Shown: positions 1 to 64,000 of the stretch, piece by piece
How positions within the stretch are numbered: position 1 is the first letter of the stretch
Layout of the letters: each line of letters opens with the position of its first letter
NCBI RefSeq assembly: GCF_021535135.1
Contig: NZ_CP091036.1
Span: 744,001 to 808,000, forward strand
Direction of reading: 5' to 3'
Source of the DNA: Antarcticibacterium sp. 1MA-6-2
GTDB taxonomy: Bacteria; Bacteroidota; Bacteroidia; Flavobacteriales; Flavobacteriaceae
Length of the DNA stretch: 64,000 nt
Notes under the pieces: model-generated
The model's database searches: none
What the model was told of the DNA's origin: nothing
What the model saw: only the letters and a program-made list of their open reading frames with translations
Program-made: the position numbers and the translations under genes

Positions 1-1434
1 GGAGATCTGTCTTACGTTCTTTTCCTGCCCCGTATTCTTTTTTTAAACGCTCAAAATAAGCAATTGCATAATCGGTAAGGTGATCCAGGTGATGCTTTAC
101 CTGGGCGATTTCCCCTTCCAGGGCATCAATCTTTTGCTGGGCCTTGTCAATGTCAAATTTAGAGATCCTTTTAATCCTTATTTCCGTAAGCCTAACGATA
201 TCTTCCTCTGTAATTGCACGTTTCAAATGCGAAATATGAGGTTTTAATCCCTCATCTATAGCTCTTATTACTCCTTCCCAGGTCTCTTCTTCTTCAATGT
301 CACGGTAGATCCTGTTCTCTATAAAAATTCGCTCCAGGGAAGCAAAATGCCACTGCTCTTCAAATTCGTCCAGCTTAATCTCCAAATCCTGTTTTAGCAG
401 ACTCAGAGTATGATCTGTTGATCTTCTTAATATTTCACTTACTCCCAGGAAAACAGGTTTGTTATCTATAATGACACAACCCAAAGGAGAAATGGCATTT
501 TCACAAGTTGTGAAAGCATATAATGCATCTATAGTTTTGTCCGGAGAAATGTTTGGCGGAAGGTAGATTAGAATCTCAACATTTTCTGCTGTGTTATCTT
601 CTATCTTCTTGATCTTGATCTTCCCCTTATCATTTGCTTTAAGTATAGATTCAATAAGAGTGGTAGTGGTTGTGCCGTAAGGAATTTCAGTTATGGCGAG
701 AGTGGTCTTGTCATATTGTGAAATTTTCGCCCGAATTCTTACGCGGCCACCACGCTTACCGTCGTTATAATCTGTGATATCAGCTTCTCCGGCAGTGGGA
801 AAATCGGGAAAAAGTTTAAAGCTCTTCCCCTTGAGGTGTTTTATAGAAGCGTCTATTAATTCAATAAAATTATGAGGCAGGATCCTGGTGCTTAAACCAA
901 CTGCTATCCCTTCTGCTCCCTGTGCAAGCAAAAGCGGAAATCTAACCGGAAGATTAACTAGCTCTTTTTTACGGCCGTCATAGGATAATTGCCATTCAGT
1001 TAATTTGGGATTAAAAAGAACCTCTAAAGCAAATTTGGATAAACGCGCCTCGATATAACGAGGTGCAGCTGCCCGGTCACCTGTGAGAATATTACCCCAG
1101 TTTCCCTGAGCATCTATCAAAAGATCTTTTTGACCAATCTGTACCATGGCATCTCCAATACTCGCATCTCCGTGAGGATGATACTGCATGGTATGGCCAA
1201 CTATATTAGCTACTTTATTATACCGCCCATCATCCAGGTCTTTCATGGAATGCATAATGCGGCGATGAACTAGTTTAAAACCATCCTCAACAGCTAGGTA
1301 CCGCTCGTTCTAAAATTACATAGGAAGCATAATCAAGGAACCAATCCTTATACATGCTTAGTAACACGTATAAGTTGCTCTTTTTGTTGATCATCCCCGC
1401 CTTCGGGTATAATTTCAGGATTATCGATGTCCAT
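1..1434 (-). CDS. parC: DNA topoisomerase IV subunit A (partial, left edge; frame-broken)
   Basis: Breakage-reunion subunit of type IIA topoisomerase, which with ParE decatenates daughter chromosomes. The visible part is roughly the first 475 residues; the C-terminus lies beyond base 1. After repair the protein shows MYKDWFLDYASYVILERAV near residue 29 and the catalytic-tyrosine segment APRYIEARL. Two +1 shifts break it: CTTAG at 1357-1361 (frame wants ACCAGC) and CTAGG at 1294-1298 (frame wants ACCAGC on the gene strand). At 1270-1273 the near-universal DGFKPV motif reads DGFKLV because CCAG reads CTAG. The ATG at 1434 overlaps the stop of the upstream small gene as TAATG, so the two are probably translationally coupled. 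GyrA is the alternative, but the ParE-type partner next door favours ParC. Confidence 0.93.
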
Positions 1435-1922
1435 TAAGTAAGTGCTTTATTTTTTTCCAATACTTTTCTCAGGGATTCTATCATGCCTCTTTTTTTCTTC
1501 TTTCCCAGGAAAGTAATATTGAACCTGTAAGTTCGCGGGCCCTTTTTTCGACGACTGCGAATAAATATTTTCAAGCTGCTCCAGATGCCATAATCGCTGA
1601 CTTCAAAATTAATCAATTTTGACTTCGGAAATTCGGCTCTTTTCACCCTGTACTCCATAAATTTTGAAAAGAAAACGCCATTGTTCTTAAAATTGAGGGT
1701 TTCTCCATCGCTATCAAATTCAAACAACTGGCCTATTCTGTGAAAATAAATTCCGAACAGAAGCAATAGGATATTCGGAAGAAAATGACTGAAGGTCATG
1801 TTGTTCTCATCATCTGAAGCCATAATTTCTATATTCACAAAAATATTTGTGACAAAAGCAGCAACTATTAAGATGTAAACCGAAGGTACTATCTTCGTTT
1901 CAGTAGTATTTTTAAATCTCAT
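1434..1922 (-). CDS. Small membrane protein inside the parE-parC operon
   Basis: A 162-residue protein of unknown function. Two hydrophobic segments (about residues 13-31 and 46-62) suggest a membrane hairpin, followed by a basic soluble C-terminal part rich in Arg and Lys (RSRRKKGPRTYR near residue 122). The start is three bases after the parE stop, and its stop overlaps the parC start as TAATG, so it is almost certainly cotranscribed and coupled. The layout resembles bacterial PH-domain-like membrane proteins, but I recognise no specific family. Codon use matches its neighbours. Confidence 0.8.
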   Translation of the reverse strand: MRFKNTTETKIVPSVYILIVAAFVTNIFVNIEIMASDDENNMTFSHFLPNILLLLFGIYFHRIGQLFEFDSDGETLNFKNNGVFFSKFMEYRVKRAEFPKSKLINFEVSDYGIWSSLKIFIRSRRKKGPRTYRFNITFLGKKKKRGMIESLRKVLEKNKALT

Positions 1923-1925
1923 AGG

Positions 1926-3780
1926 CTACTCTGCGATAAGATCAAGTTCAACTTTTAGATTGTCTATAATAAACTCCTGCCTGTCCGGAGTGTTTTTTCC
2001 CATATAAAAACTTAATAATTCTTCTATAGACATATCCTTATCCAGCATTACGGGATCAAGACGAATATCCTCACCAATAAAATGTTTAAACTCATCTGGT
2101 GAAATTTCACCCAACCCCTTAAATCTCGTAATTTCCACTTTCCCATTTAATTTATTAACCGCCAATTGACGTTCCATCTCACTGTAGCAATAAATCGTTT
2201 CTTTTTTATTTCTAACCCTAAACAGTGGAGTTTGCAGGATATATAAATGGTTTTCTTTAATGATCTCCGGGAAAAATTGTAAAAAGAAGGTTATAAGAAG
2301 TAAACGTATATGCATTCCATCCACATCGGCATCTGTAGCAATAACAATGTTGTTATACCTTAGGTCTTCTATAGATTCTTCAATATTAAGCGCCGCCTGA
2401 AGAAGATTAAATTCTTCATTTTCATAAACGATCTTTTTAGTAAGCCCATAAGAATTCAAAGGTTTTCCTTTTAGACTGAAAACCGCCTGAGTATTAACAT
2501 CTCTGGACTTCGTAATTGAACCACTTGCTGAATCTCCCTCGGTAATAAAAAGCGTAGTTTCCAGGTACCTTTCTTTTTTACTGTCGCCAAGGTGAATACG
2601 GCAGTCCCTTAGTTTTTTATTGTGGACACTAGCTTTTTTAGCACGATCTTTTGCCAGCTTTCGAATCCCTGAAAGTTCTTTTCTTTCCCGTTCTGCCTGA
2701 AGGATCTTACGCTGTAGTTTATCTGCAGTCTCAGGATTTTTATGGAGATAATTATCCAATTGAGTTTTTACAAAGTCATTAATATAGGTTCTCACAGTAG
2801 GAAGCTTCCCTCCCATATCTGTAGATCCCAGCTTTGTCTTTGTCTGACTTTCAAAAACCTAGCTCCATTACTTTAATACTAATTGCTGCAACCACAGATT
2901 TTCTTACATCTGAGGCTTCGTAGTTTTTTCCGTAGTATTCTCTAATGGTTTTTACAAGAGCTTCTCTAAAAGCAACTAAATGTGTCCCTCCCTGTGAAGT
3001 ATTTTGCCCGTTAACAAAGGAGTGGTATTCTTCAGAATATTGAGATTTGCTGTGAGTAAGAGCCACTTCAATATCGTCTCCCCTTAAGTGGATAATCTTA
3101 TATAACTGATCATCTTCTTTGATGCTGTCACCAAGAAGATCTTTTAGACCATTTTCAGAATAATACTTTTCTCCATTAAAGATTATCGTTAACCCGGGAT
3201 TGAGGTAAACGTAATTCTTAAGCATCTTTTCAATGTACTCGTCACGATACTTAAAGTTTTTAAAGATGGAATCATCCGGAATAAAAGTAACCTTTGTGCC
3301 ACGACGTCTTGAAGTCTCTTCAAGCTCCTCCTCGTTTACCAAATTTCCTTTTTCAAATTCGGCAGTACGGGACCTCCCATCACGTGTGGATTCAACCTTA
3401 AAGCTGGAGGACAGAGCGTTCACTGCTTTTGTTCCAACTCCGTTTAATCCAACAGATTTTTTAAAGGCTCGGGAATCATACTTACCTCCGGTATTCATTT
3501 TGGAAACAACATCCACCACTTTTCCCAGCGGTATCCCTCTACCATAGTCCCTCACAATTACCCGCTGATTTTGAACTGAGATCTCAATAGTTTTTCCAGA
3601 GCCCATTACAAACTCGTCGATACTGTTGTCTATGACCTCTTTTAGTAAGATGTAGATCCCGTCATCGGCAGTAGAACCGTCCCCAAGTTTTCCTATATAC
3701 ATACCGGGACGCATACGAATATGCTCTTTCCAGTCCAGCGACCGGATATTATCCTCTGTATATTTTGTGTCTTGACTCAT
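1926..3780 (-). CDS. parE: DNA topoisomerase IV subunit B (one frameshift)
   Basis: ATPase subunit of topoisomerase IV. The N-terminal GHKL ATPase domain shows [13 protein letters not shown] and [10 protein letters not shown]; the transducer domain follows; the TOPRIM part shows TEGDSASG and [10 protein letters not shown], and the C-terminus ends ELDLIAE. Repaired length is 617 residues, normal for ParE and too short for GyrB. One +1 shift splits it at 2858-2862, where the gene strand reads GAGCTAGG and the frame wants GAGCTGG (Glu-Leu-Val); on the plus strand this is ACCAGC read as ACCTAGC. The promoter is unclear: a TATATTAG sequence on the minus strand (3803-3810) is one base away from the Bacteroidota -7 box. 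Confidence 0.95.
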
Positions 3781-3881
3781 AACTAGTAGGTGCGGTTGAG
3801 TCGCTAATATAAGGTTTCCCTTAAAAAGTTAAAATAGGGGCCACTTAAAGTAATTAACAAAGGGTTAAGAGAAAATGTTAG

Positions 3882-3908
3882 TAAGAAGTGGTGAGTAGTG
3901 AGTAAATA
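3882..3908. repeat. Degenerate GTGAGTAGTGAGTA intergenic repeat
   Basis: The spacer between ychF and parE contains a short run of GTGAGTA-like units. It is the complement of the TACTCAC/TCTCAATACTC units found at 4028-4056 and 12416-12457, so it belongs to the same dispersed intergenic repeat type. Function is unknown. Confidence 0.5.
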
Positions 3909-3953
3909 ATGACTCCCGTTAAAATTTATTTTAAGTAACAATAACTCTAAATA

Positions 3954-4004
3954 CCCTTCGACAGGCTCATTGGGACTTTGTAGTCAGTCTGAGCTTTTGA
4001 AGCC
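3954..4004. repeat. REP-like imperfect palindrome
   Basis: The left arm CTTCGACAGGCTCA (3956-3969) pairs imperfectly with the right arm TGAGCTTTTGAAG (3990-4002) around a loop of about 20 bases. The sequence resembles the CTTCGACAAGCTCAG palindromes often seen between genes in Bacteroidota. It lies downstream of ychF and upstream of parE, so it could act as a terminator-like or mRNA-end structure. Only one copy is present in this window. The family resemblance is from memory and has not been searched. Confidence 0.55.
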
Positions 4005-4027
4005 CCTCCCTCTGTTTCAACAACCTT

Positions 4028-4056
4028 ATCTCAATACTAAAATCTCAATACTAACC
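4028..4056. repeat. TCTCAATACTAA intergenic repeat, two units
   Basis: Two units of about 17 bases (ATCTCAATACTAA plus spacer) sit directly after the ychF stop codon. They match the TCTCAATACTC units at 12416-12457 and, less closely, the TCTCACATCTCA units at 8287-8329. Confidence 0.5.
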
Positions 4057-5150
4057 TACACGTTGAACCTAAAGTGCATTACATCCCCGTCCTTCACTAT
4101 GTACTCCTTCCCTTCAACTTTCATTTTTCCGGCTTCTTTTACTTTAGCTTCGCTTCCGTAAGAGGCGAAATCTTCATAAGCAATAACTTCAGCACGAATA
4201 AAGCCTTTCTCGAAGTCAGTATGGATAACACCCGCTGCCTGAGGCGCGCTGGCTCCTACGGGAATGGTCCAGGCTCTTACTTCCTTAACCCCTGCTGTGA
4301 AATATGTTTGTAAATTTAAAAGTCGATATGCAGAGCGGATAAGTTTTGCTGATCCCGGTTCGTCCAGTCCTATATCCTGAAGAAACATCTGTCGTTCTTC
4401 ATAATCATCCAGTTCAGTAATATCAGCTTCAGTTCCTACAGCAAGTACTAAAACTTCCGCATTTTCGTCCTTTACAGCTTCTTTTACCTGATCAACTAAA
4501 GCATTCCCTGTAGTAGCCGATCCTTCATCCACGTTACACACATACATTACGGGTTTATCTGTAATCAATTGTAAATTGGTGATAAATTCTTCTCTTTCAG
4601 ATTCTTCCAGATCTATTGCCCGAACAGATTTTCCGGCTTCCAGCCCTTGCTTTACTTTAAGAAGAGCAGCCTCTTCCTTTTGAGCATCTTTATTTCCTGT
4701 TCTGGAAGCTCTTTTTACCTTTTCCAGCTTCTTATCAACCGTTTCAAGATCCTTGAGCTGTAATTCCATGTCAATAGTTTCTTTATCCCTTACCGGGTTA
4801 ACGGAACCATCAACGTGAACAATGTTATCATTTTCAAAGCAACGCAGGACGTGCAGAATAGCATCAGTCTCTCTAATATTCCCAAGAAATTGATTGCCCA
4901 AACCTTCTCCTTTGCTTGCTCCTTTAACGAGCCCTGCAATATCCACTATTTCAACAGTTGCAGGTTGCACCCGCTCCGGGTTTACCAGTGACTCCAGCTT
5001 TTCCAATCTTGAATCGGGCACATTTACCACTCCTATATTTGGTTCTATTGTACAAAATGGAAAATTTGCACTTTGCGCTTTGGCGTTGGATAAACAGTTA
5101 AAAAGAGTCGATTTTCCTACGTTTGGTAGTCCTACTATTCCTGCTTTCAT
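4056..5150 (-). CDS. ychF: Redox-regulated ATPase YchF (Obg family)
   Basis: Ribosome-associated P-loop NTPase of the Obg/YchF family that prefers ATP. It starts [20 protein letters not shown] (Walker A), has [20 protein letters not shown] as the G3 region, and ends with the TGS-like region [11 protein letters not shown]. Length is 364 residues, as is usual. An in-frame upstream extension to 5237 exists but is not conserved in character, and YchF proteins normally begin MKAGIVG, so the ATG at 5150 is chosen. The gene is intact and stands alone. Confidence 0.96.
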
Positions 5151-5362
5151 ATTGAATTGATGCTTTGTTTTTGCGGCTGCAAAGATAGGTTTTAATGTTG
5201 AGATTGTGAAGTTTATCAACAAGCCTAAAATGATCATATCAACTTTCTTTATTCATCTTCAAAGAAGATAAAATCAAAGCTTTAGGAAAATTGTAACGAA
5301 GCTTTATTAAGACTTAACAGCAATGCGTTTTATCTTTATAAGAACAATAATATCAGGCAATT

Positions 5363-5899
5363 ATGAGAAAGACATTAATTTTATTGTGCATTCTGTTCTC
5401 AGGATTCACTTTTGGACAAAACAATGAAAGAACCTCAAAAGACAAAGATAATAGTAGCCAAAATTCAGAAATAGGATACGAACGCCCCTCCTATTACAAT
5501 ATCCAGGAATCTTCAGATTATACATTTAATGATGAAAAATTCAGGTTTACTCCCGATGAGAAGGGGATAAATATTTTCAGGATTGAGAACAACAAAGAAA
5601 TTCCCATTGGCAAATTGCGCAGAACCACCTCAGATGGATTTTATATTATGACCACTACCGCAGATCCTGATATTTCCTTCGGAAGATTTGATCAACAGGG
5701 AAATTTTAGAACCTATAAATATGACCGGGCGGCTGACAGAGTAACTGAAGAAGATTATTATAATGTAAATCCACGTGACATTCGCGGTGACAACAGAAGT
5801 GAAAGAGCACGGGAAAGAAGTAACAATGATAAGAACCAGCGAAACAAGAACAACCCCACTCAAAAATCTAACAGTAACAACAGTTCAAATAACAATTAG
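5363..5899 (+). CDS. Secreted hypothetical protein with Asn-rich tail
   Basis: A 178-residue protein of unknown function. Residues 1-19 form a signal peptide (MRKTLILLCILFSGFTFGQ). The middle holds a compact beta-rich stretch with KFRFTPDEKGINIFRIEN, and the last 40 residues are low-complexity Asn/Lys/Ser. It is followed by a strong terminator and so is monocistronic. Export to the periplasm or outer membrane is inferred from the signal peptide; no lipobox is visible. Confidence 0.8.
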   Translation: MRKTLILLCILFSGFTFGQNNERTSKDKDNSSQNSEIGYERPSYYNIQESSDYTFNDEKFRFTPDEKGINIFRIENNKEIPIGKLRRTTSDGFYIMTTTADPDISFGRFDQQGNFRTYKYDRAADRVTEEDYYNVNPRDIRGDNRSERARERSNNDKNQRNKNNPTQKSNSNNSSNNN

Positions 5900-5924
5900 C
5901 TAAATACCGTTTTTAAACTCGGGG

Positions 5925-5952
5925 CGCACACTAAAAAGTGTGCGTTTTTTTT
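5925..5952 (+). terminator. Rho-independent terminator
   Basis: Stem CGCACAC (5925-5931), loop TAAAAA, stem GTGTGCG (5938-5944), followed by eight T. It ends transcription of the secreted-protein gene just upstream. Confidence 0.92.
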
Positions 5953-6064
5953 AACTATTTATAACAGCCAGCTATTGGAAGTTGAAATTGATGATCTTCA
6001 TCAGTTTTAGCCACATTTAATACTATTTTACAGATAAGCCGGGGCTGAGATTTTTTTATAACTG

Positions 6065-6072
6065 TAAATTTG
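6065..6072 (+). promoter_or_regulatory. Possible -7 box for pta
   Basis: TAAATTTG matches the Bacteroidota TAnnTTTG box 19 bases before the pta ATG. No TTG is found about 19 bases upstream, so this is only a candidate. Confidence 0.45.
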
Positions 6073-6090
6073 CATCAGAATCTAAAAATT

Positions 6091-8184
6091 ATGAATAAAG
6101 GAGTTTATATTGCCACCCTTGAGTCGCACAGCGGCAAATCTCTCATCTCATTGGGATTAATGCGCACCCTGCTTGGAAAGACAACCAAAGTAGGTTATTT
6201 CCGTCCTATTATTGATGATCCTGAAGAAGGAAAAAAAGATAATCACATAGATACCGTTTTAAGTTATTTTGATGTAGATCTATCTTACCATGATGCATAC
6301 GCTTTCACAAGAAGCCAAATTATTCAAAAGAGAAACGGAGGAAATTCCGGTGAAATAATTGATACCATCATCAGGAAATATAAAAAGCTGGAAGAGGAAT
6401 TTGATATTGTTCTCGTAGAAGGAAGTGATTTTTCAGGAGAAGGCAGCGTTTTTGAATTTGATGTAAATGTTTTAATTGCCAAGAATTTAGGGATCCCCAC
6501 CATTATTATAGCTAGTGGCCGTGAAAAAAGCCGTGAAATTCTAATGGGAAATCTCCAAATGGCCTACCATGCATTTACTAATAAGGATGTAAGAGTGATG
6601 GCAGTGGTAAGTAACAGAATTGAAGCTGTGCAACTGGAAGAAACCCTGGATGCTATGCGTGATTTTTTGCCTGATAGTGTCGGCGTCTTTGCAATTCCTT
6701 CTATAGACACTTTATCCAATCCCACTTTAAAGGAAATAATTAAAGCACTTAATGGAAAGGTTTTATTCGGGCATGAGTTTTTAGATAACCAAACCGGGAA
6801 TTTTAATGTGGGAGCGATGCAGTTACGCAATTACCTTCTTCACCTAAAAAATGAAAGTTTAGTTATTACTCCCGGAGATCGGGCTGATATAATTTTAGGC
6901 GCTTTACAGGCAAATATTTCCTCAAATTATCCGCGGATTTCGGGCATTATTTTAACTTATGGATTAACTCCTGAAGATTCTATTTTAAAGCTTATTGAAG
7001 GACTTTCTCAGGTTGTACCAATTATTTCGGTGGAAGATGGTACTTTCAACGTTGCCAACAAAGTAGGCGCTATAAAATCAAATATATATGCAGATAGTCT
7101 TCAGAAGATCGAAACCTCTATCAGCACATTTGAAAGGTATGTTTCTTTTGATACTCTTGCTGAAAAATTAATAAGTTTTGAACCAAAAGGAATTACTCCC
7201 AGGATGTTCCAGTACAGCCTTATTAAACGGGCACAACAGGTAAAAAAACACATCGTCCTCCCTGAAGGTACCGATGACAGAATATTGACAGCCGCAGCCC
7301 GCCTTATAGCTATGGATCTTGTTGATATTACTCTTTTGGGAGATGAAGAGGTGATCAAGAACAAAATCATGAAGCTGGCTTTAAATCTGGACCTCAAAAA
7401 GGTTAAAATCATCAATCCATCAACTTCCCTACACTTTGAAGATTATGCCCTCACCTATTATGAGTTGAGAAAACATAAGAATGTCAATTTGGACATGGCT
7501 AAGGACAGGATGAGCGATGTCTCCTATTTTGGAACGATGATGATCTATAAGGGCCATGCAGACGGAATGGTTTCCGGTGCAGCTCATACTACCCAACACA
7601 CTATTATTCCTGCTTTACAATTTATTAAGACCAAACCGGGAGTATCTGTGGTATCTTCAGTATTCTTTATGTGTCTTGAAGACAGGGTATCGGTTTTTGG
7701 AGATTGCGCCATCAATCCAAATCCCACGGCCGAAGAGCTGGCGGAAATCACGATTTCTTCAGCAGAAAGCAGCCAGGCTTTTGGTATAGAACCTAAAATT
7801 GCTATGCTGTCGTATTCTTCAGGAACATCCGGAAAAGGTGAAGATGTGGACCGGGTGCGGCAGGCAACTGAAATTGCTAAAAGGTTGAGACCAGATCTTA
7901 AAATAGAAGGTCCAATTCAATATGATGCTGCGGTTGATTTAAGTGTGGGTAAAAGCAAATTGCCCGATTCTGAAGTTGCTTACCAGGCAAGTGTTCTAAT
8001 CTTTCCTGATCTTAATACCGGGAACAACACTTATAAGGCTGTTCAGCGGGAAACAGGAGCTTTGGCAATAGGCCCGATGCTACAGGGACTTAATAAGCCC
8101 GTTAATGACCTAAGCCGCGGTTGTACTGTAGATGATGTATTTAATACTGTAATCCTTACCGCTATTCAGGCACAGGGAATTTAA
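6091..8184 (+). CDS. pta: Phosphate acetyltransferase, long form
   Basis: Converts acetyl-CoA and phosphate to acetyl phosphate in overflow and acetate metabolism. The protein has about 697 residues: an N-terminal P-loop/BioD-like domain (ESHSGKSLISLG near residue 8), a central DRTGG-type region, and the catalytic PTA_PTB domain from about residue 365 (KKHIVLPEGTDDR; SGAAHTTQHTIIPA; SYSSGTSGKGEDVDRVRQAT). The ATG at 6091 is chosen over an in-frame TTG at 6070, because the TTG lies within the likely -7 box. ackA follows 149 bases downstream, the classic pta-ackA pair. Confidence 0.97.
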   Translation: MNKGVYIATLESHSGKSLISLGLMRTLLGKTTKVGYFRPIIDDPEEGKKDNHIDTVLSYFDVDLSYHDAYAFTRSQIIQKRNGGNSGEIIDTIIRKYKKLEEEFDIVLVEGSDFSGEGSVFEFDVNVLIAKNLGIPTIIIASGREKSREILMGNLQMAYHAFTNKDVRVMAVVSNRIEAVQLEETLDAMRDFLPDSVGVFAIPSIDTLSNPTLKEIIKALNGKVLFGHEFLDNQTGNFNVGAMQLRNYLLHLKNESLVITPGDRADIILGALQANISSNYPRISGIILTYGLTPEDSILKLIEGLSQVVPIISVEDGTFNVANKVGAIKSNIYADSLQKIETSISTFERYVSFDTLAEKLISFEPKGITPRMFQYSLIKRAQQVKKHIVLPEGTDDRILTAAARLIAMDLVDITLLGDEEVIKNKIMKLALNLDLKKVKIINPSTSLHFEDYALTYYELRKHKNVNLDMAKDRMSDVSYFGTMMIYKGHADGMVSGAAHTTQHTIIPALQFIKTKPGVSVVSSVFFMCLEDRVSVFGDCAINPNPTAEELAEITISSAESSQAFGIEPKIAMLSYSSGTSGKGEDVDRVRQATEIAKRLRPDLKIEGPIQYDAAVDLSVGKSKLPDSEVAYQASVLIFPDLNTGNNTYKAVQRETGALAIGPMLQGLNKPVNDLSRGCTVDDVFNTVILTAIQAQGI

Positions 8185-8286
8185 TTTTTATTGTAAAGTG
8201 TATGTGCTATAATATATATTAAATTGAAATCAGTGCTTTTCTGGAAACAGATAAGACCTATCAAAAAGATATTTTTTCACAATACA

Positions 8287-8329
8287 TATCTCAATTCTCA
8301 CATCTCACATCTCATATCTCATATCTAAC
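8287..8329. repeat. TCTCACATCTCATA tandem degenerate repeat
   Basis: Six short imperfect units of the form TCTCA(C/T)A fill the last 43 bases before the ackA start. Similar strings occur at 12329-12355 (opposite strand), 12416-12457, 4028-4056 and 3882-3908. The spacing is too short and irregular for CRISPR. The repeat occupies the region where the ackA ribosome-binding site should be. Confidence 0.6.
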
Positions 8330-8333
8330 AAAA

Positions 8334-9524
8334 ATGCAGAATATTTTAATTATTAATTCCGGAAGTTCCTCTCTTAAATTTCAACTTATTGAAATGCCTT
8401 CGGAAAAAGTTCTTGCTTCGGGACTTGTTGAAAGAATTGGGCAGGAAATTTCGAAGCTCCACTATTCTTCTTTGGCTTATTCAACTTCTGAAGAATTATC
8501 TATCCCGGATCATTCCGAAGCCTTAAAAAGAATTACAGATTTTTTACTTCACCCAGATCGGGGAGTAATAAGAGAAGCTTCAGAAATTCCTGCAATAAGC
8601 CACCGTGTGGTCCATGGTGGCGCTGCTTTTTCAGAAACATTAATTATTGACGAAAAGGTAAAATCAAAAATTAAAAACCTCTTTTCGCTGGCTCCACTGC
8701 ACAATCCGCCAAATCTTAAGGGAATTGAGGTGGCCGAGGAGATTTTTCCGCAGGCAAAACAAATTGCTGTATTTGACACTGCCTTTCATAGGAGTATTCC
8801 CGCCAAAGCAAACCACTATGCCATCCCCCTCTCCTTCCTTGAAGAGAACCACATTCAGGTATACGGTTTTCATGGGACCAGCCACAAGTATGTTTCAGAA
8901 AAAGCAATTGAGAAGCTTCAAAAGAAAGATTCAAAAATTATTACAGTGCATCTTGGGAATGGCTGCAGTATCACTGCTGTACAAGATGGCAAAAGCGTAG
9001 ATCATTCCCTGGGTTTTGGCCCTGTTAACGGACTCATTATGGGTACCCGGAGTGGAGATATAGACCAGTCTGTAATATTCTATTTAATTGAAAAAATGGG
9101 TTACACTGCTAAAGAGGTGAGCGATCTTTTACATCATAAAAGCGGCATGTTAGGCCTTACAGGATTTAGTGATCTTCGCGATATAGAAGCTGAAGCGGAA
9201 AAAGGGAACCACCGCTGTCAACTGGCGCTGGAAATGAACGCTTACCGTATCAAAAAGTACATAGGATCTTATACAGCCGCAATGAATGGCCTGGATGCTA
9301 TAGTTTTCACGGCAGGAATTGGAGAAAATAGCAGCAAATTACGTTCTATGATCTGTTCAAACATGGATTTCCTTGGAATTTCCATTGATGAAGAGAAAAA
9401 TAAAGTAAGATCTAAAGAGATTAGAAACATCAATAATAACACCTCCAAAGTACGGGTCTTTGTAATTCCTACAAACGAGGAACTGGAGATCGCAAAACAA
9501 AGTTATTCACTAATTTTTGGATAG
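8334..9524 (+). CDS. ackA: Acetate kinase
   Basis: Transfers phosphate from acetyl phosphate to ADP, giving acetate and ATP. The 396-residue protein has the ASKHA phosphate-binding start NSGSSSLKFQLI, the HRVVHGG motif (about residue 85), FHGTSHKYVSEKAI (about 180), HLGNGCSITAV (about 205) and TAGIGENSS near the C-terminus. The length is typical and no frame break is present. The only unusual point is a leader made of short TCTCA repeats. Confidence 0.97.
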   Translation: MQNILIINSGSSSLKFQLIEMPSEKVLASGLVERIGQEISKLHYSSLAYSTSEELSIPDHSEALKRITDFLLHPDRGVIREASEIPAISHRVVHGGAAFSETLIIDEKVKSKIKNLFSLAPLHNPPNLKGIEVAEEIFPQAKQIAVFDTAFHRSIPAKANHYAIPLSFLEENHIQVYGFHGTSHKYVSEKAIEKLQKKDSKIITVHLGNGCSITAVQDGKSVDHSLGFGPVNGLIMGTRSGDIDQSVIFYLIEKMGYTAKEVSDLLHHKSGMLGLTGFSDLRDIEAEAEKGNHRCQLALEMNAYRIKKYIGSYTAAMNGLDAIVFTAGIGENSSKLRSMICSNMDFLGISIDEEKNKVRSKEIRNINNNTSKVRVFVIPTNEELEIAKQSYSLIFG

Positions 9525-9553
9525 CTTTTTCCTCTTTTATTTTTATTCTTTTC

Positions 9554-9594
9554 AACCCGCTCTATTACTGACTTTTAAGCCTGGGGAGCGGGTT
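9554..9594 (+). terminator. Hairpin downstream of ackA
   Basis: AACCCGCTC (9554-9562) is complementary to GAGCGGGTT (9586-9594) across a 23-base loop. No clean T-run follows, so it may be a weak terminator or an mRNA 3-prime stabilising structure. Confidence 0.5.
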
Positions 9595-9673
9595 CATTAT
9601 TTACACTTTTTGTCAACATTTTTTTGTTCATAAAACTTTAACTACCTGAAAAACAATGTTTTGACTAATAAAA

Positions 9674-9708
9674 GTTGTAAACTTTTTAAATGTTAAGGTT
9701 TTTACAAC
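9674..9708. promoter_or_regulatory. Inverted repeat GTTGTAAA-N19-TTTACAAC upstream of nrdJ
   Basis: Perfect 8-base arms at 9674-9681 and 9701-9708, about 67 bases before the nrdJ start and just upstream of a possible -7 box (TACCTTTA, 9721-9728). Placement suits an operator. It does not match the NrdR box I remember, and no cobalamin riboswitch is seen in this leader. Confidence 0.45.
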
Positions 9709-9775
9709 TGTATATTTTTCTACCTTTATAATCTCGAAGAAACAGTTCTAAAAACACAATTCACAACTAAAAAAT

Positions 9776-12325
9776 ATGAAGATAGAAGCAAAACAAGCCC
9801 CTGTAAAAACTTATTCCCAGGAGGAAGCTTTTGAAGCCTCCAGGAACTATTTTCAAGGCGATGAATTAGCCGCAAGAGTATGGATCAATAAATATGCTCT
9901 TAAAGATTCTGATGGAAATTTATACGAAAGTAACCCTCAGGAAATGCACATTCGCATTGCTAAGGAAATTTCGCGTATTGAGCAAAAATATCCTAACCCC
10001 ATGAGTGAGGAAGAAGTTCTGGGATTACTCGAGAATTTCAAATATATAGTACCTCAGGGGAGCCCAATGGCAGGGATTGGTAATAAATACCAGATCGCTT
10101 CTCTATCTAATTGTTTTGTAATTGGGAACAACGGTGATAACGATTCTTACGGGAGTATCATGAAAATTGACCAGGAGCAGGTCCAATTAATGAAGAGACG
10201 TGGTGGTGTTGGTCACGACCTTTCTCACATTCGCCCAAAAGGTTCTCCTGTTAAAAACTCTGCCCTCACCTCTACTGGTCTTGTTCCTTTTATGGAAAGA
10301 TTTTCTAACTCAACCCGGGAAGTTGCACAAGACGGTCGTCGCGGAGCTTTAATGCTTTCAGTTTCTATAAACCATCCTGATGCTGAAGATTTTATAGATG
10401 CAAAAATGCAACAGGGAAAAGTAACAGGTGCCAATGTATCTGTAAGGATAGATGATGCTTTTATGAAATCGGTTAAGCACAATACGCCTTACGTTCAAAA
10501 GTTCCCCATCCACAGTGACTCTCCTAAATATACCAAAGAAGTAGAAGCCCAAAAGATTTGGAATAAAATCGTCCACAACGCGTGGAAATCGGCAGAACCG
10601 GGAATCCTTTTTTGGGATACCATTACAAGAGAATCTGTACCGGATTCTTATGCAGATTTAGGATATAAAACAGTTTCTACAAATCCATGTGGTGAAATTC
10701 CGCTTTGCCCCTACGATTCCTGTAGATTACTTGCTATTAACCTGCTTTCTTATGTAGATAAACCATTTACAGAAGAAGCTTCCTTTGATTTTAAGCTTTT
10801 CAAAAAGCATGTAGGTGCTGCACAAAGAATAATGGATGACATTATTGATCTTGAATTAGAAAAAATTGATGACATTCTTGGTAAAATAGATGCAGATCCT
10901 GAAAACGAAGAAATAAAGAGAGTTGAAAAAAACCTGTGGCTGGAAATTCGTAAAAAAGCTTACGAAGGAAGAAGAACAGGAATAGGTATTACTGCAGAAG
11001 GTGATATGCTTGCCGCTCTTGGAATCTCCTACGGAAGCGAAAAAGGAATAGATTTTTCTGTTGAAGTTCACAAGACACTGGCTATTGAGGCTTACAGAGC
11101 TTCAGTATATTGTGCTAAAGAAAGAGGTGCTTTTAGTGTATACGATTCAGAAAGAGAGAAAAACAATCCATTCATTCAGCGTTTAAAAGAGGCAGATGAA
11201 AAGTTGTATTTCGAAATGATGGAGTACGGCCGAAGGAATATTGCTTTGCTTACCATTGCACCTACCAGTACTACCAGTCTTATGACCCAGACATCATCAG
11301 GAATTGAACCTGTTTTCCTGCCTGTCTATAAGAGAAGAAGAAAAGTAAATCCTAATGATAAAGAAGCAAGAGTCGACTTTGTAGACGAAACAGGGGATTC
11401 CTGGGAGGAATATGTTGTGTTTCACCACAGGTTTAAAGAATGGATGCAAATAAAAGGTTACGATACTACAAAAAACTATACGCAAAAGGAGCTTGATAAG
11501 CTGGTGAAAAAATCTCCATATTACAAAGCGACTTCCAACGATATTGACTGGGTTAGCAAGGTGACTATGCAGGGAGCTGTACAAAAGTGGGTTGACCACT
11601 CAATAAGTGTAACTGTAAACCTTCCAAACGAAGCTACCGAGGAACTTGTAGGCGAGCTCTATCTTAAGGCCTGGGAAGTAGGCTGTAAAGGAGTAACTGT
11701 TTATCGTGACGGTTCCCGTTCCGGAGTACTTATTTCCAACGAAGAAAAGAAAGAGGAAGCAAAGACTTCTTCAATTTTTCCTACCAAACGTCCGCAGACT
11801 TTAGAAGCAGATGTTGTCAGGTTCCAAAACAACAAAGAGAAATGGATTGCTTTTATAGGAATTATTGATGACAAACCCTATGAAATATTCACGGGACTTT
11901 CTGATGACGAAGACGGAATATTAATTCCGCGTTGGGTGAACAAAGGATTGATCATTAAGAATAAAGATGATGAAGGAAATAGCCGCTATGACTTCTGTTA
12001 CGAGAATCAGCGTGGGTATAAAACTACCATTGAAGGGCTCTCCCACAAATTTGATCCTGAATTCTGGAACTACGCTAAACTTATTTCCAGTACTCTAAGA
12101 CATGGTATGCCAATTGAAAAAGCTGTAGACCTTATTAACAGCTTACAATTGGATAATGAGTCTATCAACACCTGGAAAAATGGAGTTGCCCGTGCCCTAA
12201 AGAGATATGTTGCAGATGGCACCGCAGCAAAAGGCCAAAAATGTTCTAATTGTAATTCCACAAACTTAATCTACCAGGAAGGCTGTCTTACCTGCCCTGA
12301 TTGTGGATCCTCTAAATGCGGATAA
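9776..12325 (+). CDS. nrdJ: Adenosylcobalamin-dependent ribonucleotide reductase (class II)
   Basis: Reduces ribonucleotides to deoxyribonucleotides using a B12-derived thiyl radical, without oxygen. The protein has 849 residues. The N-terminal part shows GSPMAGIGNKYQIASLSNCF (about residues 98-117, with an active-site cysteine). The barrel shows NPCGEIPLCPYDSCRLLAIN, and IAPTSTTSLMTQTSSGIEP is the C-terminal loop. The tail is a zinc-ribbon with the pattern CSNC...CLTCPDCGSSKC. It is monocistronic, with a strong terminator after it. No small NrdB-type radical subunit is nearby, as expected for class II. The gene is intact. Confidence 0.95.
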   Translation: MKIEAKQAPVKTYSQEEAFEASRNYFQGDELAARVWINKYALKDSDGNLYESNPQEMHIRIAKEISRIEQKYPNPMSEEEVLGLLENFKYIVPQGSPMAGIGNKYQIASLSNCFVIGNNGDNDSYGSIMKIDQEQVQLMKRRGGVGHDLSHIRPKGSPVKNSALTSTGLVPFMERFSNSTREVAQDGRRGALMLSVSINHPDAEDFIDAKMQQGKVTGANVSVRIDDAFMKSVKHNTPYVQKFPIHSDSPKYTKEVEAQKIWNKIVHNAWKSAEPGILFWDTITRESVPDSYADLGYKTVSTNPCGEIPLCPYDSCRLLAINLLSYVDKPFTEEASFDFKLFKKHVGAAQRIMDDIIDLELEKIDDILGKIDADPENEEIKRVEKNLWLEIRKKAYEGRRTGIGITAEGDMLAALGISYGSEKGIDFSVEVHKTLAIEAYRASVYCAKERGAFSVYDSEREKNNPFIQRLKEADEKLYFEMMEYGRRNIALLTIAPTSTTSLMTQTSSGIEPVFLPVYKRRRKVNPNDKEARVDFVDETGDSWEEYVVFHHRFKEWMQIKGYDTTKNYTQKELDKLVKKSPYYKATSNDIDWVSKVTMQGAVQKWVDHSISVTVNLPNEATEELVGELYLKAWEVGCKGVTVYRDGSRSGVLISNEEKKEEAKTSSIFPTKRPQTLEADVVRFQNNKEKWIAFIGIIDDKPYEIFTGLSDDEDGILIPRWVNKGLIIKNKDDEGNSRYDFCYENQRGYKTTIEGLSHKFDPEFWNYAKLISSTLRHGMPIEKAVDLINSLQLDNESINTWKNGVARALKRYVADGTAAKGQKCSNCNSTNLIYQEGCLTCPDCGSSKCG

Positions 12326-12367
12326 GCTAGATGTGAGATATTCATATTGAGAACTGACATTTTCTTT

Positions 12368-12405
12368 AAAAAAAGGAGTCCGGTATAACCCGAACTCCTT
12401 TTTTT
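12368..12405 (+). terminator. Rho-independent terminator after nrdJ
   Basis: AAAAAGGAGTCCGG pairs with CCCGAACTCCTTTTT around a TATAA loop, with flanking A and T tracts. It can work in both directions, serving nrdJ on the plus strand and the convergent gene at 12457 on the minus strand. Confidence 0.9.
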
Positions 12406-12415
12406 AATTGTAATT

Positions 12416-12457
12416 TCTCGTCTCAATACTCACTTCTCAATACTCAATACTCACTAC
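12416..12457. repeat. TCTCAATACTCAC intergenic repeat
   Basis: A run of TCTCAATACTCA-type units lies between the nrdJ terminator and the end of the convergent gene. A related reverse-strand piece (GATGTGAGATATTCATATTGAGAA) lies at 12331-12354 on the other side of the terminator. Confidence 0.55.
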
Positions 12458-13459
12458 TATTCAACAATATACATCTCGTTACTGGCCTTAATGTAATCCT
12501 GCGGATTAAAAGTTGATTCAAAACTATTGCGAACAAGGTCTAGTTTTAAATCAAGCTGCGCTACCCTATCCTTCAAGTTTTCGTCATTTTTATATTTATT
12601 GATAAGGGTTTTATACTTATCTAAATTTTCCATTATTCTGAAAGTAAGCGTACCGAATCTGATTTTTAAATTTTGGACAGCTACCATTTCATTATAATAA
12701 TCCTGCTTCCAGTTTTCGGGGTTTTTGGCCTTTTCTTCTGCTATCTTATTTTCAGCAATTTTTGAAATTTTCAGAATATATTCCGTTCTTTTCTTCGCAT
12801 CAGTTTCATCTGTAAAGTTTCGTTTAAAATCTGCACGGTTAATACCCAGGATTTCCACAATATTTTTTTCCATCGCCTGGTCCTGTAGCTCCTTCAGCTC
12901 ATCTAGACTTTTTGTTATTGCTTTCCACTCAGTTTCAATGAGATCTTTATCGTGGGTAAATTGTGAGACTGCAGTTGTAAGCTTAAACATCTTTAAACTT
13001 TTTTCCTTTAGTTCCTTATCTCTGCGACCAAGAGAATTAATAAAGCCACCTATCCCATCAAATAAACTTCCGGCGAACATTCCGGTGAAGGGTGTTCCTT
13101 CAGCAAGATTTCCGGTCACATCAAGAATGTGACTCAAAGCAGCAAGCCTCGCTTCGTCTTTCTTGTTTTCTTCTATATACTTTTCAAATTCTTTAAACCA
13201 GGCAGCATATCCTTCATACGTCATTGGATTACTCACCCTGTCTAATGTGGTATAAAATTCACGGGAACTGTTAAAGAGGTTAAGGGGTTTAATTTCCCGC
13301 TCCATGGAAGCAAGATTTAAAACGGCCGAACTGTAATTGTCGATTGAGCTCGGTTAAAACTAGATCTGTAACAGAACGATTTTCTTCAGAAATTTGCCCA
13401 ATGGTGGTTAGGGGCATCAGAAAAAACAACAATAAAATTCCAAAAATTGATTTATTCAT
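12457..13459 (-). CDS. Secreted hypothetical protein (one frameshift)
   Basis: Function unrecognised. The start at 13459 gives a signal peptide (MNKSIFGILLLFFLMPLTTI, then GQ). The mature part is largely helical and charged, with coiled-coil-like stretches such as DELKELQDQAMEKNIVEILG and a motif DGIGGFINSLGRRDKELKEKS. Repaired length is about 333 residues. A +1 shift lies somewhere between about 13340 and 13370; the frames meet around GATCTAGTTTTAACCGAGCT, but I cannot place the error exactly. The gene is convergent with nrdJ and shares its terminator. Confidence 0.72.
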
Positions 13460-13584
13460 AGTAGATGGTTTGGTTTGGCTGATTTATTACGGATTAGGAC
13501 GCATCATATTTTATGCCGATTTTTGAGAAACTTTGAAGTAGAGAACAATTTTGTTACACAACAGGAAGGAAATTAATAAAAAAT

Positions 13585-14313
13585 TTATTTCCTTCCCACC
13601 CGTACCAAAAGAGGAAATACTACTTCTCCCCCCTCACCATAAGAATTTTTAAGTTTTTTGGTAATTAATTCCACAGGATCCTTTCCATTCTTTTCCTGAA
13701 AATGTTTTACTGCAGACCAGGTTCGTAAATAACCAACGAGATGTTCATAGGTCCAATGCAATTTAATTTCGAAATCAGGAACTATAATTTCTTCGAAAGG
13801 AAAAGGAATTGTTTCATATTTCTCATCCAGGTATTTCCTTTCCCAATCCCAATAAGGACCTATAATTTCCTTGTAAAAATGATCTATTACTTTGTTGGTC
13901 TCCTTATTACTCCTTACCAGCCCATATCCTATTAATGCTAAAATTCCCTGAGATTTTAAAACTCTATTTACTTCCGCATAGAACTTTTCGAAATTAAACC
14001 AGTGCACCGCCTGCCCTACTGTGATGAGATCAAAAAATTCATTGGGAAAACTAGTTTCTTCTGCAGCCTGTATGGAGTAATTTATGTTATTGCCTGGATG
14101 TGCATGTTTAATTTGTTCTTTACTAATATCTGTAGCTTCTACTGTAGTAAAATGTTTTGAAAGTTTTGTAGCCAATTGACCATTTCCGGTAGCACAATCC
14201 CATGCTTTTTCTTTTTCTGACACCATATTTGTAATATAGGAGATCAGCTTCAAAGGATATTGTGGCCGATATCGCGCATATTTATCAGATTCAGAGGAAA
14301 AATTATCTTTCAT
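13585..14313 (-). CDS. Class I SAM-dependent methyltransferase
   Basis: A 242-residue methyltransferase of the Methyltransf_11 type. It starts KDNFSSESDKYARYRPQYP, has a SAM-binding motif I variant AWDCATGNGQLATKLSKHF (about residues 38-56) with the acidic VEATDIS following, and FDLITVGQAVHWFNFEKF as motifs II/III. Yeast Crg1/Tmt1-type and ubiE-like enzymes share this layout, but the substrate cannot be told. It lies 20 bases upstream of the start of the membrane protein gene's 3-prime end on the same strand, so the two may be cotranscribed. Confidence 0.85.
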   Translation of the reverse strand: MKDNFSSESDKYARYRPQYPLKLISYITNMVSEKEKAWDCATGNGQLATKLSKHFTTVEATDISKEQIKHAHPGNNINYSIQAAEETSFPNEFFDLITVGQAVHWFNFEKFYAEVNRVLKSQGILALIGYGLVRSNKETNKVIDHFYKEIIGPYWDWERKYLDEKYETIPFPFEEIIVPDFEIKLHWTYEHLVGYLRTWSAVKHFQEKNGKDPVELITKKLKNSYGEGGEVVFPLLVRVGRK

Positions 14314-14332
14314 TATTTTATTTTATAATCTT

Positions 14333-14764
14333 TTACCTTCTATGCCATCTTCGGGTGAACCACCAAACCGCCGCATGAAGAAAAGCTGTCAGCAGTGCTG
14401 CTATAGCAAAGTTTTCGAGTGCCGTAAATACTCCTAAAGTATAATTATCTTCAAAAGTTGACGGCAATTCAAAGAAATTCACCATTGCCTGAACAAAATA
14501 ACCGAAAAAGCTGAAAGTCAGCAGAAGAAAAGCGTAGGTAAGAATAAAAAAGAAGTTGTTTTCTGTTGTCCATTTATAATAAACAGCTATTATCATAAAA
14601 ACTATCCAGCTTAACCAGATACTTATTTGATAGAATAGAATGGAGCGTTCTACTCTGTTTACAACCTGTCCTAATTCCAGAGACTGCATAACTAAATATG
14701 CCTGAATAGATGGGTATAATAACAAAAAGAAAAATATTCCTGCTAAAAGATACTTCTTCTTCAT
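14333..14764 (-). CDS. Four-helix membrane protein of unknown function
   Basis: A 143-residue integral membrane protein with four predicted hydrophobic helices (about residues 5-25, 45-64, 71-92, 110-134) and a basic end, WWFTRRWHRR. No family is recognised. It is transcribed just ahead of the methyltransferase with a 19-base gap. Topology is inferred from hydrophobicity only. Confidence 0.7.
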   Translation of the reverse strand: MKKKYLLAGIFFFLLLYPSIQAYLVMQSLELGQVVNRVERSILFYQISIWLSWIVFMIIAVYYKWTTENNFFFILTYAFLLLTFSFFGYFVQAMVNFFELPSTFEDNYTLGVFTALENFAIAALLTAFLHAAVWWFTRRWHRR

Positions 14765-14887
14765 ATTCTCATTATTAAGACTTCTTACTTAAGTTCCGGT
14801 TTTGCAGATAAAATATTTATTATATAAGATCATAACAAGTAACTAAAATTCAGTACCTTAGGAAGAGTAATTCTTTATCTCAAAGAA

Positions 14888-16172
14888 ATGAAAACTAAAA
14901 TTATAAAATTAATTGTTTCCTCAATTCTCTGGATTTTACCGGGAGTTTTGATCTGTTCTTTTCCGGCTTTACAGGCTCAGGAAATTATTCAGGACCAATT
15001 TAATGAATTTAAAGGGGAAGTGCGAGACAGCAGAAATGGAGATCCTATAGTTTCCGCATTTCTGGCTGTAAACGGAACTAATATCTCCACGGTAACCAAT
15101 GCCGATGGAGAATTCTTGCTGAAAATTCCTGTTTCCTTAACAACGGGAACTGTTACTATTTCCAATATGGGATATCAAAGTAAAACCCTGCCGTTAGATA
15201 ATTTTAGAAAAAACAATACTTCTATTGAACTCGACGAAACTATAGAGGAGCTCTCAACAGTAAATATTTTTAAAGCAGAAAATGCGCATGAGTTAGTTAG
15301 AGATATGCTTTTAAAAACAGGAGATAATTATTTTAGCGATCCTACTCTTATGACTGCTTTTTACAGGGAAACAATAAGTAACAGATGGAGAAATGTCTCT
15401 CTTTCAGAAGCAGTTTTAAAAATTCACAAGAAGCCTTATACGTCCATTGGAAGAGATGATATCTCTTTGGTAAAAGCAAGAAAAAGTGCTGATTATAAGC
15501 GACTGGATACCGTTGCTCTTAAACTGCGAGGGGGGCCTTTTAATAACCTCTATAGTGATGTTATGAAATATCCTGAATACCTTTTTAAACCTCAGGAACT
15601 GGATGATTATACCTTTAGTTTCTCTGAACCTACAAGGATCAACAATCGCTATCTCTACGTTGTGGATTTTGAGCAAAAAGACAAAAGTTATCCCTGGTTT
15701 TTCGGTAAACTTTTTATAGATGCAGAAACCACTTCTCTTGTAAAAGCAGTTTATGAAATAAATGTTGATAATCGTAAGATCGCCAGTGACATGTTTGTGA
15801 GGAAAAAACCAGCTAAGTGCCAGGGTATATCCAGTTAGTGTCCAATACGAAGTTGATTACCGGGAAAGCGGTGGCAAATGGTATTATGGCTATGCAAATG
15901 CAAATCTCGAATTTGTTATAAACTGGAAACGAAAATTGTTTAACACCAAATATTTCGTTAGCAGTGAAATGGCGATTACCGACTGGGAAAAACGAGCAGA
16001 TGAAATTGCCAGAAGAGATGCAAATTTCCTAAGTCAAACAGTTGTTATGGCTGATGATGTCTCAGGATTTTCAGATGTTGGGTTTTGGGGAGAAAATAAT
16101 ATTATAGAACCCGATAAGTCCATTGAAAATGCTATTGAAAAGATTCAAAGACAGATAAAGAACAATAATTGA
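14888..16172 (+). CDS. Carboxypeptidase-like regulatory domain protein (one frameshift)
   Basis: Exported protein, about 427 residues after repair. A signal peptide covers residues 1-30, followed by a CarboxypepD_reg-like beta-sandwich (FKGEVRDSRNGDPIVSAFLA; TNADGEFLLKIP; NMGYQSKTLPLDNF) like those preceding Bacteroidota outer-membrane proteins. The rest is a conserved-looking domain with YTSIGRDDISLVKARKSADY and GKLFIDAETTSLVKAVYEI. A +1 shift lies at 15813-15817, where CAGCTAAGTGCC should read CAGCCAGTGCC. The protein probably sits in the periplasm or at the outer membrane; the ligand is unknown. Confidence 0.8.
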
Positions 16173-16229
16173 ACTTTAGATTTAAGGTAGGGTTAAGTGT
16201 TTAAGAAGATTCGTCATCTTTTTATACAC

Positions 16230-17766
16230 TTAACCTTTACTATTTTCTATCTGATCTTTTTTCTTTTCTGAAAAATAGCGGCCGTACAATTTATTTTGAG
16301 ACTTCAATTTTTTCACACGGTCTACTGGCAGTTGTCCCGGCTTTAACCTCCAGCTCCAGTTACCTTTTGTACTACCCGGGATATTCATTAAACCCTTCTT
16401 TCCCAATCCCAAAATATCCTGCATAGGTACCACAGCAATTTTGGCTACCGATTGTAAAGCTAATTTATGCATAACCTCATGTGCATTGGCTTTAGTAATA
16501 TCATGCCCGGTATACTTTCTTAAATGTTTTTTAGCCGCTTTGTCAGCACCTTTAAACCATCCTTTTGTAGTATTGTTATCGTGAGTGCCTGTATAAACTA
16601 TACTGTGCGGTTTGTGATTGAAAGGCAAATAGGGATTTTCTCGTTTTTCTTCACCGAAGGCGAATTGCAAAACATTCATTCCGGGAAAATTAAATTTTTC
16701 CAATAGCTTATAAACTAAGCTCATCCAGCTGTCCAAGATCTTCAGCAATTAAAGGCATATCCGGAAATTCTTTTTTTACTATTCTGAAAAAATCTGTTCC
16801 GGGTGTTCTTACCCATTTTCCGTTTATTGCGGTGTCCTCACCTGCAGGCACTTCCCAATAAGCTGCAAATGCGCGGAAATGGTCTAAACGAACCAGATCG
16901 AAAAGCAATAAATTCTGCCTGACCCTCTCTACCCACCATTTAAATTTATCTTCTTTCAGCTGCTTCCAGTCGTATACTAGGTGTTCCCCATAACTGTCCT
17001 GTTTCACTGAAATAATCCGGAGGCACACCTGATACTTTTTCAGGTTGTTTCTCTTCATCAAGCTTGAAGAATTCAGAATATGACCAGCAGTCGGCACTGT
17101 CGTGATTTATATAAAAAGGTATATCTCCAAATAATTTAATTTTCTTCTTACTGAAGCATAATTTTTTAATTTCTCCCACTGCGTGAAGAACATAAACTGG
17201 ATAAACTTAGTTTTCTTAATATTCTCACTCAATTCCTCCTTAGCTTCTTTAATGGCACAAGCTTCTTTATCTCTTAATCCCTCCGGCCACTTCGTCCAGG
17301 CGCATTTATGTTTCTCGTGTAAAGCTTTGTAGAGACTATAATCATCCAGCCAAAACTTGTGGTTCTTTAAAAATGAATTATAATCGGTAGATTTGGTATT
17401 CCTGAAATTTTGAAAAGCTTCCTCCAGAACTTTCTCTCTGAATTTTTCCGCAGCCTTAAAATTTACTTTTTCCGGAGTTTTATCCTTGGAAAATTTAAGT
17501 TTCTTCAAATTTACCAGCCCCTCCTCCTCGAGCAATTGCGGACTTATAAGTAATTTATTCCCTGCAAAAGCTGAATCACTGCTGTAGGGAGAATAACTAT
17601 AAGCTTTATCGGTGGGATTTAATGGCAGCAATTGCCAGTAAGTATGGCCTGAGGCTTCCAAAAAATCCACGAATTCATAAGCATCAGGACCAAGATCGCC
17701 GATGCCGTACGGTGAAGGCAAAGAAGTTATATGTAATAGTACGCCACTGCTTCTTTCTAATTCCAT
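16230..17766 (-). CDS. malQ: 4-alpha-glucanotransferase (three frameshifts)
   Basis: GH77 amylomaltase that disproportionates malto-oligosaccharides. Repaired length is about 510 residues. It begins ERSSGVLLHITSLPSPYGIG, continues with DLGPDAYEFVDFL, shows GDIPFYINHDSADCW and DHFRAFAAYWEVPAGEDTAI (the nucleophile region), AEDLG (acid/base) and THDNNTTKGWF. Breaks: 16715-16719 (+1, CTTAG on the gene strand), 16977-16981 (+1, CCTAG where CCAG fits), and 17151-17156 (+2, near GCTTCAGT). The start overlaps the treY stop as TAATG. In this operon it probably recycles the short oligosaccharides left by TreY/TreZ. Confidence 0.93.
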
Positions 17767-20419
17767 TATTTACTTTTATTTCTAAATAGTGCTACAGGAA
17801 ACTGTTCTATGTGCTCCTTCACCTGTAAAAAATCGCCCGATTCTGATTTTGTTTCCGTAAAAATATTTGTCCAATTGGTGGGAAAATCTTCGGGTAATAT
17901 AACCTGAAGATCCTTAATATTTGTCAAATTAAGATCAACGGGGTTAAAGATGTTTGATACTTCCACAGGTGCAACAATTATTGCATATTCTCCATCTAAT
18001 CTACGTGCATAGGCTATAAAACTTTCTGCAGAATTACAGTAATTTTCAGAGGGATGTAATCCCCTTTTTGATACAGATCGAAATTTCTTTTCCTATCAGA
18101 TAATGTTCTGTTTAAGGTGTACATCTTAACTTTACCACTACCATAATCCTTTTTAATAGTATTTAACTGTTCCTTTAGATGGTTATGATTAAATTTCTCA
18201 AATTCAGATAAATATTTTTTCCTTAAATCGTAATTAACTTTCCTTCTGTTGTCGGGATCTACATAACTAAGGTCCCACAATTCTGTTCCCTGATATACAT
18301 CGGGGATACCGGGGGAGGTAATTTTAATGAGAGTTTGAGATAGGGATTTTACTGCTCCCAGCCCGGCAATTTTCTTCTGAAATTCATCAAAAGATTTTCT
18401 GAAGTTCTCATTAGCTAAAATATCCCTGATAAAATCAAAAACATCCTGTTCATATTGTTCATTAGGTTGTGCCCAATTGGAATGAACCTTAGCCTCTCGT
18501 AAAACTTTTTGTAAGTAGTCGCTTGAGCGGGATAGAAAATCTTCCTCCTTCTCGAAGGTCATTCCTCCCAGAAGTACCTGGTAAATAAAATATTCTTCAT
18601 TGGCTGAGGGAACTTCTTTATTTTTCCTCACCTCCAGATTTAATATCTTCCATTCCTGAACCTTTGAAAACCATTCCTCAGGAATTTCGCTGAGCACATC
18701 TAACCTCATCCTGGCATCTTCTCCTCTTTTAGTGTCATGAGTTGCTGTGGCACTAATAGCTAAAGGATAATTTTCCAGACGCTGCAGCATCTTTTGATGA
18801 AATTCTTCTACCGTAATTCCGAAATTTTCGGGAGAATCACCAACCTCATTATGGGAGGCAAGCCTGTTATATATATAGAAGGAAGTATCTTCTACCCCTT
18901 TTGCAGCCAGAGGACCGCTGAACTGCTGGCACCTCTGCAGGAAAAACAACATGTTCTCTTTATTTTTTCCTGCTTCACCCAGGAACAATTTTTTTACCTC
19001 CTGAATTTGCTGTTCAAATTCGGGCGCTTTTTCTGTAGCTTTTTCTATTGCCTCGTCAATTACACCCTTTTGCAAAGGTGTAAGCGGAAAATTATGCGGA
19101 TATATCCTGTAAACAGGAAATGCTGCCAAAACAGCACTTAATGCTTCTTTCCAGCTATCTTCCTTTTGATCTTCAGGTAGTAGATTAATTTCCTTTAAAA
19201 GAGTCATCAAATTCTCTAATTCTCCACCCATTCTTTCTTTCAGAATGAATAATTTCTTATCATAGACCAGCGAGTGATAATCTGCAATATCCGGTGCTAT
19301 TTCAGCATAGGATTCAGAAAAATATTTTTCACTGGATGATTTCGTAAAAAGATGGTTTATCTGGGCAAGGAATTCATATCCGCTTGTTCCCTCTACAGGC
19401 CAGTCTTCAGGCAATTCCTCTCCGGCTTCTAAGATCTTTTCTACTACAATGTAAAAATCTTCGCCCACCAACTTCCTTAGAGATTTAAGATAATTGAGAG
19501 GATCAAATAACCCGTCTATATGATCTATTCGTAAACCCTGAATTAAGCCTGCGTCACAAAGATCTTTAATATAGGTATGGTAAGAATCAAATACCTGCGG
19601 ATCCTCCATTCTAAGGCAAATAAGATCATTTATTGTGAAGAACCTCCTGTAGTTGATCTCCTTCTCTGTCCTTTTCCAGTAAGTAGGAAGGAAGTATTGA
19701 AGATCAAGTACCTCTTTCATTCGGCTTTCAGACTCATTAATTGCCTTAACATTGTCATTTACAAGTTGAATTTGATCATCTTTTTCATATACCTTTCTTA
19801 GAAAAGAAGTTTTTAGATCCTTCCATTCCTCTGCATTCCCGGAAAAATTCTGAAAATGATCCTTCCATTTGCCGTTTAATACATTGGATAGAATGTAGGC
19901 ATAAGACTCTCTGCTCAAAGGATAAATATTGTCATAGTAAGCAAGTGAGAATCCCTCTTCACCAAGCTGGATATTTAATTCTTTGTTACTGAGAATTTCT
20001 TCTAATTCTCCTCCAAGGAAAGGAGCCATAACCTTATTTAAACCTTTGTAATCCCAATTAATATCGAAAAAATTGTACCTTGACGATAATGGCCCCAACT
20101 CAAAGATCTCATTAAGCCAAACGTTCTCTCCATCATAAGCCATGTGGTTAGGAACAATGTCCTGTAACCATGTCATTTGCAATTCTTTCAACCTTTCACT
20201 AATCTCCCTGAACTCTTCCAGTTTCCCAATTTCCCTATTGAGAGAAAAAGGATCCATCACGTCATAACCATGGGTACTTCCCTCCCTGGCCCGAAAAAAT
20301 GGAGCTGAATACAGAGTAGAGACCCCCAACCTATCCAGATAATCAACTATCTTTTTAAGATCTTCAAATTTGAAGTCTGGCGAAAGCTGTAAACGATATG
20401 TTGTATCAGGCTTTCTCAT
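17766..20419 (-). CDS. treY: Maltooligosyl trehalose synthase (one frameshift)
   Basis: GH13 enzyme that turns the reducing-end alpha-1,4 bond of maltodextrin into the alpha,alpha-1,1 bond of trehalose. Repaired length is about 884 residues. Markers: TLYSAPFFRAREGSTHGYDV (about residues 36-55), GLRIDHIDGLFDPLNYLKSL (nucleophile), ATATHDTKRGEDARMRLDVL, and PGIPDVYQGTELWDLSYVDP near the C-terminus. A one-base deletion near 18036-18040 (ACAGT where ACCAGT is needed) cuts off the last 80 residues, which continue in another frame to 17766. It starts in a TAATG overlap with the GH57 gene stop and ends in a TAATG overlap with malQ. Confidence 0.95.
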
Positions 20420-22843
20420 TAAGGTACCAGATTTAGTTTCTTTTCAAGATCAACAAACCCTGAAAGCCAGGCCTTAGCCTGGGCATTACCCTCCTTACTT
20501 TGGTCAATAAATCTGTCGTAGTGTTCATCCTTAATCTCGAAAACTATATTCTGAGCTTCCCATTCGTTAGGTTCTAAGACACTTTTCTTAATAACGGTAA
20601 GGAATTCATTAATAGATTTCATTAGCTCATAATTGTCCGGCTCTTTCCTTAATTGTCTCATTAGATAATTAAGCCGATTATCGGTTAGGAAATTGAGAGT
20701 GACCACATCTAAAGTGACATTAATTTGTGCGGCAGACTGAAGTAGGTTTTTAAATCTCGATAAACTAAAGTCATCCTTTTCGAGTTCGTTCACCAGTTTA
20801 TTATTAACAGCCATATCCACGGGCAGCTTAAGCCTGTTGGGCACCTTCATATTAATTTCCTTGAAAGTCTGTAATAGAGGATAACTGTTATCATAGATTT
20901 GTTGCATACTGGTTTCAACAGATTTTAAAGTATTTTCCATTACAAGCTCCATGATACTACGTTGCTCGTCACGGAACAAGTGCCAGAAAGAGTAGTTATG
21001 ATTCCCAAAATAATTATCCATCATATTGAAGATCTCATAAACGTTTCCTTTATTAAAAAATCCTGCAACACTGTTGTGCATCTCCTCAAGTGCCTCTTCT
21101 CCCATATACTTGCGGACTCCCCCAAATAAATGATGATCTCCCATATGTAATACCGCATAGGAAATATCTACATTTTCCCAGGTAACATCAGATCTAAACT
21201 GCGTACGGCCTATTAAGAGTTTTTGTTTTCCCGCTTCGTAATAATATTTCGTTTTAACACTTGCGCTAAAATTATACAGGCTTACCTCTTCCGGAAAATC
21301 TTCAAATAAAGATGAAACAGCGTAATGAGCACCAATTCTAAGCATATCCAGTGCCATAGGCTTTACAAACTGGTTATAGGCTGTAAGGGCTGTGTCATAC
21401 TCCGGGAGATTACTGGGTATTTTTTCCAGCAACTGTTCAAACTCCTCTTCATAACTTTTGCCACTAATTTCCTCTGCCAACTGAATAGCTCTTTTGGCAT
21501 AGAAAATATCCTGCATAGATTCAATCCCGGTGACTTCATCAAAGAACCAGCCACAGCTGGTGTACATTAACATAGTATGGTATTGCATCTCCAGAAGTTT
21601 CAAAAGATCTATTTGTTCTTCTTCTGTAAGATCTGCTTTAAAATTTTCTTTGAAAAACTCCAGGACATTATCCCTGTCCCGGTCTAAAACTACCTTGATG
21701 TAACGGTTTCTTACTTCCCATGGCTCCGATGTGTATTTTTCCATTTCGGTTTCATAGAGCTCAATGAGATTATCCCTTACCCAGTCGAAGGTATTTCTTA
21801 AGGGTTCTCTCCATTTCTGGTTCCAGCCTTCATTTCCTCCAGTATTACAGCCACAGTCGCTTCTCCAGCGTTCCACACCGTGGTAACAGCTCCAGGAAGT
21901 ATTTTCAATAATTTGAGCTTCATATTCAGGAGGAAATTTTTCTAAAAACTCTCCATAAATAGTAAGCTCGGCATCATCGTGCTCATTTATATGATTTAGA
22001 CAATAGCTCAACGCCATTTCTCCCAGGTGATGGTGGTGACCGTAGCTCTCCCCATCAGTACCTATATTCACAAGCTCAACATCATCTTTTTCTGAAAATT
22101 GTCCCTGTAACCTATCCGCAAAGCGTTCCCCATCATTTAACAAACCTTCAAAGGCAACCCCTTGAGAAGCTAGGTCCATCGTAAAAGAACAGGTTAATTG
22201 TTCTGCCTGATGGAAGATTACAAACGTATGCTCTCCTGGTGTTCACTTTTGCATCTGTGGCATCTGTCCATTTTTCCTCACCTAATTTCCTCACCTGTTT
22301 CGCCTGATATGGAGAAAGAATGGTAAATTTAATATTATGCTTTGCCAGCATTTCCAAAGTATCAGTATTTACAGCCGTTTCACCTAACCACATACCTTCC
22401 GGCTCGCGGTTAAATCTTGACCGAAAATCCGCAATTCCCCAAATGACCTGGGTTTCCTTATCTCTCTCATTAGCCAAAGGCATAATAAGGTGATTATACG
22501 CCTGTGCCAAAGCAGAACCATGGCCCGAAAAGCGTTCCTGGCTTTCTTTGTCTGCTTCAAGAATTCCCCGATAGGTTTCCGGAGCTTCGTTCTCCATCCA
22601 CGCCAATAAGGTTGGCCCCATATTGAAACTCATATAGGCATAGTTGTTCATAATAGACTCAATCTTGCCCTCGTGGTCCCAGATACGGGAAGATGTATTT
22701 CTTATATAACATTCTGCATTGATCCTGTGATTCCAGTCATGGTAAGGATAAGCTGAATCTTGTATTTCTACTTTATTCAACCAGGGATTTTCTCTAGGCG
22801 GCTGATAAAAATGGCCGTGGATACAAACATATTTCTTATTCAT
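20419..22843 (-). CDS. GH57 family / DUF3536 glycoside hydrolase (one frameshift)
   Basis: Large retaining alpha-glucan enzyme of the GH57 superfamily, about 807 residues after repair. The N-terminus KYVCIHGHFYQPPRENPWLN is the GH57 N-terminal signature; GMWLGETAVNTDTLEMLAKH resembles the conserved WxxE nucleophile region. The C-terminal half is the DUF3536-type helical part with CSWSCYHGVERWRSDCGCNT-like cysteine-rich text (the first residue here is Ser in the sequence: TSWSCYHGVERWRSDCGC). The break at 22170-22174 (+1) reads CCTAGC where CCAGCT fits, Gly-Pro-Ala. Activity is unproven; alpha-amylase, branching enzyme and 4-alpha-glucanotransferase all exist in GH57. Its position between treZ and treY suggests it supplies or debranches substrate for trehalose formation. 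Confidence 0.87.
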
Positions 22844-22929
22844 TATCTTATTTTTTATTGTTTCGGCAGAATGTTTTTAAAGCCAGATTTTCCTGCTCTC
22901 CCATTCCCCCTTGTTTTTAATTGATATAG

Positions 22930-24744
22930 TTATTTATTTAAAAGCACGAAAGAATGTGCAGGTATTTGAAAATTATTGGAAATACTTTGAAATTTGATCT
23001 CCTGGGTTCCACCCCATTCTTTGTTTCCCGATGCCAGTAAAAGTTGCCAGGATCCTTCAGCAACATTTACCTCCTGATCACTGTCAGAAAAATTAAAAGC
23101 GGCAAAAAGACTTTTTTCTCCTTCAGCAGTAAGAGTTAACAACCGCTTCTCCTCATTTGAATCAGATATTATTTCATTACTTCTGAAGGGTTCAAAAGCA
23201 CCGCTTTTTCGCAGCTCCAATAGCTTTTTATAAAAGCTGAAAAATGAATTTCTTCTTTTCATCCTTCTGAAATTCCCAGTTTAATTTGGATGCTTCAAAA
23301 GTTTCTTCTCCCTGCGGATCAGGGAAATCTCCTGTATTATTGTCAAAAAAGTATTCAAATTCCCGTTTTCTTCCTTCCCTCACTGCTTTTACCAGGTCTT
23401 TATCTCCATGACTTACAAAATATTGAAAGGGTCTATCTTCTGCGAATTCCTCACCCATAAATAACATAGGAACAAAGGGTGAAGTGAGTAAAACTCCCGC
23501 TGCGAGTTTTAATCCTTCAAAAGAAATTAACTCCTGCAGCCGTTCTCCCAGCATCCTGTTACCTATCTGGTCGTGATTTTGAATACATACCACGAATTTT
23601 GATGGTGGTAATCCCAAAGGATTATTTCCCACAGTTCTCTTTCTAAAATTGGAATAAATTCCATCATATATAAAAGCCTGTTTAAATGCTTTTTCCAGAT
23701 GTGAAATTTTTCCGAAGTCTTTATAATATCCATCAGTTTCGCCTGTAAGAACAGTATGTAGAGCGTGATGGAAGTCATCTACCCATTGACCTTCAAGACC
23801 GTAACCGCCCTTTTCATAGTCGTTAATTATTTTAGTGTCATTAAGATCACTTTCTGCAATGAGCACATATTGCCTCTAACCGTCTTTTCCTGAAGTCCAT
23901 CCACCTTCTGGCTCATTTCCTTAAGCAAATGCCGCGCACCTCTGTCTATAATTTCATGGATGGCATCCAGGCGTAACCCGTCAAATCTAAATTCTTCAAG
24001 CCACATAAGGACATTCTGAATAAAAAAATTCCTTACTTCGTCACTGTGTTTATCATCATAATTTAAAGCTGCTCCCCAGGGGGTTTTATACTTTTCAGTA
24101 AAATAGGGACCATATTGAGAAAGATAATTCCCTTCCGGCCCCATATGGTTATATACAGCGTCCAGTATAACAGCAATACCCTTTTGATGGCAGGTATTGA
24201 TCATTTTTTTTAATCCTTCCACACCACCATAACTATGTTGTGCAGCATATGGATACACCCCGTCGTAACCCCAGTTCCTGTTCTCGGGAAATTGGGAAAT
24301 AGGTAGTATTTCTATTGTATTAATGCCTAATTCAAGTAAATGGTCTAATTTTTCTGTGACCGCTTTAAAGGTTCCTTCTGAAGTAAAAGTTCCTACGTGA
24401 AGCTCATAGATCACCATATCCTTAATAGAAATGCCTTTCCAGGATTTTTCTTCCCACTTAAAAGCATTTTGATCCACTACCTGAGACCAGGAGTGCACAC
24501 CCTCTGGTTGAGAACGTGAAGCAGGATCTGGAAATTCATTTTTGTTGTTGAGTTTAAACTTATATAAAGTGCCGGGTGGAGTATTTGAGATCGTTCCTTC
24601 CCAATAGCCGTGTTTATCCTTTTGAAGTTTTTCGCTTTTTTCTTTACCTTTTATTATTACCTCAACATTTTCTTGTGAGGGTGCCCAAACAGTAAATTTT
24701 GTATTGTCTTCATTTAAAAATTCTGCTCCTATCTTTCTATACAT
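22930..24744 (-). CDS. treZ: Malto-oligosyltrehalose trehalohydrolase (two frameshifts)
   Basis: GH13 enzyme that releases trehalose from maltooligosyl-trehalose made by TreY. Repaired length is about 604 residues. An N-terminal CBM48/E-set (FTVWAPSQENVEVIIKGKEK) is followed by the catalytic barrel: VYELHVGTFTSEGTFKAVTE-type strand 1 text (here IYELHVGTFTSEGTF), EILPISQFPENRNWGYDGV, AVYNHMGPEGNYL, FDGLRLDAIHEIIDRGARHL and CIQNHDQIGNRMLGERL. Two breaks occur: near 23873-23882 (just before the LIAESDLNDTK acid segment) and at the T-run at 23238-23244. It is first gene of the minus-strand arm, with an 86-base gap to the GH57 gene. Confidence 0.94.
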
Positions 24745-24922
24745 ATTATCAATTTCTCTGAATTTTCCAAATCTAAGAAGGATATAGGGGTATGTTTTAA
24801 GGTTTAGTAATTTTTTAACGGTGAAGTCAGCTACACTTATCTAAATTTAAGTACTTTAAAATAAAAACGGTAGATTTTTCAACGAAACTAAGCATAATAG
24901 GAGTAAAAACAAAAAGATCATA
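24745..24922. promoter_or_regulatory. Divergent promoter region treZ / glgE
   Basis: This 178-base spacer must hold the promoters of both arms of the glucan/trehalose locus. On the minus strand TAGATTTG (plus coordinates 24768-24775) matches TAnnTTTG 24 bases before treZ. On the plus strand TAAATTTA (24842-24849) is one base off the consensus. No matching -33 TTG is clear for either, and no obvious operator palindrome was found. Confidence 0.5.
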
Positions 24923-26895
24923 ATGAAGATAGAAGGCCATAGAAGAGTAAGTATAGATAATGTTTCACTAAGTAATAGATTGTGGGAAATATCCCATTAA
25001 AAGAGTAATTAAGGAAAGTATAGAAATTAAGGCTGATATTTTTACTGATGGCCACGAAAAGGTAGATGCAGTTATTTTATATCGGGAAAAAGTAAAAGGA
25101 AAGAACAAGGAAAAAAAGTGGAATGAAAAACGACTGGAATTTGTAATCAATGATCGCTGGCGTGGTTCTTTTCAATTACTAAGCAACCGGATTTTACGAA
25201 TACACTATAGAGGCATGGGTCGACCATTTTGCAACCTGGCAGTATGGTTTAAAAAAGAAATATGACGACAGGCAACCAATAAAAACTGAGCTTCTTATTG
25301 GAGCACAAATGATGGAGGAGGCGATCGCACGTGCTTCTGCCCCTCAAAAGAAGAAACTTCAATCGTGGATAGAAGAACTTCGTAAGGATGAGAATGACAA
25401 AAGATCTGTTGAACTCGCACTTAACGAGGAAGTGACCGAGGTAATGTATCAAAACAGGGACAGAACAAAAGCTCACTAAGTATGATAAAGTTCTTGAGGT
25501 ACTGGTGGAGAGAGAAAGAGCATTATTTAGTTCCTGGTACGAATTTTTTCCACGTTCAACGTCTCCCGAGGAAGGTACTCACGGGAACTTTGCCACCAGT
25601 GAAAGAATTCTTCCTGAAATCGCCCGTATGGGGTTTGATGTAATCTACTTACCACCTATTCATCCAATTGGCCGAAGTCATAGAAAAGGTGTGAATAACG
25701 CCACCGAAGCTCAGCCTGGTGATCCCGGATCTCCCTGGGCAATTGGTGCAAAAGAAGGAGGACACAAAGCCGTTCATCCCGAATTGGGAACCATAGATGA
25801 TTTTACAAACTTTGTTAGTAAGGCCAATGATTTGGGAATGGAAATCGCCTTAGACTTTGCTATCCAGTGTTCTCCCGATCATCCTTACGTTAAAGATCAT
25901 CCGCAATGGTTTAAATGGCGACCCGATGGAACTGTACAATATGCTGAAAATCCGCCGAAAAAATACCAGGACGTTCTGCTTAAGTGAATTTTGAAACTGC
26001 CGACTGGGAGAATCTATGGCAGGAGTTAAAAAGTGTAGTAGAATACTGGATTGACAAAGGAGTCAAAATATTTAGGGTTGATAATCCACATACAAAATCC
26101 TTTATATTTTGGGAATGGCTAATAAGGGAAATAAATCTGAAGTATGACGGAATATTATTTCTGGCTGAAGCTTTCACCCGTCCAAGAATAATGGAAAAAC
26201 TGGGGAAAATTGGTTTTACTCAATCGTACACCTATTTTACATGGAGAAATTCAAAAGAGGAATTTATAGAATATATGACAGAACTTACAAAGACCGATAT
26301 GAGAGATTACTTCCGTCCTAATTTCTGGCCGAACACACCCGATATTCTTCCCATTTCTTTGGAAAATAAAGGAGAACCATCCTTTTTAATACGTCTTCTT
26401 CTGGCAGGGACCTTATCCTCTAATTATGGTATGTATGGGCCTTTATTCGAATTTGGTCTTAATGAAGCCTATCCCGGGAAAGAAGAATATACCAGGTCTG
26501 AAAAATATGAGGTGAAACATTGGGACTGGAACAGGCAAAATAAAATAAAAGAAGTTATAACCAGTCTTAACCAAATAAGAAAAGAAAATAAAGCACTACA
26601 AAGCACCTGGAATGTAGAATTTTGTGACACCGATAACAATCAACTCCTTTGCTATTCCAAAATAAGCGAGGATAAAGAAAATAAATTATTAATTGCAGTA
26701 AGCTTTGATCCTGAGCACAGCCAGGCAGGTTGGGTTAAAGTTCCTTTAAAGGATTTCGGATTAAAAGAAAACGAACCCTATTCTGTAACCGATCTTTTAT
26801 CTGGTAATAAGTACTTCTGGGAAAATGAATGGAACTATGTTGCACTCCACCCTCAGGCTATACCAGCCCATATTTTTAAAGTAGAAAAAGCATAA
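24923..26895 (+). CDS. glgE: Alpha-1,4-glucan:maltose-1-phosphate maltosyltransferase (four frameshifts)
   Basis: GH13_3 enzyme that transfers maltosyl units from maltose 1-phosphate onto alpha-1,4-glucan. Repaired length is about 655 residues, typical of GlgE. It starts [14 protein letters not shown] (maltosyltransferase N-terminal domain). Then come [20 protein letters not shown] and [40 protein letters not shown] is the donor-site loop, [19 protein letters not shown] carries the nucleophile Asp, and [20 protein letters not shown] the acid Glu. Breaks at 24968-24972, 25179-25183 and 25476-25480 (CTAAG for CCAG, +1 each) and at 25979-25984 (CTTAAG for CCAG, +2). It is the first gene of the plus-strand arm; its product is further branched by GlgB, two genes downstream. 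Confidence 0.95.
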
Positions 26896-26917
26896 AAAGC
26901 GAAGAAAAAAGAAAACT

Positions 26918-29900
26918 ATGACAGACCAAACTAATAAAGATGATCAAATATATTGGTACAAAGATGCCATAATCTATGAATTGCATATCAAAGCGTTCTT
27001 TGACAGTAATGGAGATGGAATAGGTGATTTTGCAGGTCTCATGCAAAAACTTGATTACCTTGAAGATCTTGGAGTTACGGCAATTTGGCTACTACCCTTC
27101 TACCCTTCTCCTCTTAGGGATGATGGCTATGATATAGCTGATTATTATTCTATAAATCCTTCATATGGAGATATCAAAATCTTCAAAAAACTTATTAAAG
27201 AGGCTCACAAACGCGGATTAAAAATTATTACGGAACTTGTAATTAACCACACCTCAGACCAGCATCCATGGTTCCAGAGAGCAAGAAGAGCTCCTGAGGG
27301 GTCTGACCATAGAGATTATTACGTTTGGAGTGAGGATCCTAACAAATATAAAGATGCGAGGATCATTTTTACTGATACTGAGCCTTCCAACTGGACCTGG
27401 GATCCTGAAGCCAAAGCCTACTTCTGGCACAGGTTCTTCTCTCATCAACCAGACCTTAATTTCGATAATGAAAATGTTCAGAAGGAGATCTTTAAAATTC
27501 TCGATTTCTGGTGCAAAATGGGAGTGGATGGATTCCGCCTGGATGCGGTACCATATCTGTTCGAAAGAGAAAATACCAACTGTGAAAATTTAGAACCTAC
27601 GCATGAGTTTTTAAAGAAATTAAGATCTTATGTAGACGAACATTTTGATGATAAACTTCTTTTAGCTGAAGCAAATATGTGGCCGGAGGATTCTGCAGCC
27701 TATTTTGGTGATGGAGATGAGTGTCATATGAATTACCACTTCCCAATTATGCCGCGAATGTTCATGGCTGTAAAAATGGAAGACAGGTATCCTATAATTG
27801 ATATTATTGATCAAACTCCTGAAATACCTGAATCCTGCCAGTGGGGTATCTTCCTTAGAAACCATGATGAACTAACGCTCGAGATGGTGACTGATGAAGA
27901 AAGGGATTACATGTATAAAGTATATACAAAGGACCCGCAGGCTAAGATCAATGTAGGTATCAGGCACAGACTTGCCCCTCTTTTAGAGAACAACCGCAGC
28001 AAGATCGAGTTAATGAATGTGCTGCTATTTTCTCTACCCGGTACACCTATAATTTACTACGGAGATGAAATAGGAATGGGAGACAATTTTTATTTAGGAG
28101 ACCGTGACGGTGTTCGTACACCAATGCAATGGTCGGCAGACAGAAATGCCGGATTTTCACATGCTAATCCTCACAAGCTGTATCTGCTTAAGTAATAATT
28201 GATCCTGAATACAAATATGAGTCTGTTAACGTAGAATCGCAGTTAATGAATTCTTCATCCTTATTATGGTGGATGAAACGAATTATCGCTATGAGAAAGA
28301 GATTTAAAGCTTTTGGCTGGGGGGATATAAAATTCCTGTCTCCTGCCAATGCTAAAATCATTGCTTATACCCGCTCATTTGAAGAAGAAGAAATTCTTGT
28401 TCTTGCAAATCTTTCCAGATTCCCTCAGGCAGCGGAACTCGAACTGGAAGGTTATGAAGGTTATACTCCTGTTGAAGTTTTTAGTCATAATAAATTCCCA
28501 CAAGTGACAGAGAACCCTTACCTGTTCACAATGGCGCCTCACGGCTACTATTGGTTCCTTTTAGAAAAGGAAAAGGGGCAGGTTGAAGGACCGGAAAAAA
28601 AGAAGCAAACATTAAAGTTGGGAGAATGGCAGGATCTTTTTGATAATAAAGTAAGAGCAAAATTTGAAAATAAAATCTTACTAAGCATATCTCAATTCCT
28701 GTAGATGGTTTGGAGGTAAATCCAGGGTTATTCAAAATATATCTATAGTTAGTCATTTAGAAATGCCTGTAAAAGATATTCCTACTTCCTGGATTACGCT
28801 TGAAATCAATTATAATGATGGCTTGCCCGAAACTTATCAACTTCCTTTGGCTTATATGCCCTGTCACAAGGATGAACAGGTAAAAGAGATTCCTAAAAAA
28901 GGGATCATTTGTACTACATACCTTGGAAACGAGGAAGGGATCCTGTTTGATGCAGTTTACAATGAAAATTTCCGAAATCAAATCTTTAGCAACATAAGAA
29001 AAGGGAAAAAGATTCAAAATGGCGTGGGTGATCTTGTTTTCTATCAAAGCGATGACGGAAACGACCTGGGTAAAGGTGAAATCCATTCCAGAGTTTTAAA
29101 TGCAGAACAAAGTAATACATCCCTGATCTACGACAATAAGTACTTCCTTAAACTATACAGGAAACTTGACAGTACAATTAACCCGGATCTGGAGATCACA
29201 AGATATCTTTCAGAAAAAACCGATTATAAAAATTCTCCTCAGTTTGTAGGAGCTATAGAATTTAACCCGGGACCTAATAAGATAATAGTTTTGGGTATGA
29301 TGCAGGATCTTATTCCTAATCAGGGAGATGCCTGGGATTACACAAAAGATTCTCTGGAGAGATATTTTGAAGGTGTTATGACTCGTTCAAAAGAGGTAAA
29401 ACTGGAGCAGGCACAGGGAGAACTTACACAACCAATAAAATATGATGACATTCCTGAATCCATGAAGGAATTCCTGGGAGTAATTTATCCTGAAAGAGCT
29501 CATCTTCTGGGACAACGTACTGCTGAAATGCACACTGCCCTCGCCGCACGACCAGATCAAAAAGATTTTAAACATGAAGAATTCTCGTTACATTATCAGA
29601 GATCGGTTTACTCTTCTTTACAATCGCTTACAAGGAATTCTTTTCAGATGCTTCAGAAAAGTCTGAAAAATTTACCTGAAGAGATCCAAAAGGAAGCAAA
29701 GGAAGTGCTTGATATGAAGGACGAGGTGCTACGGGTATTCAAAAGGATCTATGACCATAAGATTCCTGTGATGAAAATACGTACCCACGGTGATTATCAC
29801 CTCGGGCAGGTATTGTGGACAGGAAAAGATTTCATAATCATTGATTTTGAAGGAGAACCAGCACGAGCTTTTAGCGAACGAAGATTAAAAAGGTCACCTT

Positions 29901-30241
29901 TACGAGACGTTGCCGGAATGGTACGTTCCTTTCATTATGCCGCCTACAGTAGCATAATGGAGCCGGAATTTGAGCAACAAAGAAAAGATGGCGATCTGGA
30001 AGCCTGGGCAGAAGCCTGGTATTACCACATTACACGTTTATACCTGCAGGGTTATAACGAAAGTGTGGGAGAAAGCGACTTTATCCCTCAGGATCAGGAA
30101 GATTTTAAGATACTGATGGAAACATTCCTGCTTGAAAAAGCAGTTTATGAACTGAATTACGAACTAAATAATCGTCCTAACTGGGTATTAATACCGCTAA
30201 GGGGCATTAAAACAATAATAGGGAGGTATAGAAATGGCTAA
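26918..30241 (+). CDS. treS: Trehalose synthase / maltokinase fusion (two frameshifts)
   Basis: Bifunctional protein of about 1106 residues after repair. The N-terminal half is TreS (trehalose-maltose isomerase, GH13_16): [86 protein letters not shown]. The C-terminal half, from about residue 590, is maltokinase (Mak), which phosphorylates maltose to maltose 1-phosphate: [13 protein letters not shown] at its start, [20 protein letters not shown] as the kinase catalytic loop, and [20 protein letters not shown]. Breaks: 28187-28192 (CTTAAG for CCAG, +2) and 28681-28685 (CTAAG for CCAG, +1), the latter near the domain junction. The stop overlaps the glgB start by eight bases. Confidence 0.95.
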
Positions 30242-33200
30242 ACGAAAAGAAATAAATACAACCGACAACAACATAGAGAATCAAAAACCAACAACTGGTG
30301 CAAAAAGCAAAAAGGTTACCGATAGTGACTTAAAAATGCCTTCTGCCACTAAGCGATAATGCAGGGGACGCTAATAATAAGTCCCCACAACCAAAAGATA
30401 CAAGTAAATTACCGCAAAGGGAAGAGCCGGGGTTTTCCGGGCAAAATGAAGGATCTTTTTCACCTTCAGGAGCTACGGGTTCTACAGACGATTCCGGCTC
30501 ACCTAGAGGGGAAGAGAAAAGAAAAACTAAGCACAAAAGCACAGGTGAAAAAGCCATCAAAAATAACTCACGGAGCTGAAGGTAGATTTTCTGACAAAGA
30601 AAAAGGAACAGCTACGGGTTTAGAAGATGGTAATGCAAACAATGCGGGGCTGGTAAGCGGAAATGATCCTGCGGTAAACACCTCCGGCAAAACAGCCAGG
30701 GCTAAAAAGCAAGCTAAAGTGAGTCAACCTGCAAAAGGAAGTCTTTCCGGTAAGGACAAAACTGCAGATATTGGAACAAACCTTCCTGGAGCCGAAAAGG
30801 ATTCTTCGGGAGACAAGCCTAAAAAGTTACCTGTTCCAAAAAAGAAGTTGCCGGAGTCTACTTCTTCAAATGAAGCCGACAACACTGGAATAGGTAGTAC
30901 TCAAAAAGGTAAGAAAACAGGGAAAGGCGCTGGAGCTGGCAAAGAATCTGCAAAAAGAGCAACTAAATCCACTGCTGGAAGTAAAACCTCCAAATCCTCA
31001 GCAAAATCAGAAGAGAAATCTGCCCCTGGTCCTGAGGTAAAAGGAAGTGGAAAAAGGACCACAAATAAAAAATCTAAAGATGAAGACTCCGGTACTTCTA
31101 CTGCAGAAGACCTTAAAAATCTTGCAACTTCAACTGCTAAGAACATTGCCGACAAAATTCTTCCGGATGAAGAGACCCGGAATACGATTTTAAAAACTGC
31201 GAAAGACATTCTACCTGACCCTGAAGAAGTTCAGAAAAAAGCGAAAAAGCTTAAAAATGATCTTTCACCTGAAATTGACCTTGTCAATAAAGCCGTTGAC
31301 AAGATTATTCCGAAGGATGAGATAAAAGAAAAGGCAGGAAAAATTCAAAAGGCGGCAAAGGATATTAGAACCAGAAATGAAGAGAAAGCAGCAGAAAAAA
31401 AGTTTGATGAGATTTCTTTACTTTCAGATTTAGATATCCATCTTTTTAAAGAAGGAAAACATTTTCATCTCTATAAAAAATTAGGATCTCATGTAATGGA
31501 CTTTAACGGTACCAGCGGTGTATACTTTGCCCTTTGGGCTCCTAACGCCAGCCAGGTTTCTGTAATTGGAGATTTTAATGATTGGTACAGCAAGCTCACC
31601 CAATGACTGCCCGGCCAGATGGTTCGGGAATTTGGGAAGCTTTTATACCGGAAGCTAAAAATGGTAGCCTTTATAAATATTTTATCAAATCCAACAATGG
31701 CTATGAAGTGGAAAAAGGAGATCCCTTCGCGTTCTACTGGGAAGTTCCGCCAAATACTGCCTCAGTCGTTTGGGACCTAAAAGCAAGCTGGAATGATAAA
31801 AAATGGCTTGCTGACAGGAAAGCGAATGCAGGAAATGCAAAACCTGTTTCAGTTTACGAATTACACGTAGGCTCCTGGAAAAGAGTGCCTGAAGAAGATA
31901 TGAGATCTCTATCTTACAGGGAACTTGCTGATCAACTGCCACAGTACCTAAATGAAACCGGATTTACGCACGTAGAATTTATGCCCGTGATGGAGCATCC
32001 ATTTTTGGATCCTGGGGTTACCAGGTTACTGGATATTTTGCGCCTTCCAGTAGGTTTGGAACACCTCAGGATTTTATGCACTTAATTGATTCCCTGCATC
32101 AGGCTGGTATTGGGGTAATTCTTGATTGGGTTCCCTCCCACTTCCCGTCTGATATGCACGGTCTGCATTATTTTGATGGTACATTTCTATATGAACATCA
32201 GGATCCAAGAAAAGGTTTCCATCCGGACTGGCAAAGCTATATCTTTAACTATGGTCGAAACGAGGTGCGATCCTTCCTTATCAGTAATGCCCTCTACTGG
32301 CTGGACGTATTCCATGCCGACGGATTACGGGTAGATGCCGTGGCTTCGATGCTTTACCTCGATTACTCCAGAAAACATGGAGAATGGGAAGCAAACGAAC
32401 ACGGAGGTAATGAAAACCTGGAAGCTATAAGCTTCCTCAAAGAATTCAATGAAGTAGTTTATTCGGAATTTCCCGATACCATGACTATAGCTGAAGAATC
32501 CACCGCCTGGCCAATGGTTTCAAAACCAACTTATATGGGCGGCTTAGGCTTTGGTATGAAATGGATGATGGGTTGGATGCATGACACCCTGGAGTATTTT
32601 CAGAAAGATCCTATTCACAGGAAGCATCACCAGAATACCATTACTTTTAGTACAACTTACGCGTTTACTGAAAATTTTATGTTGCCGCTATCCCACGATG
32701 AAGTGGTTTATGGTAAACAATCCATTATTAACAAAATGCCGGGCGATCACTGGAATAAATTCGCCAATTTAAGGTCCCTTTATTCCTATATGTATGCCCA
32801 TCCCGGAACAAAATTGTTGTTTATGGGTGCTGAATTTGCACAGCCAAGCGAATGGAACCATGACGGTAGTCTGGAATGGCATCTTACTAATGAAGAACCT
32901 CATAGGCAAATCCAACAAACTATCTCCGCTTTAAACCGACTGTATAAAAATGAACTAAGCACTGTACGAAAAAGGTTTTGATGCTGAAGGTTTTGAGTGG
33001 GTAGACTTTAATGATGCTGAGAGCAGCGTAATAAGTTTCCTTCGAAAAGGTGACGATCCCAGAGAATACATACTTGTGGTTTGTAATCTCACTCCGGTTC
33101 CAAGGGAAAACTACAGGATTGGAGTGCCCTACCAGGGGAACTGGAGGGAAATTTTTAACAGTGACGACCAGGGCTTTGGAGGAAGTAACATCAGGAATTC

Positions 33201-33309
33201 TGATACTGTTAATTCTGAAGCTGTGCCAACTCACGGAAAAGATCATTCAGTTTCACTTACCCTTCCTCCTATGGGTATTATCTATCTTAAAAGAGATACA
33301 AATAATTAA
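30234..33309 (+). CDS. glgB: 1,4-alpha-glucan branching enzyme with long basic N-terminal extension (five frameshifts)
   Basis: Introduces alpha-1,6 branches into the glucan made by GlgE. Repaired length is about 1024 residues against the usual 630-730. The first ~390 residues are an extension rich in Lys, Ser, Thr, Gly and Ala (for example [20 protein letters not shown]), then an amphipathic helical part ([20 protein letters not shown]). The normal enzyme begins near 31404: CBM48 ([20 protein letters not shown]), barrel with [29 protein letters not shown] (nucleophile), TIAEESTAW (acid) and [14 protein letters not shown]. Breaks at 30349-30353, 30527-30531 and 32955-32959 (CTAAG for CCAG), 31587-31590 (ACAG for ACCAG, -1) and the T-run 32002-32006 (-1). 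The extension stays open in the restored frame, so it is not an artefact of one shift. Confidence 0.93.
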
Positions 33310-33337
33310 GAACTATAATTTTAAAAAGTTTTAAAAT

Positions 33338-33368
33338 AAATAATCCTGCCGTTAGAGCAGGATTATTT
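33338..33368. terminator. Bidirectional terminator glgB / secreted gene
   Basis: AAATAATCCTGC (33338-33349) pairs with GCAGGATTATTT (33357-33368) across a 7-base loop. A and T tracts on both sides suit convergent genes. Confidence 0.88.
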
Positions 33369-33385
33369 ATTTGTTTAAGAGTTTG

Positions 33386-33966
33386 TTATCCTACCTGAAC
33401 TTCTTTGGTAAAACTTCTGCCATTTACATGAACAGTAATGGTGTATTTACCCGCAGGCACTTTAGAAAAATCTAATGTTTTCTTTACTATTAAATCATTA
33501 CAATATATAGTATTGACCAAACCGCCCTTTTTGTCATAGACCACAAAAGAAGTTTCCTTCATACCCGGGTTGGTTAGAAAAACTTTTACAAGATTTTTCT
33601 CCGCTTTAAATTGTGGTTTAAAAATAGTCCTGGATGATTTCCCCGTCAACTCTATTCCTGAAACAGTTTTTGTTACTTCTGTTGTTTGGAAACTGTGCTC
33701 TTTTTCCAAAATAAGGAAATAGACACCATTTGGAATTACTTCAAGATTAAAGGTTTTTTTATAATTATTCTTTAATAGAAGATTATCCTTAAATAGGATT
33801 TCTCCTTTTTCATCCTGAAAAAAAGAATTGCTCCTTTTTCTTCTTCGGCAAGTTCAACAGTAAGGATTTGATCACTTGACACCTTTACGTCAAATCCATC
33901 GGCCGCTTTTACTTCAAAATTTACCAGCATAATCAGCATCACTAAAAGTTTAAAAACATTTCTCAT
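33386..33966 (-). CDS. Secreted beta-rich hypothetical protein (one frameshift)
   Basis: A protein of about 193 residues with a signal peptide (KLLVMLIMLVNFEVKA, residues 6-21). The mature part has two beta-repeat-like halves: GEILFKDNLLLKNNYKKTFN followed by NGVYFLILEKE, and DKKGGLVNTIYCNDLIVKKT followed by PAGKYTITVHVNGRSFTKEV. This resembles T9SS sorting or DUF3244-type small beta-domains of Bacteroidota, but the family is not certain. A one-base deletion in the A-run 33818-33824 splits the gene. It is divergent from the AraC regulator and might be under its control. Confidence 0.75.
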
Positions 33967-34080
33967 AATTTTAGGTTTAAAGGTTAATACTTATCTTCCT
34001 TACAAACCTACTGCAGCTTTAGATCTAATTTGAGTCCAGAATATTCCAATTAATTTGCAATTTTACCCTTAGATCTCTTT

Positions 34081-34118
34081 ACGCAAACGATTAATGATAA
34101 AATAGCATATTTTTGCGT
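34081..34118 (+). promoter_or_regulatory. Promoter with inverted repeat upstream of the AraC gene
   Basis: TATTTTTG (34108-34115) fits the -7 box TAnnTTTG. It is overlapped by one arm of an inverted repeat: ACGCAAA (34081-34087) and TTTGCGT (34112-34118), 24 bases apart, with near-matching flanks. The arrangement looks like an operator across the core promoter, possibly for autoregulation. Confidence 0.5.
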
Positions 34119-34180
34119 TAAAAACGGCTACGTGCCTAAAAAGGAATGATAGTAAATTTTATCTTCTAAAATTGCAGGAA

Positions 34181-35055
34181 ATGAAAACTTTAATAAAACC
34201 CACTTTTGAAAAGGTAGAGCTTTTGGCAGTTCATTTTCATACCGTAGATATGATTCTACTCACCAAAATAAGAGTCATACCTTTTGGCATTACCATCCCG
34301 AAATTGAATTGGTGTACGTAAACGGAGGTTCAGGCAAAAGACAAATAGGAAGCCATATTTCTTATTATAGAAAAGGGGATCTTATACTTATAGGTTCTAA
34401 TTTACCTCATTGCGGGTTTACCGATGGGCTTACCAAGAATGAATGCGAAACTGTAATACAACTCAAGCCGGACTTTTTAGGATCTGCGTTTTTTGATATT
34501 CCTGAAATGAGAAACATAAAGTCACTCCTTAACAGTGCAAAAATGGGAATTGTATATCACGGCAATGAAAAACGTATGATAGGTAATGCTATTGAAGAAC
34601 TAAAAGATAAAAATCATTATGAACGCTTACTGGGTTTATTGCAGGTTTTTAAACTTCTTGAAGAAGCTGAAAATTATACAATACTCAACGCCCAGGGCTT
34701 TGTCCTGGAAGCCGAATTACAGGACAATAACAGGATCAATATTATTTTTAATTTTGTAAAGGAAGAATTTCATCGTTTAATTACCCTGGAAGAGGTTGCC
34801 GATATGGTGAGTATGACAGTACCATCATTTTGTCGCTATTTTAAAAAAATAACAGGAAAAACCTTTGTTCAGTTTGTTAATGAGTACAGGTTGGTACATT
34901 CAGCTAAATTGCTTCACGAAAAGCAAGTGAGTATTCTAGATGTTTGTTTTGAAAGTGGATTTAATAATTTTAGCCATTTTAATAAACAATTCAAGAAGTT
35001 CACGGGTAAAACACCTTCAATTTATAGGAATGAATTAAAATTCCTGGTTTCATAA
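34181..35055 (+). CDS. AraC family transcriptional regulator (one frameshift)
   Basis: DNA-binding regulator of about 291 residues. The N-terminal part is a cupin-like sensor (FWHYHPEIELVYVNGGSGKR, about residues 35-54; LILIGSNLPHCGFTD). The C-terminal part is a double helix-turn-helix AraC domain: LEEVADMVSMTVPSFCRYFK and ILDVCFESGFNNFSHFNKQF, ending KFTGKTPSIYRNEL. The start is ATG at 34181; a one-base loss in the T-run 34234-34237 hides the first 40 residues. The effector is unknown; cupin-AraC proteins of this kind usually sense a sugar. A terminator follows directly. Confidence 0.9.
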
Positions 35056-35065
35056 GAACCTAAAA

Positions 35066-35097
35066 CAAAAAAATCCCGCCAGTAGCGGGATTTTTGT
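35066..35097. terminator. Bidirectional terminator AraC / ferredoxin
   Basis: ATCCCGC and GCGGGAT pair around CAGTA, flanked by an A-run and T-run. It serves the convergent AraC and ferredoxin genes. Confidence 0.92.
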
Positions 35098-35111
35098 TTT
35101 GTGAGAAAACT

Positions 35112-35469
<358 letters not shown>

Positions 35470-35617
35470 TTATTTATTTAATTATCTCTTACTTCCTAAA
35501 AATACTGGCAGGAATTTATCCTCTATTTTTATAGGAATTGTAAGAGAATTGTGATCAATAACTTTTATTTTCGTGCACAAATTTAAAGCCAAATCAATTC
35601 ATAACCAAATAAGACAG

Positions 35618-36670
35618 ATGACAATACAGCAGCGGAAGGAACATTTTATTGAACTTGGCGTTTTTCTTAATCAGTTTAGTAATGCGGGGGGAGCAGTTCC
35701 CGCCGGGTTCCCTAAGAATGAAAAGGTTTTCAAAGCACTGCAGGAGCAAATTGAAAGGGCAATTCATTACAATGGATGGTTTACAAAGGAGAATATTTTG
35801 TTTTCACTTGACCAATGGAGCCAGGCTTTAACTGAAGAGAACATTAACAACTGGATAGCTCCTTATAATTTCAAAGAAGAACAATTAAAGACTGTTGCTA
35901 TAATAATGGCAGGAAATATTCCCCTGGTAGGCTTCCATGATTTTCTTTCAGTTCTCATTTCAGGAAACAGGCTCATAGCAAAACAGTCCTCCAATGATCA
36001 AAAATTACTTCCTCTTATCGCTGAATACCTCTACTCCCTGGAACCGGAATACAGAAACAGGATATCTTTTACAGAAGGACGACTTCAAAATTTTGATGCT
36101 GTTATTGCAACGGGCAGTAATAATACCGCCCGATATTTTGAATACTATTTTGCCAGTAAACCTTCTATTATCAGGAAGAACCGCAATTCTGTTGCTGTTC
36201 TCACCGGAGAAGAAAGTCGTGAACAGCTAGAGGCACTTGGAGAGGACATTTTTAAATATTTTGGCCTTGGCTGCAGAAACGTTTCAAAACTTTATGTTCC
36301 TATAGGTTATGATTTTGACGCCTTCTATAAAGCAATTGCTCCCTGGGAAAGACTTTTGGATCATGCGAAATATGCCAACAACTACGACTACAATAAAGCG
36401 GTATACCTGATGAGTGAATTTCCTTTCCTCGATAATGGTTTTCTAATCCTTAAGGAGGATAAAAATTTTGGTTCTCCAATTGCCACTGTTTTTTATGAGG
36501 AGTACTCTAATGATGCGTCATTAAAGGACCTGCTTCAGCAAAATTCTGAAAACCTGCAGTGCGTGGTTTCCGGCGATTCGGTATCCATAGATTTCGGAAA
36601 AAGTCAGCAACCGGGTTTATCTGATTTTGCAGATAATGTAGACACGCTGGCATTTCTTCAGAATCTATAA
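35618..36670 (+). CDS. Acyl-CoA reductase, LuxC family
   Basis: A 350-residue NADPH-dependent reductase of the LuxC/ALDH-like superfamily, expected to reduce acyl-CoA to aldehyde. Recognisable segments: VAIIMAGNIPLVGFHDFLSV (about residues 91-110), RLIAKQSSNDQKLLPLI, DAVIATGSNNTARYFEYYFA and the Cys loop GLGCRNVSKLYVP with the nucleophile Cys. The ATG at 35618 is preferred to a GTG at 35573, because the earlier part has no family resemblance. serC follows 130 bases downstream. Confidence 0.9.
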   Translation: MTIQQRKEHFIELGVFLNQFSNAGGAVPAGFPKNEKVFKALQEQIERAIHYNGWFTKENILFSLDQWSQALTEENINNWIAPYNFKEEQLKTVAIIMAGNIPLVGFHDFLSVLISGNRLIAKQSSNDQKLLPLIAEYLYSLEPEYRNRISFTEGRLQNFDAVIATGSNNTARYFEYYFASKPSIIRKNRNSVAVLTGEESREQLEALGEDIFKYFGLGCRNVSKLYVPIGYDFDAFYKAIAPWERLLDHAKYANNYDYNKAVYLMSEFPFLDNGFLILKEDKNFGSPIATVFYEEYSNDASLKDLLQQNSENLQCVVSGDSVSIDFGKSQQPGLSDFADNVDTLAFLQNL

Positions 36671-36800
36671 AGTTCAGTAGGTAGGCTGTATTCTGTACTT
36701 CATTCTATTTTTATTTGAATCCCCACTTTCGTAACTTGGCAGATGACTAACTATCGATACAAATAATTGCCGAAGACGGCATATTTTTAATTATGATTTT

Positions 36801-37865
36801 ATGAAAAAACACAACTATAGTGCGGGCCCATGTATTCTCCCACAAGAAGTATTTGAGGAAGCTTCCCAGGCAATTTTAAACTTCAATAATTCCGGATTAT
36901 CCATTCTTGAAATTTCACATCGCAGCAAAGATTTCGTGGAAGTAATGGAAGAAGCCCGCAACCTTTCTCTTGAGCTTCTGGGTCTTGAAGGAAAAGGATA
37001 TAAAGCTCTTTTTCTACAAGGTGGTGCCAACATGCAGTTTCTTATGGTGGCATACAATTTACTGGGAAAGAAAGCAGCTTACCTTAATACAAGCACCTGG
37101 TCTTCTAAAGCAATAAAAGAAGCAAAACTTTTTGGTGAAGTTAATGTAGTGGCTTCTTCTGAAGATAAAAATTTCAGCTATATCCCTAAAGGATTTAAAA
37201 TTCCTGATGATGTAGATTATTTTCACTGTACAAGTAACAACACAATTTTTGGGACTCAAATAAAGAAATTTCCTTCTACAAAAGTTCCGGTCGTCTGCGA
37301 TATGAGTAGTGATATCTTCTCAAGACAGCTGGATTTTTCAAAGTTTGATCTTATTTATGCAGGAGCTCAAAAGAATATGGGACCTGCAGGAACCACTCTT
37401 GTTGTTGTTAAAGAGGATATCTTAGGTGAGGTTGAAAGAAAAATACCTTCGATGCTGGATTATAAAGTGCATATTAGCAAAGACAGTATGTATAACACTC
37501 CTGCCGTTTATGCTGTCTATGTTTCGTTGCTTACAATGCGCTGGCTAAAAGCAAATGGTGGTATAGCAGCAATTGAAGAACAGAATGAAAAAAAGGCGGC
37601 CTTGCTATATTCTGAAATAGATATTAATCCTCTTTTCAAAGGTTTTACTGCAACAGAAGACAGATCTATCATGAATGCAACCTTTAACCTATCCAAAGAT
37701 TCTTTAAAAGATAAATTTGATAGAATGTGGAAAGATGCAGGAATCAATGGGTTAAATGGCCACCGAAGTGTAGGTGGTTACAGGGCTTCGATGTATAATG
37801 CCTTACCCCTGGAAAGCGTACAGGTATTAGTTGATGTAATGAGCGATCTTGAACGTGGAGCATAA
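36801..37865 (+). CDS. serC: Phosphoserine aminotransferase
   Basis: PLP enzyme of serine and B6 synthesis that converts 3-phosphohydroxypyruvate and glutamate to phosphoserine. It has 354 residues, starts KKHNYSAGPCILPQEVFEEA, and shows GKGYKALFLQGGANMQF and the PLP lysine in LIYAGAQKNMGPAGTTLVVV. The end carries GLNGHRSVGGYRASMYNALP. The gene is intact, unlike most neighbours. It sits 35 bases before serA, making a serine-synthesis operon. Confidence 0.97.
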   Translation: MKKHNYSAGPCILPQEVFEEASQAILNFNNSGLSILEISHRSKDFVEVMEEARNLSLELLGLEGKGYKALFLQGGANMQFLMVAYNLLGKKAAYLNTSTWSSKAIKEAKLFGEVNVVASSEDKNFSYIPKGFKIPDDVDYFHCTSNNTIFGTQIKKFPSTKVPVVCDMSSDIFSRQLDFSKFDLIYAGAQKNMGPAGTTLVVVKEDILGEVERKIPSMLDYKVHISKDSMYNTPAVYAVYVSLLTMRWLKANGGIAAIEEQNEKKAALLYSEIDINPLFKGFTATEDRSIMNATFNLSKDSLKDKFDRMWKDAGINGLNGHRSVGGYRASMYNALPLESVQVLVDVMSDLERGA

Positions 37866-37900
37866 ATAATAGGAAAAATGTTTCCCGAAAATCAAAGAAA

Positions 37901-38866
37901 ATGAGAGTATTAGCAAATGACGGTATTTCGCAGAGCGGAAAAATTGCTCTTGAAAAAGCCAGTGTTTGAAGTTATTATTACCAAGGTTGCACAGGAGCAA
38001 CTTAAAAATTATCTGAATGAAGAAAAAATAGATGTTATTCTCGTAAGAAGTGGCACCCAGGTGCGGAAAGATCTAATAGACTCCTGTAAGAATCTTAAAA
38101 TAATAGGACGCGGTGGCGTAGGCCTGGATAATATTGATGTTGATTATGCTCTTAGCAAAGGAATAAAGGTAATTAATACTCCCGCAGCCAGTTCATCCTC
38201 TGTTGCAGAATTGGTATTTGCGCATCTCTATGGAGGAGTAAGATATTTATATGACGCTAACAGGAATATGCCTTTAAGTGGAGATTTAGAATTTAAGAAC
38301 TTAAAGAAGAATTATGCAGGAGGAAGGGAATTACGGGGCAAAACTTTGGGAATTATTGGCATGGGACGCATCGGGAAGGAAGTTGCCCGTCTTGCTCTTG
38401 GTATTGGCATGAAAGTTATAGCCAGTGATGATGAAGTTGGACACACTGATATTACGTTACATTTTTATAATGACCAGGTGGTGACAATCCCTATTAAAAC
38501 TGAACCTGTTCAGGAACTTATTAAACACTCTGATTTTATTACACTCCATGTGCTTAAGCACAGCAGGAACCTATTATTGGTAAAGAAGAAATCCAGGAAA
38601 TGAAGAAAGGCGTAGCTATTATCAATACCTCCCGGGGAGGAGTAGTAGATGAAGCGGCGCTTCTGGAAGGTTTGGCTTCAGGCAAAATTTCATTTGCAGG
38701 CCTGGATGTTTTTGAGAATGAACCTACACCTGCGGTAAAAGTTCTAATGGACCAGAAAATCTCGCTCTCCCCACATATTGGAGCTGCAACTCTTGAAGCC
38801 CAGGATAGAATTGGTATAGAACTGGCAGAACAAATCATATCTATTTTAAATGGAAAAAATGTTTAA
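37901..38866 (+). CDS. serA: D-3-phosphoglycerate dehydrogenase, short form (two frameshifts)
   Basis: Catalyses the first step of serine synthesis. Repaired length is about 320 residues, without an ACT domain. It starts MRVLANDGISQSGKIALEKA; IGRGGVGLDNIDVDYAL and the NAD-binding GKTLGIIGMGRIGKEVARLA follow. The catalytic region reads GVAIINTSRGGVVDEAALLE and LSPHIGAATLEAQDRIGIEL (His of the catalytic pair). Breaks: near 37959-37964 (+1; here CCAGTG is present where one base fewer fits) and 38553-38558 (CTTAAG for CCAG, +2). The pair with serC is standard. Confidence 0.95.
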
Positions 38867-38884
38867 AGACTGGTTGATCAATAG

Positions 38885-38913
38885 AAATGCTCCGTCCTCG
38901 GGGCATTTTTTTT
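38885..38913 (+). terminator. Rho-independent terminator after serA
   Basis: AATGCTCC pairs with GGGGCATT around GTCCTC and is followed by a T-run, ending the serC-serA operon. Confidence 0.88.
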
Positions 38914-38977
38914 ATAACTACTTTGGGAATTCAGCCCGCAAAAATATTGTACATTCTTTTCATTAAAATTACTAGTT

Positions 38978-39601
38978 ATGGCATCAATACTTGATTTGTT
39001 AGGTACTCAAAAAGGAGAAGAATTTATAGCAAAGGCCAGTGAGGCAACATCTGAAAGTAAGGAAAATGTTACAGGAGTTTTAGGCATGGCACTTCCCATT
39101 CTTTTAGGGTCTATGAAAAATAACATTAATTCTTCGGAAGGTGAAAAAAGCCTCGACAACGCTCTCAATAGCGAAAAACATGGAGATGATTTTCTTACAA
39201 ATCTCAGTAATGGAAATTCTTCAGAAATGACTGCAGAAGGAAACAAAATTCTGGATCATATCCTGGGGGATAATCAGGGTAATATTGTTTCTGTTATAAG
39301 CAATACATTAGGAATTGAAAAATCTTCTGTTTCTAAAATTATTAAAATGGCAGCACCTCTTCTAATGAGTATACTGTCCAGTCAAAAGAAAAAAACTAAT
39401 ACAGCTTCATCAGGACTAAAAGATCTTCTGAATTCGGTAATGGGAGCATCGGGGAAATTTGATAACTCTCTTATCGAAACAATTTTAAATGGTAAGGGAG
39501 ACGGCAACATTTTAAATGATGTGAAGGGAATGGCACTTGGAGGTGGAAAATCTGGTAAAAAAGATGGTGGTATCCTTGGTGGAATGCTGGGTGGCAAATA
39601 A
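38978..39601 (+). CDS. DUF937 domain protein
   Basis: A 207-residue cytoplasmic protein of the DUF937 (YidB-like) family: two repeats of a helical motif around GVLGMALPILLGSMKNNIN (about residues 31-49) and KIIKMAAPLLMSILSSQKKK (about 122-141). The tail is glycine-rich (GGILGGMLGGK). Function is unknown. In Bacteroidota such genes commonly follow serA, as here. The gene is intact. Confidence 0.85.
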   Translation: MASILDLLGTQKGEEFIAKASEATSESKENVTGVLGMALPILLGSMKNNINSSEGEKSLDNALNSEKHGDDFLTNLSNGNSSEMTAEGNKILDHILGDNQGNIVSVISNTLGIEKSSVSKIIKMAAPLLMSILSSQKKKTNTASSGLKDLLNSVMGASGKFDNSLIETILNGKGDGNILNDVKGMALGGGKSGKKDGGILGGMLGGK

Positions 39602-39638
39602 CAGGAATAATTTTTGTTACTTAGTAAATAAAAAATAA

Positions 39639-40067
39639 ATGAAAAACTTTCTATATCTAATATTCCTTGGCTTAATGATCTATAGCTGTGGTTCAAGCAG
39701 GGAAAGGGACTTTAATAATAAGGAAATCCCTGTAACTGCCAATGACACAGTGAGAATCGCTAATGACAGCCTGGAATATGAAATTATTATTATAGAACCT
39801 GGTTTTCATGCTTTTATTAACAGCATCGCAAGGCCCAGAGGTTACCACAGCCAGTCTTACCTTGAAAATAAAAACCAATTTCTAACCCAGGACTATAATG
39901 CCCGGGTGAGAAATCCTCTCCAGTATAATCCCAATCTTTATGTTCAGGAAATCAATTATGAGCCAAGCATTGATTATGGATATGAAGTAAATTACCTGCT
40001 CTACAATTATTTTGTCTTCTTTTCCAGGGAATATAACCAGCGGTTTTCTGTACCCACACGATTGTAA
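39639..40067 (+). CDS. DUF6146-like lipoprotein
   Basis: A 142-residue lipoprotein with signal FLGLMIYSCGSS and lipobox Cys about residue 17. The conserved-looking core HSQSYLENKNQFLTQDYNAR and NPNLYVQEINYEPSIDYGYE resembles the DUF6146 family. The role is unknown. It is 37 bases after the DUF937 gene and may be cotranscribed with it. The family name is from memory. Confidence 0.75.
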   Translation: MKNFLYLIFLGLMIYSCGSSRERDFNNKEIPVTANDTVRIANDSLEYEIIIIEPGFHAFINSIARPRGYHSQSYLENKNQFLTQDYNARVRNPLQYNPNLYVQEINYEPSIDYGYEVNYLLYNYFVFFSREYNQRFSVPTRL

Positions 40068-40110
40068 AGGATATTTTTTTAATTGGGCGTAGATGTAATA
40101 TATTTGCAGC

Positions 40111-40413
40111 ATGAATAAATTGAAGCAGCGTTGGGGTATAGAATCTAACTTTCAGATCATTCTCATTCTAATTGTTTTCGCATTGACGGGTTCTACTTCA
40201 ACAAAACTTGCAGGTCCATTGTGTGATTTTTTAGGTCTTCATCAGGATTCTTCTCCCTGGTATTTTTACTGGCTTATCAGGATTATGCTTATTTTTCCAA
40301 TTTACCAGGTACTGCTCGTGTTTTTTGGATGGCTATTTGGCCAGTTTAAATTTTTCTGGCAGTTTGAAAAGAAAATGCTGAGCCGAATAGGACTTGCACG
40401 ATTTTTAAATTAA
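40111..40413 (+). CDS. DUF6787-like small membrane protein
   Basis: A 100-residue protein with two hydrophobic helices (about residues 15-33 and 51-72) and a conserved-looking C-terminus FGQFKFFWQFEKKMLSRIGL. It resembles the DUF6787 family of Flavobacteria. The stop is one base before the start of the next gene, which indicates an operon leading to the TonB receptor. Confidence 0.7.
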   Translation: MNKLKQRWGIESNFQIILILIVFALTGSTSTKLAGPLCDFLGLHQDSSPWYFYWLIRIMLIFPIYQVLLVFFGWLFGQFKFFWQFEKKMLSRIGLARFLN

Positions 40414-40414
40414 A

Positions 40415-40729
40415 GTGAGTAGTTTAAAAAAACATATAATACTATTCTTTGCTCTGGCCCTACTGTTCCCATCGGCAGTTAGCCTTACCCACATTTACGC
40501 CCACGAGATCCAGGTAGAATGCAATCACGAATCGCAGGTACACTTACATAAAAAGAACATTGACTGTGAACTATGTCATCTTCAACACAGTTCCTTCTTT
40601 ACATTTGCTCCTTTTAATTTTGAGCTATTCCAGCCCGAAATTTTCAATAAAAAATTTTTTCTTCATTATCAGTTTTTAAGTGAATACCAGAGGCTTTCCT
40701 TTGGGTTGCGTGCACCTCCCGTTGTTTAG
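40415..40729 (+). CDS. His/Cys-containing small secreted protein upstream of the TonB receptor
   Basis: A 104-residue protein with GTG start and signal peptide (HIILFFALALLFPSAVS). The mature part carries a dense His/Cys stretch with HEIQVECNHESQVHLHKKNI and DCELCHLQHSS, which could bind a transition metal. It is followed 61 bases later by the TonB receptor with a His/Glu-rich loop, so a joint role in metal uptake or sensing is likely. The family is not recognised with certainty. The GTG start is preferred because it directly follows the previous gene. Confidence 0.75.
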   Translation: MSSLKKHIILFFALALLFPSAVSLTHIYAHEIQVECNHESQVHLHKKNIDCELCHLQHSSFFTFAPFNFELFQPEIFNKKFFLHYQFLSEYQRLSFGLRAPPVV

Positions 40730-40790
40730 TAATATCAGCCCCGATTCCCCGGGAAATTTATTTAACTAATAATTTTTTGAAGAATATAAA

Positions 40791-43077
40791 ATGTACAAAT
40801 ATTTATGTATGGTATTTGCCATGCTCATCGCAAGCTCGGCACTGTCACAAAATTTAATTGAGGGAAAAATTACTGATGCAGAAACGGGACAACCTGTTTT
40901 TGGTGCTTCAGTTTCAGTACCCAAACAAGAAAAAGGAAGCCTTTCTTCTCCGGACGGTAATTTTAGAATAATAAACCTTGCGAACGGAAATCACCAACTG
41001 GTAATATCCTCATTAGGGTATGCAACTAGAACTCTTACTGTCACTGTTCCTTTACAAAATCCCATTAGTATTACTCTGGAACCTTCAGCAATAGAAATGG
41101 AGGAAGTTATAGTATCTACTCCTTTTCATAGATTACAGAGTGAAAATGTGGTTATGGTCACTCGCGCTACTGTAGATGATTTAAATAGATCTGGCGCTGT
41201 AACTTTAGCAAATGGAATCTCGCAGCTTCCCGGCGTAGAGACAGTAACTACGGGGGCGGGAATAGGAAAACCAGTAATAAGGGGATTAAGTTCTAACAGA
41301 GTTTTAGTCTATGCACAGGGAGTAAGGCTGGAAAATCAGCAATATGGAGATGAGCATGGTCTGGGTTTAAGTTCCAGTGGAGTAGAAAGTGTAGAAGTAA
41401 TTAAAGGACTTAGCTTCATTGTTATACGGGAGTGATGCCCTTGGCGGAGTTCTCTACCTAAATCCTGAAAAATACAGCGCAGTTAACAGTACAGCAGTTG
41501 ATGCTTAATGTTGCCTATCACAGCAATACCCTGGGAACAGAATATAATGCAGGAGTAAAATCATCAGGAGATAGGTTTAAGTATCTCATTAGGGGTAATT
41601 ATGCCGCCCACAGTGACTACGAAACCGGAAATGACCTTAGGGTTACTAATTCCCGGTTTAATGAATTTGATCTAAAGGGAGGAATTGGTTACCAGGATTC
41701 AAAATACCGTGGAGATCTTAGGTATAATTACAATAATTCAGGAGTTGGAATACCAGAGGAAATAGGAGAACAATCTACGTCCAGGGAATTATTAGAGCCC
41801 TATCAGGAAGTTGAAAATCACATTTTAAGCTTTGACAACAGGCTCTTTTTTAGAAATTCAAGCCTTGATATTAAAGTGGGTTACCTCTTTAATAATCGAA
41901 GAGAATTTGAAGACCACCATCATCACGAGGAAGAGGAACACGAGGAGGAGCACGAGGAAGAGGAGCACGAAGAAGTTATACCTGAAGGAGAGGAGCATCC
42001 GGCTCTTGAGATGCACCTGGAGACTTTAAATTATGATATCAAGTATAATACTCCACAATGGGGGAATTTTGAAACCATTATTGGAGTACAGGGAATGTTC
42101 CAGACAAACTCCAATTTTGGAGAAGAAATTTTAATTCCAGACGCACAGGTTAGAGATATAGGTTTTCTTGCCACCACCCATTACCATCTGGATAAATTTG
42201 ATTTTCAGGCTAAGTCTAAGGTTTGATAACCGAAGACTGGAGACCAAAGAACATGGAGAGGAAGGAGAAGAAGAATTTTTTGCACCTATTGAAAGAAATT
42301 TTACAAGTTATAATGGCGCTCTGGGTGTAAAATTTCAGGTTTTACCTGCCCTGACTGCTCGAATTAACGGCGCGTCAGGATTCCGTGCCCCAAACCTGGC
42401 CGAACTTACCGCCAATGGAAGCCACGAAGGTACTAACAGGTATGAAATAGGAAATTCTTCTCTGGACAATGAACAAAATTTCCAGCTGGACCTCGCATTG
42501 GAATATAGAAACGAGCATTTTGAATTATTTGCAAATGCTTTCCACAACAAAATAAATAATTATATCTACCTGAACCCAACCGGAGAATTTATTGAAGAAG
42601 ATCCTGTTTTTGAATATTTCCAGAATGATGCAAGGTTATATGGTGGAGAAGCTAGGTATTCATATTCACCCCCACCCTATTCACTGGCTGCATATAGAGA
42701 GTAGCATAGAAACAGTGGAAGGGGAACAAGGTGATGGAGAAAATCTGCCCCTAATCCCCGCAACTTCCTTTACAAATACTCTGAGAATAGAACTTGAAAA
42801 GGCCAGTTTTCTAAAGGAGACTTACACATTCGTCACCCTAAAGACTACGCTGGACCAGGATAAAACCGGAGTTTTTGAAACTATTACTCCAGGATATTCG
42901 CTTCTAAGTGCAGGGTTGGGTGGAAATTTTAATCTTGGAGGATTAGATTTAGGATTGCGTATAGCAGGTTCAAATCTATTGGATAAAACATATATTTCTC
43001 ATTTATCCAGATTAAAACCTGATGGGATTCCCAATATGGGTAGAAATGTGACAGTGAGTTTAAAAGCTTCTCTCTAG
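40791..43077 (+). CDS. TonB-dependent receptor with His/Glu-rich loop, probable metal uptake (four frameshifts)
   Basis: Outer-membrane active transporter, about 760 residues after repair. Order: signal peptide, CarboxypepD_reg-like domain (GKITDAETGQPVFGASVSVP), plug domain (VTLANGISQLPGVETVTTGA; GKPVIRGLSSNRVLVYAQG), then the barrel, ending GIPNMGRNVTVSLKASL. Between about 41918 and 41995 an extracellular loop carries FEDHHHHEEEEHEEEHEEEE, the pattern of zinc receptors such as ZnuD. Breaks: 41409-41413 (CTTAG for CCAG), 41504-41508 (CTTAA), 42210-42214 (CTAAG for CCAG) and 42652-42656 (CTAGG for CTGG), each +1. Zinc is the best guess; nickel or copper is possible. Confidence 0.9.
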
Positions 43078-43176
43078 GTACTATTTCAGCGGGAAAACCC
43101 AAGAGCACTTCGGAGGAAGATATTTTAACTCAAACATCTACTAACGAGGAATGAAGTATAGACATTCCCGGAATAA

Positions 43177-43206
43177 AAAAGGAGGAAACCACGGTTTCCT
43201 CCTTTT
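43177..43206. terminator. Bidirectional terminator TonB receptor / 43226 gene
   Basis: AAAAGGAGGAAACC (43177-43190) is complementary to GGTTTCCTCCTTTT (43193-43206). It lies between convergent genes. Confidence 0.9.
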
Positions 43207-43225
43207 ACTTATATAATCTCTTTTC

Positions 43226-43528
43226 TTAGATCACTTCAGCTTCCAAAACAATTTCGTTGGCTGTTTCTTTCTTCCATACGAAGGTGTATAACCACATAAG
43301 TGTAAAGGTGGGAATGACATCTGTACCCGGGAGAATTTCTTCCAGAAACACTAAAACCGATGCAACTTTACCTTTATTTCCAGAGTACATTTGTCTCATT
43401 TTTTTAGCTGCATAAGGTGCCCATAAAAGATCCAGAAATGGACCAACCAAAGGAACCGCATACGTTGCCATACCTATCGCATCATAAATTAATCCTTTAA
43501 CGAGTAACTTCTTTTTCAGGTTTATCAT
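43226..43528 (-). CDS. Small membrane protein of unknown function
   Basis: A 100-residue protein with hydrophobic stretches (about residues 13-35 and 72-87) and the motif AVPLVGPFLDLLWAPYAAKK (about residues 24-43). No family is recognised with confidence. It is followed convergently by the receptor terminator, and msrA is the next gene upstream on the same strand (73-base gap). Confidence 0.7.
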   Translation of the reverse strand: MINLKKKLLVKGLIYDAIGMATYAVPLVGPFLDLLWAPYAAKKMRQMYSGNKGKVASVLVFLEEILPGTDVIPTFTLMWLYTFVWKKETANEIVLEAEVI

Positions 43529-43601
43529 TTTGTTGGTTTTTTATATTAAAGAGCAAAAAAAATGCCAAAACTCCCGCCATCACCTTTCCTACCTAATTCC
43601 T

Positions 43602-44159
43602 CTATGCCTCTGCCTGTTTAAGTTTTTCAGAATATAGTTCCTTTAATTTTTTGATTTTAGGATCAATAATTGCCTGGCAATACTGCTGCTCCCTATGTTT
43701 ATTATAATATTCTAAATGTTCAGGTTCTGCAGGATAAAATCCTCCGGCCTCTGATACTTCTGTAACTATGGCATTCTTAAATATCTTTTCATTTTCCAAT
43801 TCTCTTTTTACCTCAAGTGCTATAGTTTTTTGCTCTTCAGAATGGTAGAAAATTGCACTTCTATAGTGAGTCCCAACGTCATATTGCTGCCTGTTTAATG
43901 TTGTAGGATCGTGGGTGCTGAAAAATATATAAAGTAACTCAGCATAGGTAATTTCTGAAGGATCAAATTGAATTTCTATAGACTCAGCATGGCTTAGTCC
44001 TGCCGTGGTAACAACTTCCCGATATGCAGGATTTTTTATCGTTCCTCCGGTAAATCCCGGAATTACTTTATACACACCTTTCAATCTTTGAAAAACCGCT
44101 TCTGTACACCAGAAACATCCTCCGGCCAGAGTTGCCTTTTCTAAATCTCTTTCTTCCAT
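43602..44159 (-). CDS. msrA: Peptide-methionine (S)-S-oxide reductase
   Basis: Repairs oxidised methionine (S form) in proteins. The 185-residue protein has the catalytic GGCFWCTEAVF near residue 12, GFTGGTIKNPAYREV, HAESIEIQFDP and the QYDVGTHYRSAIFYHSEEQK block. The start ATG at 44159 gives the usual N-terminus; an upstream in-frame start at 44186 would add an unlikely hydrophobic nonamer. The C-terminal resolving cysteine is in HREQQYCQAII. The gene is intact. Confidence 0.96.
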   Translation of the reverse strand: MEERDLEKATLAGGCFWCTEAVFQRLKGVYKVIPGFTGGTIKNPAYREVVTTAGLSHAESIEIQFDPSEITYAELLYIFFSTHDPTTLNRQQYDVGTHYRSAIFYHSEEQKTIALEVKRELENEKIFKNAIVTEVSEAGGFYPAEPEHLEYYNKHREQQYCQAIIDPKIKKLKELYSEKLKQAEA

Positions 44160-44332
44160 AATAGTTTTTTTTATAAAATAAACCAATTACTGTTTAGATA
44201 AAATTTTTTAACGAATAATTGAGAAGCGATGAACCATCCCGGGAGATTAAAAGTATAAAAATGTATTTTTTTCCGATCTAAAACTAATGTTTAAAAAGAT
44301 ATAACTAATTTCACGTTCCAATAAAGATTTTA

Positions 44333-44992
44333 ATGATCTACGCAGAAAATATCCATAAGTACTACGGGGACCTCCACGTTTTAAAGGGTGTTAATCTTCT
44401 TATCGAAAAAAGTGAAATAGTTTCAATTGTGGGAGCTTCCGGGGCTGGGAAAACTACTCTGCTACAAATATTAGGTACCCTGGACCAGCCGGAACAGGAA
44501 AAGAACAGCATCTTAAAGATTAATGACATTGATATTTACTCTCAAAGCCCTAGGAAACTTTCAAAGTTCAGAAATGAACAAATAGGATTTATCTTTCAGT
44601 TTCATCAGTTATTACCTGAATTTACAGCCCTTGAAAATATTTGTATTCCGGCTTTTATAAAAAACACTTCAAAGACAGTAGCAGAGAAACGAGCTATGGA
44701 ATTGCTGGAATTTTTAGGGCTTACCGCTAGAGCTCACCACAAACCTTCAGAAATGAGCGGAGGAGAGCAACAGAGAATTGCGGTCGCACGATCTCTTATA
44801 AATAATCCCGCAGTAATTTATGCCGACGAACCTTCAGGAAATCTTGATAGTGAATCTGCAGAAAACCTTCACAAATTGTTCTTTCGTCTTCGCGAAGAAT
44901 TTCAGCAAACATTTGTTATTGTAACCCATAATGAAGAATTGGCTAATATGGCCGACAGGAAGTTAACCATGGTTGACGGAGAAATTATATAA
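44333..44992 (+). CDS. ABC transporter ATP-binding protein, LolD-like
   Basis: A 219-residue ATPase of the LolD/MacB type (lipoprotein release or efflux). Walker A is [20 protein letters not shown] (about residues 38-57), the Q-loop region [13 protein letters not shown], the signature [15 protein letters not shown] (about 140), Walker [15 protein letters not shown] and the H-loop [10 protein letters not shown]. No permease is next to it, as is common in Bacteroidota where LolCE is encoded elsewhere. The TIGR02757 gene follows 18 bases downstream. Confidence 0.92.
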
Positions 44993-45010
44993 AAAAGGGA
45001 AATTCAAGAT

Positions 45011-45784
45011 TTGAGAAAAGCCGAATTAAAAAACTTTTTGGATCAAAAAGTAAACGAGTACAATAATCCCACTTTTATTGAAACTGACCCTATTTCTATT
45101 CCCCACAGGTTTACAAAAAAAGAGGACATAGAAATCGCTGGCTTTCTCTCCTCTACTATAGCCTGGGGAAACAGAAAAAGTATTTTAAAGAATGCTTCTC
45201 ATTTAATGGACTTGTTATGGAATTCTCCACACGATTTTGTTTTAAACCATACGACCAGGGACCTTCTACAGCTTAATAATTTTGTACATCGCACCTTTAA
45301 CGGGGCCGATTTGCAATACTTTATTCTATCACTTAAAAACATTTATACAAATCACCACGGGCTTGAATCGATATTTGAAAGATATGCTGAACCGGATAAT
45401 TTGCAAATAAGTATTCATCAATTCAAGAAAATATTTTTTGAACTTCAGCATTTACCCAGAACTGAAAAGCATGTTAGTGATCCTCTTAAAAATTCAGCTG
45501 CAAAACGCATTAATATGTTCCTTAGATGGATGGTGAGAAAAGATAATCGCAATGTGGATTTTGGAATTTGGGAGAAAATACATCCTTCACAACTCTCCTG
45601 TCCTTTAGATGTGCATTCAGGAAATACAGCACGAAAATTAGGACTCTTAAAGCGGAAGCAGAATGATGCGAAAGCACTAACAGAACTTGATGAAGCTTTA
45701 AGAAAGCTGGACGCTGAAGATCCGGTGAAATATGACTTTGCTCTTTTTGGTTTAGGAGTTTTTGAAAAATTTAACAAAATCTAA
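45011..45784 (+). CDS. TIGR02757 / DUF2400 family protein
   Basis: A 257-residue protein of the TIGR02757 family: N-terminus ELKNFLDQKVNEYNNPTFIE and then DPISIPHRFTKKEDIEIAGF; later NMFLRWMVRKDNRNVDFGIW and LSCPLDVHSGNTARKLGLLK. The C-terminal half resembles a helix-hairpin-helix DNA-glycosylase fold, so a DNA-repair role is plausible but unproven. A TTG start at 45011 is used, because no ATG gives the conserved N-terminus. It is cotranscribed with the LolD-like gene. Confidence 0.87.
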   Translation: MRKAELKNFLDQKVNEYNNPTFIETDPISIPHRFTKKEDIEIAGFLSSTIAWGNRKSILKNASHLMDLLWNSPHDFVLNHTTRDLLQLNNFVHRTFNGADLQYFILSLKNIYTNHHGLESIFERYAEPDNLQISIHQFKKIFFELQHLPRTEKHVSDPLKNSAAKRINMFLRWMVRKDNRNVDFGIWEKIHPSQLSCPLDVHSGNTARKLGLLKRKQNDAKALTELDEALRKLDAEDPVKYDFALFGLGVFEKFNKI

Positions 45785-45907
45785 TGGAGTAGCAGTTCCA
45801 ATCATTAAAGCGTTTCTCTTCAATTATAACCATCAGTTTTATTTTTTAAGGTGGTTCAGTTAGATACTACCCGTTAACGTTTTTTTAACTTCTAAGGATA
45901 ATTTCAG

Positions 45908-45943
45908 TAACTTTGTAGGTAAACCTTTTGTTGAAGGTTTTAC
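45908..45943 (+). promoter_or_regulatory. Promoter and leader hairpin of the first GAF kinase
   Basis: TAACTTTG (45908-45915) matches the -7 box. Right behind it GTAAACCTT (45919-45927) and AAGGTTTTAC (45934-45943) form a hairpin at the very start of the predicted transcript, 22 bases before the ATG. No run of T follows, so it is not a terminator; a role in mRNA stability or translation control is possible. Confidence 0.55.
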
Positions 45944-45965
45944 AGAAATAATTTCGAAGTTAGTT

Positions 45966-47182
45966 ATGAAAACACACCAGCATCCTGTCAATGAGAAACA
46001 ACGTCTATCAGCCCTTGAGGAACTTCAGTTATTTCCGGTAATTCAGGAAGACAACTTTGATAATATAACCCAGCTGGCCTCTTTTATTTGTAAAACCCCT
46101 GTATCTCTAATTACTCTCATAGGTAAAGACAAACAATATTTTAAGTCTAAAGTAGGAACAGAACTAACAGAGGCAGATCGCGATATTTCTCATTGTACCC
46201 ACGCTATCCTTAATCCGGAAGAATTATTAGAGATTCCTGATACCAGGGAAGACAGTCGGTTTTCAAATAATCCTTACACCGTTGGAAATCCACCAATCCT
46301 GTTCTACGCTGGTATGCCGCTTAAAGCTTCAAACGGAAGTGCAATAGGTACATTGTGCGTCCTCGATACTCAACCACGACAGCTTCAAAATGATGAGAAA
46401 ATTGCTCTCAAGGCTCTTGCACGCCAGGTAGAAAACCTGTTTGAATTAAGGCGCCAAAATCTTGATCTTAATAAAACAAAAAATGAACTAAAGCAAAGGA
46501 ACCATCAACTAAAAGATTTTGCTTAGGTGTAGTGGCCCACGATATGAAAATGCCCCTCGCAAATATTATATTAACTGCAGATCTTTTAAAAGCTAAATAC
46601 AAAACCCATTTTGATGAACAGGGTATGGAGTATCTCAATTATTTAAAGCAATCTTCCTTTAAATTAAGCAATTACGTGCAGGGAATCCTTGAGCATTATG
46701 AGAGCGATGTGGTAAGTGATATAAATCACGAAGAATTTGATGTTCACGATCTTCTGGAACAAATAATTGATTTGTTAAATATTAATTATGATTGTGAAAT
46801 AAACCTACCTGAAATAAATAAGGTGTTGCATTGTAATCGTGCAGCCCTGGAGCAAATATTCCTGAATTTAATAGGGAATAGCTTAAAATATAATGAACAC
46901 GAGAAAATTGTAATTACGGTAAATTGCGAAGAAGACGAAAAATTCTATTATTTCTCTGTAAAAGATAACGGGATTGGAATTCCAAGAGATAAGCAGGAGG
47001 AGATTTTTAATCTTTTTACGGTAGTCGCCGAAAAAGACAGGAAGGGGAACAGAGGTAATGGCATTGGGCTTTCTACTGTTAAAAAGCTGGTTGATTCTTT
47101 AGGCGGTGAAATTAGTGTGGAATCAAAGGTGAATGAAGGCACTTTAATTAGATTTTCAGTGAAAAGAACGGCCTTGTGTTAA
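45966..47182 (+). CDS. GAF-domain histidine kinase 1 (one frameshift)
   Basis: Soluble sensor kinase of about 404 residues, without membrane segments. Residues 1-165 form a GAF domain (TPVSLITLIGKDKQYFKSKV; DISHCTHAILNPEELLEIPD; FYAGMPLKASNGSAIGTLCV). A short coiled coil follows, then HisKA (VVAHDMKMPLANIILTADLL, phospho-acceptor His) and a HATPase (IFLNLIGNSLKYNEHEKIV; DNGIGIPRDKQEEIFNLF; GIGLSTVKKLVDSLGG). The +2 shift at 46522-46527 (GCTTAGG for GCTGG) falls one codon before the HisKA box. No response regulator is adjacent. Confidence 0.9.
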
Positions 47183-47263
47183 CAGCCAAATCCTGCTATT
47201 TAATAATTATTCCCATAGTTAATATTCATTTTGCTAATTTAGTAGTTTGAAGGCTATAACCTT

Positions 47264-48462
47264 ATGGAAAACTCATTTGAACCAAATGAAAGAATTCGTT
47301 CATTTGTTCTCGAAAATTATAATATAGCAACAAGTTACCCCGACCCGGATTACGATCAACTCGTTTTCCTTACTGCAGCAATTTGTAAAGCACCAGTAGC
47401 TTATCTAAGCATTATTGAACCAGATACAATTTGCCTGAAAGCCCGGTATGGGATTGAGCTTGAAAAGCTTAAACGGAAAAAAGTTTTACCCAGGCCACTC
47501 TTGATTCGGGGAAAAGTTTTTTAACTGTTAACTATTCTGAACAACCAGAAATTTTTAGGGAAGCTTCGGTAACCCACCATCAGGACTTTAAATTTTTTGC
47601 ATCTGTCCTATTAAAGGACCCAAAAGGTTTTCCTTTGGGTTCATTAGTTATTCTGGACATTGAAGAGCGGCAGCTGGATGAAATCCAGGTTAAAGCCCTT
47701 CATGCTCTGGCTAACCAAAGCTGGAAATTAATAGAATACGGCAAGCAAAAGCAGGAATTCATTAAAGTTCAAAATATGCTTAAGAGAAAGTATGTAGAAC
47801 TTGAAAAATTTACCAGCCTTGTTTCTCACGATATTAAATCTCCTCTTGCCAATATTATTTCACTTACTGAGCTTCTTAAGGAGGAAAACCAGGGAAAACT
47901 AGATGAAGAAACGACACAATACCTAAATTATCTCGTGGAGTCTTCTTATTCTCTAAGGAATTATGTTGACGGAATCCTGAGTTTTTACCGAAGTGAACAC
48001 ATCCTCGAGAAAGATCATGAAAATGTAGATTTAAATCAACTTCTCAAGGGGATTGCAAAACTCTATGATGTAAAAGAGGACGTAATTATTACCTATCCGG
48101 GCACTACAATTCTACATCACGTTAATAAAGCTGCCTTAACACAGGTTTTTCTTAACCTTATAAGTAATGGACTTAAATACAACCAAAAACCTAGAAGAAA
48201 AATTGAAATTAAATACAGGGAGGAAGAACATTTTTATTGTTTTGAGGTGCTAGATAACGGGGAAGGATTTCCAGAGGAAGAGGCTTCCCGTATTTTTGAT
48301 CTTTTTACAACTTTGGAAACTACAGACAGGGAAGGTAATCCCGGTAGTGGGATAGGACTGGCAACAGTTAAAAAACTGGTAGATAGCATGGGAGGCAAAG
48401 TAAAGGTGAGATCGACACCGGGAGAAGGAAGTACTTTTAGTTTTACCGTACAGAGACTTTAA
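47264..48462 (+). CDS. GAF-domain histidine kinase 2 (one frameshift)
   Basis: A paralogue of the preceding gene, about 399 residues. A GAF domain (AAICKAPVAYLSIIEPDTIC) precedes HisKA (LVSHDIKSPLANIISLTELL) and HATPase (VFLNLISNGLKYNQKPRRKI; DNGEGFPEEEASRIFDLFTT; GIGLATVKKLVDSMGG). Its GAF core lost the DISHCTHAIL-like segment seen in kinase 1, so the ligand or input is probably different. The break is a base missing in the A-run 47477-47482. It lies 81 bases after kinase 1 on the same strand, a tandem duplication. Confidence 0.88.
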
Positions 48463-48491
48463 ATTACCTCTGCCTTTTAGAAGGCTTTCTC

Positions 48492-48499
48492 TATCTTTG
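48492..48499 (+). promoter_or_regulatory. Possible -7 box for the BatA-domain gene
   Basis: TATCTTTG fits TAnnTTTG, 20 bases before the ATG at 48520. No TTG lies at the expected -33 position, so it is a candidate only. Confidence 0.45.
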
Positions 48500-48519
48500 A
48501 AGATCTATAAGAACAATTT

Positions 48520-50435
48520 ATGCAGTTTCATAATCCCGAAGTGTTGTATGCCTTATTTCTTCTGGTTATTCCTGTTATTGTTCATCTCTTCCAACTTAGA
48601 AAATTTCAAAGAGAGAATTTTACCAATGTCAAATTCTTAAAAAAGCTTTCCCGGCAAACCCGAAAAAGTTCCCGGCTTAAAAAGTGGTTAGTTCTTGCTA
48701 CGCGATTATTACTTCTATCCTGTATAATTTTTGCATTTTCACGTCCTTTTTTTCCCGGTGAGATGGAAGTAACGGGAGAAGTTGATACTTTAATTTATTT
48801 AGATAACTCCTATAGTATGCAGGCCGAAGGCCAGCGTGGAAAATTGCTGGAACGAAGTGTCCAGGAATTACTGGAAAGTCTTCCCAATGACAGGTCCTTC
48901 TTCTTGATGACCAATGATGAAATCTATCCTGAAATTACCAAGGCAGATCTTCAAAATATCTCCTATTCCGCAAATAATGTAGATTTTAGAACAGTATTAT
49001 TAAGAGCTGAAAATTACTTTACCAGGAAGTCAACCTCCAATAAAAAATTACTTTTGATATCAGATTTTCAGCAAGAATTACCTGATCCTGAAGACATTTT
49101 AGATTTAGATGTTTCTATTTATTCTTTACCGCTTAAACCTGAGAACTTCAGCAATGTGAGCCTGGATTCTGTATATTTTTCATCTGCGCAGGCTACTTCA
49201 GGTAATATTTCTGTGCATTTGAGTTTTATGGGAAATAGCCCTGGAAATGTCCCTGTCTCCTTTTTTCAGAAGAAAAATTAATAGGAAAGGCAAGTGTGAA
49301 TTTTGCTGAAGGCAATCAACAAATAATTAATTTTCCTGTAGAAAGAAATGACATTGCTGAAGGCAAAGTACAAATTGAGGATAACGGGCTTCAATTTGAT
49401 AATATTCTTTTCTTCACCTTAAATAAAAACAACCCCATTAAAATTAGCAGTATCAATGGCACTGATGATGCATTTCTAAGAAAGATTTTTCAGGCCCCCG
49501 AGTTTGAATTTAAAGGAATGCCCCTTTCGGGTATAGACTATAATTCTATTGTAGATGCCCGCGTAATTATACTTAATGAAATTGAAGACCTTCCTCCTTC
49601 TCTTGCAGGAAATCTTCAGGAAAAACTTCAGAATAATACCATATTTATTATTATTCCCAACAGTGCAAATATCGGGACAAATTTACGTTCATTTTTAAGC
49701 ACCCTGGGCTTCCCGGGATTAGGAGATTCAAGGAGAGAAGAAAAACTGGTCACTCAAATTTCTTTTCAGCATCCAATTTTTTCTGATGTTTTTGAAGAAG
49801 AAATAAAAAATTTTGAATATCCCCGGGTTCAAAGTGCTTACACGCTCAATAGAAATCTTTCTCCTATCCTTAGCTTTGAAGATACCGCACCATTTCTGGC
49901 TGAAGTTAATGGCAACTTTCTATTTACCGCAGCTTTAAATAAGGAAAACACCAATTTTTCACAATCACCTTTAATCGTTCCCACGTTTTATACTATGGGC
50001 CTCTCTGCTTTAAAACCGGGAGAATTATATTACCTGATGGGAAAGAGAAACAGCATAGAAGTTCCTGTCGATTTACCATCAGATAGAATACTTCACATTA
50101 GCTCGGCTACAACTAATTTTATTCCGCAGCAACAAAGGTTTGCAGGGAAAATTGAAATGGTAACAGAGGAACTTCCGCAGCAGCCGGGAAACTATAAAGT
50201 TTTAAATGAAGAGGAGGAAATTATAGGAATAAGTTTTAATGTACCACGAAAAGAATCTTCTATGGAATATTTTCCTGAGAATAAAAATAAAAATGTACAG
50301 GAAATCAATGAGCTGGAGGAATTTTTTTCATCCCCCGGGTTTAATAAAGAGAGGGACTTCCTTTGGAAATGGTTTATTACTTTTGCATTGATATTTCTAA
50401 TAATTGAAACACTACTACTAAAATATCTTAAATGA
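48520..50435 (+). CDS. BatA N-terminal domain / VWA-like membrane protein (one frameshift)
   Basis: Inner-membrane protein of about 638 residues. The first 80 residues are the BatA N-terminal membrane domain (QFHNPEVLYALFLLVIPVIV; HLFQLRKFQRENFTNVKFLK). A von Willebrand A-like part follows with DTLIYLDNSYSMQAEGQRGK (MIDAS-like DxSxS variant). A final membrane helix near the C-terminus (FITFALIFLIIETLLLKYLK) closes it. A base is missing in the T-run 49261-49266. It ends in an ATGA overlap with the dihydroorotase-like gene. The job is unclear; the conserved family is linked to aerotolerance operons. Confidence 0.87.
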
Positions 50436-51691
50436 GATTGCTAATTAAATCGGCTAAAATTATTGATTCGGAATCCTCTTTCCATAAAAAGAAAATGGAT
50501 ATTTTAATTGTAAATGGCAGGATTGAAGAAATTGGTTCTTCCTTAAAGCCATCAAAGGTAGACAAAGAAGTAAAACTTGAGGATCTTCATGTTTCCCGGG
50601 GTTGGTTTGATAGCAGTGTTAACTTTGGAGAGCCTGGATATGAAGAAAGAGAAACAATATCGAACGGATTAAAGACCGCAGCAAAAAGCGGTTTTACAGG
50701 AGTAGCAATAAACCCTGAAACGCAGCTTATTGTAGATGATAATGGAGCTGTAACTTCTCTTCTTTCAAAGGCAGCCAGAGAAGTAACAATAGCTTATCCT
50801 ATTGGAGCATTGACCCGGCAGGCAAAAGGAAAGGAACTGGCAGAGTTATATGATATGAGACAGGCAGGAGCAGTTGCTTTTGGGGATTATAAGAAACCTG
50901 TTATGAACTCCAATCTATTGAAACTGGCACTGCAATATGCACAGAATTTTGGAGGATTAGTACAATCTTATCCACAGGATAGCAAAATTGCTGGGAATGG
51001 CCTTGTGAATGAAGATGAGAACAGCACCAAACTAGGCCTTAAAGGAATACCAGGACTTGCTGAAGAATTACATATCACCAGAGATCTTGCAATATTGGAA
51101 TATACAGGTGGTAAATTACATATTCCAACAATTTCTACCGCAAAAGCAGTAAAACTCATTAAAGAGGCAAAAAAGAAAGATTTAGATGTCACCTGCAGTG
51201 TTGCAATTCACAATTTAATATTTACCGATGATCTTCTAACAAATTTTGACACCCGTGCAAAAGTCTTACCTCCTTTGCGAACAAAAAAAGACACAGCGGC
51301 GTTGTTTAAGGGTTTAAAAGAAGGAGTTATAGACATGGTAACATCAGATCATTTTCCTGTAGATATCGAACATAAAAAAGTTGAGTTTGAACATGCCCTC
51401 TTTGGAACCATTGGAATAGAAACAGCCTTTGGTGCCTTATTAAAGCTTACAGGTGATTTAGATTTTACCATAAGTCTCCTCACAAAAGGAAAAAGTAGAT
51501 TTGGAATTAAAGAAGCACAAATAGCTGAGGGGAGTGAAGCAGATTTGAGCCTTTTCAGCCCAAAGGGAACAAGAGAATTTACAAGAGAAGAAATCTTCTC
51601 AACCTCCAAGAACAGCATTTTTATTAATTCTGAAATTTCCGGAAAGACCTACGGAATTATAGCCGGGGATAAGTGGGAAATCCAGGAATAA
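50432..51691 (+). CDS. Dihydroorotase-like protein lacking metal ligands
   Basis: Amidohydrolase-superfamily protein of 419 residues, related to PyrC type I. Where active dihydroorotases have DxHxHxREPG, this has SRGWFDSSVNFGEPGYEERE (about residues 54-73), so both metal-binding histidines are gone. The later metal-region TDHAPH appears as MVTSDHFPVDIEHKKVEF. The barrel otherwise looks complete (KSGFTGVAINPETQ; NSISLF-like region not seen). Such inactive DHOase homologues can act as a structural partner of aspartate carbamoyltransferase. It overlaps the BatA-domain gene by four bases. Confidence 0.85.
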   Translation: MRLLIKSAKIIDSESSFHKKKMDILIVNGRIEEIGSSLKPSKVDKEVKLEDLHVSRGWFDSSVNFGEPGYEERETISNGLKTAAKSGFTGVAINPETQLIVDDNGAVTSLLSKAAREVTIAYPIGALTRQAKGKELAELYDMRQAGAVAFGDYKKPVMNSNLLKLALQYAQNFGGLVQSYPQDSKIAGNGLVNEDENSTKLGLKGIPGLAEELHITRDLAILEYTGGKLHIPTISTAKAVKLIKEAKKKDLDVTCSVAIHNLIFTDDLLTNFDTRAKVLPPLRTKKDTAALFKGLKEGVIDMVTSDHFPVDIEHKKVEFEHALFGTIGIETAFGALLKLTGDLDFTISLLTKGKSRFGIKEAQIAEGSEADLSLFSPKGTREFTREEIFSTSKNSIFINSEISGKTYGIIAGDKWEIQE

Positions 51692-51733
51692 TAGCTAATT
51701 TTTCAGATCTTTTAAAGATTAAAATTTTTCATC

Positions 51734-52060
51734 ATGAATACTTCAGCTGAAACAGGAAAAAGTGCTGCTATAGTGGCTTATATTACTATTGTAGGTACTA
51801 TTATTGCATTTTTTCTAAACAACGATACAAAAAATACTTTTGCAAGCTTTCATATTAGGCAGGCCTTAGGAATTCACATTACTTATTTTCTCCTGGGTGC
51901 TCTTATAAGCATTTTTGACAGCTGGATGATCACCTATGCCTTTTGGATCTTTATCTTCGTGCTATGGGGATATGGTATAGTAACTGCCATCCAGGGAGAA
52001 CAAAGGGAAGTCCCGATATTGGGAAATAAATTTCAAAACTGGTTTAGTACCATAAATTAA
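51734..52060 (+). CDS. DUF4870-like membrane protein
   Basis: A 108-residue protein with three hydrophobic helices and the DUF4870-type core NTFASFHIRQALGIHITYFL (about residues 36-55). The function of the family is unknown. The stop overlaps the start of the esterase gene as TAATG, so they are coupled. Confidence 0.8.
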   Translation: MNTSAETGKSAAIVAYITIVGTIIAFFLNNDTKNTFASFHIRQALGIHITYFLLGALISIFDSWMITYAFWIFIFVLWGYGIVTAIQGEQREVPILGNKFQNWFSTIN

Positions 52061-52719
52061 TGACTGTAAAAGAACTATCACTTTATCATCTTATTAGAGA
52101 ACCAAAACTTAAAACCGCAAAGTCTCCGGTTCTAATAATGTTGCACGGCTACGGTAGTGACGCTAATGATTTATTTGGATTTAAAGACGAACTACCAGAC
52201 GAACTCTTTATAATTTCGGCTCAAGCCCCCTACCCTCTTCCTCCTTATGGAAATGCTTGGTATGCTTTAAATTTTACAAATGAGGGTGGAAAATTTAGTG
52301 ATGACATTCAGGCTGTAGAATCCAGGAAAAAGATCATAAAATTCATAGATGAAGTAATCGAGAATTATCCTGTAGACAGTGAAAATGTAACTCTACTAGG
52401 ATTTAGCCAGGGTACTATTTTAAGTTATGCAGTTGCTCTAAGCAATCCTAATAAAGTTAAAAATGTGATAGCTCTTAGCGGTTATATCCATGAAAATATA
52501 CTGGAAGAAGGATACGAGACAAATGATTTTTCGAACTTAAGTGTTTATGCTTCACACGGGACTCAGGACCAGGTAATCCCGGTTTCGTGGGCTAGAAACA
52601 GTCCACAAATCTTAAAGAAGCTGGGAATTGACCATACTTATTCTGAATTTCCTGTGGGACATGGTGTAGCCCCACAAAATCTAATGGAGGTTAAGCAGTG
52701 GATTAAAAATAAGATCTAA
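52060..52719 (+). CDS. Alpha/beta hydrolase, phospholipase/carboxylesterase type
   Basis: A 219-residue esterase of the Abhydrolase_2 family: LIMLHGYGSDANDLFGFKDE (oxyanion region, about residues 27-46), nucleophile Ser in LLGFSQGTILSYAVALS (about 113), acid in HGTQDQVIPVSWAR and base His in EFPVGHGVAPQN. It is cytoplasmic, with no signal peptide. Substrate unknown. Its last four bases overlap the convergent gene's stop. Confidence 0.92.
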   Translation: MTVKELSLYHLIREPKLKTAKSPVLIMLHGYGSDANDLFGFKDELPDELFIISAQAPYPLPPYGNAWYALNFTNEGGKFSDDIQAVESRKKIIKFIDEVIENYPVDSENVTLLGFSQGTILSYAVALSNPNKVKNVIALSGYIHENILEEGYETNDFSNLSVYASHGTQDQVIPVSWARNSPQILKKLGIDHTYSEFPVGHGVAPQNLMEVKQWIKNKI

Positions 52720-53216
52720 TTAGAAGAAGGATAAAGGAAAGATTTTTCGGTGTTTAGAACCAGGTTGCTGTTTTCATCTATATCATAAGTAATAAACAGC
52801 TCCCCCCAATAAGTACCATCTGTAAAATCTGCTATGATCCATTTGTGGTTTAGAATCTTGATTTTATTAATTCTCATTTTCCCTTCCATCCCTGCAAAAG
52901 GAACCAGCTCATTATCTCTATCTGCCTGATTCCTGCTGATAATTTCATTTTCTACCAGTTGAGCGAGTTCTATAGCGTCTATTCCCCTCTCCTCAAAATA
53001 AGAGATAGCTTCTTCATTGTTGGACAGGGAGAAGTATTGAAGATTAAGATTTTCACCTTTTAAAGTTTTATTTGATTCTTCAGCTTCAATTAGTCTCTCC
53101 TCCAGGTTTTCTAATTTCCGGCTTTGGGCATCTAAGATCTTTTTATCATTTACGTATATAAAAATGGTAAACATTAATGTGAATATAAACAGGTAAAGAA
53201 AAATCTTGCTTCGCAT
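52716..53216 (-). CDS. Membrane-anchored hypothetical protein
   Basis: A 166-residue protein with one N-terminal membrane helix (IFLYLFIFTLMFTIFIYVND), a coiled coil (LENLEERLIEAEESNKTLKG) and a soluble C-terminal domain (NHKWIIADFTDGTYWGELFI). No family is recognised with certainty. Its ATG overlaps the stop of the MBL-fold gene as TAATG, so both are made from one transcript. Confidence 0.75.
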   Translation of the reverse strand: MRSKIFLYLFIFTLMFTIFIYVNDKKILDAQSRKLENLEERLIEAEESNKTLKGENLNLQYFSLSNNEEAISYFEERGIDAIELAQLVENEIISRNQADRDNELVPFAGMEGKMRINKIKILNHKWIIADFTDGTYWGELFITYDIDENSNLVLNTEKSFLYPSSN

Positions 53217-53978
53217 TAAATTTTTATTTTTAGATTATCGTAGGCTAGAAAAACATTTTCAGGAAGGCTTTCCTGCACTTCGCTGTGAAAACCCATTACA
53301 TGACTTATATGAGTGAGATAAGCTCTTTCAGGTTTAATTTTGATAATAAATTTTAGGGCATCCTCCAGGTTAAAATGAGAATGATGAGGCTCCTTGCGAA
53401 GAGCATTTACAACCAGAACTTTTACTCCCTGCAACTTGTCGATTTCTTCCTGTTCAATCGTCTTAACATCGGTTAAATAAGCGAAATCTTTAAAGCGGAA
53501 ACCGAAGACCTGTACCCTGTTATGCATTGCATCAATGGGGACGATGTGATTTCCGGCAAAGGAGAAAGGTTTGTTTGAAATTTCCCTTATGGCTACACTG
53601 GGTGCACCGGGATATTTATTTTCAGTTTGAAATATATATTCAAATCTTGTTTTAAGGGAATTCAGAACTCTATTGTGTGCAAAAACCGGAATATCTCCCT
53701 GCCTGAAAAAAAATGGTCTTATATCATCCAGGCTTACTGTATGGTCATTATGCTCGTGGGTGTACAAAATAGCATCGATTCGGGAAATATTGTTGTTCAA
53801 CATCTGAAGCCGAAAATCAGGTCCGCAATCCACCAGGATATTTTGGCCGTCCCACTCTACTAATATAGAAACCCTTAGGCGTTTATCTTTTGAATCTTTG
53901 CTTAAACACACCGGATGATCACTACCAATAACAGGGATTCCCTGCGAAGTACTTAGTGCCTAAAAATGTTACCTCCAA
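53216..53978 (-). CDS. MBL-fold metallo-hydrolase, PhnP-like (one frameshift)
   Basis: Phosphodiesterase-like metallo-beta-lactamase-fold protein of about 253 residues after repair. The metal motif is ILYTHEHNDHTVSLDDIRPF (HxHxDH), with VNALRKEPHHSHFNLEDAL and AYLTHISHVMGFH as later metal ligands. The N-terminus VTFLGTSTSQGIPVIGSDHP is recovered only by reading CTTAG at 53952-53956 (gene strand CTAAG) as CCAG. A TTG at 53978 is the simplest start; an ATG at 54007 would add 10 residues. The best-fitting families are PhnP and related cyclic phosphodiesterases. Confidence 0.88.
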
Positions 53979-54035
53979 GCCTGTTATATTTATTACAAAA
54001 ATAGGCATAATTTTTTCTATGGACCTCCATTTTAG

Positions 54036-54043
54036 TACCTTTG
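54036..54043 (+). promoter_or_regulatory. Promoter for the 483-residue conserved gene
   Basis: TACCTTTG fits the -7 box 33 bases before the ATG at 54076. It is close to the start of the divergent MBL gene, so this spacer holds both promoters. A -33 TTG is not obvious. Confidence 0.55.
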
Positions 54044-54075
54044 TCGTACTTAACTTGGACTTAAAAGATACAACT

Positions 54076-55527
54076 ATGCCCATCACCATAATGGGGGACA
54101 GAGAATTTGAGAATGTCCCCTCGATCAAGAGTAAAGCATTGCGGATCAATCTAAATGAGAACATCTACGGAACCTTTGCTGAAATTGGCGCAGGACAGGA
54201 AACCGTAAGGAACTTCTTTAGATCTGGCGGGGCTTCCGGTACTATAGCGAAGGCTATGAGTGCTTATGATAAGGATTTTAGTGATGCTATTTACGGGGTC
54301 GAAGATGATAAAAGATATGTGACTGAGGCAAGGCTTAAAAAAATGCTCTCTCACGAGATAACGCTAATAGAAGAAAGAATAACCCGGGATAAACACCCTA
54401 ACAAGCTATTCTTTGCCTACGCCAATACAGTAGCCACTATAGATTTCGCAAAGCAGTACAAAGGTCATGGATGGGTGGGAATAAAATACCAGGTAGATCC
54501 TCACGAAGCTTACAACGAAATTAGTCTTCATATTAGATTTCATGAAAATGATGCGAGGCTGCAACAGAATACCTTAGGGATACTGGGAGTAAATCTTATT
54601 TACGGAGCTTATTATAAATATGACAATCCTAAAAAGTTACTAAGGTATTTATATGATCACATCGACAAAGATCAAATTGAAATTGATACGATAAACTTTT
54701 CAGGTCCTCGTTTTGAGCAAGTGGATAATAGATTGATGAGTTTACAATTGGTGAAAAATGGAATGACAGATGCCGTTATGTTTGCGCCTGACGGGAATAA
54801 CGTCTTACCTGCCAAAATCCTTTACAAGAAAAATATTCTTGCACTAAGAGGAAGTTTTCGCCCTGTTACCAAGGTGAATATGGATATGTATAAGCGTTCT
54901 CTGGAATTATTTATAAAAGAGAAAAAAGTTTCCGAAGAAAACACTGAAGTAATTTTTGAGATAACCCTTTCTAATTTAAGAGCTGAAGGTGAAATTGATG
55001 AAAGAGACTTTATGGACAGAGCAGAATTGTTATGTTCCCTGGGCCAAACAGTTATGATTTCTAATTTTCAGGAATATTACAGGGTGGTTGAATACTTCTC
55101 TCGCTATTCAAAAGAACGCATGGGACTTGCAATGGGAGTAAATAATCTTGTGGATATCTTTGATGAGAAATATTACCGTCACTTAAGCGGTGGTATTCTT
55201 GAAGCTTTTGGTAAACTATTCTTTAAAGATCTTAAGGTTTATTTATATCCATTTAGAGATCCTGAAACAGGAGAACTTATCACTAGTGACAACCTTAAAG
55301 TACATCCAAGGATGAAGGAACTTTATAAGTTCTTTAAGTATAATGGAAAAGTGGTTGATATTGAAGATTATAATCCGGAAATACTGGATATTTTCTCCAG
55401 AGAAGTGCTTCAAATGATTAGTGAAGGCAAATCTGGTTGGGAGAATATGTTACCAGAGCGTACTACCTCAATGATTAAGGAACACAACTTATTTGGATAT
55501 AAGGAAAAAGTGGAGCAGGGTGCTTAA
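54076..55527 (+). CDS. Conserved protein of unknown function, 483 residues
   Basis: I recognise this as a protein conserved across Bacteroidota, often mislabelled in databases; no function is established. Characteristic segments: IMGDREFENVPSIKSKALRI at the start, YGTFAEIGAGQETVRNFFRS (about residues 30-49), RLKKMLSHEITLIEERITRD, GPRFEQVDNRLMSLQLVKNG and FDEKYYRHLSGGILEAFGKL. It has no signal peptide or membrane helix, so it is cytoplasmic. The start ATG at 54076 follows a good -7 box. It is monocistronic with its own terminator. Confidence 0.85.
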   Translation: MPITIMGDREFENVPSIKSKALRINLNENIYGTFAEIGAGQETVRNFFRSGGASGTIAKAMSAYDKDFSDAIYGVEDDKRYVTEARLKKMLSHEITLIEERITRDKHPNKLFFAYANTVATIDFAKQYKGHGWVGIKYQVDPHEAYNEISLHIRFHENDARLQQNTLGILGVNLIYGAYYKYDNPKKLLRYLYDHIDKDQIEIDTINFSGPRFEQVDNRLMSLQLVKNGMTDAVMFAPDGNNVLPAKILYKKNILALRGSFRPVTKVNMDMYKRSLELFIKEKKVSEENTEVIFEITLSNLRAEGEIDERDFMDRAELLCSLGQTVMISNFQEYYRVVEYFSRYSKERMGLAMGVNNLVDIFDEKYYRHLSGGILEAFGKLFFKDLKVYLYPFRDPETGELITSDNLKVHPRMKELYKFFKYNGKVVDIEDYNPEILDIFSREVLQMISEGKSGWENMLPERTTSMIKEHNLFGYKEKVEQGA

Positions 55528-55545
55528 ACTTTATGAGTAAATAGG

Positions 55546-55578
55546 AAAGGGCGGTAAAATCAATTACCGCCCTTTTTT
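55546..55578. terminator. Bidirectional terminator
   Basis: AAAGGGCGGTAA and TTACCGCCCTTT pair around AATCAA, with A and T tracts. It serves the 483-residue gene and convergent murA. Confidence 0.93.
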
Positions 55579-55598
55579 TATGTTGAATTTTTATACTC

Positions 55599-56913
55599 TT
55601 AATTAAGTCTTTCTATTTTTGCTCCAATTGCCCGAAGCCTTTCGTCAATATTTTCATATCCTCTGTCAATTTGCTCAATATTATGAATAATTGAAGTTCC
55701 CTGAGCCGACATTGCAGCAATTAATAGTGAAACTCCTGCACGAATATCGGGAGAGGTCATAGTGGTCGCTCTTAATCGAGATTTAAAATCATGCCCAATT
55801 ACAGTAGCCCGGTGGGGATCACAAAGAATTATCTTTGCGCCCATATCTATAAGCTTATCTACAAAGAAGAGCCTGCTTTCAAACATTTTTTGATGAATAA
55901 GGACACTTCCCCGTGCCTGTGTAGCGACCACCAGCATAATACTTAATAGATCAGGAGTAAATCCTGGCCAGGGAGCATCGCTGATGTTCATTATAGAACC
56001 ATCTATAAAATTTTGAACTTCATAACCATCTTTATGTGCCGGAATAAAAATATCATCCCCTCTTTTCTCTACAGTAATACCTAATTTTCTGAAGGTATTA
56101 GGAATTACCCCAAGATGTTCCCATCCTACATTTTTTATAGTTATTTCACTTTTGGTCATTGCAGCCAAACCAATCCAGGATCCAATTTCAATCATATCCG
56201 GAAGAATAGTGTGTTCACACCCGGTGAAGCTATCTACTCCCTGAATCGTAAGAAGATTTGAACCTATTCCCTGTATGTTTGCTCCCATGGAATTGAGCAT
56301 TTTACAGAGCTGTTGGAGATATGGTTCACAGGCTGCATTATAGATAGTTGTAGTTCCTTTTGCCCAAACAGCTGCCATAACGATATTTGCAGTTCCTGTG
56401 ACCGAGGCTTCTTCCAGAAGCATGTAATCTCCTGTAAGACCATTTGGTGCTTCCACACCATAAAAGCGTTCTTCTTTATTGTAACGGAATTTGGCACCAA
56501 GTTTTATAAAACCATCAAAATGAGTATCCAGTCTTCTGCGGCCAATTTTATCTCCTCCTGGTCTGGGAATATATCCTTTCCCAAAGCGACCCAATAAAGG
56601 TCCTACGATCATTATAGAGCCCCGTAATCCACTACCGTCTTTTTTAAATGCTTCGCTCTCCAGGTAATCCAGATCTAGCTCACCACTTTGAAAACTATAA
56701 CTCCCTTTACTCAATTTCTCAATTTTCACTCCAAGATTTCCAAGTAGAGAAATAAGCTTATTCACATCCACAATATCAGGTATGTTATTAATAACAACCT
56801 TTTCTGGAGTTAATAATACAGCACAAAGTATTTGAAGGGCTTCATTTTTTTGCTCCCTGTGGTTGAATTTCTCCACTTAGAGCATGCCCTCCTTCAATTC
56901 GAAAAGTTCCCAT
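55599..56913 (-). CDS. murA: UDP-N-acetylglucosamine 1-carboxyvinyltransferase (one frameshift)
   Basis: First committed step of peptidoglycan synthesis, transferring enolpyruvate to UDP-GlcNAc. Repaired length is 437 residues. The N-terminus MGTFRIEGGHALSGEIQPQG followed by AKNEALQILCAVLLTP appears only after removing one A from the run at 56845-56851. Other motifs: GSGLRGSIMIVGPLLGRFGK, GGDKIGRRRLDTHFDGFIKL, DMIEIGSWIGLAAMTKSEIT. The usual active-site cysteine loop carries Gly-Arg text here (GYIPRPGGDKIG), where an Asp/Cys would decide fosfomycin sensitivity. DUF4290 lies 14 bases upstream on the same strand. Confidence 0.94.
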
Positions 56914-56927
56914 TTAATTTTAATATT

Positions 56928-57569
56928 TTAATGACGTTTTCGACTACGTGTATTTCGGTTAGTTTTTTTGGAAGAATTGCTGCTTTTGAATTTTTTATTA
57001 CCTCTAAGAAGGTTCGCAGCTTCGCTTAAATCTTCCTCTTTATTTTTTAAGTTAATAGTACCACCACTCAGTTCCCTTAAATGTTCGAAAATTATTTCAT
57101 CTTCTACAGTTTCCCTGTTCCAGTTGAGATATGACTTTTTCATGTGGTTGGCAATGGAATAAACAAGAGCTTCCTTTAGCGGTCCCTCCTCCATTTTAAC
57201 GGCCTCATCTATCATCCTCTTAATATTGTTCCCGTAAAAACGATATTTAGGAAAGTTTTGAGGGTACCCCATAGGATCGGGTCTTTCTTCCAGTAAATCC
57301 TTTGAAGGTTTGGGAAAGGGGGAGTCAACATCGAGCTTAAAGTCACTAATTATAAATAATTGATCCCATAATTTATGCTGAAAATCGGGAACATCCCGAA
57401 GGTGAGGATTCATATTTCCCATGACAGCAATAATGGATTTTGCAACTTTGTTTCGCTCCTGCTCATCTTCAATGGCAACTGCATGTTCAACCATTTTTTG
57501 CAAATGTCTTCCATATTCGGGTATTATTAACTTACTCCTTTCAGAGTTATATTCTAATTCGTATGTCAA
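56928..57569 (-). CDS. DUF4290 domain protein
   Basis: A 213-residue protein of the DUF4290 family, found almost only in Bacteroidota: YELEYNSERSKLIIPEYGRH at the start, QFPKYRFYGNNIKRMIDEAV-like middle (here NFPKYRFYGNNIKRMIDEAV) and a basic, disordered C-terminus (KTNRNTRSRKRH). The function is unknown. The family is typically next to murA, as it is here, so a link to cell-envelope growth is possible. Confidence 0.9.
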   Translation of the reverse strand: MTYELEYNSERSKLIIPEYGRHLQKMVEHAVAIEDEQERNKVAKSIIAVMGNMNPHLRDVPDFQHKLWDQLFIISDFKLDVDSPFPKPSKDLLEERPDPMGYPQNFPKYRFYGNNIKRMIDEAVKMEEGPLKEALVYSIANHMKKSYLNWNRETVEDEIIFEHLRELSGGTINLKNKEEDLSEAANLLRGNKKFKSSNSSKKTNRNTRSRKRH

Positions 57570-57687
57570 AATTGAAGTTTAAGGGTGTTCTTGTTTGAAG
57601 AAAAATTTATACTGCCTGCAAAATACTAAATAAAATTCAACTTAATGAAAATTATATTTACTGCAACAATTGTGAATGGAGCTTGGG

Positions 57688-57981
57688 TTACAGGGAAATA
57701 ACACCTTCAACTTCCTCCCCTACCTTCTTGTATTTAGCTATAACAGCATCAGGATTCTTCATTCTCACGTTAACCGATACACTTGTGTAGGTACCTTTCT
57801 TGGATTTTCGTGTGTGAATAACTGCTCCCATGTTGTCAAATATATTTTGAATCTGCAGGATCTTCTCTCTTTCAGTAGGTACAATAAATTTATAAAGATA
57901 TTCGGTTGGCCACATGGCCGTATCCTGTAATTGCGATTTTAATTTTTTATAAAATTCTTCAGGATTTCTCGCGGGCTCCAT
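57688..57981 (-). CDS. DUF493 (YbeD-like) protein
   Basis: A 97-residue ferredoxin-fold protein of the YbeD/DUF493 family: FYKKLKSQLQDTAMWPTEYL (about residues 10-29), FIVPTEREKILQIQNIFDNM and SKKGTYTSVSVNVRMKNPDA. The family has an ACT-like fold of unknown role. It has its own promoter with a perfect -7 box (see 58006-58013). Confidence 0.9.
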   Translation of the reverse strand: MEPARNPEEFYKKLKSQLQDTAMWPTEYLYKFIVPTEREKILQIQNIFDNMGAVIHTRKSKKGTYTSVSVNVRMKNPDAVIAKYKKVGEEVEGVISL

Positions 57982-58005
57982 ATTTTTTCAGCTTTCATTT
58001 AATTG

Positions 58006-58013
58006 CAAATATA
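58006..58013 (-). promoter_or_regulatory. -7 box of the DUF493 gene
   Basis: On the minus strand TATATTTG matches TAnnTTTG 25 bases before the DUF493 start. A TTG lies 24 bases further upstream, slightly farther than the typical 19. Confidence 0.6.
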
Positions 58014-58062
58014 CAAGTTATAGACCATTTTTTTAATCAATTACAAATTCCGAAATTCGCGT

Positions 58063-58602
58063 GTGCAGAATAGGAAAATAGTTATTACTGATGGACCCGG
58101 TACAGGAAAATCTTCTATCGTTAAACATTTGGAGCAGCATGGCTATCCCTGCCTTCACGAAGTTTCACGAGAAATTACAGCTACAGCTCAGAAAGAAGGT
58201 ATATCACAATTGTTCCTCGAGAAACCAATTTTATTTAGTGAGAAATTGCTCGAGGCGAGAAAAAACCAATATCAGCAAGCGCTCCTGGCTCAAGAGCCTG
58301 TTATTTTTTTTGATAGAGGGCTCCCGGATATTGTGGCTTACATGGATTATTTTAATACTGATTATCCGGAAAAATTTACTGTCGCCTGTAAGGAATCCAG
58401 ATATGATGATATATTCCTGCTACCACCCTGGAAAGAAATTTACCAAACCGATAATGAGAGGTATGAAACTTTTGAACAAGCCAAGCTTATTCATAACTTC
58501 TTAAAAAAGGCATATATTACCTATGGCTACTCTCCTATTGAAGTCCCTTTTGGCGCTATAGAAAATCGTAGCAATTTTATATTAAATAAACTTCATGCTT
58601 AA
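58063..58602 (+). CDS. AAA family ATPase / predicted kinase
   Basis: A 179-residue P-loop protein of the AAA_28 type: VITDGPGTGKSSIVKHLEQH (Walker A, about residues 7-26), EVSREITATAQKEG and the Walker B-like IFFDRGLPDIVAYMDYFN. It resembles small nucleotide kinases, but the substrate is unknown. The start is a GTG at 58063; no upstream ATG exists. The recQ gene starts three bases after its stop, so they form an operon. Confidence 0.85.
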   Translation: MQNRKIVITDGPGTGKSSIVKHLEQHGYPCLHEVSREITATAQKEGISQLFLEKPILFSEKLLEARKNQYQQALLAQEPVIFFDRGLPDIVAYMDYFNTDYPEKFTVACKESRYDDIFLLPPWKEIYQTDNERYETFEQAKLIHNFLKKAYITYGYSPIEVPFGAIENRSNFILNKLHA

Positions 58603-58604
58603 AC

Positions 58605-60509
58605 GTGAAGGAAGCGGGAACTATATTAAAAAAATACTGGGGGCATAATAATTTTCGTCCTTTACAGGAGGAGATAATTTCAGCTGCAGTTAATAAACGG
58701 GATTTAATTGCCTTACTACCTACAGGCGGAGGCAAATCTATTTGTTTTCAAATTCCGGCACTGGTCATAGAGGGCATTTGCCTTGTAATTTCTCCACTAG
58801 TAGCCCTTATGGAAGACCAGGTAAAAGCTCTTCAGCAAAAAGAAATAAAAGCATTAGCCATACCGGGAGGAATCTCGTATCACGAGCTTGATATACTTCT
58901 GGATAACTGCATTTATGGAAACTACAAATTTCTTTACCTCTCTCCGGAGCGTTTAAATCAGGATATTGTACAGCACCGAATTAAACAGATGAATATTAGT
59001 TTAATTGCAATTGATGAAGCTCATTGTATTTCTCAATGGGGTCATGATTTTAGACCAGCCTATCTTAATATTTCGGTTTTACGGGAGTTAAAGCCCGATG
59101 TACCTTTTATGGCTTTGACTGCTTCAGCAACAAAAGCAGTTGTGGAAGACATACAGGAACAGTTAGTTCTACGAAATTCTTTGATTTTTAAAAGTTCTTT
59201 GGAACGTAAAAATATTGCTTACAAGGTAGTTCACGCAGAAGATAAAATTTACAGGCTAAGACAAATTCTCAATGACCCTCTGGAAACAGCTATAATATAT
59301 GTTAGAACCAGAAAAGCTACTATGGAACTTTCCCTGGAATTACAGCAGTACGGTTACACTGTTGCCGCTTTTCATGGAGGTCTTAGCGCCAGGGAGAAAT
59401 CGTCTAAACTGGCGGCGTGGCTTAAGGATGATGTTAAAATAATGGTGGCTACAAATGCTTTTGGAATGGGCATAGATAAGTCTAACGTTAGACATGTGGT
59501 TCATTTGAATTTACCCGAAAGTATTGAAAGTTATTTTCAGGAAGCAGGAAGAGCAGGAAGAGATAGCGAACTTACAAGTGCAACTATTATTACTAATAGA
59601 AGTGATTTGCCCTTGTTAAAAAATCAATTTGTAAAAACTCTTCCAGATCTTGAATTTACTATTCTTGTCTATAAAAGACTTAACTCATATTTTCGAATTG
59701 CATACGGAGAAGGACAGGAGGAAAATTTTGACTTTAATTTTGCTGACTTTTGCAGCCACTACCAATTACATACAGAAAGAGCCTATAACACACTACAGTT
59801 ATTAGACCGATTGAGTATAATCCAGTTATCTCAACAATTTAGGAAAGCGACTAATTTACAATTTGTGATTTCCAACCCGGAGCTATTCCGGTACCTGGAT
59901 GAAAACCCTAAATATGACAATATAGTAAAGTCTATCTTGAGAATATACGGGGGTATTTTTGAAAATAAGCTTACTTTAAATCTTAGTTCAATTTCTAAAA
60001 AAACAGGGGAACAGGAAAATACTCTTATTGCTGCACTTCAAAAATTACATAATGATAAAATCGTTGATTTTGATTATCAGCAAAACGATGCATCTATAAC
60101 GTTTCTTGTTCCGCGGGAAGATGAAGCCGCTATTTATCCTTTTTCAACTTATATTAGAAATCAGGCAAAGAGTAAAATTGATAAAATAGAAGCTATACTG
60201 GCTTATGTAGCAAATGATAAAGACTGCCGAAGCCAACAATTATTAAAATATTTTGGAGAAACCTCGCCGTCTAAGTGTGGCATCTGCTCAGTCTGCAAAC
60301 CACCGGAGAACATAACAGGAAAAGAAAAAGTAAAGCAGATTTATAAAGAAATTATTGAACAGCTGGAGGAGAAGGAAAAAAATTCCCGGGAATTGGTCGC
60401 TGCTATTCCATATCCCGAAGCGGGAATTTTAAAAGTTTTACAATTGCTTCTTGAAAAAGAAATAATTGTACTAACCAGCAACAACAATTATAAACTAAAA
60501 CATTTATGA
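58605..60509 (+). CDS. recQ: RecQ family ATP-dependent DNA helicase
   Basis: 3'-5' helicase for recombination repair. The 634-residue protein begins with a GTG start. The helicase motifs are LLPTGGGKSICFQIPALVIE (Walker A, about residues 38-57), AIDEAHCISQWGHDFRPAYL (DEAH) and IMVATNAFGMGIDKSNVRHV, then HLNLPESIESYFQEAGRAGR. The zinc-binding region is CRSQQLLKYFGETSPSKCGI followed by CSVC. The HRDC domain is not seen, so it is the shorter form typical of Bacteroidota. The stop overlaps the fmt start as ATGA. Confidence 0.95.
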   Translation: MKEAGTILKKYWGHNNFRPLQEEIISAAVNKRDLIALLPTGGGKSICFQIPALVIEGICLVISPLVALMEDQVKALQQKEIKALAIPGGISYHELDILLDNCIYGNYKFLYLSPERLNQDIVQHRIKQMNISLIAIDEAHCISQWGHDFRPAYLNISVLRELKPDVPFMALTASATKAVVEDIQEQLVLRNSLIFKSSLERKNIAYKVVHAEDKIYRLRQILNDPLETAIIYVRTRKATMELSLELQQYGYTVAAFHGGLSAREKSSKLAAWLKDDVKIMVATNAFGMGIDKSNVRHVVHLNLPESIESYFQEAGRAGRDSELTSATIITNRSDLPLLKNQFVKTLPDLEFTILVYKRLNSYFRIAYGEGQEENFDFNFADFCSHYQLHTERAYNTLQLLDRLSIIQLSQQFRKATNLQFVISNPELFRYLDENPKYDNIVKSILRIYGGIFENKLTLNLSSISKKTGEQENTLIAALQKLHNDKIVDFDYQQNDASITFLVPREDEAAIYPFSTYIRNQAKSKIDKIEAILAYVANDKDCRSQQLLKYFGETSPSKCGICSVCKPPENITGKEKVKQIYKEIIEQLEEKEKNSRELVAAIPYPEAGILKVLQLLLEKEIIVLTSNNNYKLKHL

Positions 60510-61453
60510 GAGATCTAAGAATCGTCTTTATGGGTACTCCGGAATTTGCTGTAACTATTCTGGACGGGATACTAAAAGAAGGATTTAACGTGATAGGAGT
60601 GATAACCGCACCTGATAAACCTGCTTACAGGGGAAGAAAGGTCCACGAAAGTGCAGTTAAAAAGTATGCCTCATCTGCCGGGCTCAAAATTTTGCAGCCT
60701 ACCAATCTTAAGTCTGAAGAATTTTTAAAGGAACTTCAAGATTTAAATCCTAATGTGCAGGTAGTTGTGGCTTTTAGAATGCTGCCGAAAGTAGTTTGGC
60801 AATTTCCTGAGTACGGGACGTTTAACCTTCACGCTTCCCTCCTGCCTCAGTATCGTGGTGCCGCCCCAATAAATTGGGCAATTATAAGTGGAGAAGAAAC
60901 TACTGGAGTAACCACGTTTTTTTTGGATGAAAAAATTGATACAGGAGATGTGATCCTACAGCTCAGCGTTCCCATAGAACCCCGGGAAAGTGCTGGTTCT
61001 CTCCACGATAAACTTATGCATACGGGGAGTAAGGTTGTAATTAAAACCCTGGAACAAATAAGAGGTAAAACCGTAAAAACTCAAAAACAGCGGGAATTCG
61101 ATCTAATAAAAGAAGCTCCAAAATTAACCAAAGAGAATACTGAAGTAAACTGGAAAATGTCCCCTTTAGAAGTATATAATTTTATTAGAGGTTTGAATCC
61201 ATTTCCCGGGGCCTGGTCCTTTTTATTGGAAGAAGAAAACAGGCTACAGGTAAAAATTTTTGATGGTTTACCAATAGAGGAATTTCATGAAATAGAGGCA
61301 GGGACCATCATTCAAATATCAGGAAAAATAAAAGTAGCAACATCTGGCGGTTTTTTTGAAATTACAGATTTACAATTACCGGGAAAGAAGAGAATGAAGG
61401 CAAAAGATCTTCTTAACGGTTACTCTTTTCAAAAATCAGCTAAATTTCTCTAA
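60506..61453 (+). CDS. fmt: Methionyl-tRNA formyltransferase
   Basis: Formylates initiator Met-tRNA. The 315-residue protein starts RDLRIVFMGTPEFAVTILDG, carries the formyl-transferase motif FNLHASLLPQYRGAAPINWA (about residues 108-127) and the loop ETTGVTTFFLDEKIDTGDVI. The C-terminal OB-like part is present (QLPGKKRMKAKDLLNG). The gene is intact. It overlaps recQ by four bases, so it is translated from the same message. Confidence 0.97.
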   Translation: MRDLRIVFMGTPEFAVTILDGILKEGFNVIGVITAPDKPAYRGRKVHESAVKKYASSAGLKILQPTNLKSEEFLKELQDLNPNVQVVVAFRMLPKVVWQFPEYGTFNLHASLLPQYRGAAPINWAIISGEETTGVTTFFLDEKIDTGDVILQLSVPIEPRESAGSLHDKLMHTGSKVVIKTLEQIRGKTVKTQKQREFDLIKEAPKLTKENTEVNWKMSPLEVYNFIRGLNPFPGAWSFLLEEENRLQVKIFDGLPIEEFHEIEAGTIIQISGKIKVATSGGFFEITDLQLPGKKRMKAKDLLNGYSFQKSAKFL

Positions 61454-61499
61454 ACCCTTATCCCTGTTGATTCTATAAGATTTTGGAAATAATCAAGTA

Positions 61500-61532
61500 G
61501 AGTTATTAACAATTTACTTGAGTTATTAACAA
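61500..61532 (+). repeat. 13-bp direct repeat upstream of the HU gene
   Basis: GAGTTATTAACAA occurs at 61500-61512 and again at 61520-61532, a period of 20 bases, about two helical turns. It lies 26-58 bases upstream of the -33 box of the HU promoter, where an activator or repressor would bind. Confidence 0.65.
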
Positions 61533-61557
61533 AAACTGTCATTTCCCTTGATATTAC

Positions 61558-61587
61558 TTGCACGGCTGAGAAATCCACATAAATTTG
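61558..61587 (+). promoter_or_regulatory. Consensus Bacteroidota promoter of the HU gene
   Basis: TTG (61558-61560), 19 bases, then TAAATTTG (61580-61587). Both boxes and the spacing match the Bacteroidota sigma-ABfr consensus. The predicted leader is about 45 bases long. Confidence 0.8.
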
Positions 61588-61636
61588 TAAAGCAAATTAA
61601 CACAATGTTTAACCAACAATCTTTAAAATTTAAATT

Positions 61637-61909
61637 ATGAACAAAACGGATTTAATCGATGCAATGGCTGAGAACGCTGGGATTTCAAAAGCAGCGGCAA
61701 AAAAAGCACTGGAATCTTTTCTTGAAAACGTAGAAAAATCCCTTAAAAAAGGAGATCGTGTATCTTTAGTAGGATTTGGTTCATGGTCTGTATCGAAGAG
61801 AGCAGCTCGTGAAGGAAGAAATCCACAAACCGGAAAGACAATAAAAATTGCTGCTAAAAATGTAGTAAAATTTAAAGCCGGAGCAGATTTACAGAAAGCT
61901 GTAAACTAA
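61637..61909 (+). CDS. HU family DNA-binding protein
   Basis: Histone-like nucleoid protein of 90 residues. It begins [20 protein letters not shown] and carries the HU signature [20 protein letters not shown] followed by [17 protein letters not shown]. It has its own strong promoter and terminator. IHF subunits look alike; the size and lack of a partner favour HU. Confidence 0.96.
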
Positions 61910-61937
61910 TAACCTCATTATTAGGATAAAACTTATT

Positions 61938-61962
61938 AACCCTCCCATTGGAGGGTTTTTTT
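61938..61962 (+). terminator. Rho-independent terminator of the HU gene
   Basis: AACCCTCC pairs with GGAGGGTT around CATT and is followed by a T-run. Confidence 0.92.
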
Positions 61963-62030
61963 ATTATAAATTTTTTATAATTTATTTGAATTTGCTAAAT
62001 AAATCTTTAGATTTAATAAAAGACATCATT

Positions 62031-62591
62031 ATGATAGCATTACAACCAGCCAAAGGTCTCCTCTTAGTAGCCGAGCCTTCTATTTTTGGAGATGCTTCTT
62101 TTAACCGTTCAGTAGTTTTACTGGCAGAACATTCTCAAAGTGGTTCCATAGGATTTATTTTGAATAAGGTTCTTGACTTTACCCTCAAAGAATTAATCCC
62201 TGAACTAAATAAAAGTTTCAAAATTTACAACGGAGGTCCTGTAGAGCAGGATAATCTTTACTTCATACATAAAGTGCCAGATTTAATTCCTGAGAGTATA
62301 GAAATAGCCAACGGTATTTACTGGGGTGGTAATTTTGATGCCGTAAAAGAATTAATACTTAAAGGGCTAATTTCTGAAAAGCAAATCCGATTCTTTCTAG
62401 GGTATTCAGGCTGGGATGCTACTCAACTAAAAGAAGAACTCGATTCCAATTCCTGGATCATAACAACGCATCACGATGCTAAGGATATAATTGAAAGGCC
62501 ATATAGATCCTTCTGGAAAGATAAAATGATGGAGTTGGGAGGAAATTATATGCTCTGGTCAAACGCTCCCGAAAATCCAAGTTACAACTAA
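62031..62591 (+). CDS. YqgE/AlgH family protein
   Basis: A 186-residue protein of the UPF0301 (YqgE/AlgH) family: KGLLLVAEPSIFGDASFNRS (about residues 8-27), SIGFILNKVLDFTLKELIP, YNGGPVEQDNLYFIH and FLGYSGWDATQLKEELDSNS. The function is unknown. The ATG at 62031 gives the family N-terminus; the in-frame 61986 start adds 15 unrelated residues. It overlaps the convergent aminotransferase gene by four bases at the stops. Confidence 0.94.
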   Translation: MIALQPAKGLLLVAEPSIFGDASFNRSVVLLAEHSQSGSIGFILNKVLDFTLKELIPELNKSFKIYNGGPVEQDNLYFIHKVPDLIPESIEIANGIYWGGNFDAVKELILKGLISEKQIRFFLGYSGWDATQLKEELDSNSWIITTHHDAKDIIERPYRSFWKDKMMELGGNYMLWSNAPENPSYN

Positions 62592-63433
62592 CCTAATCTC
62601 GCCTTTACATTTAGTTTAGAAAGTAAGTCTTTAGAAACCGTATTTGCAAATTCCTTCTTCCTGTATTTAGTAACAGGTTGAATTCCTACAATTATGTTGG
62701 TAACAAAAATTTCATCTGCCTTTTGAAGTTCAAAAGGGGAAATAGAGGTTTCTTCTATTTCCAAATCGGGCATGGTTTTAATTATGGAAAGAAGTTGTTT
62801 TCTTACAATTCCATTTAACACTCCTTCGGCCAGGGATGGAGTTTTGATCTTACTGTCGCATACCAGGAAGACGTTTCCGTTAAGAGCTTCTACTATAGAT
62901 TTGCGCTCATTTAAGAGAAAACAATTGCTGTAAGCATTTTCTTTTGCAAAGATACTACCTAATACATTTACCGCCCGATTATTCGTTTTAATGGTAGATA
63001 ATAAGCCGCTGGTGATATAGTGATCTTTAAAAAGCTCAACTTCATACGGCTCCTCATTAAGGAGATAGAAAGGATCCTCCAGTTCTGAAGTATGAATTAA
63101 ATAATCAATGTCACGGGATGCCGGAGTATATAAGCCACCTTCCTTGCGTAGTACAGTAAAACGTACCCGGGCAGGTTTTGTAATTAAATTATTTTCCTTC
63201 AGGATATTTAAAATTTCTAATTCGAGAAATTCAGGAGAAAAAGTTGAAGGAATTTCCATCCTCATTATTCTCATTGATGCCATTAACCTGAAATAATGAT
63301 CTTCCCAAAAAATAATTTTTCCGTTAATCACCCTTATCGTTTCAAAAACTGAATCACCGTAAAATAGACCCCTGTTGGCAACAGGTAATTTTACATCTTC
63401 CTCTGCTACGGCTGCACCATTAAAATTGATCAT
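62588..63433 (-). CDS. Class IV aminotransferase
   Basis: PLP enzyme of the branched-chain aminotransferase / aminodeoxychorismate lyase family, 281 residues. Motifs: NRGLFYGDSVFETIRVINGK (about residues 20-39), the PLP Lys in LSTIKTNNRAVNVLGSIFAK (about 152) and EALNGNVFLVCDSKIKTPSL. Which of PabC, IlvE or D-amino acid aminotransferase it is cannot be decided. The start ATG follows directly on a T-run of a hairpin; an upstream in-frame start at 63499 would have to read through that hairpin and is less likely. Confidence 0.88.
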   Translation of the reverse strand: MINFNGAAVAEEDVKLPVANRGLFYGDSVFETIRVINGKIIFWEDHYFRLMASMRIMRMEIPSTFSPEFLELEILNILKENNLITKPARVRFTVLRKEGGLYTPASRDIDYLIHTSELEDPFYLLNEEPYEVELFKDHYITSGLLSTIKTNNRAVNVLGSIFAKENAYSNCFLLNERKSIVEALNGNVFLVCDSKIKTPSLAEGVLNGIVRKQLLSIIKTMPDLEIEETSISPFELQKADEIFVTNIIVGIQPVTKYRKKEFANTVSKDLLSKLNVKARLG

Positions 63434-63467
63434 AAAAAAGCCCCGTTTTGTTGACGGGGCAAAGGTA
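63434..63467 (-). terminator. Terminator of the START-like gene overlapping the aminotransferase promoter
   Basis: On the minus strand GCCCCGT, loop, ACGGGGC then TTTTTT (plus 63434-63460) is a textbook terminator for the gene at 63486-63872. The -7 box TACCTTTG (plus 63460-63467) sits on its upstream edge, and the aminotransferase ATG begins directly after the T-run. Confidence 0.8.
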
Positions 63468-63485
63468 CTATATAATAAAGGATTT

Positions 63486-63872
63486 TTATACCGAACCAAG
63501 AACCTGTTTAAGGTCGGAGATCATGTTTTCCCACAGCATTTTACCCTCATTTACTTCGTCTTCTTCAGCAAAATCGGTAACCATGACCGAAACATCTTTT
63601 GTAATTTCATCCACCTGGATACGTATTTCAAAGAAGTAGGTAGTCTCTTCATCTGCCAACCAACGAAATTTGATCCTTTCCCCGTTCTTTTTACTTAGCA
63701 ATTTTGCTTTTTCTTCTGAACCATCCCAAATAAAGGTGAATAATTCCCCACGGGAATTAACATTATCTGCATACCATTCGCTTAAGCCTGAGGGGGTTGA
63801 AATATATTGATATAATAACGATGGAGAGGCCTGTATTGGGAATTCCATTTCGTACTTAACTTTATCTTCCAT
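63486..63872 (-). CDS. START-like (SRPBCC) domain protein
   Basis: A 128-residue small-ligand-binding-fold protein, with YEMEFPIQASPSLLYQYIST (about residues 7-26), GLSEWYADNVNSRGELFTFI and FRWLADEETTYFFEIRI. It resembles the AHSA1/START-like proteins of Bacteroidota. The ligand is unknown. The gene is intact and is followed by its own terminator. Confidence 0.87.
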   Translation of the reverse strand: MEDKVKYEMEFPIQASPSLLYQYISTPSGLSEWYADNVNSRGELFTFIWDGSEEKAKLLSKKNGERIKFRWLADEETTYFFEIRIQVDEITKDVSVMVTDFAEEDEVNEGKMLWENMISDLKQVLGSV

Positions 63873-63956
63873 GCTTTATTCGTTAGATTTTGGGCAATAT
63901 AAATATTAATTATTAACATAAAAAGAAATCAAAATAAATAATTCAGAAAATATTGT

Positions 63957-63986
63957 TTGCCTCAATTCAAATAGTTTTTATATTTG
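63957..63986 (+). promoter_or_regulatory. Strong promoter at the right edge
   Basis: TTG (63957-63959), 19 bases, then TATATTTG (63979-63986), a near-perfect Bacteroidota promoter pointing out of the window. The bases after it (CACCCGCTAACAGG) are the start of a transcript whose gene lies beyond the edge; whether it is a stable RNA or a protein gene cannot be seen. Confidence 0.7.
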
Positions 63987-64000
63987 CACCCGCTAACAGG

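Follow-up and report, generated by a model that had tools for sequence, protein, structure and literature searches.

Introduction

The NmeDI system, which includes a Vsr gene, is described as placing m5C in the target sequence RCCGGY (PMC7973814). In cyanobacteria possessing an m5C methyltransferase for RCCGGY, the word is reported to be under-represented in most genomes, sometimes strongly (PMC4390886). Methylation-linked consensus error in nanopore sequencing is an artefact of an already known kind: basecallers are described as failing at m5C-containing Dcm sites, which in one benchmark gave rise to about 70% of the consensus errors of the callers used (PMC6591954), and for Listeria, nanopore errors centred on GCTGG/CCAGC were reported (PMC10687267). 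The assembly analyzed here very probably contains an artefact of this type, namely nanopore-type consensus errors at m5C-modified RCCGGY sites of an NmeDI-like restriction-modification (R-M) system.

Materials and Methods

The window is the whole stretch of DNA analyzed, with a length of 64 kb. The wider sample comprises 464 kb spread around the same chromosome. The host is a marine bacterium belonging to Gillisia in the GTDB sense.

The blind search for frame breaks relied on 726 open frames, drawn from genome stretches of five congeners, without the site list of the first-pass annotation. In the residue-phase test, 24 of the 25 reported breaks could be located on proteins of the congeners. 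The association between breaks and words was analyzed for 28 merged breaks, each with at least two congener loci, with a word counted within 8 nt and 2,000 random trials.

Results

The strings described at 26 places by the first-pass annotation were all present in the assembly, and they form a small set of replacement words: CTAAG, CTTAG, CTAGG/CCTAG, CTTAAG, CTTAGG, CTAG (1270) and a shortened ACAG (18036 and 31587). All 26 are preceded by a purine and followed by a pyrimidine. The 25 reported frame breaks were largely recovered, since the blind search re-found 22 of them, two (24968 and 32955) via one congener locus only. The breaks at 16977, 30349 and 30527 were not re-found by the blind search; the phase test located all three. 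Past the breaks located in this test, coding goes on with congener-conserved residues. Position 1270 is a plain substitution and not a break, as had been described. The sites are listed below by their coordinates in the window, without strand assignment.

957..962: ACTAGC, substitution only, absent from the first list; RCCGGY in 4/5 congeners; Pro 5/5, Leu here
1269..1274: ACTAGT, substitution only, topoisomerase subunit A gene; Pro in 4/4 congeners; DNA alignment
1293..1299: error word, +1 break, topoisomerase subunit A gene; blind search, phase test
1356..1362: error word, +1 break, topoisomerase subunit A gene; blind search, phase test
2857..2863: error word, +1 break, topoisomerase subunit B gene; blind search, phase test, DNA alignment
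11264..11269: ACCAGT, probably a substituted RCCGGY, first listed as intact; Gly in 5/5 congeners, Ser here
15812..15818: error word, +1 break; blind search, phase test
16714..16720: error word, +1 break, GH77 gene; blind search, phase test, DNA alignment
16976..16982: error word, +1 break, GH77 gene; phase test, missed by blind search
18036..18040: shortened word, -1 break; blind search; Gly in 3/3 congeners
22169..22175: error word, +1 break, GH57/DUF3536 gene; blind search, phase test
23870..23885: possible further shortened site, -1 break; blind search; congener residues vary, identity uncertain
24967..24973: error word, +1 break; phase test, blind search via one congener locus only
25178..25184: error word, +1 break; blind search, phase test; congener residues poorly conserved
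25475..25481: error word, +1 break; blind search, phase test, DNA alignment
25978..25985: error word, +2 break; blind search, phase test
28186..28193: error word, +2 break, alpha-amylase gene; blind search, phase test, DNA alignment
28680..28686: error word, +1 break; blind search, phase test
30348..30354: error word, +1 break; phase test, missed by blind search
30526..30532: error word, +1 break; phase test, with unconserved congener residues that fit no candidate word well; missed by blind search
31587..31591: shortened word, -1 break; blind search, phase test
32954..32960: error word, +1 break; phase test, blind search via one congener locus only
35284..35290: error word, +1 break; blind search, phase test, DNA alignment
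38552..38559: error word, +2 break, 2-hydroxyacid dehydrogenase gene; blind search, phase test
41408..41414: error word, +1 break, TonB-dependent receptor gene; blind search, phase test
42209..42215: error word, +1 break; blind search, phase test
42651..42657: error word, +1 break; blind search, phase test, DNA alignment
43992..43998: error word, absent from the first list; Thr-Gly in 5/5 congeners; DNA alignment; no net frame break in blind search
46521..46528: error word, +2 break, sensor kinase gene; blind search, phase test, DNA alignment
53951..53957: error word, +1 break; blind search, phase test

An insertion-type word was found at 18 of the 28 merged breaks, whereas random placement averaged 0.46 such breaks and never exceeded 4. 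Breaks adjacent to homopolymers (11 of 28) were in no clear excess over the random trials (mean 6.9, maximum 16), and long homopolymer runs are not clearly rarer in this genome than in its congeners. Since these homopolymer signs are not distinctive, the attribution to nanopore sequencing rests on the motif errors. At the breaks at 41505 and 58057, neither an error word nor a homopolymer is present.

The word RCCGGY is almost completely missing from the assembly. In the window no site was observed where 18 to 27 were expected, and in the 464 kb sample 9 sites were found compared to 122 to 212 expected; the loci of related genomes contain 206 in 223 kb. Ranked by log2(O/E), the three forms of RCCGGY are the three most depleted of 2,080 hexamers, which is not the case in three congeners, and in a comparison of 784 C..G cores, CCGG with R..Y flanks was the most deficient (9 vs. 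311). For whole genomes, the counts of ACCGGT and RCTAAGY were 42 and 1,550 here compared to 304–1,166 and 309–1,060 in 12 congeners, respectively. The ratio of ACCGGT to its control (42/904) was the lowest seen among 395 tabulated genomes from the order.

The residues of the congeners at the breaks are those fitting RCCGGY (Gly in 26/30, Arg in 4/6 and Pro in 45/49), whereas those encoded by CCAG or the error words are rare or missing (Ser in 1/30, Gln in 0/6 and Leu in 0/49). For ten error sites, RCCGGY was present in at least one congener in the DNA alignment. RCCAGY, which had been proposed as the common denominator, is not depleted in the window (99 sites compared to 83–94 expected). At RCCAGY sites the congeners mostly retain the encoded Ser (57/86) or Gln (35/55), and only 1 of 23 sites in the Ser phase and 0 of 15 in the Gln phase look substituted. 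Judged by these sequence comparisons, the damaged word is the palindrome RCCGGY and not RCCAGY. The symmetry of this target would explain why errors occur on both strands and why both central bases are altered (C to T and G to A). As a non-target, RCCAGY would be left intact in most of its copies; of the five intact examples initially given, the copy at 11264 is probably a substituted site.

The form of the error varies with the preceding bases. TG was found 24 times before CTTAAG and 10 times before CTTAGG, compared to 6 and 0 as scaled from related genomes, respectively. The flank ratio of RCCAGY is raised (1.53), despite the few sites of this word that look substituted.

In the genome, one C5 methyltransferase was identified (PF00145, 5.9e-48; TIGR00675, 2.8e-46), and a search for PF01555 gave no match. 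A Vsr gene (TIGR00632, 2.7e-46) is located upstream of the methyltransferase, and the locus also contains a gene for a probable type II restriction enzyme. The best structural matches of the predicted C-terminal domain of this enzyme were BspD6I enzymes, with FokI ranking lower, which would fit a IIS-type cutter. Over 389 residues, the methyltransferase shares 66% identity with a protein named NmeDIP by its source. By analogy, the sole C5 methyltransferase would probably recognize RCCGGY. A search for DndE was uninformative, as the control matched nowhere.

Among 13 genomes of the genus searched, only this one combines the methyltransferase with a strong loss of ACCGGT. A close relative of the enzyme was not found in 20 other genomes searched (best E-value 2e-14). 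Three other genomes encode methyltransferases with 63–67% identity and have no comparable ACCGGT loss (492/1088, 1028/1015 and 520/727).

Discussion

Three elements of the following reading are inferred: which platform was used, the m5C chemistry of the mark, and that this methyltransferase acts on the motif. RCCGGY would very probably be methylated at cytosine C5 by the NmeDI-like R-M system encoded elsewhere on the same chromosome, and the assembly was most likely built from nanopore reads and not effectively corrected with short reads. During basecalling, the modified word would then be misread nearly everywhere, with the central CG called as TA, often with one or two additional bases and occasionally with a lost base or a plain substitution. 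The type of error would be set partly by the preceding bases. Insertions and deletions would lead to broken reading frames and substitutions to changed residues. The initial proposal of a systematic basecalling error at a modified cytosine, implying a methyltransferase, is thus well supported, but the CCAG-containing target was wrong. A methyltransferase without a matched known motif, for which a search had been suggested, is unneeded because the sole C5 methyltransferase found resembles a known RCCGGY system. Some observations may weigh against the preferred reading: three genomes with similar methyltransferases lack the ACCGGT loss, the flank ratio of RCCAGY is raised, the homopolymer signs are not distinctive, two breaks show neither an error word nor a homopolymer, and the congener residues at 30527 fit no candidate word well.

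That RCCAGY or another word containing CCAG is modified was suggested by the appearance of the error words, which look like CCAG plus extra bases, and by the two shortened sites reading ACAG; the errors reported for Listeria offer a precedent. Given the normal frequency of RCCAGY, the Ser and Gln mostly kept at its sites and the Gly or Arg of the congeners at the breaks, we regard this reading as practically excluded. Real mutations, either by decay of methylated RCCGGY (deamination or faulty repair) or by restriction-driven avoidance, would agree with C to T as the deamination product and with the under-representation described for the cyanobacteria. However, neither process produces insertions of one or two bases, and the Vsr repair gene argues against decay of RCCGGY. 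Furthermore, coding with congener-conserved residues resumes past the breaks located in the phase test. Subunit A of the type IIA topoisomerase is interrupted twice and subunit B is interrupted as well, damage hardly to be expected in a living cell. Real mutation is therefore extremely improbable.

A modification of RCCGGY other than plain m5C (N4-methyl, hypermodified or phosphorothioate) with a stronger signal change could account for the loss of nearly all sites from the finished consensus and for the frequent inserted bases, and an assembly cannot reveal which atom is modified. The lack of a PF01555 match in the genome, the single C5 methyltransferase and the NmeDI-like layout with Vsr speak against it, and m5C at Dcm sites made up the large share of errors in the benchmark cited above (PMC6591954). 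This explanation is considered unlikely, and misreading of m5C-modified RCCGGY is preferred.

For the annotation of this genome, many false pseudogenes and false residues are to be expected, as 26 places were reported in the window and RCCGGY is also nearly missing from the 464 kb sample. About two dozen genes of the window look broken, most likely only by misreading, and the sites tested should not be taken as gene loss, recoding or frameshifting. The combination of a vanished palindrome, error words and the residues of relatives could be applied as a test to other long-read assemblies, to flag the artefact and suggest a methylation motif and its enzyme. Tentatively, an uncorrected assembly alone might reveal a cytosine methylation motif, as the motif vanishes, flank-dependent error words replace it and the original word can be read from conserved proteins in related genomes. 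In the present case, an NmeDI-like system of the Bacteroidota would modify RCCGGY, possibly with a mark that disturbs the pore more than plain m5C.

As described for NmeDI of Neisseria meningitidis (PMC7973814, PMC4081073), methyltransferase, Vsr and restriction enzyme are found together; the likeness is that of the described layout and of the relative named NmeDIP. The host phylum differs, and the RCCGGY target and m5C are described for NmeDI but inferred here. VchM of Vibrio cholerae and DmtD/M.AvaIX of cyanobacteria are, by description, also m5C methyltransferases for RCCGGY, with VchM being an orphan without a restriction enzyme, unlike the locus here (PMC4654547, PMC4390886, PMC8112702). 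Similar to the nanopore errors described at Dcm sites (CCWGG; PMC6591954), the errors cluster at a palindrome that probably carries m5C and on which the caller would have been untrained, although the motif is RCCGGY and known from the assembly alone. Lineage-specific motif errors ascribed to strain-specific modification have likewise been reported for Listeria (PMC10687267) and for Klebsiella and other species (PMC11610573). In those reports, the errors are mismatches at GCTGG or GCAGC, or ambiguous bases at RACG/CGTY, whereas the errors found here include many frame-breaking insertions and deletions, at RCCGGY.

Frame Breaks and Error Words

The host genome is a single contig of 4,383,004 bases (97.25% complete); the window is G000:C1:744001-808000 on this chromosome, and the organism is an environmental member of the Flavobacteriaceae that is not known as a pathogen. 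For one gene in the window, the nearest named relatives are Gillisia and Salinimicrobium; the genus is presumably Gillisia. The first-pass annotation had listed 25 frame breaks and one substitution, ascribed to damaged RCCAGY sites, and the reported strings were present at the listed places. A search blind to that list, using 726 stop-to-stop frames taken from stretches of five congeners, recovered 22 of the 25 breaks (20 by at least two congener loci) and missed three. In total, 37 merged breaks were obtained, 28 of them with at least two congener loci. An insertion-type error word (such as CTAAG between R and Y) was found at most 8 nt away from 18 of these 28, compared to 0.46 for random placement (maximum 4 in 2000 trials), and at 20 of the 37 when at least one congener locus sufficed. 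Of 36 insertion-type words in the window, 16 lie away from any found break; four of these (16976, 30348, 30526, and 43992) were placed on congener proteins. Beyond the first-pass list, three sites were identified at which conserved congener residues fit RCCGGY:

957-962, substitution
11264-11269, substitution
43992-43998, insertion-type word; a net frame break was not seen

Together with the 26 reported sites, these give 29 error sites in the window, for which 18 to about 56 RCCGGY sites are expected (the upper figure from C..G-core rates scaled to 64 kb).

Several genes of an alpha-glucan gene run at 16230-32981 (GH77, GH57/DUF3536, alpha-amylases, CBM48) are broken at error words. Further breaks without an error word adjoin A or T runs (32004, 37947-37960, 47476-47515, 49218-49266, and 56812-56849; at least three congener loci each). 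These resemble ordinary long-read indels, although it is not clear that they exceed chance. The breaks at 41505-41516 and 58057-58063, at neither a homopolymer nor an error word, are unexplained.

Reconstruction of the Original Word

For each break, the two protein pieces were joined by X only and aligned to congener proteins, and the congener residues at X were read. This placed 24 of the 25 breaks; the exception, 18036, reflects a limit of the word pattern and was placed later, outside the residue tally, with Gly in 3/3 congeners. In the phase where RCCGGY encodes Gly and RCCAGY Ser, Gly was found in 26 and Ser in 1 of 30 congener rows. Where the choice is Arg (RCCGGY) or Gln (RCCAGY), the six rows held Arg (4) and Lys (2), Gln being absent (0/6), and where the central C decides between Pro and Leu, Pro was found in 45/49 and Leu in 0/49. 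The plurality residue by site was Gly at 7/8, Arg at 1/2, and Pro at 13/14, poorly conserved sites 30527 and 25179 included. At the 1270 substitution, Pro stands in 4/4 congeners. These residues put CG at the centre of the lost word, which is therefore RCCGGY. RCCAGY, originally named as the damaged word, does not hold: at the host's own RCCAGY sites, congeners keep Ser in 57/86 and Gln in 35/55 rows. One such site, 11264, formerly taken as an intact RCCAGY, has Gly in 5/5 congeners.

Depletion of RCCGGY

No RCCGGY site was found in the window, compared to 18 (maximal-order) to 27 (order-2) expected; RCCAGY occurs 99 times (83-94 expected). In 464 kb of the host genome, 9 RCCGGY sites were counted vs. 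122-212 expected, and eleven kin loci (223 kb) contain 206. GCCGGC, ACCGGC, and ACCGGT rank first, second, and third of 2080 hexamers for depletion by log2(O/E), and three congeners showed no comparable loss of these words in the all-hexamer scoring. They do not lead the z-score ranking, and RCCGGY is outside the top ten degenerate palindromes by z, a list filled by broad degenerate words. Among 784 C..G cores with observed plus expected of at least 8, R..Y-flanked CCGG was the most deficient (9 vs. 311).

Across the whole genome, ACCGGT was counted 42 times (904 for its reversed control word; 304-1166 ACCGGT in 12 congeners) and RCTAAGY, on both strands, 1550 times (control 932; 309-1060 in 12 congeners). 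The ACCGGT/control ratio of 0.046 is the lowest visible in the table of 395 sampled genomes of the order, tiny genomes with zero control left aside. In the sampled locus L089, ACCGGC is intact in four identically flanked repeat copies (1079, 1519, 3280, and 3500); this one context is apparently always read without error.

Error Spectrum

Relative to congeners and a mirror-flanked control, with L089 omitted for its tandem copies, the R..Y cores CTAAG, CTAGG, CTTAAG, and CTTAGG were raised about 2.4- to 3.7-fold, CTAG hardly (1.12). CCAG reached 1.53, which is not fully explained. A preceding TG favours CTTAAG (24 vs. a kin-scaled 6) and CTTAGG (10 vs. 0), and preceding AA, AG, CA, or TA favour CTAAG.

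Real Mutation or Artefact

The error words are unlikely to represent the actual DNA. The affected genes include:

2-1309 and beyond, minus strand, type IIA topoisomerase subunit A (NF009397 DNA gyrase/topoisomerase IV subunit A, 9e-248; PF00521)

This gene is interrupted twice, at 1294 and 1357, and carries substitutions at 957 and 1270; in the adjoining subunit B gene, the frame is lost at 2858. Type IIA topoisomerases are as a rule essential in bacteria, so that the loss of both subunits speaks against real mutation. Past the breaks placed on congener proteins, coding resumes with congener-matching residues, and deamination, which might account for substitutions, does not yield insertions. 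The error words are thus very probably not real DNA; consensus errors of nanopore type at m5C-modified RCCGGY are the best explanation.

Candidate Methyltransferase and Known Counterparts

A candidate source of the modification lies elsewhere on the chromosome:

G000:C1 about 3943900-3947500, NmeDI-like restriction-modification locus (C5 methyltransferase, Vsr gene, probable restriction enzyme) with an integrase-family recombinase

No close relative of the methyltransferase was found among the 12 congeners searched, which together with the recombinase suggests acquisition on a mobile element. In one congener (4.35-Mb contig G011:C1), a ribonucleotide reductase gene matched near both ends with equal score (16310-18856 and 4335402-4337948), a pattern suggestive of a circular contig whose overlap was left untrimmed.

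The lengths of homopolymer runs carried no signal of the platform. Nanopore callers are described as making consensus errors at methylated motifs on which they were not trained; in one benchmark, Dcm motifs held about 70% of the consensus errors (PMC6591954), and lineage-specific error motifs are described for Listeria (PMC10687267) and for Klebsiella and other species (PMC11610573). RCCGGY carrying m5C is known from VchM and cyanobacteria (PMC4654547, PMC4390886, PMC8112702) and from NmeDI (PMC7973814). Judged from its sequence, the host genome would be a fresh instance of these known methylation-motif nanopore consensus errors.
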